DNA of 35,864 nt. It comes from Cyanobacteria bacterium FACHB-63. Lineage in GTDB: Bacteria; Cyanobacteriota; Cyanobacteriia; Leptolyngbyales; Leptolyngbyaceae. Below are positions 1 through 35,864 of the stretch, one piece after another. Where the stretch lies: positions 1-35,864 of the forward strand of contig JACJNX010000131.1 of NCBI GenBank assembly GCA_014695255.1. The letters run 5' to 3'. The notes beneath the pieces are model-generated. The model worked only from the letters and a program-made list of their open reading frames with translations. It made no database searches and was not told the origin of the DNA. The translations under genes and the position numbers were made by a program. The stretch's first letter is position 1. Each line of letters begins with the position of its first letter.

Positions 1-254
1 CATCCAGGCGCGATACGATCGGTTCCATAGCTGAGGCTCGAAAGAAGATACATCTCTTTCAAACGTAGTCTCAGCTTTCCTTTCGCGCTACCTTGCCCGT
101 CGAACTCACGTTAGATTAAGCTGACCTGAGCTGAAGCAGTCAAGTAGTGCCAAGTATTCAGGTACTACTATCGTCGTTTGCTTTAATTTCCTAAAGCAAT
201 GACTTGACATTTAAGATAATCGCTAGCGCACTACCCCAGCAGAATTAACGCCCC
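1..254. other. Left-edge stretch with no supportable gene
   Basis: All frames I translated across the first 120 bases close quickly, so any gene cut by the left edge cannot be named. An imperfect hairpin has arms at 143-151 and 161-169, eight of nine pairs matching and a 9-base loop. It lies about 85 bases beyond the stop of the minus-strand kinase at 255 and could end its transcript, but it lacks a clear T-run. Confidence 0.4.
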
Positions 255-2432
255 CTAAGAGAAAAGCGATGGTTGAGCCGGTAGGTAAACTTTGAGTCGA
301 GTTCCCTTATTAATTCCACTTTTCACATTAATAAAGCCCTCATGACCTCTGACAATTCCCGCAACCATTGATAATCCTAACCCTGTCCCTTTACCAAATT
401 CTTTGGTCGTGAAGAAAGGCTCAAAGATGCGGTTCAAATTCTTGGTGGGTATTCCAACTCCTGTATCGGAAACTGTAATCACAACATAGGAACCCATCTT
501 TGCATCTACGTTTGTGCGAGCAAGATCTGCACAGACCCAGATATTTTCTGCTGAAATGCATAGGATTCCACCCTCCAGCATGGCATCACAAGCATTCTCG
601 CAGAGATTTAGCAGCATTTGGTGCAGTTGAGCTTGGTTCCCAGAAACTAACCAAAGATCGGGTGCAATGTTCGTGCGAACTAAGATATTGGGTGGAGAGC
701 TTTGCGTTTGTATCGCTGCTATGTCTACCAGCAATGTCTCTAAGGAAAAGGTATTCTGATCGCCCTTGAGTCCTTGTACAAAAGACAGTACCTGCCCGAC
801 AACATCCGCACTACGCCTCGTGTTAGCTTCAATGGATGCTAATAATTTTTGACTCGATTCATCTGGTAGCTTGTTCGCAAGAAGCTGAATCGACATCAGT
901 ACAGGAGTCAACGCATTGTTGATGTTGTGTGCCATACCACCGGTCACTGTGCTGATGCTCTCAAACCGTTGAGTGCGCTGACGCTGGTCTTCAGCCTGCT
1001 TTCGCTCAGTAATATTGGTACTAATGACTAGAACCGATTGAGGTTGCCCTGCTTGATCGCGAATTAATGTCCAACGGCTATCTACAATAATTTTCTGACC
1101 ACCTTTACCTTGATGCTGCAGTTCACCCTGCCACTCTCCCTGATTCATGACAGCTGTTTGAGCTTGACGAAGTTGGGGAGGAAATTCCTCAAACAGTAGC
1201 TCATCAATATAACCCCCCACTGCTTCATTCATCGTCCAGCCAAACAAACAGGTTGCACTGTTATTCCAAAACAGAATTCGATTTTCCAGGTTCAGTACGA
1301 GAATGGCATCTTGGGATTGATCCAAAAGCCTTGATTGCACCTGCAACTGTTCTTCAGCTTGTTTGCGCTCGGTGACATCCGTTTGAATACCCACGAAATA
1401 CAGGAGCTTGCCTGCATCTGACCGTATAGGAGCAATTTTGAGTTCATTCCAGAAGGGCTGACCATCTTTGCGATAGTTCAAAAGAGTCGCTTGAAACTCC
1501 TGTTGTTGAGTGATCGCTTCACGAATTTGCGCTACGACTTCTCGATCTGTTCCTGGTCCTTGAAGAAATCGACAATTGGATCCCACGACCTCTTCTGGCT
1601 GATATCCGGCGAGTTTTGAGAAAGCCGGATTGGCGTAGATGATGGGGTTATCAGGTTGATTGGGATCGCTGAGCAAAATGCTATCTGATGCAGAATCAAT
1701 CGCTCTAGCAAACGGCAAATTAGCTAACTTCTCTGCTGGTGGCTTTTGGGTTAACAGATTTTCCAGCCACGTGAGCCGCTCTTGCTTGACCCTATCCCAA
1801 TAAGTGTTGAAAAAATTGGCAAGCTCAGGTTCTTCAGCCACTAAGTCATTGAAATGGTCTTGAACTCGCTTATCGTTCTCATACCTTACGTCTGGATGTG
1901 CTTCCATCCACTGATGACAGGTTTTGATGTAAGCAATGAACGTCACCAAGTATTGGTAGTTCTCGGTTCCTAGAAGACGGTGCAATTCTCGCCGACAGGA
2001 ATCAGCCTCATCGGTGTTTAAGGCAATAAAGATTGAGCAGTGAAGGAGGCTCTCTTCAAGAACGGAGTTTAGCTGGGATACAACGTTGAGCAAGCTATCT
2101 TGGGCAGCCAGGAGCTGAAGATGCTTCTCTACCTCTTGCCGTCCTGGAGGAGTCATCTCAAGCAGGGCTAGTATTTCCCGCGCTTGCATCCCTAATTCCC
2201 GTAATGAGCAACTGTGACATACCAGGCAGTACGGAACCGGACAGAAGCGTGACAGATAAGCGGACAACTTCTCCTTAAATAGAGCAGGAAGTGGATTGTC
2301 AACGTAGGTTGAGCAGGTTTGTTGCCATAAATTCTCTAACACCTGGGGAGTCTGTAAGGCTGGGGAAAAGAAAGGTGGGAAAAACCCAAACTTCTCTTCG
2401 ATCTCTGTCACAAGTTGCTGACTGGTCTGCAT
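255..2432 (-). CDS. LOV-PAS sensor histidine kinase with AhpD-like N-terminal domain
   Basis: A 725-residue soluble sensor kinase with no membrane segment. Residues 1-120 resemble the AhpD/carboxymuconolactone decarboxylase fold, with a FGFFPPFF-type opening and a CLVCH motif (Cys69, Cys72). Residues 243-360 form a LOV domain: the flavin-adduct motif NCRFLQ puts the reactive Cys at 287, followed by NYRKDG (319-324), FWNE (327-330) and FVGIQTDVT, whose Gln350 matches the flavin-contacting Gln of LOV proteins. A second PAS domain covers 365-478. The kinase core has H-box His502 (GGMAHNINN), N-box Asn613, DTGVGIP (656-662), FEPFFTTK and GKGTGLGLS (680-688). LOV domains bind flavin and sense blue light, so a light-responsive kinase is the likely role. 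The AhpD-like part suggests a redox input, which is inference. No receiver domain is attached and no partner regulator is adjacent. The ATG at 2432 gives a complete AhpD-like domain. Confidence 0.93.
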   Translation of the reverse strand: MQTSQQLVTEIEEKFGFFPPFFSPALQTPQVLENLWQQTCSTYVDNPLPALFKEKLSAYLSRFCPVPYCLVCHSCSLRELGMQAREILALLEMTPPGRQEVEKHLQLLAAQDSLLNVVSQLNSVLEESLLHCSIFIALNTDEADSCRRELHRLLGTENYQYLVTFIAYIKTCHQWMEAHPDVRYENDKRVQDHFNDLVAEEPELANFFNTYWDRVKQERLTWLENLLTQKPPAEKLANLPFARAIDSASDSILLSDPNQPDNPIIYANPAFSKLAGYQPEEVVGSNCRFLQGPGTDREVVAQIREAITQQQEFQATLLNYRKDGQPFWNELKIAPIRSDAGKLLYFVGIQTDVTERKQAEEQLQVQSRLLDQSQDAILVLNLENRILFWNNSATCLFGWTMNEAVGGYIDELLFEEFPPQLRQAQTAVMNQGEWQGELQHQGKGGQKIIVDSRWTLIRDQAGQPQSVLVISTNITERKQAEDQRQRTQRFESISTVTGGMAHNINNALTPVLMSIQLLANKLPDESSQKLLASIEANTRRSADVVGQVLSFVQGLKGDQNTFSLETLLVDIAAIQTQSSPPNILVRTNIAPDLWLVSGNQAQLHQMLLNLCENACDAMLEGGILCISAENIWVCADLARTNVDAKMGSYVVITVSDTGVGIPTKNLNRIFEPFFTTKEFGKGTGLGLSMVAGIVRGHEGFINVKSGINKGTRLKVYLPAQPSLFS

Positions 2433-3010
2433 GGATGGGAATTTATTTCAAAGGCAAGTGTGAGAAATTGGCAAACTAATTTTTCCCTGTCTGACGAGCA
2501 AGGACTCCCAGAGGCAGCGAACACAGTATATTTGCTTATCCACTTGCTAGTTTAGCTTACCTACTGCATCTTGGAATGTCCTATCAATAGCAAAAAACGC
2601 CAGTTTTGGCTTACTTCAAGAGCAGGAATCACATTTATTCCCTTGCCAAGCTTCTTGGATCTACCTTTAGAAGAACCAAACTCTTCAAGCTTTTTGGACA
2701 CAGCTTCATAGTTTAAGAAGAGGGAATTCAAGGAGCAAGAAACCTATACACGGAGCAACTTTGTAAGTGTATAACCATTAAGTATTTGTAAAAAATCATT
2801 AAGGCTGATTTTTGAACACGCGAGTCTGCTCCGAAAAGCACCACGCTCCTCTTTCGCTCATAAGTTCAATATTTATTTCTGAATGTTTATTTCTGTCAAA
2901 AGTTTCCTTAGTAGGAAAAGTCTTGAATAGAAAGCCTTTACGCCCCATGGAGGACGAACAATTATCCGTCCCTGTGATATAGCTAATCAGAATGTTGTAT
3001 TTTATGCTTC
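2433..3010. other. 578-bp intergenic region between divergent sensor genes
   Basis: This stretch must hold the promoters for the minus-strand LOV kinase and the plus-strand HTH/hybrid kinase pair. A near-direct repeat of TTTATTTCTG occurs twice around 2868-2895. On the minus strand an open frame of about 55 codons (roughly 2565-2735) has no ATG start and no recognisable product. No RNA gene or convincing terminator was seen. Confidence 0.45.
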
Positions 3011-3292
3011 ATGGTTGCAATTAGCGCAAAGCGCAACTTCAAAGAAATCAATCCAGCCAAACTAGCAGTTCTAGCACGAACAACATTTCAACGTCTAGAC
3101 CTTCCACAAGCTAAGGTTGCTGCGTTGCTAGAAATTCCATATCAAAGCGTCAATTCTTGGGAGAACAAGAGAACAAAGCCATTGCCGATAGCTCCGCGAC
3201 ACAGACACGTGCTCGCATTGAAGCAGATTGGGCACTTGCTGCGCCAGATGGGTAATTTCGGTAATGTGCGCACCAAATACTTTTCAGGGTGA
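3011..3292 (+). CDS. Small XRE-like helix-turn-helix protein
   Basis: A 93-residue basic protein. Residues 30-58 read as an XRE/Cro-type helix-turn-helix: LPQAKVAALLEIPYQSVNSW is followed by ENKRTKPLP, the usual recognition helix and trailing loop. The C-terminal part (LALKQIGHLLRQMG and a YFSG end) looks like the tail of short cyanobacterial HTH proteins that I recall. The segment PRHRHV between the two halves looks like an extra insertion. It would bind DNA in the cytoplasm. Its stop lies 13 bases before the ATG of the hybrid kinase, so the two are probably co-transcribed and it may regulate that operon, which is inference. No good ribosome-binding site precedes the ATG. It could be a degenerate copy. 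Confidence 0.55.
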   Translation: MVAISAKRNFKEINPAKLAVLARTTFQRLDLPQAKVAALLEIPYQSVNSWENKRTKPLPIAPRHRHVLALKQIGHLLRQMGNFGNVRTKYFSG

Positions 3293-3305
3293 GGACGGAG
3301 ACTGT

Positions 3306-6300
3306 ATGACTGATCGCTGCCAAAACCACTCTGTTTCTTCCCACAATGGTTCATCTCAAGATAGCACTCAAGGCATCACTGAAGAAGATGTCCGAGTAAC
3401 AGCCGTGTTTGAAGGTCGTCCATCTCAACGGTCCGGTTTGGTAGCAGACGTTCAATCGCTGCAAATTCTTGCTCAACAGCTAATGGACGACCCCAAGACG
3501 ATGCTCAAAACCCTTGTCGGGGTTGTGCTTAATCACTGCCAAGCGGGTACCGCCGGAGTCAGCTCCCTAAAAACTGCATCTAATGGTGAATCAGTCTTTC
3601 ACTGGGTGGCGATCGTAGGGGCCTTCGCAGATTTAGAGCGAACCATCATCCCTGGCAATTTTAGTCCGTGTGGCACGACGCTTCGCACGAATCAACCTCA
3701 ACTATATGCTTATCCTGAACGCTGTTTCACCTATCTGCACCATCCACAATTTCCAATTGTCGAAGAACTGGTAATTCCGCTATGCGTCAACCATCAACCC
3801 CTGGGCACGCTTTGGCTTCTTTCCCATGACGAGGCACGCCAATTTGACCCTGAGGATCAGCGATTAATGACGAGTTTGGCAGGGTTTGCCGCTGCTGCCC
3901 TCCAAAGTATTCAGCTGTTGGGTCAGCAAGCTGAGGACACACCACAACGAGGACAGAAAGCCCATACAGAGCAAGAACGACCGCAAGGGACATTGCTCCA
4001 AAGTGAGGCATTGAATCAGCAGATTTTCAACAGCAGCGACGACTGCCTCAAGATCCTGGATTTGTCAGGACGGCTCTTGTATATGAATCCAAGGGGGCAA
4101 GCCTTAATTGGCATTGAGGATCTAGCACTGGTTCTCAACCGTTCCTGGATCGAGTTTTGGCAAGGGGATGACAGGCAAGCCGCCCTAAAGGCTCTAGAGG
4201 CAGCAAAAGCAGGTGGAGTTGGCAGTTTTCAAGGCTATTGCCCCACCCTGGCGGGCGAGCCGAAATGGTGGGATGTTAAGCTGACACCAGTCCGAGGGGT
4301 AGATGGGCAAGTCGAACGGTTGTTGTGTATCTCGCGGGATATAACAGAGCGCAAGCAGATCGAAGCGCAACGCCAACAGGCGGAAGCAGCCTTACGCGAA
4401 TCGGAAGAAAATTTCCGGGCAATGTTCAACGCGAGCAGCAGCGGCAAAGCACAAGCCGATGCCAAAACTCGCCGCTTGCTGCGCGTCAATCCTGCGCTCT
4501 GCCAGATTACTGGATACAGCGAAAGCGAATTGCTGACGATGACGGTTGACGACCTCAATCACCCAGAGGACCGTGAGCGCGATCGCAAACGTTACCAAGA
4601 TTTAGCAGGAAGAATAACGGACAAGTCCCAATCGGAAACGCGATACATCTGCAAGGATGGCAGCATCGTGTGGGTGAATGTTATCAGCAATGTCATTCAT
4701 GACGCAAACGGTAATCCGCTTCGTATGGTTGCCATCGTTCAGGATATTTCTGATCGCAAGCGTATTGAAGACGAACGCAAACGCCGCGAAGCGAATCTTG
4801 CTTTCCTAGGCGAAATCGCCAATGACTTCTCTCGCCTTTCAACAGCCGATGAAATTATGCAAGTGGTTGGCGCAAAAATTGGCAGCTATCTGCAAATCAC
4901 CACCTGTAACTTCACCGATGTTGACGAAGCGCGAGGCGAGGTGACCGTTCATCACGGCTGGAACAGCATGGATGTACCAAGCACAGTCGGCACATTTCGG
5001 CTCAGGGAATATTTGAGCGAAGAATTCGAGCGGGCAAGCCGTGCCGGAGAGACGGTTGTTGTCCGCAACACGCAGATTGACCCGCGCACTCATGCATCAG
5101 GTTATGCTGCGCTCAATATGCGCTCATTTGTCACGGTCCCATTTCACTGCCATGGCAGGTGGACCCATTACATTGCCATCTGCGACTCGCGTCCACGCAA
5201 CTGGCGAAACGATGAAATTGGATTGATTGAAGAAATCTCAAACCGGATCTTCCCACGACTTGAACGCGCCCGTGCTGAAGCAGCTTTACGCGAATCAGAA
5301 GCAAAATATCGTCTATTGTTTGAGTCGATCGACGAAGGTTTCTGCGTTTGCGAAATGTTATTTGCCGAGAATGGTGAACCCATTGATTACCGCTTCCTTG
5401 AGGTCAACCCAGTCTTTGAAATGCTGACAGGACTGGAGAACGTGGTAGGCAAAACCGCGCGGGAACAAGTTCCGGATCTTGAAACCTATTGGTTTGAGCT
5501 TTATGGCCGCGTTGTACAGACTGGAGAACCGGCTCGATTTGAACAGCAATCGCTCGCCATGAACCGTTGGTTTGATGTCAACGCCTTTTGCATCGGGGAA
5601 ACCCACAGACATAAGTTCGCCATTCTTTTTACCAACATCACGGAACGCAAAAAGGCTGAGCAGGACCGCGAACGGTTTCTTGCCGTCGGTTCAGATTTCC
5701 TAGTCATCACAGGCATAGACGGGTATTTCCATTGGATTAGCCCCTCCTTTGAACGGCTGCTTGGCTGGACAGCCGATGAAATGACTTCCCGTCCCTGGAC
5801 TGAGTTTGTTCACCCGGACGACATCAACTCCTCGATTGCAGAAATCAACAGTCTTTTCTCTGGCAAGGAGACCCGTTCCTTTGAAAACCGTTACCGCCAC
5901 AAAGATGGTTCCTACCGCTGGCTACTCTGGAATGCTCAGGCCCACCCAGACGAACAGGTCATTTACGGCGCTGCGGTTGACTTTACTGAGCGCAAACGGA
6001 TGGAAGTCGCCCTGCGAGACAGCGAAGAGCAGTTTCGCAACATGGCAGACCATGCGCCCTTTATGGTCTGGGTCACTGACCCCAGGGGCTATTGCACCTA
6101 TCTCAGCCAAAGTTGGTATGACTTTACTGGGCAAACACCAGAATCTGGCTTAGGCTCGGGCTGGTTGGAGCGAACCCACCCAGAGGACCGTCAGGAGGCT
6201 GAGCGCATTTTCCTGGATGCGAATCAGCGGCAAGAGGCATTCCGCCTGGAGTACCGATTGCAATGCAAAGATGGTGAATATATTTGGGTAATCGATGCTG

Positions 6301-8078
6301 CAAGTCCCTGGTTTGGGGCAGATGGACAGTTTAAGGGATACGTTGGTTCTGTCATTGATATTTTCGATCGCAAACAAGCCGAAGCCGCGATTGCCGCAGA
6401 CCTCAGAGATGCTCAACTGCTGCGTGGATTGAGCGCACGGTTCACGACTGAAGCTGACACTCAGGTGCTTTACGACGAGATTGTGGCAACGGCGATTGCA
6501 CTCATGCGGTCAGATGCTGGCTCGTTTCAAGTTCTTGATCCGGCAACCCAAGAACTGCTGTTGCTTGCCACACGAGGCTTTGATCCGAGCATGGCTGGTC
6601 ATTTCGCTCGCGTTGATACCAGTTTCAACACCTCCTGTGCTATTGCTCTGGCAACTGGTGAGCGAGCATTCGTTGATTTTGATGTACCAGAGAGCGATGA
6701 CCCGAAAGGCTATCGACGCATGCATGTTGAGTCTGGCTTGCTCTCGGCTCAGTCAACACCGCTCATTTCCCGTTCGGGTAAACTAATCGGTATGGTTTCA
6801 ACCCACTGGCGTACCCACCACCGACCCAGCGAACGTGAACTGCGATTTCTTGATTTGCTAGCGCGTCAGGCGGCTGACCTACTTGAGCAGCAACAAGCTG
6901 AAGCCCAACGCCAACAACTCCTAGCCCAAGAACAAGCTGCGCGGGAGGAAGCCGAACGGGCGAACCGCGTCAAGGACGAGTTTCTGACTGTGTTATCCCA
7001 TGAGTTGCGAACGCCCCTCAACCCAATTCTCGGTTGGGCTAATCTGCTGATAAACAAAAAGCTGGATGAAGCCAAAACGGCTCATGCCTTGGCAACGATT
7101 CAGCGTAATGCCAAGCTGCAATCGGAACTAATCGAAGACCTGCTAGATGTGTCTCGCATTTTGAGCGGTAAGATAAGCCTCGATGTAGCTCCGGTCAATC
7201 TTGCTGCCACCATTTTGGGAGCAATCGAAACTGTGCGCTTGGCAGCAGAAGCCAAATCAATCAAAGTAGAGGCAAGCCTTGCACTCGATATTGGGCTAGT
7301 TGCCGGTGATCCCACTCGGTTGCAGCAGGTGTTTTGGAATCTTCTCTCCAATGGCGTGAAGTTCACACCCCCAGGCGGACAGGTCAGTATTCGGTTGGAA
7401 CGCCTCGACTCATACGCTTATATCACGGTGAGCGATACTGGGCGGGGAATTGCGCCTGACTTTCTCCCCTATATGTTTGACTACTTCCGTCAAGCGGATG
7501 GGTCAACCACTAGAGAGTTCGGTGGACTGGGATTGGGACTGGCGATCGTGCGGTACCTGGTCGAGCTGCATGGAGGGACAGTGAGGGCTGAAAGCCCAGG
7601 AGAAGGGCAGGGAGCAACCTTTATCATCCGGCTTCCGGTGATGCCAACTCCACCCGAAGCGAACCAGGATGAGCAATCTCCTGAGCAGGCTCTCGATTTG
7701 AAAAGCATCAAAATTCTAATCGTGGATGATGAAACGGATACACGAGAATTGGTAGCGTTCACATTGGAACAGCAAGGCGCACAGGTGACCGCCGTCTCTT
7801 CAGCCTACGAAGCACTGGTTGTTCTACCTCAAGTCAAGCCTGATGTCTTGCTAAGTGATATTGGTATGCCGGGTATGGATGGCTACATGCTGATCCAGCA
7901 GGTGAGAACATTAGCCCCCGAACAAGGTGGACAAGTTCCAGCGATCGCGCTAACGGCTTATGCTGGGGAGATAAATCAACAACACGCAATCGCAGCAGGA
8001 TTTCAGAAGCATATCTCAAAGCCCATTGAACCTGAGGAGTTGGTTCAGGCGATCGCGCACTTAGTTCGCCCTGGTTAG
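3306..8078 (+). CDS. Multi-PAS/GAF hybrid sensor histidine kinase
   Basis: A 1590-residue soluble hybrid kinase. Approximate domain order: GAF 52-202, PAS 236-350, PAS 370-488, GAF 499-655, PAS 667-786, PAS 792-902, PAS 911-1026, GAF 1038-1196, a short coiled coil, HisKA with phospho-acceptor His1232 (LSHELRTPLNP), HATPase with NLLSNGVKF near 1345 and DTGRGIA, and a receiver with ILIVDDETDTRE and phospho-acceptor Asp1518 (LLSDIGMP). Most PAS units end in the usual DITERK/DISDRK linker. The reading frame is open from 3228, but the ATG at 3306 is chosen because GAGGACGGAG lies just upstream and it follows the HTH gene by 13 bases. The GAF domains lack an obvious bilin-binding Cys, so the ligand is unknown. 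No output domain follows the receiver, so phosphate probably passes on to a separate Hpt or regulator. The C-terminal third is a duplicate of the end of the next gene. Confidence 0.95.
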   Translation: MTDRCQNHSVSSHNGSSQDSTQGITEEDVRVTAVFEGRPSQRSGLVADVQSLQILAQQLMDDPKTMLKTLVGVVLNHCQAGTAGVSSLKTASNGESVFHWVAIVGAFADLERTIIPGNFSPCGTTLRTNQPQLYAYPERCFTYLHHPQFPIVEELVIPLCVNHQPLGTLWLLSHDEARQFDPEDQRLMTSLAGFAAAALQSIQLLGQQAEDTPQRGQKAHTEQERPQGTLLQSEALNQQIFNSSDDCLKILDLSGRLLYMNPRGQALIGIEDLALVLNRSWIEFWQGDDRQAALKALEAAKAGGVGSFQGYCPTLAGEPKWWDVKLTPVRGVDGQVERLLCISRDITERKQIEAQRQQAEAALRESEENFRAMFNASSSGKAQADAKTRRLLRVNPALCQITGYSESELLTMTVDDLNHPEDRERDRKRYQDLAGRITDKSQSETRYICKDGSIVWVNVISNVIHDANGNPLRMVAIVQDISDRKRIEDERKRREANLAFLGEIANDFSRLSTADEIMQVVGAKIGSYLQITTCNFTDVDEARGEVTVHHGWNSMDVPSTVGTFRLREYLSEEFERASRAGETVVVRNTQIDPRTHASGYAALNMRSFVTVPFHCHGRWTHYIAICDSRPRNWRNDEIGLIEEISNRIFPRLERARAEAALRESEAKYRLLFESIDEGFCVCEMLFAENGEPIDYRFLEVNPVFEMLTGLENVVGKTAREQVPDLETYWFELYGRVVQTGEPARFEQQSLAMNRWFDVNAFCIGETHRHKFAILFTNITERKKAEQDRERFLAVGSDFLVITGIDGYFHWISPSFERLLGWTADEMTSRPWTEFVHPDDINSSIAEINSLFSGKETRSFENRYRHKDGSYRWLLWNAQAHPDEQVIYGAAVDFTERKRMEVALRDSEEQFRNMADHAPFMVWVTDPRGYCTYLSQSWYDFTGQTPESGLGSGWLERTHPEDRQEAERIFLDANQRQEAFRLEYRLQCKDGEYIWVIDAASPWFGADGQFKGYVGSVIDIFDRKQAEAAIAADLRDAQLLRGLSARFTTEADTQVLYDEIVATAIALMRSDAGSFQVLDPATQELLLLATRGFDPSMAGHFARVDTSFNTSCAIALATGERAFVDFDVPESDDPKGYRRMHVESGLLSAQSTPLISRSGKLIGMVSTHWRTHHRPSERELRFLDLLARQAADLLEQQQAEAQRQQLLAQEQAAREEAERANRVKDEFLTVLSHELRTPLNPILGWANLLINKKLDEAKTAHALATIQRNAKLQSELIEDLLDVSRILSGKISLDVAPVNLAATILGAIETVRLAAEAKSIKVEASLALDIGLVAGDPTRLQQVFWNLLSNGVKFTPPGGQVSIRLERLDSYAYITVSDTGRGIAPDFLPYMFDYFRQADGSTTREFGGLGLGLAIVRYLVELHGGTVRAESPGEGQGATFIIRLPVMPTPPEANQDEQSPEQALDLKSIKILIVDDETDTRELVAFTLEQQGAQVTAVSSAYEALVVLPQVKPDVLLSDIGMPGMDGYMLIQQVRTLAPEQGGQVPAIALTAYAGEINQQHAIAAGFQKHISKPIEPEELVQAIAHLVRPG
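6926..8072 (+). repeat. Copy 1 of duplicated HisKA-HATPase-receiver segment
   Basis: The stretch from the coiled coil through the receiver matches 11870-13010 collinearly. Near the 3' end the nucleotide match is very close: around 7942-8020 and 12883-12975 both read GCGATCGCGCTAACGGCTTA and then continue with only scattered substitutions. At the protein level the receivers share DDETDTRE, LLSDIGMP.MDGYMLIQQVR and ALTAYAGE. This points to a segmental duplication within this cluster or to later gene conversion. Confidence 0.85.
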
Positions 8079-8219
8079 GGACTATGCAGGTAAATAAAAG
8101 GCAGAGTAACTGAGGGCACTCTCCGAGGGTTAAAATTTGATCTCTGATTCCTGTTAAAACAATAGAGTTCGCCACGAAGATTGCCCATTTAAGTATTGGT
8201 ACAGAGGAGAGAGCAAGGG

Positions 8220-11200
8220 ATGCCCCAGCCTTGGCAAGCAACAGAACAACTGTTTGTAGGCAACAGTGAAATGGCAATGCTGATGAGATCGCTCGATTGG
8301 TCGCAAACTCTGCTAGGTCCGGTTTTGGATTGGCCACTCAGCTTAAAAACAGCTGTAAATATCTGCCTAAACTCTCGCTTTCCCATGGTCATCTGGTGGG
8401 GCAAGGACTTGGTGTTGCTCTATAACGATGCTTGGCGACCGATTCTAGGTACCAAACACCCAAAGGCTTTAGGCAAGCCAGGACGGGAGGTGTGGGCAGA
8501 AATCTGGGACATTATTGGCGTGCAGCTTCATAGTGTTTTGGAAACAGCGCAGGCAACCTGGTCTGACGATATGCTGCTGCTTGTTGATCGGTACGGATAT
8601 ACAGAAGAAGCTTACTTCACTTACTCCTATAGCCCAATATTTTTGGAATCAGGTGAGGTTGGTGGGGCGTTTACAGCCGTGACGGAAACAACCCGACGAG
8701 TCGTTGGTGAGCGGCGGCTGAGTACTTTGCGGGAGCTGGCAGCAAATACCGTAGAAGCCAAGTCGGTTGGAGAAACCTGTCGGATTGCGATGGCTACCCT
8801 TGCCGACAATCCTTACGATATTCCCTTTGCTTTGCTATATCTGATCGAGCAGGATGGAAAGCAAGCTCGTTTGATTGAAGCGGTGAGGCTAGATGCTAGC
8901 ACAACTGCTAGTTTGGAACAGGTTGATTTAACCCAAGACCAGGATAGTTGGAAGCTTGCCCAAGTCCAAAAAACAGGGGAAGCTGAACTGGTTGATGAAT
9001 TAATTCAGACATTTGGAGCGATATCGGGCGGAGCATGGGATGAGCCTTCGCGATCTGCACTCGTTCTGCCAATTGCTCAAGCTGGACAAAAAGGGCAATT
9101 AGCAGGTTTTTTGGTGCTTGGTATTAGTCCTCGTCGGGAATTTGATGATGAATACCGAGGATTTTTTGACCTAGTTGCCAGTAATGTGGCAACTGCGATC
9201 GCCAATGCTGAGGCGTACGAAGCAGAACGAAAACGGGCGGAAGCATTAGCCGAACTCGATCACGCCAAAACCGTCTTTTTTAGTAACGTCAGTCACGAGT
9301 TTCGCACACCTCTCACGTTAATGTTGGGACCGCTTAAAGATGCGTTGAGTGACCCAAACGAACCCCTATCTGCAAATCAGCAAGCGCGAATTGAAATGGT
9401 GCAGCGCAATGGGTTGCGACTGTTGAAACTGGTCAATACCCTACTTGACTTTTCTCGCATTGAAGCCGGACGAGTGCAAGCATCCTATGAGCCGATTGAT
9501 TTAGCTGCCTTTACCACAGAACTGGCATCCGTATTTCGATCCGCGATCGAACGAGCAAAACTGAAGCTCCTGGTACACTGTCCACCCCTACCTGAGGCGG
9601 TGTGTGTCGATCGAGAAATGTGGGAGAAGATTGTCTTCAACTTGCTGTCAAATGCCTTTAAGTTCACGTTCGCAGGAGAAATTTCGGTTTGCTTGCAGTG
9701 GGCAGACGATTGGGTAAATTTAGTTGTGCGAGATACAGGAATTGGCATTCCTGCCGCAGAGTTACCGCATTTGTTTGAACGATTTCATCGGGTTGAAGGA
9801 GCGAAGGGGCGCAGCATTGAAGGATCAGGGATTGGGTTGTCTCTTGTCCAAGAACTGGTTAAACTCCATCAAGGCACGATCGATGTCACCAGTGTTGAGG
9901 GAGCAGGTACCTGTTTTACCATCTCTATCCCAACCGGAACGGCTCATTTGCCCCAAGCCCGAATCGGTGCGACTCGGGCTTGGGCTTCAACGGCACTAAG
10001 CGCCAACTCCTATCTAGAAGAAGCTTTGCAATGGCTGCCGGAAGGGGCTGAGTTTACCCTGCGGGAATCACAAGGCGCTACCGTTTTGAGTTCAGACTTA
10101 ACATCTGAGTCGTTTATTCAAACTTCAACCTTTGGTCCTCGAAACACTCAAACTGCTCGAATTCTTTTGGTTGATGACAATTCAGACATGCGCAATTATG
10201 TCAAGCGGTTGTTAAATCAGCAGTATGAGGTCGAAGCTGTGTCGGATGGAGCCGCGGCATTAGCTGCTATTCACCAACAGGTTCCAGACTTGGTTCTGAC
10301 CGATGTCATGATGCCTAGACTTGATGGGTTTGGTTTACTGCAAGCGCTCCGCTCTGAGCCGCAAACTAGGGAAGTGCCCATGATCATGCTATCGGCTCGT
10401 GCGGGGGAAGAGGCTCGCATTGAAGGACTCACAGCAGGAGCTGATGATTACCTGACCAAACCCTTTTCAGCCCGTGAACTGCTAGCACGGGTGGAGGCAA
10501 CCTTAAAATTGGCCCGACTGCGACGGGAGACCGCTCAAACCCTTCAGCGCAGTGAAGAACGCTATCGGGCCTTCGTGCAGCAAAGTTCCGAAGGGATTTG
10601 GTGCCTTGAACTTGAGCAGCCTCTGTCGAGCGACTTTTCTGAGGAGGAGCAGATTCAACATTTTTATCAACACGGTTATTTAGCAGAGGGCAACCAGGTG
10701 GTGGCACAGATGTATGGAGTTGCCTCTCCTCAAGACCTCATCGACATGAGGCTATCTAATTTCTTAGTACCATCCGACCCGCGCAACCTGGAGTATTTAC
10801 GTGCCTTTATTCGGGCGAACTATCGGCTAACGGATGCTGAATCTTATGAGGTTGATCAACAAGGGAACTCAAAGATCTTCTTGAATAACTTGATTGGGAT
10901 TGTGGAAGATGGAAAACTGATACGAGCTTGGGGCACTCAGCGAGATATTACCGATCGCAAACGGGCCGAACTCAATAATCAATTTCTGAATCAACTCGAT
11001 CAACGGTTACGCCAACTTTCCTCTGCTGAAGCCATGGCAGGGGAAGCTATCAGGATGCTGGGTGAGTATCTCAATGTTGATCGCTGTCTGTGGGACAGAA
11101 TCAATTGGGTAGAAGGCGTCGCGATTGTTGAGCAAGATTGGTGCAAACAGGAGTTGCCAAGCTTAGTTGGAACTTATCAAGTCTCAAATTTTATTTTGCC

Positions 11201-13031
11201 TGATCTGGTAGACCTATTTCGCAGAGGGCAACCTGCTGTTGTTTCAGATGTCACCACCTATCCTTATACTGCGCCCTTCGCCGATAATATGCTCTCTCTG
11301 CATATTCGTGCCTTTGTCGCTGTTCCCTGTGTTTATGAGGGGCACTGGGTCGCAACACTTGCCGTTAACAGTAAAACGACACGGAACTGGCAAGCAGATG
11401 AAGTTTCACTACTACGAGAATTTGTTGCCCGCCTCTGGTCGCTGATTGAACATACCCGAGCAATTGACGAACTCCATCAGAGCGAAGCTGAACTGCGCCA
11501 TCTTGCCAATGCGATGCCTCAAATTGTCTGGATTTCTGGAGCTGACGGTTATTTAGAGTTCATCAACGATCGCTGGATCGAATATACCGGACTGAGTCTA
11601 GAGCAAAGCCGCAAGCAAGCATTGATGGAACAGGTGATTCATCCTGAAGATAGACAACAGCTCCAGGATGACTTTGCCCACGCTCAGAAGACCAAATCCT
11701 CCTATCAATCCCAATTCCGCTTAATTCAACCAGACGGCAGTCTCCGGTACTTTCTCGCTCGTGCAACGCCGATTCAAGATGAACACGGCCAAATTCACAA
11801 ATGGTATGGCACCTCAACCGACATTACTGAACTCAAACAACTTGAAGCCGAACGCACTCGATTGTTGACACAAGAACAAGCTGCACGAGAGTCCGCAGAA
11901 AACGCCAATCGAATTAAGGATGAATTTCTAGCGGTGCTATCTCATGAACTGCGATCACCGCTCAACCCCATTCTTGGTTGGGCAAAACTTCTGAAAGATG
12001 GCAATCTTGATGCTGCTAAAACCGCTCAAGCGATCGCCACTATTGAACGGAACGCTAAATTACAATCAGAGCTGATTGAAGACTTGCTCGATGTCTCTCG
12101 GATTCTGCAAGGAAAACTCAGTCTGAATAATAGTTCTGTTCATCTCACGGCAATCATCCAATCGGCGATCGAGACCGTGCGACTTGCAGCAGAAGCAAAG
12201 TCAATTCGGGTAAAGACAGTTTTTGATCCTCAGGTTAGACAGGTCCGAGGTGATGCAACCCGCTTACAGCAGGTGGTATGGAACTTGCTCTCTAATGCAG
12301 TGAAGTTCACGCCCACAGGTGGACAGGTTGAAGTGCGATTAGAACAAATGGATAATCACGCTCAAATTAAGGTGAGCGACACTGGAAAAGGTATTTCTCC
12401 CAACTTTCTGCCCCACGTGTTTGACTATTTTCGTCAAGCAGATGCGACAACGACCCGCAGGTTTGGCGGACTAGGATTAGGACTGGCGATCGTGCGTCAC
12501 TTGGTCGAACTTCACGGAGGGTCAGTTAGCGTTGAAAGTCTGGGTGAAGGGCAAGGGGCAACCTTCACCGTTCGGCTTCCACTCATACCAACTCTCGGGG
12601 AAGCCAACCAAGATGAGCACTTATCTGAGCAAGCACTGAATTTGAATGGCATTAAGATTCTGGTCGTGGATGATGAAACCGATACGCGGGAATTCGTGGT
12701 ATTTCTGTTGCAACAGCAAGGGGCGGAGGTCATAGCTGCTACGTCAGGTTACGAAGCACTGCTCATTGTGCCTCAAGCAAGGCCAGACGTTCTACTCAGC
12801 GATATTGGCATGCCGGATATGGATGGCTATATGCTGATTCAGCAGGTAAGAATGCTAGCACCAGAGCAAGGGGGACAAGTTCTGGCGATCGCGCTAACGG
12901 CTTATGCTGGGGAGATGAATCAACAACAAGCAATCGCAGCAGGATTTCAAAAGCATGTCTCAAAGCCCGTCGAGCCAGATACGCTTGTTCAAGCGATCTC
13001 TAGTTTAGTCAATCAGAAAATGCCAATTTGA
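8220..13031 (+). CDS. Dual-module hybrid histidine kinase (two kinase cores, two receivers)
   Basis: A 1603-residue protein with two complete hybrid kinase modules in tandem. Module 1: PAS-like 24-160 (WWGKDLVLLYNDAW), GAF 165-331, HisKA with His359 (SNVSHEFRTPLT), HATPase with NLLSNAFKF (about 474), DTGIGIP and GSGIGLSL, and receiver with Asp695 (LVLTDVMMP). Module 2: PAS 781-917, GAF 924-1081, PAS 1091-1211, HisKA with His1242 (LSHELRSPLNP), HATPase (1349-1457) and receiver with Asp1528 (LLSDIGMP). All catalytic motifs appear intact. Module 1 is only distantly related to module 2, whereas module 2 is nearly a copy of the end of the preceding kinase. The ATG at 8220 follows GAGGAGAGAG at a good distance; an upstream TTG at 8196 is less likely. 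The gap to the previous gene is 141 bases. Ligands are unknown. Confidence 0.95.
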   Translation: MPQPWQATEQLFVGNSEMAMLMRSLDWSQTLLGPVLDWPLSLKTAVNICLNSRFPMVIWWGKDLVLLYNDAWRPILGTKHPKALGKPGREVWAEIWDIIGVQLHSVLETAQATWSDDMLLLVDRYGYTEEAYFTYSYSPIFLESGEVGGAFTAVTETTRRVVGERRLSTLRELAANTVEAKSVGETCRIAMATLADNPYDIPFALLYLIEQDGKQARLIEAVRLDASTTASLEQVDLTQDQDSWKLAQVQKTGEAELVDELIQTFGAISGGAWDEPSRSALVLPIAQAGQKGQLAGFLVLGISPRREFDDEYRGFFDLVASNVATAIANAEAYEAERKRAEALAELDHAKTVFFSNVSHEFRTPLTLMLGPLKDALSDPNEPLSANQQARIEMVQRNGLRLLKLVNTLLDFSRIEAGRVQASYEPIDLAAFTTELASVFRSAIERAKLKLLVHCPPLPEAVCVDREMWEKIVFNLLSNAFKFTFAGEISVCLQWADDWVNLVVRDTGIGIPAAELPHLFERFHRVEGAKGRSIEGSGIGLSLVQELVKLHQGTIDVTSVEGAGTCFTISIPTGTAHLPQARIGATRAWASTALSANSYLEEALQWLPEGAEFTLRESQGATVLSSDLTSESFIQTSTFGPRNTQTARILLVDDNSDMRNYVKRLLNQQYEVEAVSDGAAALAAIHQQVPDLVLTDVMMPRLDGFGLLQALRSEPQTREVPMIMLSARAGEEARIEGLTAGADDYLTKPFSARELLARVEATLKLARLRRETAQTLQRSEERYRAFVQQSSEGIWCLELEQPLSSDFSEEEQIQHFYQHGYLAEGNQVVAQMYGVASPQDLIDMRLSNFLVPSDPRNLEYLRAFIRANYRLTDAESYEVDQQGNSKIFLNNLIGIVEDGKLIRAWGTQRDITDRKRAELNNQFLNQLDQRLRQLSSAEAMAGEAIRMLGEYLNVDRCLWDRINWVEGVAIVEQDWCKQELPSLVGTYQVSNFILPDLVDLFRRGQPAVVSDVTTYPYTAPFADNMLSLHIRAFVAVPCVYEGHWVATLAVNSKTTRNWQADEVSLLREFVARLWSLIEHTRAIDELHQSEAELRHLANAMPQIVWISGADGYLEFINDRWIEYTGLSLEQSRKQALMEQVIHPEDRQQLQDDFAHAQKTKSSYQSQFRLIQPDGSLRYFLARATPIQDEHGQIHKWYGTSTDITELKQLEAERTRLLTQEQAARESAENANRIKDEFLAVLSHELRSPLNPILGWAKLLKDGNLDAAKTAQAIATIERNAKLQSELIEDLLDVSRILQGKLSLNNSSVHLTAIIQSAIETVRLAAEAKSIRVKTVFDPQVRQVRGDATRLQQVVWNLLSNAVKFTPTGGQVEVRLEQMDNHAQIKVSDTGKGISPNFLPHVFDYFRQADATTTRRFGGLGLGLAIVRHLVELHGGSVSVESLGEGQGATFTVRLPLIPTLGEANQDEHLSEQALNLNGIKILVVDDETDTREFVVFLLQQQGAEVIAATSGYEALLIVPQARPDVLLSDIGMPDMDGYMLIQQVRMLAPEQGGQVLAIALTAYAGEMNQQQAIAAGFQKHVSKPVEPDTLVQAISSLVNQKMPI
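11870..13010 (+). repeat. Copy 2 of duplicated HisKA-HATPase-receiver segment
   Basis: Partner of 6926-8072, in direct orientation about 4.9 kb away. It begins at a shared CAAGAACAAGCTGC and runs through the receiver. Because the copies are direct and close, recombination between them could delete the intervening kinase module and leave one chimeric gene. Confidence 0.85.
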
Positions 13032-13084
13032 GTGCAGACTCAGGTCACAATTCTCAACCAAGGATACTCAAGGATAAAATTCTA

Positions 13085-13836
13085 GCGTTGCTGAATAGTG
13101 GGAGGAATCAAGCAGGAATTGGGATATCCCAAAATCTCAAGTAGTGAAGTAACAAGCGGATTGAATGTCTCAGCATTTCTTCTGATTTGGAATAGCACAA
13201 TGTTTTGCGATGTAATCGGGCGAGATAGTGCCGCAATCGCGTATTTTCACCTTCGACTCGTGTCATGTAGGTTTTGCTCACAATCTGATCTCCCGGTGGG
13301 ATAAATCTTGGATAGACCCTCCAACCATCGGTGACATAGAAATAACACTGCCATGCTCTAACAGTTGCCCACAGCAGTGCAAACGTCTCTGCACTAGGTC
13401 TACCTAACACCCAACCTAAGATGCCTGCTCTAAAGTGGTCTACTGCCGTCCACAACCAAGTTTTGTTTTTTTAGCTCCCACAAATGTTTCGAGTTCATCG
13501 AGTTCTCCAACTTGCGGGGTCTGTTCTGGAGCATAAGCATCAGGCAGGTGTTCTCCCACTTGTTTAACCCAGCAAATGACAGTTGTATGGTGAACACCTG
13601 TAACGCGTTCAATGCCTTGAAAGCCCATGCCATTGACATACAGGCGTAAGCATTGCTGCTTGATGTCATCACTGTATCCTTGGGGCGCATTATAGCGATC
13701 AATGAATTGAGGCTACAACTGACACATGTAATTTTGCTTCCCTCTTCTCTTTCCGTTCTTACGGATGTGAGCCGATTGGCATTCTGGACATTGCATTAGA
13801 ACTCATCCCAATTCCTCCCTCTATTATGCAACACCA
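13085..13836 (-). mobile_element. IS1-family insertion sequence, decayed
   Basis: About 750 bp, close to the usual IS1 length. The ends form a terminal inverted repeat: 13087-13108 against 13811-13832, 19 of 22 positions matching, with the shared inner sequence GGGAGGAAT. The single encoded product is an IS1-type transposase on the minus strand. No clear 8-9 bp target duplication was found. The element follows the dual kinase by about 50 bases, and a relic of a different element abuts its right end. Confidence 0.85.
13108..13796 (-). pseudogene. IS1-family transposase (InsA/InsB type) with internal stop
   Basis: DDE transposase of IS1 type read on the minus strand. The N-terminus starts MQCPECQSAHIRKNGKRRGK, half of the InsA zinc finger. 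The second Cys pair is then destroyed by small deletions that leave a TAG at 13713-13715. The frame resumes with QFIDRYNAPQGYSDDIKQQC and continues through GMGFQGIERVTGVHHTTV. At 13465-13472 the coding strand has A7C. Slipping back one base there joins this frame to NKTWLWTAVDHF and on to the end near 13108. That is the normal programmed -1 frameshift site of IS1, so the frame change is native and only the early TAG is damage. The protein is probably inactive unless the finger region has been misread. Confidence 0.8.
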
Positions 13837-13838
13837 AA

Positions 13839-13860
13839 TAATGTTTCGCCAGCAGTATCC
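13839..13860. repeat. Solo terminal inverted repeat of an IS1182-type element
   Basis: The reverse complement reads GATACT, two different bases, then TGGCGAAACATT. This matches 18 of 20 positions of the right terminal repeat of the IS1182-family element at 35600-35626. It sits about 3 bases from the right end of the IS1 relic. A GATACT also occurs left of the IS1 relic at about 13063-13068, so an older IS1182-derived element may have been hit by IS1. Confidence 0.65.
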
Positions 13861-13887
13861 AATTTGATTGAGAGTGGATGTGCAACT

Positions 13888-14544
13888 TCACCTCGTTTCA
13901 TCTTTGGATAAGGGTCGCCAATGGCGTTGTGCCCATAATGCAGCTTGAGTTCGATCGCGTAATGCTAGCTGATTTAAGATTCGGGTAACATGGTTCTTCA
14001 CGGTTCCCTCCGTCAGATGAAGCGTTTGAGCAATCTCGCGATTACTTTTGCCTTCAACAATCAGCGATAATACTTCTTGTTCCCGTTCACTGAAGTTCGG
14101 TTGCTCGACTCGCAACACCGTCGAACCTAAGTTGAGTTGAGCAAACACTTTCGGCGCGATCGTCGGTCCAAGTTGACTATGACCCTGGTAAAGATTGCGA
14201 ATTGCCGTAGCAACTTGGGGCGACGGGGTACTTTTTAAGAGATAGCCGTACGCCCCAGCTTGTAGCGATCGCAGAATATAGTCATCCTCATCAAAGGTTG
14301 TTAGCACTAAAATTCGCATCCAGGGATAGCGCTGATGAATTTCTCGCGTGGCTTCTACACCGTCACACACAGGCATTCGAACATCCATCAAAATTACATC
14401 CGGTTGATGTTGAGCCGCAAGCGTAATCGCTGCCTGTCCATGCTGTGCTTGTCCCACAATCTCTAGGTCAGGTTCTAGCAAGAGCAAAGCGGCTAACCCT
14501 TGTCGAAAGATAGGCTGATCATCCACCAGTAAGACTCGAATCAT
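13888..14544 (-). CDS. NarL/FixJ-family response regulator
   Basis: A 218-residue DNA-binding response regulator. The receiver occupies 1-120, with acidic pair DD (8-9), phospho-acceptor Asp54 (VILMDVRMP), Thr in VLTTFDEDD and Lys in YLLKSTPS. The LuxR-type HTH lies at about 150-210 (FSEREQEVLSLIVEGKSNRE, then EGTVKNHVTRIL). The chosen ATG at 14544 has AAGGTGAG just upstream. A GTG at 14553 overlapping the kinase stop codon is the alternative. It is translationally coupled to the upstream histidine kinase and is almost certainly its partner. Members of this family act as dimers on palindromes, and a strong candidate palindrome lies upstream of the operon at 15805-15822 and at two other promoters in the window. 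Confidence 0.95.
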   Translation of the reverse strand: MIRVLLVDDQPIFRQGLAALLLLEPDLEIVGQAQHGQAAITLAAQHQPDVILMDVRMPVCDGVEATREIHQRYPWMRILVLTTFDEDDYILRSLQAGAYGYLLKSTPSPQVATAIRNLYQGHSQLGPTIAPKVFAQLNLGSTVLRVEQPNFSEREQEVLSLIVEGKSNREIAQTLHLTEGTVKNHVTRILNQLALRDRTQAALWAQRHWRPLSKDETR

Positions 14545-14549
14545 AACGC

Positions 14550-15731
14550 TCACCTTGGAATTGCAACATGAATGACGGTTCCCTGTCCAGGCGCTGTTTT
14601 GATCAGCAACTGTCCACCCAGGAGCTGGACTCGCTCCTGCATTCCGCGCAGTCCAAATCCAGCATGAGGTTCATCGGGTTGAAAGCCATTGCCATCATCG
14701 ATCAGCTCGATCGTAACTTCCTCGTTACTGAAGTGTGATCGTACAATGACACAGGTTGCATTGGCGTGCTTCTGAATATTCGTCAATCCTTCTTGCACAA
14801 TGCAGTACAAGTGATGACTCGTGGATAATGGCAAGGGCGGGAAGTTCAATCTGATCTCGATTTGGAAAGATTGCTGTCGCTGGATTTGCTCTAATCGTGA
14901 CATCAGGGATTGCTGCAAATCAAATGACGGTCGGTGCAGCGTATGCAAGGCTAACCGCACCCCCTGAAGACAATCATCTGCAAGTAGTTTTGCTGTGTCT
15001 AGAGCTTGTAATGCTTGGTTTGGATTGGATTCTCGCAGTTTTTGGGCAACTTCTAGCTGAATCCCCAACGCAGTCAAGCTATGACCGAGCGAATCGTGAA
15101 TATCACGAGCAATGCGATTGCGTTCGAGGGTTGCTGCTAATTGTTCAACTTCCTGGGTAAGAGTCTCTGCCCGCAGGCGGCTTTTTCGTTCTGCCAGCAT
15201 GAGATACCCCACAACGATCGCAAATGAGCTTGCACCCAGATAAAACACAAAATGATTAAACATCAGTTTCACTGGCGCGAAATACTCCATTACCCCTTGT
15301 CTTGCAATCATTGCAAGGGTACGATCGAGGCGTTGCGGTAAACTCCAAGTCAACCCTGCAAGATAGCCCATTCCTAGCAGCAAAGTTGCAGCCATGACTT
15401 CTCGTAAGGGAATCAGCAGGCAGCTTTTCGCGATCGTCCAGTACATCAACAACTCGAACCGAAAATTACAAACTGCTGCTATCACGAAAACAGCCATGCA
15501 AAGACAAACGTAACAACGGCGCTTCCATAGGGGAGCTTGGAGTGGAGGCATGAAGCTAAGGCAGAGAAAAACTCCGTGAAATCCCGCTAATTGCGCTTGA
15601 GTCTGCCAATCATACACGCCATAGTAATTGCTGAGGAAGGCTAATAATGAACTGACAGCAATCAGTACCCAATCGACAGAGCGAAGAGTTTGACGGAGTG
15701 AATACGGCAAGACTAGCGAGGTTGATTTCAT
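14550..15731 (-). CDS. DesK/NarX-type membrane sensor histidine kinase
   Basis: A 393-residue kinase of the HisKA_3 class. The N-terminal half has about five or six hydrophobic segments (roughly 17-37, 51-66, 72-90, 93-109, 113-130 and 157-180) with little periplasmic loop, as in DesK-like membrane sensors. The dimerisation/phosphotransfer helix carries His212 in NRIARDIHDSLGHSL. The ATPase domain shows QEGLTNIQKHA, DDGNGF and GFGLRGMQERV. It autophosphorylates His212 and would pass the phosphate to the regulator encoded directly downstream, with which it overlaps or nearly overlaps. What it senses is not readable; membrane state or a membrane-active compound would fit the architecture. The ATG at 15731 starts about 74 bases from a perfect 7+7 palindrome. 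Confidence 0.95.
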   Translation of the reverse strand: MKSTSLVLPYSLRQTLRSVDWVLIAVSSLLAFLSNYYGVYDWQTQAQLAGFHGVFLCLSFMPPLQAPLWKRRCYVCLCMAVFVIAAVCNFRFELLMYWTIAKSCLLIPLREVMAATLLLGMGYLAGLTWSLPQRLDRTLAMIARQGVMEYFAPVKLMFNHFVFYLGASSFAIVVGYLMLAERKSRLRAETLTQEVEQLAATLERNRIARDIHDSLGHSLTALGIQLEVAQKLRESNPNQALQALDTAKLLADDCLQGVRLALHTLHRPSFDLQQSLMSRLEQIQRQQSFQIEIRLNFPPLPLSTSHHLYCIVQEGLTNIQKHANATCVIVRSHFSNEEVTIELIDDGNGFQPDEPHAGFGLRGMQERVQLLGGQLLIKTAPGQGTVIHVAIPR

Positions 15732-15804
15732 CTCTGGCTAAAGCAAAACAAGCAGCAAGGATTCAGATTCTTCTTAATCGTAACCAGAAAATAACTACCT
15801 CAAC

Positions 15805-15822
15805 TCATGACCTTAGTCATGA
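15805..15822 (-). promoter_or_regulatory. Palindromic operator candidate upstream of the kinase-regulator operon
   Basis: TCATGACCTTAGTCATGA is a perfect palindrome with 7-base arms around CTTA, 74 bases upstream of the kinase ATG. The core ATGAC-N4-GTCAT recurs at 29000 and 31119. On the minus strand a TACGAT hexamer lies about 24 bases beyond the palindrome and could be a -10 element, which would place the palindrome near the -35 position. Autoregulation by the NarL-type regulator is inferred. Confidence 0.65.
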
Positions 15823-16448
15823 TTGTGCCCTATCAGGTTCGGGGCTGTGCAATCATTTTTCTACACAAGCCTATCATTTCCAAACTGTGTCGTTAATCAG
15901 GAAATTTCAGCAGTTGGACTGAAGCTTCACTAACTAAGCATTTTTCCGGTTTCTGGTTTAGTGAAAATCATCATGCAGCAAAAATTCAGAGTTTGTTTTG
16001 CGAAACTTTTCTGGAACGGCTCCCTTTTAGAACTAGCGTGTGCTTTGCAGCTTGCGATAACTTCGTTACACGGGTACGTGTTCGCGCTAATCGCGCTGGT
16101 TCAACTGCCTGCGGTCTCTCAATCCCTCCGCAGCGCTAAAAATATACCATTAGATAATATCTATCACGAGAATGAAAACTTACCCAACGGTGCAGATATC
16201 TTTCCTCGACTCGGAAAAATTGCAGGCAATGATCGAGAGCAAACAAACTGCCGGAGTTCACCTTGGGGTCGAGTCGTGAGCCGTTTTTCGGGAAATTCAT
16301 CTATTCATATTGATGACCGTCGCGTCGATCGTAATGGTGAATCCTGGTTCTATAACCGCGAGCACGTACCCGTGTAGCGAAGCTATCGCAACTGTTGGAT
16401 TCACGATAGCCGCATTGATTTACTGTGAACGATAGAGGACAACATCAA
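15823..16448. other. Gene-poor stretch with foldback repeat
   Basis: About 600 bases separate the kinase promoter from the lipoprotein operon. A 138-codon open frame (15961-16377) crosses the first repeat arm and ends in the second. Its middle part (FSGNSSIHIDDRRVDRNGES, then WFYN) vaguely recalls an SH3-like domain. I do not treat it as a gene. A short stem CTGCGG/CCGCAG occurs at 16108-16133. Confidence 0.5.
16052..16391. repeat. Long inverted repeat enclosing 260 bp (MITE-like foldback)
   Basis: Arms 16052-16091 and 16352-16391 are inverted copies, 35 of 40 positions matching. The shared core is TACACGGGTACGTG. The mismatches include three transitions. The 260-bp interior encodes no recognised transposase. 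The right arm ends about 58 bases before the lipoprotein ATG. This could be a miniature inverted-repeat element, or two copies of a short interspersed repeat in opposite orientation. Confidence 0.75.
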
Positions 16449-17180
16449 ATGGTCAGTCGCAAAAAACAAGCTTACATTGCTCTTTTAGCAAGTTGGCTGA
16501 TGCTAAGTAGTGCGATCGCTAGCTGTACAAAAACTGAACCGTCAGGAAATGCACAGCCTAAAGCCATTCCTCCCGCCGTCGTTGCTAGTTCAGCCGCTTC
16601 AAAAGATTTGGGAATACAGCGATGGACAACGGTACTAAAGGGCGAATCGATGCAGGGCTTGACTTTTACAAACGATGGGAAGCTGTTGTACCGAAACAAT
16701 GTTTTGCTCAAAGAGATTCCGGTTAGCTATGTCAGTAACGGGAATGTTACCTATGCTCAACGCTTGATCGTTTCTAATCCTTCTCCATCGGGTCGATTTA
16801 ATGTGATTAGAGCTTGTGAAAGCCCAACGAATGAAACCGGACTCTGTTGGGCTGTTTTTCTGCTCGATCGACAGTCAGGAACGATCGAGAAAATTAGCAT
16901 CGCCAAGTACGGGGGGCAAGAGTGGGTAGAGTGGTCAGCCGATGAACGCTATGCAGTATTTGCAGAATCAATGGAAGGCGTTTCTTGGTTTGTTGTTCTC
17001 GATGTGCAAACTAAAGAAACGAGGATGTTTGAACAAACGGCTGCAACTGCTGATTTAGCAAGCTTCAAATGGATCGACGATCGTACCTTTGTGGCAAATA
17101 TGCTTTGTGGCGATCGAACTGACTGCCCAAAGTCACAATTTCGCGGCAACATTTCCCAACTGTTTACTAAATCGTTGTAA
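16449..17180 (+). CDS. Putative lipoprotein, propeller-like repeats
   Basis: A 243-residue exported protein. The N-terminus is a lipoprotein signal: basic MVSRKKQ, a hydrophobic core, then lipobox IASC with the acylated Cys at 26. After a Pro/Ala-rich linker the rest is beta-rich, with blade-like units such as LTFTNDGKLLYRN, VEWSADERYAVFAES and FKWIDDRTFVAN, which resemble TolB/WD-type propeller strands. Only a few blades are present. The ATG at 16449 has AGAGGAC about 8 bases upstream, so it is preferred to a GTG at 16425. It is the first of three consecutive plus-strand genes for exported proteins, with gaps of 30 and 9 bases, so an operon is likely. Its function is unknown. Confidence 0.8.
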   Translation: MVSRKKQAYIALLASWLMLSSAIASCTKTEPSGNAQPKAIPPAVVASSAASKDLGIQRWTTVLKGESMQGLTFTNDGKLLYRNNVLLKEIPVSYVSNGNVTYAQRLIVSNPSPSGRFNVIRACESPTNETGLCWAVFLLDRQSGTIEKISIAKYGGQEWVEWSADERYAVFAESMEGVSWFVVLDVQTKETRMFEQTAATADLASFKWIDDRTFVANMLCGDRTDCPKSQFRGNISQLFTKSL

Positions 17181-17210
17181 TTGCATTGTTTAATTCCTCA
17201 AAAGTTTCTC

Positions 17211-18245
17211 ATGAAACGTAAATTGCTTACTCAGTCACTCACGATCGCAGTTCTCGTTGGATTGATGATTGCGCCATCTGCTCGATCTCAGTCATCCTCT
17301 TCGTGTCCGCAGTTTTTCTACCCGCCATTACCGACTAATTTTCGTCCGAAGCTAGTGCAAGAATTGAAGGAACATACTGGTTTTGTCTATGGCATGACGT
17401 TTAGCTGTGACGGGCAAACGTTGATCTCAACGAGCAGCACCAAAGATAAAGCCGTTCGGTTGTGGAATTGGCGATCGGGTCAACAACAACTTAGCTTTGC
17501 TGCGGAGAATCCAGATGATTGGTTTACCGCTGCTTTCTTATCACCTGACCGCAAAACCCTAGTGACTGCTGATTCTATTGGTAGAATTCAACTCCGAGAT
17601 CCTCAAACAGGAGGTGTGCGATCCCTGTTTCCAGCTCGCACTCGTGGTGCAGGGATTGTCACCTTGACCCGTGATGGACAAACACTGATAGATGCAACAG
17701 GGACAGGTGGAGACTTCAACATCACCTTATGGAACTTCAAAACCCAGCAACAAGAACAATTAATTCTGGGCAATTGGGCAAATTTATGGATGATCACCTC
17801 GGATAGTTATACGCTCGCATCTGCCAGCATGAATGGCACAGCGGGAGTTTGGGATCTTCGTACCCGAAAAGTTGTTGCCACGTTGCCAATCGGCGCTACT
17901 GTGGAAGCGATAGCAATTGCGCTCACCCCTGATGCGGAGTGGCTGATCGTCGCTTATGGTGATGGTTCTGTCAAACGGTGGAATGCCAGAACCGGGCGGC
18001 TTGATCGTACTCTATTTCGAGGAATTTCACCTCAATCCATTGCGACTAGCCCCGATGGTCGAACATTAGCGATCGGCTACTACAACCACATCCGTTTATG
18101 GAACCTCAGCACAAATCGCCTGCTTCATAACCTCCCTGCCAATTCTCCTAGTCGTCAACAGTTGCGCTTCAGCCCGGACGGTCGATTTTTCCTCAACACT
18201 GATGAAGAGGGCGACATAATCCGCGTTTGGCAACTTACTCCCTGA
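17211..18245 (+). CDS. Exported WD40-repeat protein
   Basis: A 344-residue protein with a cleavable signal peptide (MKRKLLTQ, hydrophobic stretch, APSARSQS). The mature part is a WD40-type beta propeller. Recognisable blade ends include AVRLWNWRSG, IQLRDPQTGG, ITLWNFKTQQ, AGVWDLRTRK, VKRWNARTGR, IRLWNLSTNR and IRVWQLTP, giving about seven blades. Blade starts such as FSPDGR and LTPDAE are also present. WD40 propellers serve as protein-binding platforms, and here it would act outside the cytoplasm. The frame is open from a TTG at 17181, but the ATG at 17211 begins the signal peptide cleanly. It lies 30 bases after the lipoprotein gene and 9 bases before the alpha-solenoid gene, suggesting one complex or pathway. 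Confidence 0.88.
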   Translation: MKRKLLTQSLTIAVLVGLMIAPSARSQSSSSCPQFFYPPLPTNFRPKLVQELKEHTGFVYGMTFSCDGQTLISTSSTKDKAVRLWNWRSGQQQLSFAAENPDDWFTAAFLSPDRKTLVTADSIGRIQLRDPQTGGVRSLFPARTRGAGIVTLTRDGQTLIDATGTGGDFNITLWNFKTQQQEQLILGNWANLWMITSDSYTLASASMNGTAGVWDLRTRKVVATLPIGATVEAIAIALTPDAEWLIVAYGDGSVKRWNARTGRLDRTLFRGISPQSIATSPDGRTLAIGYYNHIRLWNLSTNRLLHNLPANSPSRQQLRFSPDGRFFLNTDEEGDIIRVWQLTP

Positions 18246-18254
18246 AGAAAAGAG

Positions 18255-20573
18255 ATGATTCAATTAAAAGCTGATAGAGTTTTAACAAAAGTCGTTGCGT
18301 TTCTGTGTCTAAGCATCTCGATCGCGAGTGAGACATTACAGCCATCGACTGCAATTGCCCTTACGCTAGGACAATCTACACCTAATGCCTCTACTTCTAG
18401 TTGTCAGGCAGAAAGGCAGCAAGCCGAAGCAGCGCTGTTAAATGCTGTTTTTGAACAAACAGAGCAGACTATCGCTAGTGGTCAACTTGATGCTGCTTCT
18501 CAATTGCTCGTTCGGGCACTCCAGCAAATACAGGCAATGCCGAATTCCTCTACTAAGATTAACTTATTGGAACGACTCGTCGGCAGTTTAGGCGAGAATG
18601 TTGCCTACACGAGTCCATTAGAACGACTGATGCGAGCTGTCCCCGCTCAAACTCCTCAAGCTGCCTTAGCTGTGTTGTCTACTGCAAATGAAACGAATAA
18701 ATCTCTCAGCAGTAGTTATAGCGCCTCTAAAGTTCGTACTTTCGTTGCGCTTGCCAATTACTTTACTCAGTTAGGACAAATTGATCGCAGCAGTAGCATT
18801 CTTGGATATGCTGCAACCACCAGCTACACGATTCAGGGAGTAGAGTTGCAGACGATCGCTGTCAGCAATATTGCTGAAGCCTATCTCAATGCAAAACAAA
18901 TTTATAGCGTCCCCCCGTTTTTGGACCGGGCACTTCAACTCGCTCAAACCGTCAATCATTCCAATCCCTACTGCAAAGCAAACGCCCTAGATCGAATTGC
19001 CAGCCTTTATGCCCGTTTGGGTCAACTCGATCGCGCTCTAGAAGTCGCCCGCTTAATCCAGGTGCCAAACTACCATCCGCTAGTGATTCTGACAATTGTA
19101 AACCGATATAGCGAAACAGGGCAGGTTGATCGTGCCCTAGAACTCCTGCAAACCCTATCACAAGCTGATCAAAAAGCAACCGCCCTAGCAACACTAGCCG
19201 GACGATCAACGGGTTTACAGCCTCAGCGAGCTAGGCAACTTTATGCACAAGCCGTTACAACAGCGCGATCGACACAGAACGTAAACGAGGTCATCGCGAA
19301 TGTCGCGCTCCGTTATATTGAAGCAGGTGGCTTGGTGACAACGGCAGATGAAACGATTCAAACAATTACTGATCCGGTTGTAAAAGCTTTGGCATTAGCA
19401 GCGATCGCACTATCCTATGCTAAATCTGAGCAAAACAATCAAGCTGAAATTCGCTTAACACAAGCGATTAAAGTATTAGAAGCAATTTCTGAACCAGGGA
19501 GCCGTAACACTGCAAGACAGCAGTTAATCGATCAAGCAACTCAAAGCGGGCGCTATGATTATGCGCTACGAATCACTCAAACAATTCAGCCACAAGAGAA
19601 AGTCCCTATTGATTGTGTTGAGGTACAAGCCCAAATTGCAGAACGCGCGATCGCAGCGAATCGTTATGATGCTGCTTTGCAAATTACACAGCAAATTCCA
19701 CCCAGCTTTGCCAGTTGGCGCGATCGTCTGCTTCCTCCCATCTTAAAAGAATTGGTGCGAACGAAAGCATTCGATCAAGCGTTAGAAATTGCTCAACAAA
19801 AGAATCCTGATCCTAGCTTTCAGCCGCGTATGCTAGCGATTATTGCAGCACAAGCGAAACGATCAGGACAAAATGAACGATCAACGGCTCTATTTAATCA
19901 GGCAATCCAACTTGCGAATCAGATTGATGATGCTTCTACTAAAAGCGGAACCTTGGGAGCGATCGCCCAAGCTTATCTAACCATAGGACAATTAGAGCAA
20001 GCCACCCGACTTCTCAACCAAACAATTTCAGTTGCACAAGCAATTTCAGATATTTCTACTCGTTCCTACACCTTGAGAAGTATTGCTGAACAATTGACTT
20101 TTGCTAATCACTATCAAGCTGCAATTCAAGTTGCTGAGGCAATCCCAGATCCATCCGAACGACTTGCAAAACTGAATGAGGCAATGGAAAAAGCGATTAA
20201 TGCAAGAAATTTTGTGGTAATACTGACCACGCTGAGTCGCTTGGATGATCCAGTCTTCAAAGCACGTTGGTTCTTAGCGGTTGCCGATCGCTATATTCAA
20301 TTAAGTGAATCAAATCAGGCAGCGAATGTGTTAAACCAGGCGTTACAAGTCACTCGCACCATTCCAGGCAACGAATCAAAAACGATTGCAGTACGAGGAG
20401 GTGAGAATCCGCTCGTAGTTGATGACCATGAAGATCGCGGTAGTTTTTTGATGGCGATCGCGTTAAAGTATGCTCAAATCGGGCAAGTTTCACAAGCACA
20501 ACAGATTGTTCAAACACTACAAGATGCTGCGATTCGGCAGCAATTAATACAACAAATCAACTGTTATCGTTAA
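18255..20573 (+). CDS. Exported alpha-solenoid (TPR-like) repeat protein
   Basis: A 772-residue protein with an N-terminal signal sequence of about 36 residues. The rest is Ala/Gln/Leu-rich helical hairpins repeated through the whole length. Examples are IASGQLDAASQLLVRALQQI, LNAKQIYSVPPFLDRALQLA, YARLGQLDRALEVARLIQ, YSETGQVDRALELLQTLSQA, LTIGQLEQATRLLNQTISVA and YAQIGQVSQAQQIVQTLQ. The G-x-x-x-x-A pattern and spacing fit degenerate TPR units. No catalytic motif was seen. The ATG at 18255 follows GAAGAAAAGAG and starts 9 bases after the WD40 gene stop, so the two are likely co-translated. The role is probably a scaffold for protein-protein contacts in the periplasm or at the envelope. Confidence 0.85.
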   Translation: MIQLKADRVLTKVVAFLCLSISIASETLQPSTAIALTLGQSTPNASTSSCQAERQQAEAALLNAVFEQTEQTIASGQLDAASQLLVRALQQIQAMPNSSTKINLLERLVGSLGENVAYTSPLERLMRAVPAQTPQAALAVLSTANETNKSLSSSYSASKVRTFVALANYFTQLGQIDRSSSILGYAATTSYTIQGVELQTIAVSNIAEAYLNAKQIYSVPPFLDRALQLAQTVNHSNPYCKANALDRIASLYARLGQLDRALEVARLIQVPNYHPLVILTIVNRYSETGQVDRALELLQTLSQADQKATALATLAGRSTGLQPQRARQLYAQAVTTARSTQNVNEVIANVALRYIEAGGLVTTADETIQTITDPVVKALALAAIALSYAKSEQNNQAEIRLTQAIKVLEAISEPGSRNTARQQLIDQATQSGRYDYALRITQTIQPQEKVPIDCVEVQAQIAERAIAANRYDAALQITQQIPPSFASWRDRLLPPILKELVRTKAFDQALEIAQQKNPDPSFQPRMLAIIAAQAKRSGQNERSTALFNQAIQLANQIDDASTKSGTLGAIAQAYLTIGQLEQATRLLNQTISVAQAISDISTRSYTLRSIAEQLTFANHYQAAIQVAEAIPDPSERLAKLNEAMEKAINARNFVVILTTLSRLDDPVFKARWFLAVADRYIQLSESNQAANVLNQALQVTRTIPGNESKTIAVRGGENPLVVDDHEDRGSFLMAIALKYAQIGQVSQAQQIVQTLQDAAIRQQLIQQINCYR

Positions 20574-20622
20574 TTTTTATGGGCAATTGAAGTGAATGAT
20601 TCAAGAAGTCTATCACCATCGG

Positions 20623-21372
20623 TTAAATCAGTTTACGAGACACAAACCAGAAAGTTAGCAATGAGAATCCTGTAAGTGCAATGCAGTCAATTACAATGCG
20701 TTGCCTCATTGGCTCTAACAACGTTTGTTTGAGCGCTGATGCAGCGTAGGTAGCGGGACTTAGATATCCAATGCCCTGCACAACTTCTGGCAAGCGACTA
20801 GCAGGCAACAAAACCGGACCCATAAACAATGCCAACATCGTCACCAATAGCGTTAATCCTCCTCCCACTTCTGGAGTCGGACACTTTGCCCCGATCGCTG
20901 CTCCAATTCCCGCTAGCGGAAAAACGCATAAGGGAATGACCAGCAGAATCAACGGATGAAGCATCAATGGTCGGTGTAAAAACCATGCGCCAAAACCAAT
21001 CGTGACCAGTAAAGACGGAAATGACAGTACAAAAAAAGATAGCACAACTGCAATCACGAGCAGCGATCGTCGAATTGGTAGTGTGGCGTAATACTCTAGT
21101 GCGCCAGAGAATCGCATATAAGCAAATCGAGAAGAGACGTTCTCTAAATTGCCGAACATAAGAGACATGACTAAGCTACCAGCGAAAATTGCATTCAGAG
21201 ATTCAGCATCTTGTCTGGAAGCAAAGCTGCCTAACGCAATGATGCTTAGGATTGGACTAACTGTGGCGGTTAGCACCATAACCTGCCACGACCAGCGCCA
21301 ATTGCTCAGCTCCATACACAGCAAATCGAACAGTTGTAGTAGGAATGGCAGCGGTTTACGAGTGGTTTGCAT
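20623..21372 (-). CDS. ABC-2 type transporter permease
   Basis: A 249-residue integral membrane protein with about six hydrophobic segments, the usual count for ABC-2 exporter permeases. Family-like features are a polar N-terminus, the SGALEYYATLPIRRS elbow between early helices, and PTPEVGGGLTLLVTMLALFM followed by LSPATYAASALKQTL near the C-terminus. It would form the membrane channel of an exporter with the ATPase encoded directly upstream. Its ATG lies inside the last codons of the original ATPase frame, a 17-base overlap typical of coupled translation. The ATPase now has a premature stop, so the permease may be poorly translated or orphaned. Substrate is unknown. Confidence 0.9.
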   Translation of the reverse strand: MQTTRKPLPFLLQLFDLLCMELSNWRWSWQVMVLTATVSPILSIIALGSFASRQDAESLNAIFAGSLVMSLMFGNLENVSSRFAYMRFSGALEYYATLPIRRSLLVIAVVLSFFVLSFPSLLVTIGFGAWFLHRPLMLHPLILLVIPLCVFPLAGIGAAIGAKCPTPEVGGGLTLLVTMLALFMGPVLLPASRLPEVVQGIGYLSPATYAASALKQTLLEPMRQRIVIDCIALTGFSLLTFWFVSRKLI

Positions 21373-22270
21373 AGTGTAGATAGAGATCCTCTAAGGTGGC
21401 AGAGTAGAGACGAAAATCATCAATCTGAGCAAGGTCAAGGCTGTTGAGAATTGGCTCGACCTGATGCCATTCTAGGAACACGCGCCAATGTCCTGGAGCA
21501 GGACGATCTCATCTCAGTTCCAGTGGTAAGCGAGGAGGAGTTTCAGGCTCAAAGAATAGCTCCAAACGTAGCAATCGATCCACTTGCCGTTTCAGTTCAC
21601 TCGGACGACCGATCGCCACCAGTTTTCCCGCCCGCAAGATTCCAACCCGTTGAATTGCCTTTTCTGCCTCGATCGCATCATGGGTAATTAGAATAATTGT
21701 TGTTCCTTGTTCTCGATTCAGTTGTCGCAGATTATCCCACACCAGTTTACGACGCTGTGGATCAAGATCATTCGTGGGTTCATCTAAGATGAGAATCGGA
21801 GGAGAACCTGCCATTGCTACGGCTAATCGCAGTAATCGCAGTTGTCCACCGGAAAGCCGAGCCGCAGATTGATTGCGCCATTCAGTCATTTTCCATTGAT
21901 CAAGCAGGCGATCGCATTCTTGGTGTGCCTCGCGCCGACTCATCCCCCGGAGATGCGCGGTGAAGTACAGACTTTCTGCAATGGTCAGATTTTTGACTGC
22001 CCCACTTTCTTGAGGCATATAGCCGACATTCAACTGCACGATGTGAGGAATAGTGTTGATCGATCTACCTAAAAATGCGATCGTTCCAGCACTGCTCGGA
22101 AGCAAGTTGACCATCTGCTTGACCAAAGTACTTTTGCCCGCGCCATTGTCTCCTAAAATACCGAAAATCTCACCCTGGTGAATTTGCAGTGTAATGGGAT
22201 CATTCACAGGTTTAGATTGTCCTGGATAGACCTTGACGAGATCTTGGACATCATAAATTAGCATGAGCAA
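21356..22270 (-). pseudogene. ABC transporter ATPase interrupted by an in-frame TGA
   Basis: Nucleotide-binding subunit of an ABC-2 exporter. Walker A is GDNGAGKST (40-48), the Q-loop is MPQES, the signature is LSGGQ (139-143), Walker B is ILILDEPT (159-166) and the switch is His197 (THD). The frame meets TGA at 21509-21511 after residue 253. Reading on without shifting gives about 50 more codons with a normal family C-terminus (DDFRLYSATLEDLYLHY), which end at 21356 inside the permease start. The lesion is therefore one nonsense change, most simply CGA to TGA. The core ATPase domain is complete before the stop, so the shortened protein might still work. It could also be a sequencing error. 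Confidence 0.82.
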
Positions 22271-22324
22271 TAAGACTTGTCTTCAAAAACTGTTGTACTT
22301 CAACCCTGAATGGCGCGACCCTCT

Positions 22325-23033
22325 TCAACCATGAGAATGAACTGGGGCGTAATAATGCGAATAATTGTTATCTGTTCGTATCGCATAGGGTAGGTGCCCA
22401 GCATCGTTGAAAGAAAGCAGTCGTATGGTTTCATTAGTATCAATCCGTACTTCACTGATTGCACAGTTGTACATATCCAAAGATGACCATAGCTCGATCG
22501 GCAAATGAAGGACACGGCAGAGTAAAGAACCAATCAAATTGCCATGACTCACAATGAACTCGTGAGTAATTCCTGTCTCCGGAGGGTTGGAAGTATGTCT
22601 CAAATACTTGCTGTGATTGAACTTCTCCTGCGGCGACTGCCTCAAAATCAATACGATGTGTCCAAAGGCTCAAATAGGGGCGGATATTTTCAGGGATAAC
22701 ATGCTTATCCTTGTCAGGTGGTTCAATTTGATGAATTGCGTACCAGTCACGGAAGTGTTTTGGCAAACCAGGAACACATTCACATAGTAACGGTGATGCA
22801 TGAATCGGCAGATTGCCGCACAATTCAGCGATTATCTGTGCGGTTTCTAGAGCACGTGGGTAAGTACTACAATGCAAGGTATTAATAGGAAGAGTACTCA
22901 GTCGCAAACCTGTTCGCTGTGCTTGTTCTCGCCCAAGTGTCGTTAAAAGCCATCCTTTTGGAGTCGGTGGGCGAGTGGTGAGATCAATCTGCCCGTGGCG
23001 AACTAAATGTAGGATGCGTTGTGCCATAATCAC
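22325..23033 (-). pseudogene. Histidine phosphatase family protein, frameshifted
   Basis: Phosphoglycerate-mutase-like phosphatase in two frames. The first part (from 23033) has the catalytic LVRHGQ (His13), LGREQAQRTGLRL and STYPRALETAQI. It stays in family register to QQVFETYFQ. The second half (THEFIVSHGNLIGSLL, then FNDAGHLPYA), which carries the second catalytic His, is in the other frame and ends at 22325. The frames join if one base is removed from the GGG at 22584-22586 (CCC in coding sense), giving about 235 residues. Proteins of this superfamily remove phosphate from small molecules or proteins through a phospho-His; the substrate here is unknown. The ATG could be at 23033 or 23027. 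Confidence 0.85.
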
Positions 23034-23245
23034 ACCTTCTTAAATTTGATGAGAAATTACAGACGATTTGCAGTAGCCAACCTTAGTCTTCAATTCAAGC
23101 TTCTACCTCGTTATGTTGAATTATGCAATCTTCCTTGCAAGCTCAAGATATTTTCTGCAAGTTGAAACAAGATGTACCTATCAATCGTCTCATTATTCAA
23201 GGGATGCTTACCTCTTCGATACGTTCTATCGCCAAAGACTACATC

Positions 23246-23802
23246 ATGAGAATTCTTTCATCCTTAATATCTGTACTATTTCTTGCGGCAGCACTATCAG
23301 CGTGTAATTCAAAAGCAAATCCAATTCTAGGCGATTCATCGAGTTCATCTCCAACTCCATCTGTGCCAATCAATTCACCCATCTCTACCACCAGTACAGT
23401 TCCGGGATCAACCTTAAACATTGGACTTTTTACAATGGATGATCTGTTCAATCAAAATGGTGGTGGTTGTGGAATGACACTATGGAAACAATCAGATGGT
23501 CTGCGTCCTCCTGGCTATTTGTTTTACAATCGACTGGCTCAAAAAGCAGGTGATGCTTTCACGTTGATGAAGATCAATGGTCAATTGTGCGCTTCCGCCG
23601 TATTGCTTCAACAGGACAAGAATTTTATGGACAGCGAACATCTCAAACTTTCATCAGTCAAGACAAATCTATCCAGCTACAAGTAGATGTAACGCTGGGT
23701 CAACCTGGGGAAATTGAATCATATGCAGTTGAAGGCACTATGCAAGTAAAACACAATAGGCAAACAGTAAAAATTCCAGTTCGAGGGAGTGCTGGATGCT
23801 AA
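23246..23802 (+). pseudogene. Small lipoprotein gene with single-base frameshift
   Basis: The ATG at 23246 starts a lipoprotein signal (MRILSSLISVLFLAAALSAC, acylated Cys20), then a Ser/Thr/Pro linker and a globular domain with GGGCGMTLWKQSDG and LFYNRLAQK. At about 23587 the frame changes. The downstream frame reads VRFRRIASTGQEFYGQRTSQ and ends GSAGC at 23802. Restoring one base (a G making GGTGCGC) joins them into about 185 residues. Without it the protein ends at 23686 with unrelated residues. No family name is recognised. The frame is open upstream to 23123, but the lipobox fixes the start. Confidence 0.7.
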
Positions 23803-23897
23803 GGATGAGACAACATTAACCTGCTCCTCAGTGATTTGTGATCAATCGGGGTTAGCATAGCGATCGCACCGTTGATCATAACCTTGATGATAAAACA

Positions 23898-24953
23898 TCA
23901 TGGTTCAGATTGTAGGGTCGCGATCGTCTGCTCTAACTCCCACGCAAATTCAAGTTCTGATGTTTCAGCCAGAACATCTTTCAGAGCTAATAGATACGCC
24001 GTTTTGAAAGCTTGTTCTGCTGAAGTTTTGATATCAGGTTCCACGCCGATTCCTTCCCAATTTGATCGCGTAATTGGATTAACAGCACGACCTGTGGGAA
24101 TAAAGACACCAAAGTGTTCATTAAGGGATTGAAATTGACCTGGATTTGCGCCTCCTCCGGTTGTTTCACCAACGATTGTGGCGCGTTTAAGGTGCTTCAA
24201 ATTGTTCGCAAACTCTTCTGCGGCTGAAAAGGTAAAGGAACTGCTCAATACATATACTGCTCTATTGAGATACCGTTTCCCAGGAACATAAGGTAATGTC
24301 CAGTATTGTTGAACTCGCTCATAATAAACACCATCGGAGTCCTTTTCGCGCCAGTGTAAATCATTCAAATGTACAGGTTGATTCTCAAATAGATAGGTTG
24401 AAATCAGCGCAACAGTACGAGGTGAGCCGCCCCCATTCTGTCGCAGGTCGATGATCAAGGCAGCCGTGTTACTCAAGCAATTCAGGGCTGCAATCACGGT
24501 TTCTCCGGCTAACTCTGGTGGCGCAAATCCTCGTAAATCGAGGTAGCCAATGTTTCCTGCTAATCGCTCAATTTTATACACTCCATTATTTTGCCAAGCG
24601 GTATAACGCCGTTCTCGTTCCTGATCTGCTGGAGCTATTAGCTTTCCGGTGTGGTCAGTTATCGGCAGGGGTTGATAACTATAGAATACTTGCAGATGCT
24701 TATCATGGCTAATCTCTTGAAGTTGTTTCGTTAACACTTCTGCTAGTGTTTTTGCGCTTGTAATGCTTGCGTAGCTACCACTCCAGAGCTGGCTGTTAAT
24801 CTCAGTTTGAATCCTCTGTGTCACTTCTGGAAAAATATACCGATTTAAAGTCAAAATTAGGGTTTCAACAACCTTGATAGTCACTTCAGGAGCGATGGTT
24901 AAATCGGGTTGATCAGCTTGAGATAAATCTTGAGAAACGTGTTCTAAAGGCAT
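23898..24953 (-). CDS. S41-family peptidase (IRBP/C-terminal processing type)
   Basis: A serine peptidase of family S41, about 351 residues from the chosen start. The N-terminal helical domain (VVETLILTLNRYIFPEV) is that of the IRBP-like subgroup. The core shows IGYLDLRGF, ALIIDLRQNGGGSPR and YVLSSSFTFSAAEEFANNLK, with the nucleophile Ser in FTFSAAE. It continues to GETTGGGANPG and IGVEPDI. No signal peptide is visible, so a cytoplasmic role or a misplaced start is possible. The frame is open to an ATG at 25079, but that would overlap the AraC gene by 56 bases and add 42 non-family-like residues. Neither start has a strong ribosome-binding site. It lies directly downstream of the AraC-type regulator. 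Confidence 0.88.
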   Translation of the reverse strand: MPLEHVSQDLSQADQPDLTIAPEVTIKVVETLILTLNRYIFPEVTQRIQTEINSQLWSGSYASITSAKTLAEVLTKQLQEISHDKHLQVFYSYQPLPITDHTGKLIAPADQERERRYTAWQNNGVYKIERLAGNIGYLDLRGFAPPELAGETVIAALNCLSNTAALIIDLRQNGGGSPRTVALISTYLFENQPVHLNDLHWREKDSDGVYYERVQQYWTLPYVPGKRYLNRAVYVLSSSFTFSAAEEFANNLKHLKRATIVGETTGGGANPGQFQSLNEHFGVFIPTGRAVNPITRSNWEGIGVEPDIKTSAEQAFKTAYLLALKDVLAETSELEFAWELEQTIATLQSEP

Positions 24954-25023
24954 AGGATCAGGTAGATAGGAACTAGCTTTGAACCATGAAGAAATCGCAG
25001 ATAATCCGAGAAACCTCTGATTT

Positions 25024-25884
25024 CTAGCGTAGTTCGTTGCAGTGGGCAGCGTCTTGAACGTTTTTGCAAGAGACGGCATATTGTCTCGGAGTCGCTCCTA
25101 CAATGCGTTTGAAGTGTCGAGTTAAGTGGCTTTGATCCGTGAAGCCTGTTGCGATCGCAACACTACTGATCGGTATTCCTTTCGTCAAATTCTGTTTAGC
25201 ACGAGCGATTCTAATCTGAATCAAGTACTGATGCGGCGGTAAACCTAATTGCTTGCGGAATGCTCTTAACAAGCGAAGGGACTGTAAACCCGTTATCTCT
25301 GAAAGTTGTTCGAGCGAAATGTTCTGATTGTAGTGTTCTTCTAAATAGTTTCTTGCCTGCGTTACTGCTCGCATCTCTGAACCGATGCTGGGTAGTTCTG
25401 GACGGTCTCTTGTGTATCGAGTCAGCAAGCGCGTTAAAGTCAAAAGTAGATGACTCTCTCGGATCAGACTAGAATGAGGTTGCATTGAAGCAGTATGCAA
25501 CCGCCAGATTTGCTGAGCAAGTCCGCGATCTTGAATTGCAGCAAATGGAAAAAAGGGAAGTTTTTGGCGATCGGTAATCTCTAACATCACCTGCTCAAGC
25601 ATTGTATGACTTGGATAGAGCATCCGGTAAGTCCAACCTGCTTCATTAGTTGCACCACAGGAATGAATTTCATCTGGGTTAAATAAAACGATACTGCCTA
25701 CAGGAATGGTGTAAGTTGTCCCCGCTTGTACCGTTTTAACGCTACCCTGCTCAACGATACCGATCCCAAAGGTTTCATGGGAGTGACGTGGGAAGATGTG
25801 ATTAATATAGGTAGCTCGCATAAATTCCAGGTTTTTCAAGCTCTGAACTTGCCAGAACTGAGCCTGCTCAGTTATTTTTTGCAT
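25024..25884 (-). CDS. AraC-family transcriptional regulator
   Basis: A 286-residue regulator. The N-terminal cupin-like sensing domain shows HIFPRHSHETFGIGIVEQG, then IPVGSIVLFNPDEIHS, as in the AraC_binding family. The C-terminal 100 residues carry the two HTH units: LEEHYNQNISLEQLSEITGL and SSVAIATGFTDQSHLTRHFK, followed by GATPRQY. It would bind a small ligand and activate or repress nearby genes. Its 3' end abuts or overlaps the S41 peptidase gene, so the two probably share a transcript. A plus-strand GNAT gene starts 130 bases away in the opposite direction and is another candidate target. Confidence 0.93.
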   Translation of the reverse strand: MQKITEQAQFWQVQSLKNLEFMRATYINHIFPRHSHETFGIGIVEQGSVKTVQAGTTYTIPVGSIVLFNPDEIHSCGATNEAGWTYRMLYPSHTMLEQVMLEITDRQKLPFFPFAAIQDRGLAQQIWRLHTASMQPHSSLIRESHLLLTLTRLLTRYTRDRPELPSIGSEMRAVTQARNYLEEHYNQNISLEQLSEITGLQSLRLLRAFRKQLGLPPHQYLIQIRIARAKQNLTKGIPISSVAIATGFTDQSHLTRHFKRIVGATPRQYAVSCKNVQDAAHCNELR

Positions 25885-26013
25885 CCTGCCAACTCCATCA
25901 CTAAATTACAGTGGAAATTTAGCGTACTCTTGAATGTCTAATCCTAAAACACTTGATCAATGTTGTAGCAGCTATAGTGATTGGTTGTAATAATAGGTTG
26001 TAAAGGAGTACAA

Positions 26014-26556
26014 ATGGTAGTTCTCGAAACGAAGCGTTTGATTCTTCGGATGTTTAAGGAGAGCGATTTTGAAGACTATGCTGAGATGTTCGGCAATCAA
26101 GACGTTGTGAGGTACTTGGGAGATGGACAAGTTCTCTCTCGCTTTGCTGCATGGCGGAGTTTAGCTGTGATGGTTGGGCATTGGTCTTTACGCGGTTACG
26201 GAATGTGGGCAGTCGAGGAGCGCAGCAGTGGCAATCTCATCGGGCGAATTGGCTTTTTCTACCCAGAAGGCTGGGCTGGGTTTGAGTTAGGTTGGGTCCT
26301 CAAACCAGCTTACTGGGGAAGAGGATATGCTACGGAGGGCGCGAAAGTCGCTCTGGACTACGGATTTGCTCAACTCAACCAGGACTCGGTAATCAGCCTG
26401 ATTTATCCTGAGAACGTTCGATCGATTCGAGTGGCAGAGCGCCTAGGTGAAAAACTGCAAGGGAAAACGGAAATATTTGGCAACGAAGTATTTATTTATG
26501 GCATCGATCGTACAGCTTGGATTGCCACTCATTCAAACGGATTAGCATCGAGCTAG
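26014..26556 (+). CDS. GNAT-family N-acetyltransferase (RimJ/RimL-like)
   Basis: A 180-residue acetyltransferase. The N-terminus LETKRLILRMFKESDFEDYA is the usual RimJ/RimL-type opening. The acetyl-CoA-binding motif is PAYWGRGYATEGAKVAL, and the C-terminal strand has YPENVRSIRVAERLGEK. It would transfer acetyl from acetyl-CoA to an amine on a protein or small molecule; the substrate cannot be told. The ATG at 26014 has a strong AAGGAG 8 bases upstream, so it is preferred to a TTG at 25981. It is divergent from the AraC gene and heads a loose plus-strand group with the nucleotidyltransferase and VOC genes. Confidence 0.92.
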   Translation: MVVLETKRLILRMFKESDFEDYAEMFGNQDVVRYLGDGQVLSRFAAWRSLAVMVGHWSLRGYGMWAVEERSSGNLIGRIGFFYPEGWAGFELGWVLKPAYWGRGYATEGAKVALDYGFAQLNQDSVISLIYPENVRSIRVAERLGEKLQGKTEIFGNEVFIYGIDRTAWIATHSNGLASS

Positions 26557-26701
26557 GTGACGGATGTCCCATTCTTGACTTTTCCCTTGGAGCAGACTCC
26601 ATTCTAGTAGCATGAGCCACTTTTCAAGATTCTGTTCATAGAGCAGTAAATGTCAAGCCAAGTGATTTGACAGTAAAAATTTGGGAGGGGATCGTTGAGC
26701 C

Positions 26702-27727
26702 ATGACAATTGATTCTGATATACCTCTGATCCAAGCAACAGGTCTGCCTCAAATTGACGCTCTTCTGAGCAAAATCGTGCAGCATGTTGTATTGAGGTTA
26801 GGCGATGCTCTGTTAAGTTGCTATTTGATTGGTAGTTATGCAGTTGGTGAAGCAGTTACAACGAGTGATGTCGATCTTTTAGTCGTTTGTAGAGGCAACG
26901 CTAGCAGCACTGAAAAACAAAAAATTGCTGAGATCCAAGTTGAATGCCAGCAGTTTAGCCCGCTTAGCATCGACCTCAGACCAATGGGCGAAACGCATTT
27001 GTTAACCACTGGAGGTGTACGCTTTCAGGCAGATAGCCTGCTGCTCTATGGCAAGGATATTCGCAAAAGTGTGCCCCAAAAACCTGTGAATGATCATATT
27101 CGAGATAGTTTATACGCTCAAATTGATTTATTTGCACGAGTGCGTCCTCACTTGCAAAGGCTGATTGTGCCGTTGACTTACCCTGATTCTCAAGGATTGT
27201 TTTACGGGTACGATCGTCGTCCTCTGCAAACAGCAGATGGCGCTAGCTATCCAGGAATCAAAGATTTGGGATTGATTGTGTATGGAGCGGCTTATGCTCT
27301 GACCTTGCTCAAAGCAAATCGATACGCTGGAACAGGTCGAAAAAGTGAGATCGCTTTGCACTATCGCGAGCAAATTGGGGATGAATGGACATCTCTCATT
27401 GAAGCCATTGATCAACAGTGTCGCAAGCAATGGGCGTATTTGATTCCTCATGTCCAAAGTCAACAACAGCATCTCAGGCAACTTTGTGAACAAACATTAA
27501 AGTTTGAGAATCATTTTCTTGCTGAATATAAAGCTTATCTGCTCACCCATCTACTACAAGCTGATGCCTTCATTCAACTTCGGTACTTGCAGCAATTAGA
27601 GCGGCTCATTTATCCAGATCAGGACATATTTGATCTGCTAAAATCTCTTGAGTACAGCGATCTCGACGATATTAGAGAAGCAGCGACGAGTACAATACGC
27701 TATTATCAGTGCATAGATTTGGAATAG
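26702..27727 (+). CDS. Nucleotidyltransferase-fold protein
   Basis: A 341-residue protein. Residues 42-62 carry the pol-beta-type signature: GSYAVGE (44-50) and SDVDLLVV with metal-binding Asp56 and Asp58. SIDLRPM may supply the third acidic residue. The C-terminal two thirds are helical, as in aminoglycoside adenylyltransferase-like and related enzymes (LGLIVYGAAYALTLLKANRY, then KSEIALHYREQIGDEW). It would transfer a nucleotide from an NTP to an alcohol or protein target; the substrate is unknown. GGGAGGGGA precedes the ATG by about 10 bases. The VOC gene starts 39-54 bases after its stop. Confidence 0.85.
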   Translation: MTIDSDIPLIQATGLPQIDALLSKIVQHVVLRLGDALLSCYLIGSYAVGEAVTTSDVDLLVVCRGNASSTEKQKIAEIQVECQQFSPLSIDLRPMGETHLLTTGGVRFQADSLLLYGKDIRKSVPQKPVNDHIRDSLYAQIDLFARVRPHLQRLIVPLTYPDSQGLFYGYDRRPLQTADGASYPGIKDLGLIVYGAAYALTLLKANRYAGTGRKSEIALHYREQIGDEWTSLIEAIDQQCRKQWAYLIPHVQSQQQHLRQLCEQTLKFENHFLAEYKAYLLTHLLQADAFIQLRYLQQLERLIYPDQDIFDLLKSLEYSDLDDIREAATSTIRYYQCIDLE

Positions 27728-27781
27728 AATGTTTGCCGTTTTTGAGTTTCTTCAACAGGAGCAACCGTGGAGATTCTAATT

Positions 27782-28210
27782 ATGGAAGACAGTCCCAGCA
27801 TTATTTCTCATCTCTCGATCGGCACGAATGATTTCGATCGAGCCGTTGCCTTTTATGATGCTGTACTACCAACACTCGGTTGCAAGCGCATTATGGAACA
27901 TTCAGGTGCGGTTGCGTATGGGAAGCAATATCCAGAATTTTGGGTGCAAACACCCATTAATGGACAGCCTGCTTCAGTTGGGAACGGAACGCACATTGGC
28001 TTTATTGCTCCTACGAAGGAGGCTGTCCACGTTTTTTATGAAGCAGCACTAGCGGCTGGCGCCACAGATGAGGGTGCTCCTGGAGCGAGACCCGATTATG
28101 GTGAACCGTATTATGGATGCTTTGTGCGTGATCTGGATGGGCATAAGATTGAAGCCTCTTATTGGGACATGCAGCTTGTTCACGCACTCTACATTGATGC
28201 ACCAGAATGA
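27782..28210 (+). CDS. VOC-family (glyoxalase/bleomycin-resistance fold) protein
   Basis: A 142-residue single-domain protein of the vicinal oxygen chelate superfamily. The N-terminal beta-alpha-beta unit has ISHLSIGTNDFDRAVAFYDA. The second half has GTHIGFIAPTKEAVHVFYEA, YYGCFVRDLDGHKIEASYWD. The likely metal ligands are the His of SHLSIG, the His of GTHIGF and the Glu of KIEASYW. Members act as lyases, dioxygenases or drug-binding proteins; this one cannot be assigned. A GTG at 27767 with AGGAG upstream is an equally good start and adds five residues. It is likely co-transcribed with the nucleotidyltransferase. Confidence 0.88.
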   Translation: MEDSPSIISHLSIGTNDFDRAVAFYDAVLPTLGCKRIMEHSGAVAYGKQYPEFWVQTPINGQPASVGNGTHIGFIAPTKEAVHVFYEAALAAGATDEGAPGARPDYGEPYYGCFVRDLDGHKIEASYWDMQLVHALYIDAPE

Positions 28211-28255
28211 TCAGCGATCAACGTGCCTGGACTTTCGCGCGATCGCGAATTTCCT

Positions 28256-28915
28256 TTAGTATGGTTCTCCTTGAATGTACTCCTGGCTAGGAACGATATC
28301 AACTGGTTGAGGTAAAGGTCGCGTTACTGAAGAAGGTTCAGTAACGCTGGGTTGGGCTGGAATCAACACATTCCCAGTTTGCTCGGATTTACGTAGCGGT
28401 GGTTCTACAACAGTAGATGCAGCAATTTGAATGAGTTCTTGCTGAGAAAGGCTACCCCGATCCGTCCCCAGGACGAATCCAACCCCATCTTGCTGCCAGA
28501 GCACATAATGGTCTGCCGTTTTGCCTTTACCGACAATCAAGTAATAGCCTTGAATTCCATCAGGCAAACTTACCGGAGTGCCCTTTTTCAACTGACGTGC
28601 CCATGGAGAAAATCCTTCCTGGGTAAATGCAGCAAGCCCACCCACTGAACACTTTGGCTGGTTACAATTTGCTTCAGAAGAGAGATACAACTGTAATCCC
28701 TTTGAGTTCGACTGGACAAAAGGATGCAAGGTTAAGGCAGCTTCAGGCAGATAGGAGGGAAGCCGCATTTGTAATCCATTTGGAAGTTGCCGCTGAATGT
28801 TCTCAAGAACAGAGCGAAAAAGAGGTGCAGGCTCTGCTTGGGCAGACATGGGACTCATTACAAGCCACAAAAACAATAAGGAACCGATTCTGGAATACTG
28901 GCTGAAATGCTTCAT
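28256..28915 (-). CDS. Hypothetical exported protein
   Basis: A 219-residue protein with a signal peptide (MKHFSQYSRIGSLLFLWLVM, then SPMSAQAEP) and no internal membrane segment. I do not recognise the family. The mature region has a beta-rich core with two Cys in NCNQPKCSVGG that could form a disulfide, an LPDGIQGYYLIVGKGKT stretch, and a low-complexity Pro/Ser/Thr tail ending PSQEYIQGEPY. The ATG at 28915 is chosen over a TTG at 28930. A palindrome shared with two other promoters lies 85 bases upstream, followed by a TATAGAT-like -10 box, so it may belong to the regulon of the NarL-type regulator at 13888. Confidence 0.78.
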   Translation of the reverse strand: MKHFSQYSRIGSLLFLWLVMSPMSAQAEPAPLFRSVLENIQRQLPNGLQMRLPSYLPEAALTLHPFVQSNSKGLQLYLSSEANCNQPKCSVGGLAAFTQEGFSPWARQLKKGTPVSLPDGIQGYYLIVGKGKTADHYVLWQQDGVGFVLGTDRGSLSQQELIQIAASTVVEPPLRKSEQTGNVLIPAQPSVTEPSSVTRPLPQPVDIVPSQEYIQGEPY

Positions 28916-28999
28916 TGATTCAACTCTCAATTACTTCAATAATCAGCAGTATAGAGAAATAGAAAGTAATAGAATCTATACAAAAGTCACCGATTCGCA

Positions 29000-29013
29000 A
29001 TGACGAAAGTCAT
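29000..29013 (-). promoter_or_regulatory. Palindromic operator candidate, copy 2
   Basis: ATGACGAAAGTCAT has the same 5+5 arms and 4-base spacer as the site upstream of the DesK-like kinase. It lies 85 bases upstream of the exported-protein ATG at 28915. On the minus strand TATAGAT follows 19 bases after the palindrome, placing the palindrome at the -35 position. Confidence 0.62.
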
Positions 29014-29033
29014 CGTCCATACTGTCAAAGCTA

Positions 29034-29966
29034 CTAGAAGAGTGTGGAGCGATCAACATCCAGAATTTTTTGAATTCTTGCTCTCACTTGAACGTAATCT
29101 TCTGGATCGTTCCGAATTGCTGCAATCGCTAAACCCTTCAACCCGATATGGAGCATGTAACAACGCAGTCGTTCTTCAAAATAGCAAAGTGAGAGATCTA
29201 TTTCTTTGTCTTTTGCCCAATGCTGCCATTGCTGTTTGTAGCAAATATCCTCAGACCAAAACTCTAAATAGGCAATATCGTAAACATAATCTCCTAGCAG
29301 CAATTCCGCCCAATCCAGGACACCCGTGATCTGCTGCCTATCAGATATCACATTACCAAACCCAAAATCACCATGTACCCAATATTTACCAGAAGAGCAG
29401 AACTCTAAATCCTTCAAAATAATAGCAAGAGCTTTGTCATAGATCTCTTGCTCCATGAATGTATCCTGAATGAGTTGCTTCCACGTAAAGGGGAATTTCT
29501 GGTTATAGAACGACAACAAATACGATTGCCAAGATGCAAAGCGACCCTGACCAGAAGCATCGGTGAGTCCCCAACCGGGGTAATCTGAACTATCCAAAGT
29601 GTGAATTGCTAACAGCGTGTCAAATAACTTCGGAAGTACTTGCTCGATCTCTTGCGGTTCCATATCATTCAACGTCACCCCTATACAGCGTTCTGTAATT
29701 GCGAAATAGTACAATTCGTTGAAGCGACCAGATTGAATCACCCGTGAAATTGGCAATTTGGATGAAGTAAACTGCTGATACGCAAAGGCATCCTTCTGAA
29801 AGTCTTCTTGACAGGCATTGAGTCGAATGATGAACGATTGTCGATCGAGCGTAAACGAAAATGCTTGGGAAAACATTCCTGACCCAATCAGTGAGACATC
29901 TGACACCGATCCATCAAACTGAGATTGGAGAAAGTGAGCCACTAAGGCGGTGGTAATACTTGCCAT
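29034..29966 (-). CDS. Aminoglycoside phosphotransferase (APH)-family kinase
   Basis: A 310-residue protein with the APH/choline-kinase fold. The catalytic loop is HGDFGFGN (His198, Asp200, Asn205) and the metal-binding segment is LDWAELLLGDYVYDIAYLEF (Asp218). The N-lobe has IGSGMFSQAFSF and a candidate ATP-contacting strand FIIRLN, though the usual Lys is not evident. It would phosphorylate a small hydroxylated compound. Whether that is an antibiotic is unknown, because many family members phosphorylate sugars or choline-like metabolites. It starts 7 bases after the GNAT gene stop and is the last of a three-gene minus-strand operon (DHFR-like, GNAT, APH). Confidence 0.9.
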   Translation of the reverse strand: MASITTALVAHFLQSQFDGSVSDVSLIGSGMFSQAFSFTLDRQSFIIRLNACQEDFQKDAFAYQQFTSSKLPISRVIQSGRFNELYYFAITERCIGVTLNDMEPQEIEQVLPKLFDTLLAIHTLDSSDYPGWGLTDASGQGRFASWQSYLLSFYNQKFPFTWKQLIQDTFMEQEIYDKALAIILKDLEFCSSGKYWVHGDFGFGNVISDRQQITGVLDWAELLLGDYVYDIAYLEFWSEDICYKQQWQHWAKDKEIDLSLCYFEERLRCYMLHIGLKGLAIAAIRNDPEDYVQVRARIQKILDVDRSTLF

Positions 29967-29973
29967 TGTCGAT

Positions 29974-30519
29974 TTATCTGCCTAAATCGGACTTCAGCAG
30001 TCCATATAAATAATCATCCACGAACTTACCATTCCGATAGACATGCTGGCGTTGGATGCCTTCTAGCTGAAAGCCATTCTTCTCTAGAACTCGCCGCGAT
30101 CCTGAGTTAAACTCGAAAACTCGCGTCCACAAACGAAGTAAATTTAAGTCTGTGAAGGCATAATGAACAAAGTTCCTAACCACTTCAGTCATGATTCCCT
30201 GTCCCCAGTATTCAGGGGCAAGCCAATACCCTAGTTCCGCAACGTAAGATTGAGGATCAATCTCGCCAATCCCAATCGAGCCGATCAATTCCGCATTTGA
30301 GTTGCGAATTGCTAGTAAAGGGGGCTTGCCGAATTGACGAGTGAGATTTGTCTGACGTTGAATCCACTGGTTGGCATGTTCCTGCGTGTAAGGGTATGGA
30401 ATGGCTTCAGTTGTTTCATGAATGAGTGGGTTATTCAAATGCTCAATATAGGCGATCGTATCTGAAGGTTGTAAGTTTGACAATGAAAAACTATTGTTGA
30501 GTGATAGTGTAATAATCAT
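29974..30519 (-). CDS. GNAT-family N-acetyltransferase
   Basis: A 181-residue RimJ/RimL-type acetyltransferase. Key features are TEAIPYPYTQEHANQWIQ, then GSIGIGEIDPQSYVAELGYW, the acetyl-CoA motif APEYWGQGIMTEVV and the final NSGSRRVLEKNGFQLEG. The substrate could be a protein N-terminus or a small amine. It lies 20 bases after the DHFR-like gene and 7 bases before the APH gene, so it is the middle gene of an operon whose promoter probably lies at about 31070-31135. Confidence 0.92.
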   Translation of the reverse strand: MIITLSLNNSFSLSNLQPSDTIAYIEHLNNPLIHETTEAIPYPYTQEHANQWIQRQTNLTRQFGKPPLLAIRNSNAELIGSIGIGEIDPQSYVAELGYWLAPEYWGQGIMTEVVRNFVHYAFTDLNLLRLWTRVFEFNSGSRRVLEKNGFQLEGIQRQHVYRNGKFVDDYLYGLLKSDLGR

Positions 30520-30539
30520 GGCGTTTCATCTGTTAAATG

Positions 30540-31061
30540 CTATTTTAGATACCGTAACAAAACCACTCCACCAGGATAAGGCTTGCATTCAACCAACTTC
30601 AAGGTTTCTTGTGTACCCGTTGCGCTAAACAGTGGAATCCCTGTACCCAGAATGATTGGAATCACTGCAATCATATATTCTGTAATGAATCCTTGTGCCC
30701 GAAAAGAAGCAGCCAATTGACCTCCTCCAACTAACCAAACTCGATTGAAGTTCTCTGCTTGTAGTTCTGCAACAATTTCACCCGGACTTTTAGCGGTCAG
30801 CCTGACTTCTGGCTGCTCAACCTTCAGCGATCGCGTGGAGACAACCCAGCACGGTTTTCCTGGATATGCCCATTCTCCAAATTCAATCACTTGCTCATAA
30901 GTCCGGCTTCCCATCAACAACGCTTCGATCGAAGCATAAAATTCTGCATATCCATAGTCATTGTCTTCAACTTGAAAATCAGAGAGCCAGTCTACGCTGC
31001 CATCAGAAGCAGCAATATAGCCATCAATGCTGACAGCAACTTGGTAAACAACCTGGGTCAT
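30540..31061 (-). CDS. DHFR-like / RibD C-terminal domain reductase
   Basis: A 173-residue protein of the dihydrofolate reductase-like fold seen in RibD C-terminal and YyaP/YwjB-type proteins. It has VAVSIDGYIAASDGSVDWL, then EALLMGSRTYEQV, WVVSTRSL, the nucleotide-binding VWLVGGGQLAASF and IPIILGTGIPLF. It would bind NADPH and reduce a pterin- or flavin-precursor-like compound; the exact reaction is unknown. The ATG at 31061 is preferred to a TTG at 31067. It is the first gene of the minus-strand operon with GNAT and APH genes, and the palindrome at 31119-31132 lies 58 bases upstream. Confidence 0.9.
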   Translation of the reverse strand: MTQVVYQVAVSIDGYIAASDGSVDWLSDFQVEDNDYGYAEFYASIEALLMGSRTYEQVIEFGEWAYPGKPCWVVSTRSLKVEQPEVRLTAKSPGEIVAELQAENFNRVWLVGGGQLAASFRAQGFITEYMIAVIPIILGTGIPLFSATGTQETLKLVECKPYPGGVVLLRYLK

Positions 31062-31118
31062 ATCCAATAATTTGCGACGTTTGAGTTTTGATCTTAAAAC
31101 ACCCTATTGGCGAATGCG

Positions 31119-31132
31119 ATGACCAAAGTCAT
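31119..31132 (-). promoter_or_regulatory. Palindromic operator candidate, copy 3
   Basis: ATGACCAAAGTCAT, again 5+5 arms with a 4-base spacer, sits between the divergent DHFR-like gene (58 bases away) and the plus-strand exported-protein remnant at 31240. On the minus strand a TTTAAGAT-like -10 follows about 20 bases downstream. A second, looser pair of half-sites (ATGACCAA and GAGTCA) lies next to it at 31142-31160. Confidence 0.62.
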
Positions 31133-31239
31133 AATCGCTTGATGACCAATTGCACGAGTCAATCATCCTACCACTTTGGTACAGTCATCTTGATACATGC
31201 CTGCTGGGCGATTGAATCACGGTACACATAGGAGGCAGA

Positions 31240-31831
31240 ATGAGTTCTTTGTAAGAATTGTTGTCATTGTCGTTTCAGGACTCAGTTCTGTTGTGGTAGT
31301 TTCTGCCTCTCATGCCTCACTTCAATCATCTGCACCGGTGAATCAGCTAGAGTATTTTCAAGGGAAGTGGATTTGCCGAGGTCACCTACTCGATACCTCC
31401 GTGCCTTCCGATGCTCCTCCAACCTTAGAGTTGCATTGGACGGTACAGCGCGTCTTGAAGGGAGTTTGGTTTGCTGGACATGCCGAGCAACAGGCATCCG
31501 TAGTTAACCCTTCGCCCCTCAGTACACAGGAATTTCTGGGGTATGATTCTGCTTCTAAGCGTCTGACTCGTACTATATTCGTGGACAATGGCGCTCTCGT
31601 TCAGCTCAACTCCACAGGCTGGCAGGATAATCAACTAGAGTGGAGCGGAACCGTGATTGCTGGAGGAAAAGTACAAGCCTTACGACAAGTCATTACTCGA
31701 CAGAGCGATCGACAATTTGCTGCTATGTATTATAGTCTTAGAGCGAGCAGCAAAAATGGATTGCTGACAGCCAAGAACTGTGTGAGAAACAACATGCTGT
31801 TCCGTCAAATGCTAGCGCTAGAAGGTACTAA
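31240..31831 (+). pseudogene. Small exported protein (DUF1579-like), two frameshifts
   Basis: AGGAGG precedes ATG at 31240 by about five bases, the best ribosome-binding site in this area. That frame stops after MSSL. One extra base there would continue it into RIVVIVVSGLSSVVVVSASH, a good signal peptide, followed by LEYFQGKWICRGHLLD, TQEFLGYDSASKRLTRTIF and NQLEWSGTVIAGG. This beta-rich protein recalls DUF1579-type proteins. Near 31772 the frame changes again: the alternative frame gives SQELCEKQHAVPSNASARRY and stops at 31829-31831, again needing one missing base. A 306-codon open frame (31197-32117) exists but runs antisense through the next gene and is not credible in full. Confidence 0.65.
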
Positions 31832-31857
31832 AGGCTCACTAGCCATAGTTCCACTCT

Positions 31858-32358
31858 TTATAGAAATCGTTCGATCAAAATCTCATCGACATACATTTTA
31901 TCAATCTTGGCATGTCTTCGTGCTACACCAATTTCATAAAATCCTTGATTCAGATAAGCTGCCAATGCTGCTGGATTATCTGCGCGAACATAGGCAAATA
32001 GCTTTTCGTATCCTTTGCTCCGAGCAGCGTCAAAGGTTGCCTGAAACAACGTTTTACCAATCCCTTGTCGTCGATATGTCAAATCTACAAAAGTGCCAAT
32101 CATGCCAACATGCTTGAATGCAGGGGTATAGGTGGCAAACGGTTCTATGTTCTGAAATCCCACGATTCTTTGTTCATCACGGCAGACCGCAACATGGAAG
32201 ACCCCTTGCTGAGGAAAATCCAAGATAAATGCTTGTTCATCCTGAATTGAAAATGGAGTTGTCAGTACTGTGTATGCTCTAGTTTTGATGATGGGATTGA
32301 GAATGTTGATAATTGCTTCGGCATCCTCTAATTGAACTTCTCGAACAAACAAATCCAC
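31858..32358 (-). CDS. GNAT-family N-acetyltransferase (phosphinothricin-type)
   Basis: A 166-residue acetyltransferase. The opening VREVQLEDAEAIINILNPII, then VGFQNIEPF, the acetyl-CoA motif VDLTYRRQGIGKTLFQA and NPAALAAYLNQGFYEIG are typical of the GNAT subgroup that includes phosphinothricin and related acetyltransferases. The substrate is unknown. It stands alone, convergent with the broken exported-protein gene, and its upstream side carries only a half-palindrome (AGTCAT at about 32370). Confidence 0.92.
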   Translation of the reverse strand: MDLFVREVQLEDAEAIINILNPIIKTRAYTVLTTPFSIQDEQAFILDFPQQGVFHVAVCRDEQRIVGFQNIEPFATYTPAFKHVGMIGTFVDLTYRRQGIGKTLFQATFDAARSKGYEKLFAYVRADNPAALAAYLNQGFYEIGVARRHAKIDKMYVDEILIERFL

Positions 32359-32477
32359 ACGTTTACCTCTTTGCGCTAGTCATCACTTTCACCTAGCCCT
32401 ACTTTACATCAGCATCTCTTCTAGAGAATCACCCTGTATCGAAAGGTGAAGCGACATGGCTTTATTGCAGATGAGGC

Positions 32478-32516
32478 AAATCTCCCAGGGTCTCTCGGCA
32501 GTCTTCTGGGAGATTT
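32478..32516 (-). terminator. Hairpin terminator after the sigma/anti-sigma operon
   Basis: AAATCTCCCAG at 32478-32488 and CTGGGAGATTT at 32506-32516 form a perfect 11-bp stem with a 17-base loop. On the minus strand it begins 14 bases after the stop codon of the anti-sigma candidate, and the stem ends in TTT. The GC content and T-run are moderate, so termination is likely but may be partial. Confidence 0.7.
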
Positions 32517-32529
32517 CAAATGGGATTGC

Positions 32530-33168
32530 TTACTCTTGAGTTAATTTACACTGCTTCTGCTCAAGAGAGCAAACGGCTTGTATGCCCTGTAGAGTTTCGC
32601 CTCTCTGTGAAATTTGAACGTTACCTAGTAAAGTCACTTGCCGCGCTGTGGCAGTATATCGAATTTCGTCAGCCTTAGCTCGGATTTGAGCCTCCGGATA
32701 GACAAAAGCAGCATTGCCAATGGCGCGAATATTTTGGGTTATTTCATCATATTCTTGAGCGTCTGCGGTTAAGGTGATTTGTCCTGTCTCGAGCGCTTGG
32801 GCAATGGTCTGTGCATTTGCTTTTGAATCGACGGTTGAATTGAGAATTGCGGTGAACCATCCTGTTGCTCGCCCTGATGTGAGGAACGGAATGATCAAAG
32901 CAGCCGCGATCGCGATTGATACAAAAGCAGCTAGGGAGTTCCGGGAATTAAACCAGGACAATCTAGCAATCACTGGATTTACTTCTTGATATGGGGTTTG
33001 AGATGAGTTGGAGAGATGAGCTTGTAAAAGTTCAGCTTCGAGATTAGCCTGGAAGGTTGGATTGGGTTCGAGCGTTTCTGCTAAATCAGTCAAATGAGAC
33101 CACAAATCGGTATCAGATTGCGAGAGAAAATCGGGCGGATTGTGTTTAGGGTTCATAGGTTTACTCAT
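32530..33168 (-). CDS. Candidate anti-sigma factor with LptA/OstA-like domain
   Basis: A 212-residue single-pass membrane protein. Residues 1-75 are cytoplasmic and helical (WSHLTDLAETLEPNPTFQAN, then LEAELLQAH), like the sigma-binding end of anti-sigma factors that lack a zinc finger. A membrane helix spans about 78-97. Residues 131-205 resemble an LptA/OstA beta-jelly-roll repeat: ITLTADAQEYD, NIRAIGNAAFVYPEAQIRAK, ADEIRY and VTLLGNVQISQRGETLQG. In LptA that fold carries lipopolysaccharide across the periplasm. Here it would face the periplasm as a sensor, which is inference. Its ATG lies inside the last codons of the sigma factor gene (8-base overlap); an in-frame ATG at 33156 is an alternative. 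Overlap, order and topology all argue for a sigma/anti-sigma pair. Confidence 0.8.
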   Translation of the reverse strand: MSKPMNPKHNPPDFLSQSDTDLWSHLTDLAETLEPNPTFQANLEAELLQAHLSNSSQTPYQEVNPVIARLSWFNSRNSLAAFVSIAIAAALIIPFLTSGRATGWFTAILNSTVDSKANAQTIAQALETGQITLTADAQEYDEITQNIRAIGNAAFVYPEAQIRAKADEIRYTATARQVTLLGNVQISQRGETLQGIQAVCSLEQKQCKLTQE

Positions 33169-33745
33169 CGGTTGTTTCTAGGTGTTTGCGGAGATCTTTC
33201 AGGGCGCGATACACAAGCATTTTGACTGCCGCCTCGCTTTTTCCCATGACCTGCCCAACTTCAGCGATACTCAGCCCGCTAAAGATTTGCAATGCGATCG
33301 CTTCAGCTCGATCCGCCGTGAGTTGTCTTAATGCCTGAGCAACCTGCTCCAAGGACAATTGCTGTTCAGCAAATGCTTCTGGACCAATTGCATCGTCTTC
33401 AATTTCAGTTGCCGTGTCTAAAGGCAAGTTTACCCGTTGACGACGGAAGTAATCGGCTGCCTTGTGAGAGGCAATGCCCATCAACCAAGTAACAAATTTT
33501 CCTCGACCTCGAAAACTAGCGATCGCTTCTTGGGCTGCCAAAAACGTTTGGGCTGTCAAGTCTTGAGCATCATGAATATTGCCAACCCGTGAAAGATGGT
33601 AGCGGTAGACAGCTTTGAGATGCCGTCGATAAAGTTCTGCAAATGCGACTGGACGATGTTGTGCGATCTGAGCTAATGTTTCATCCGACTGCACAATAGA
33701 GCCTGAAAGTCTTTGACTAGGTTGGTAAAATAGGAAAAAATTCAT
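33161..33745 (-). CDS. ECF-type RNA polymerase sigma factor
   Basis: A 194-residue sigma-70 family protein of the extracytoplasmic-function class, with only regions 2 and 4. Region 2 is about 31-100 (FAELYRRHLKAVYRYHLSRV, then DAQDLTAQTFLAAQEAIASF, KFVTWLMGIASHKAADYFRR). Region 4 is about 130-190 (LRQLTADRAEAIALQIFSGL, then SIAEVGQVMGKSEAAVKMLV). It would direct RNA polymerase to a small set of envelope-stress genes when freed from its partner, encoded by the overlapping downstream gene. Its upstream region is short: an inserted IS1182-family element begins 89 bases from the ATG and may have displaced distal control sites. Confidence 0.94.
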   Translation of the reverse strand: MNFFLFYQPSQRLSGSIVQSDETLAQIAQHRPVAFAELYRRHLKAVYRYHLSRVGNIHDAQDLTAQTFLAAQEAIASFRGRGKFVTWLMGIASHKAADYFRRQRVNLPLDTATEIEDDAIGPEAFAEQQLSLEQVAQALRQLTADRAEAIALQIFSGLSIAEVGQVMGKSEAAVKMLVYRALKDLRKHLETTDE

Positions 33746-33791
33746 CCATAGATTCCTCAGAAATAAGCTTCTATTGGTATGTCGTAGTAAA

Positions 33792-33808
33792 CTGTTATTT
33801 CGTAACAG
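33792..33808 (-). promoter_or_regulatory. Inverted repeat upstream of the ECF sigma gene
   Basis: CTGTTA-TTTCG-TAACAG is a perfect 6+6 palindrome 47 bases before the sigma ATG and 27 bases from the IS boundary. It could be an operator or part of the promoter. The sequence alone does not decide, and a short perfect palindrome can occur by chance. Confidence 0.4.
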
Positions 33809-33924
33809 CCTAGATTGGGCTCTTACGCAGTTTTGATACTGGTGGCGAAATATTGCTTAACAGATGAATCGGCGTTGCCAGGCTTGATTAGGATTGAGAA
33901 GACACTCGTGTGAGGATTGGCTCG

Positions 33925-35604
33925 ATGTCGTTACATTCACAATCTGACTATGATGTGCCAGCAGAAACCGCTAAAGTCGCCAAAGCTATCTTTCCGAAAG
34001 GCAGTCTTTGTATCACGATGGCAGGTGCCTTCGGCTCTCGCTTTGCGAGTTCGCCTTGGTTCCTTTCTGTGTGACCAAGATTTTAGTGCATTGTTTCCGA
34101 GTCAAGGATAGCCTGGAGTATCGCCGTTGCGATTAGCATTGGTCACAATCTTGCAGTACATTGAGGGACTGACAGACCGCCAAGCTGCGGATGCCGTCCG
34201 AAGTCGAATTGATTGGAAGTACCTATTGGGTTTAGAGTTAACAGATCAGGGGTTTGATCATACAGTGTTGAGCGAATTTCGCACTCGCTTGGTCACTCAA
34301 CAAGCAGAAGAATTAGTGTTTGAAAAACTGTCACTGTTCTGCCAATAGCAGCAGTGGCTGCAAGCTCGTGGTCGTCAACGCACGGACTCCACGTATGTGC
34401 TTGCCAGTATTCGTGCCGTAACGCGACTAGAATGCGCTGGAGAAACGCTGCGGGCTACATTGAATGCGCTTGCAGTGGTTGCGCCCAACTGGTTGCTGGC
34501 TGAGAGTCAGCCTGAATGGACCGAACGCTATAGTCAGCGGATTGAAGACTATCATCTTCCAGTGTCAAAAGTGGGACGAGAACAAAAAGCTCAAGTGCAT
34601 AGTGAAGACGGGAAAAGACTACTCGATGCCATCTTTGAGGACAATGGCCTGGAGTGGCTGCGTCAGATACCGGCAGTCGAAACATTACGACGAGTGTGGG
34701 TGCAGCAATACTATGTGTGCGAGAACAAGATCTATTGGCGCACTGAGCAAGGCATTCCGCAGCGACATTGATGATTAGTTCTCCTTATGATCTCGATGCT
34801 CATTACTCAAAAAAGTACACCACGTCATGGGTGGGATACAAAGTCCATCTGAGTGAAACTTGCGAACCGAACTCTCTGCGCTTGATCACCAATGTAGAAA
34901 CGACAACAGCACCGATTGCAGATGGAGATGTCACTGAAGCAATCCATCTCTCACTTGCTCAGAGAAATCTGCTGCCCAACAAGCATATTGTGGATACTGG
35001 CTATCTTGATGCAGCATTGCTGGTGACAACTCAAGCACAGCATCAAGTAGAATTGCTCGGACCGACTCGTTCAGACCTACGATGGCAATCAAAAGCGAAC
35101 AATGGGTTTGCGGCAAAAGACTTTACAGTCGATTGGCAACAGCAAGTGGCAATCTGTCCAGAAGGCAAGACCAGTAGCTCTTGGACTCCTGCGATTGATG
35201 GTCGAGACAATGCGGTGGTCAAGATCAAGTTTGCCAGGCCCGACTGTGCAGCTTGTCCCAGCTTGCATGTGTGTACTCGCACCAAGGCGAAGCGCCGCAG
35301 TATCACACTTCGTCTAGAAGCACAGTACAAAGCATTGCAAACAGCACGACAACAAGCGATGACTGAGGACTATCAAGCAGACTATGCTCGACGTGCCGGA
35401 ATTGAAGGAACCCTGTCTGAAGGTATTCGTGCTCATGGACTGCGCCATGCTCGATATGTTGGACTTGCAAAAACTCATCTCCAGCATTTGATGACCGCAA
35501 CCGCTATCAACTTCAAGCGCATCTTCTACTGGCTATCAGGAGTGCCGCAAACGACCAAACGCACTTCGCAGTTTGCCAAGCTCATGGCTTACTCAGAAGG
35601 TTAA
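33925..35604 (+). pseudogene. IS1182-family transposase, multiply broken
   Basis: Transposase of the IS1182 family. Starting at ATG 33925 (MSLHSQSDYDVP, KAIFPKGSLCITMA), the frame is disrupted by a palindromic insertion at 34024-34055. It resumes at LGSFLCDQDFSALFPSQG, meets a TAG near 34109, then runs RLALVTILQYIEGLTDRQAA to LSLFCQ and a second TAG at 34346-34348. It continues ARGRQRTDSTYVLASIRAVT to EQGIPQ, shifts frame near 34755, and ends with MISSPYDLDAHYSKKYTTSW, through the Cys-rich CAACPSLHVC segment, to the stop at 35604. Two stops, one insertion and one frameshift make it inactive. Confidence 0.85.
34024..34055 (+). repeat. Short palindromic insert inside the IS1182 transposase
   Basis: About 32 bases centred on CTCGC-TTT-GCGAG replace two or three codons expected between ITMA and LGSF in family members. 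The core is a hairpin of five pairs with a 3-base loop. It resembles short palindromic repeats scattered in cyanobacterial genomes, but its exact boundaries are uncertain. Confidence 0.5.
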
Positions 35605-35799
35605 GCAATGTTTCGCCACTAGTATCAGTTTTGGTGAAGCCCTGGCAAAATAGAAATAGCATTAAAAAACCAAAAATTGACAAGGAGAGGGCATTATCAA
35701 GTAAACCGGATTGTAGAATAATCGTACTGGTCCAACCCAGGGCTGTTTCATTGTGAGAGTAGAAAAAATAAACTAAACAGCAACGTTTATTCTGTTCCA

Positions 35800-35864
35800 A
35801 TGCTCATGAGTCTGATAGAACATCTGCAACAAATTCCAGAGTTTCGTGCAGCGCGTGGTCAACG
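35800..35864 (+). CDS. ISAs1-type transposase, N-terminal fragment cut by window edge
   Basis: The last 65 bases read MLMSLIEHLQQIPEFRAARG and continue off the edge in an open frame. This matches the N-terminus of ISAs1-family (H-repeat-associated) DDE transposases, which begin with a leucine-rich segment followed by IPDxR-ARG. The ATG could be at 35800 or 35806. CAGGGCTGTTTCATT at 35738-35752 may be the left end of that element, which is inference. Confidence 0.65.
   Translation, partial: MLMSLIEHLQQIPEFRAARGQ

Follow-up and report, generated by a model that had tools for sequence, protein, structure and literature searches.

Candidate DesR-type operators of a DesK-like kinase/regulator pair in cyanobacteria

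Genes and palindromes at the locus

The window (the whole stretch of DNA analyzed, 35,864 nucleotides) comprises positions 1-35,864, on the forward strand, of contig JACJNX010000131.1 from Cyanobacteria bacterium FACHB-63 (GCA_014695255.1). Domain and structure matches identified on its minus strand a DesK-like sensor histidine kinase (14550-15731) and a NarL/FixJ-type response regulator with REC and GerE domains (13888-14553). In the kinase, HisKA_3 and HATPase_c both scored above cut-off, and the hydrophobic N-terminal half contains four hydrophobic stretches before residue 180, consistent with N-terminal membrane segments. Its best three matches among solved structures were named DesK (3gig, E 7.8e-19) and the next two YocF, which we take to be another name of DesK. 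When the regulator was compared with solved structures only, both VraR (5hev, 7.4e-46) and DesR (4ldz, 3.8e-37) were recovered, with VraR and DevR chains outscoring DesR. We file the pair as a DesK/DesR-like (YvfTU/TCS11-like) two-component system in cyanobacteria.

The minus strand also encodes an ABC ATPase (21509-22270) paired with an ABC-2 type permease (20623-21372), a presumed exported protein whose N-terminus is hydrophobic (28256-28915), and an operon consisting of a RibD_C (DHFR-like) protein as first gene (30540-31061), a GNAT acetyltransferase (29974-30519) and an APH-type phosphotransferase (29034-29966). Divergent to RibD_C, on the plus strand, lies a gene for a 306-aa protein with a DUF1579 match just below cut-off (31197-32117).

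A preliminary description of this DNA had reported three copies of ATGAC-N4-GTCAT, and an exact search of the window bore this out, with no fourth: S1 (ATGACCTTAGTCAT, 15807-15820), S2 (ATGACGAAAGTCAT, 29000-29013) and S3 (ATGACCAAAGTCAT, 31119-31132). The expected rarity (about 0.03 copies per window) was reproduced as well, since 100 shuffled windows held 0.04 copies on average and none held at least three. When one mismatch was tolerated, a single extra site appeared, within a large coding frame at 10296-10309; the resulting total of four was also reached in 4 of 100 shuffles. A weak weight-matrix score at 10297, inside a kinase coding frame, was set aside.

The three predicted operators had been placed 58-85 bases upstream of minus-strand ATGs, in close agreement with the 75, 84 and 57 bases that we measured to the starts ending at 15731 (kinase), 28915 (exported protein) and 31061 (RibD_C). 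The description had also noted a -10-like hexamer near each site. Counting from the T of TGAC, a TANNNT hexamer does stand at offset 37 for S1, 34 for S2 and 35 for S3, but at S2 the conserved -10 is TATACT at 28948-28953 (minus strand, offset 59), not the nearer hexamer.

S1 lies upstream of the kinase/regulator operon. Its arms extend to TCATGAC-N4-GTCATGA (15805-15822), its weight-matrix score is 22.6 against a training median of 21.0, and the -10-like TACGAT of the kinase promoter (15777-15782, minus strand) stands at offset 37. No recognizable third half-site was found in the S1 flanks inspected. By eye, the kinase-side flank of S1 is similar to that of a site in locus L204 of genome G009.

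S2 lies upstream of the exported-protein gene, and its score of 14.0 equals the floor of the training set. Between S2 and the gene, at 28986-28989, the minus strand reads TGAC, a third half-site. S2 has a counterpart in a relative (L060, 8916-8929), where both the -10 TATACT and the spacing of this third half-site are conserved. The exported-protein gene adjoins the kinase in 14 other loci. Its product had no Pfam match above cut-off; DUF4367 appeared below cut-off in 8 of 14 family members (E up to 5, best 0.015). A structure model of mean pLDDT 80 gave fold matches to BT_1490, PsbP and DcrB, which are too weak to name the family (best E 3.9e-3, TM at most 0.36 in the first ten).

Conservation and architecture of the candidate operator

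A scan of a genome collection kept the best 80 of 529 relatives, and 64 dereplicated regions upstream of related cyanobacterial kinase genes were compared. Upstream of these related kinase/regulator genes the motif proved to be conserved: TGAC-N4-GTCA occurred within 700 bp of the kinase gene in 45 of the 64 and, in 5 further loci, where a longer operon begins. It ranked first among 4,352 inverted repeats, for which the mean was 0.93 in the same regions. Seven rearranged arms were found in only 0-2 of the 64 regions, downstream DNA carried the site in 1 of 59 cases, and more distant HisKA_3 kinases in 1 of 15. In the DNA available for the remaining 14 loci, neither the 700 bp upstream nor a clear operon start carried a site; four of them (L092, L139, L152, L153) are shortened by contig ends, and in L157 the only sites lie 3-5 kb upstream.

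Aligning 48 dereplicated related sites revealed a more elaborate architecture. The core TGAC-N4-GTCA is flanked by A in 43 and by T in 42 sites, and a third half-site, GTCA at -14 or -15, is present in 28. Such a third half-site, expected of a DesR-type operator, is found at S2 and S3 and is lacking at S1. On the kinase side, TANNNT occurs at offsets 35-37 in 27 of 48 sites (0-7 in other intervals of equal width), and on the other side at offsets 58-59 in 30 of 48 (0-9 in other intervals).

The bare motif is a poor guide to targets elsewhere. Across the 7.23-Mb assembly, ATGAC-N4-GTCAT has 4 copies and its backwards control also 4, so there is no genome-wide enrichment. The unusual feature is clustering, with three of the four copies inside 15.3 kb. 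The fourth (C44, L004) belongs to a 419-aa frame that carries DDE transposase domains, so the random spread that would have spoken against the proposal was not seen. In 25 relatives, summed forward matches numbered 108 against 86 for the backwards control. One-by-one inspection of loci passed over L035-L059, which come from this count, and L159-L168. We therefore rejected a genome-wide regulon derived from the bare motif, and lone copies far from a kinase mean little without a third half-site.

The full operator pattern performed better: in 291 genomes it matched 67 times and its backwards control 13 times. Of these 67 matches, 30 were returned as loci; 18 had a kinase or regulator homologue within 1.5 kb, and the other 12 showed none. 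From the 37 further matches, returned without a locus, 20 stretches were fetched: 6 contained a kinase or regulator homologue and 14 did not, and 2 more of the 20 had a DevB or DevC homologue.

S3 and the operon between two predicted operators

S3 (score 17.5) lies in a divergent intergenic region; nowhere else in the 7.23-Mb genome is the full three-half-site pattern matched exactly. Its third half-site, ATGAC on the plus strand at 31142-31146, is on the side of the 31197-32117 gene, which makes the RibD_C/GNAT/APH operon one of two possible targets. Of the targets named in the preliminary description, the kinase/regulator operon and the exported protein are still predicted, and the DHFR-like operon now shares its place with the divergent gene. 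Toward RibD_C, the -10-like TAAGAT (31091-31096, minus strand) is at offset 35, and toward the divergent gene, TACAGT (31180-31185, plus strand) is at offset 60, related divergent promoters peaking at 58-59.

In the most probable alternative, S1 and S2 would be genuine operators passed down together with the kinase and exported-protein genes, and the S3 palindrome would have arisen by chance. No counterpart of S3 was seen in relatives: among the 24 other RibD_C loci fetched, only L174 carries the TGAC-N4-GTCA core, downstream of the gene, and the site is absent from G006, of the same genus. Bare-motif genome counts equal the control, and in 30 random sequences of window length the best score exceeded that of S2 in 3 and that of S3 in 1, so that matrix scores alone do not prove either site. 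Against chance stand the unique full pattern, the -10-like hexamers that lie close to the expected offsets in both directions and the low yield of the backwards control across the 291 genomes. Given the bare palindrome and equal base frequencies, the odds of finding GTCAT on one side or the other, at one of two spacings, are about 0.4%. We consider a chance origin of S3 unlikely.

The detoxification-type operon next to S3 seems to have arrived there recently. Duplication of S2/S3 upon its insertion is not claimed, since the two flanks match at no more than 7-9 of 25 positions, close to chance expectation. The idea that the 31197-32117 gene is a copy of the exported-protein gene was rejected, as the two have no similarity. 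In the stretches fetched for four relatives of the 31197-32117 protein (26-43% identity), ATGAC-N4-GTCAT does not occur; one of them, L201, has a TGAC core that lacks the outer A and T.

Proposed assignment to the regulator and relation to known systems

Published comparisons were drawn from passages of PMC1274295, PMC4447274, PMC11034029, PMC7726353, PMC7191749 and PMC4974557. ATGAC-N4-GTCAT is nearly identical to the Bacillus subtilis DesR repeat ATGACA-N2-TGTCAT, as quoted in PMC11034029, and in the pneumococcal RR11 candidate motif given there, ATGACATTTGTCAT-N7-AGTGACA, the third half-site is spaced as it is here. DesK is also the best solved match of the window kinase. Unlike in B. subtilis, where des is directly upstream of desKR (PMC7726353), no desaturase family was found among the window genes scanned or in one representative each of ten neighbour families.

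The likeness to Bacillus YvfRS-YvfTU and pneumococcal TCS11 extends to gene order. In L060, kinase, regulator, ABC ATPase and permease form one gene run, the ATPase directly after the regulator gene; an extra exported protein comes first, which is a difference from those systems. According to PMC11034029, the only specific target found for RR11 was the operon that encodes it, which carries two ABC transporter genes. In the window, by contrast, the kinase/regulator, ABC and exported-protein genes are split into three groups: the ABC-2 transporter (20623-22270) is separated from the kinase by about 5 kb, and the weight-matrix scan found no operator site at it. In other cyanobacteria the pair instead adjoins a DevBCA exporter; the divergent genes of L061 pass curated cut-offs for DevB, DevC and DevA. 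Among the literature matches listed (titles and starts of abstracts), none linked DevBCA to such a pair, and no paper among those listed described a DesR-type operator in cyanobacteria. VraR provides the regulator's nearest solved structures and some neighbours are envelope genes, as in LiaR/VraR systems, but the motifs given for CesR (TCAGHCTnnAGDCTGA, PMC4447274), LiaR (T(X)4C(X)4G(X)4A, PMC7191749) and pneumococcal VraR (TMMRYCTRARGWYKGA, PMC11034029) differ from ATGAC-N4-GTCAT.

The literature matches for the exact motif were CRP/FNR-type sites, and a regulator of that family such as HcpR shares the TGAC-N4-GTCA core, with cyanobacterial sites described in Anabaena variabilis and Synechocystis (motif TTGACnnnnGTCAA, PMC1274295). 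Binding by such a protein is nevertheless very improbable: the A and T flanks conserved here are the reverse of the T and A of HcpR, so the sites do not fit its motif; they adjoin kinase/regulator genes and are rare beside more distant kinases; and the third half-site and quoted DesR/RR11 motifs suit a DesR-type regulator. That all three sites are unrelated chance palindromes, as the lack of bare-motif enrichment in the genome or clearly in 25 relatives might suggest, is extremely improbable given the shuffles and the conservation beside related kinases and, for S2, in L060; this conservation speaks against chance for S1 and S2.

We thus favor, with a probability of about 0.9, the reading that S1-S3 are operators of the regulator at 13888-14553, partner of the kinase at 14550-15731, with autoregulation and targets at S2 and S3. 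The earlier proposal of a NarL-type regulator for these predicted sites gains support from their conservation beside kinases and their match to the DesR/RR11 motifs. By analogy with DesK/DesR, a membrane or envelope change would lead the kinase to phosphorylate the regulator, which would then bind as a dimer to ATGAC-N4-GTCAT and, where a third half-site is present 9-10 bases further on, occupy it too. The bound regulator would activate, rather than repress, sigma-70-type promoters: S1 would mediate autoregulation of the kinase/regulator operon, S2 would drive the probably exported protein, and S3 one or both divergent genes.

More tentatively, and at somewhat less than even odds, the 2.07-kb RibD_C/GNAT/APH operon may have come to lie between two such operators, no more than 17 bases from either, and been drawn into the regulon, with the operon's -10 now as far from S3 as an activator site would require. 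The same tentative reading holds that the DesR operator code, an inverted repeat with a third half-site at fixed spacing, may be common to Firmicutes and cyanobacteria, there running a small membrane/envelope regulon around exporters and an uncharacterized exported protein.

Overall, for a little-described, widespread cyanobacterial two-component system, these results supply an operator open to testing, a set of targets and a probable class of signal. DevBCA-type exporters would be tied to a DesR-like regulator, and an operon that moved next to the operator of a local regulator may thereby have passed under its control.

Motif copies in the window and the genome

The preliminary description had proposed that three copies of ATGAC-N4-GTCAT define a regulon of a DesK/NarL-like pair, and this predicted regulon proved real in its essentials. 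The kinase (14550-15731, minus strand) has four hydrophobic N-terminal stretches and HisKA_3 and HATPase_c domains, and its best solved match is DesK. The NarL/FixJ-type regulator (13888-14553, minus strand) combines REC and GerE; among solved structures, VraR proteins matched best, then DevR and DesR. Of 58 genomes searched with the kinase, 46 gave matches, the top one being in G034 (72% identity). Two hybrid histidine kinases (~1,610 aa, multiple PAS and GAF domains) follow one another at 3228-13031.

As described, an exact count gave three copies in the window and no more, compared to 0.04 expected. The backwards control was as frequent as the motif in the full assembly (four copies each), indicating no genome-wide enrichment of the bare motif. 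It is nevertheless neither common nor randomly placed: of four copies in 7.23 Mb, three are clustered in 15.3 kb of the window, and the fourth lies within a transposase frame. The distances of the sites to minus-strand starts and the -10-like hexamers were also as reported.

S1 (15807-15820), in the kinase promoter, is accompanied by a -10-like TACGAT and lacks a third half-site, that is, an extra GTCA or TGAC beside the palindrome. Its kinase-side flank resembles a site 3' of the exported gene in G009 (L204). S2 (29000-29013) precedes the gene of a putatively exported protein (28256-28915, minus strand), with which it is 74% identical to its counterpart in L060 (contig G034:C22), taken as the L080 contig of Leptolyngbya sp. 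FACHB-321. The S2 third half-site and the -10 hexamer TATACT are found in both. In L060, the site is followed by the exported protein, kinase, regulator, ABC ATPase and ABC-2 permease, whereas in the window this run is split into three groups.

Compared with window positions 13921-29013, L060 comprises five blocks with the same genes in changed order (over 18 kb in L060 and 15 kb in the window), the kinase/regulator and glyoxalase blocks being swapped. IS1-type and DDE transposase frames flank the region (13108-13455 and 34768-35604) and may explain these rearrangements.

Conservation and architecture of the predicted operator

Scanning the collection with 14 aligned kinases yielded 79 loci from the best 80 of 529 relatives. 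Judging from their titles, we take these to be cyanobacterial apart from L090, which is labelled as a Gracilibacteria MAG. This set overlaps that of the kinase search (L080 and G034:C22, for instance, are the same contig). After dereplication, we counted every inverted repeat with four-base arms and spacers of 0 to 16 (4,352 in all) in 64 upstream regions, each a maximum of 700 bp long and taken together with 60 bp of the match. The core TGAC-N4-GTCA ranked first, being kept in 45 of the 64 regions (overall mean, 0.93), which bears out the expected conservation upstream of related kinases. GTCA-N10-TGAC, found in 21/64, pairs the third half-site with the core; the runner-up among unrelated repeats was GCGA-0 (23/64), the GCGATCGC family word, presumably HIP1. 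Seven rearranged-arm controls occurred in 0 to 2 of the 64 regions, and the core in 1 of 59 stretches of downstream DNA. Five of the 19 loci siteless within 700 bp (L080, L093, L110, L115 and L131) carry a site at the head of a longer operon; the remaining 14 have neither, four of them ending early at contig ends. More distant HisKA_3 kinases had an upstream site in 1 of 15 cases, and in two others (L025 and L026) sites lie beyond the regulator gene.

In 86 loci, 65 sites lay close to the start of the kinase gene; dereplication left 48, which we aligned in orientation toward the kinase. The core was flanked by A in 43 and by T in 42 of the 48 sites, and a third half-site GTCA was present at -14 in 20 and at -15 in eight. 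TANNNT occurred at offsets 35 to 37 on the kinase side in 27/48 (0 to 7 in other windows of equal width) and at 58 to 59 on the opposite side in 30/48 (0 to 9 elsewhere). Placing these hexamers at -12 to -7 would put the palindrome centre at about -42 relative to the kinase start point and the third half-site at about -48 relative to the divergent one. In a study on pneumococcal RR11, the candidate motif ATGACATTTGTCAT-N7-AGTGACA has the same palindrome-to-third-half-site spacing (GTCAT-N9-TGAC); its authors call it highly similar to DesR's ATGACA-N2-TGTCAT and ask for biochemical proof (PMC11034029).

S2, S3 and a RibD_C/GNAT/APH operon

With a weight matrix trained without the window, S1 (22.6), S3 (17.5) and S2 (14.0) were the window's top three scores. 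Of 30 random window-length sequences, three scored above 14.0 and one above 17.5. Taken by itself, the matrix score is therefore modest evidence for either S2 or S3, for which we rely on architecture and conservation.

S3 (31119-31132) is a full operator, i.e., a palindrome with a third half-site, located between the RibD_C/GNAT/APH operon and a divergent gene of 306 aa (31197-32117, plus strand), with a -10-like hexamer on each side (offsets 35 and 60). The 2.07-kb operon block (29030-31104) shares 92% identity with positions 10615-12688 of L194, from the same-genus genome G006, with no extended similarity to the window on either side in the 25.9-kb G006 contig. G006 has no kinase match in its genome and no site at this locus. 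One of the two copies, in the window or in G006, has moved. No more than 17 bases separate S2 and S3 from the respective edges of the block, which thus looks inserted between two operators, this direction of the move being our inference.

In the reverse test, the full operator (GTCAT-N9/10-TGAC-N4-GTCAT) had 67 matches in 41 of 291 genomes, compared to 13 for the backwards control; S3 is its single occurrence in the window's genome. A kinase/regulator homologue, in some cases with only 33 to 35% identity, lay within 1.5 kb of 18 of the 30 matches listed as loci; seven of these 18 were already in the collection scan and are thus not independent of it. Among 20 further full-operator stretches, six had such a homologue.

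Contig G182:C5 (8.16 Mb) harbors eight full-operator matches, two beside a kinase, making it a candidate for a larger regulon than that of the window's genome. Within the longest kinase frame of L236 (G041), two three-half-site matches overlap, facing opposite ways (1501-1542).

Genes beside the pair in other loci

The exported protein stands beside the pair in 15 loci including the window, several of them near-identical. DevBCA exporters are also among the neighbours, above curated cut-offs in L061. Further families, each named from one representative, are Omp85, CAAX proteases, CorA, a beta-lactamase-family protein, TMEM175 and SfLAP; no site was present in four loci where CorA adjoins the kinase (L095, L098, L100 and L111). 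Away from the pair, full operators accompany a mixed list of genes, including hydrolases, a TPS-domain protein and a caspase-domain protein. Three loci have a second operator 3' of the regulator gene (L102:7802, L104:7798 and L109:7798), upstream of a small protein of ~111 to 126 aa with a signal-like start.

The export and envelope thread among these neighbours would fit a DesK-like membrane signal. Overall, the system is a cyanobacterial example of the DesK/DesR-like kind, with predicted operators, rather than a new kind. What is new is the exported protein, the link to DevBCA and a detoxification-type operon that may have been captured.
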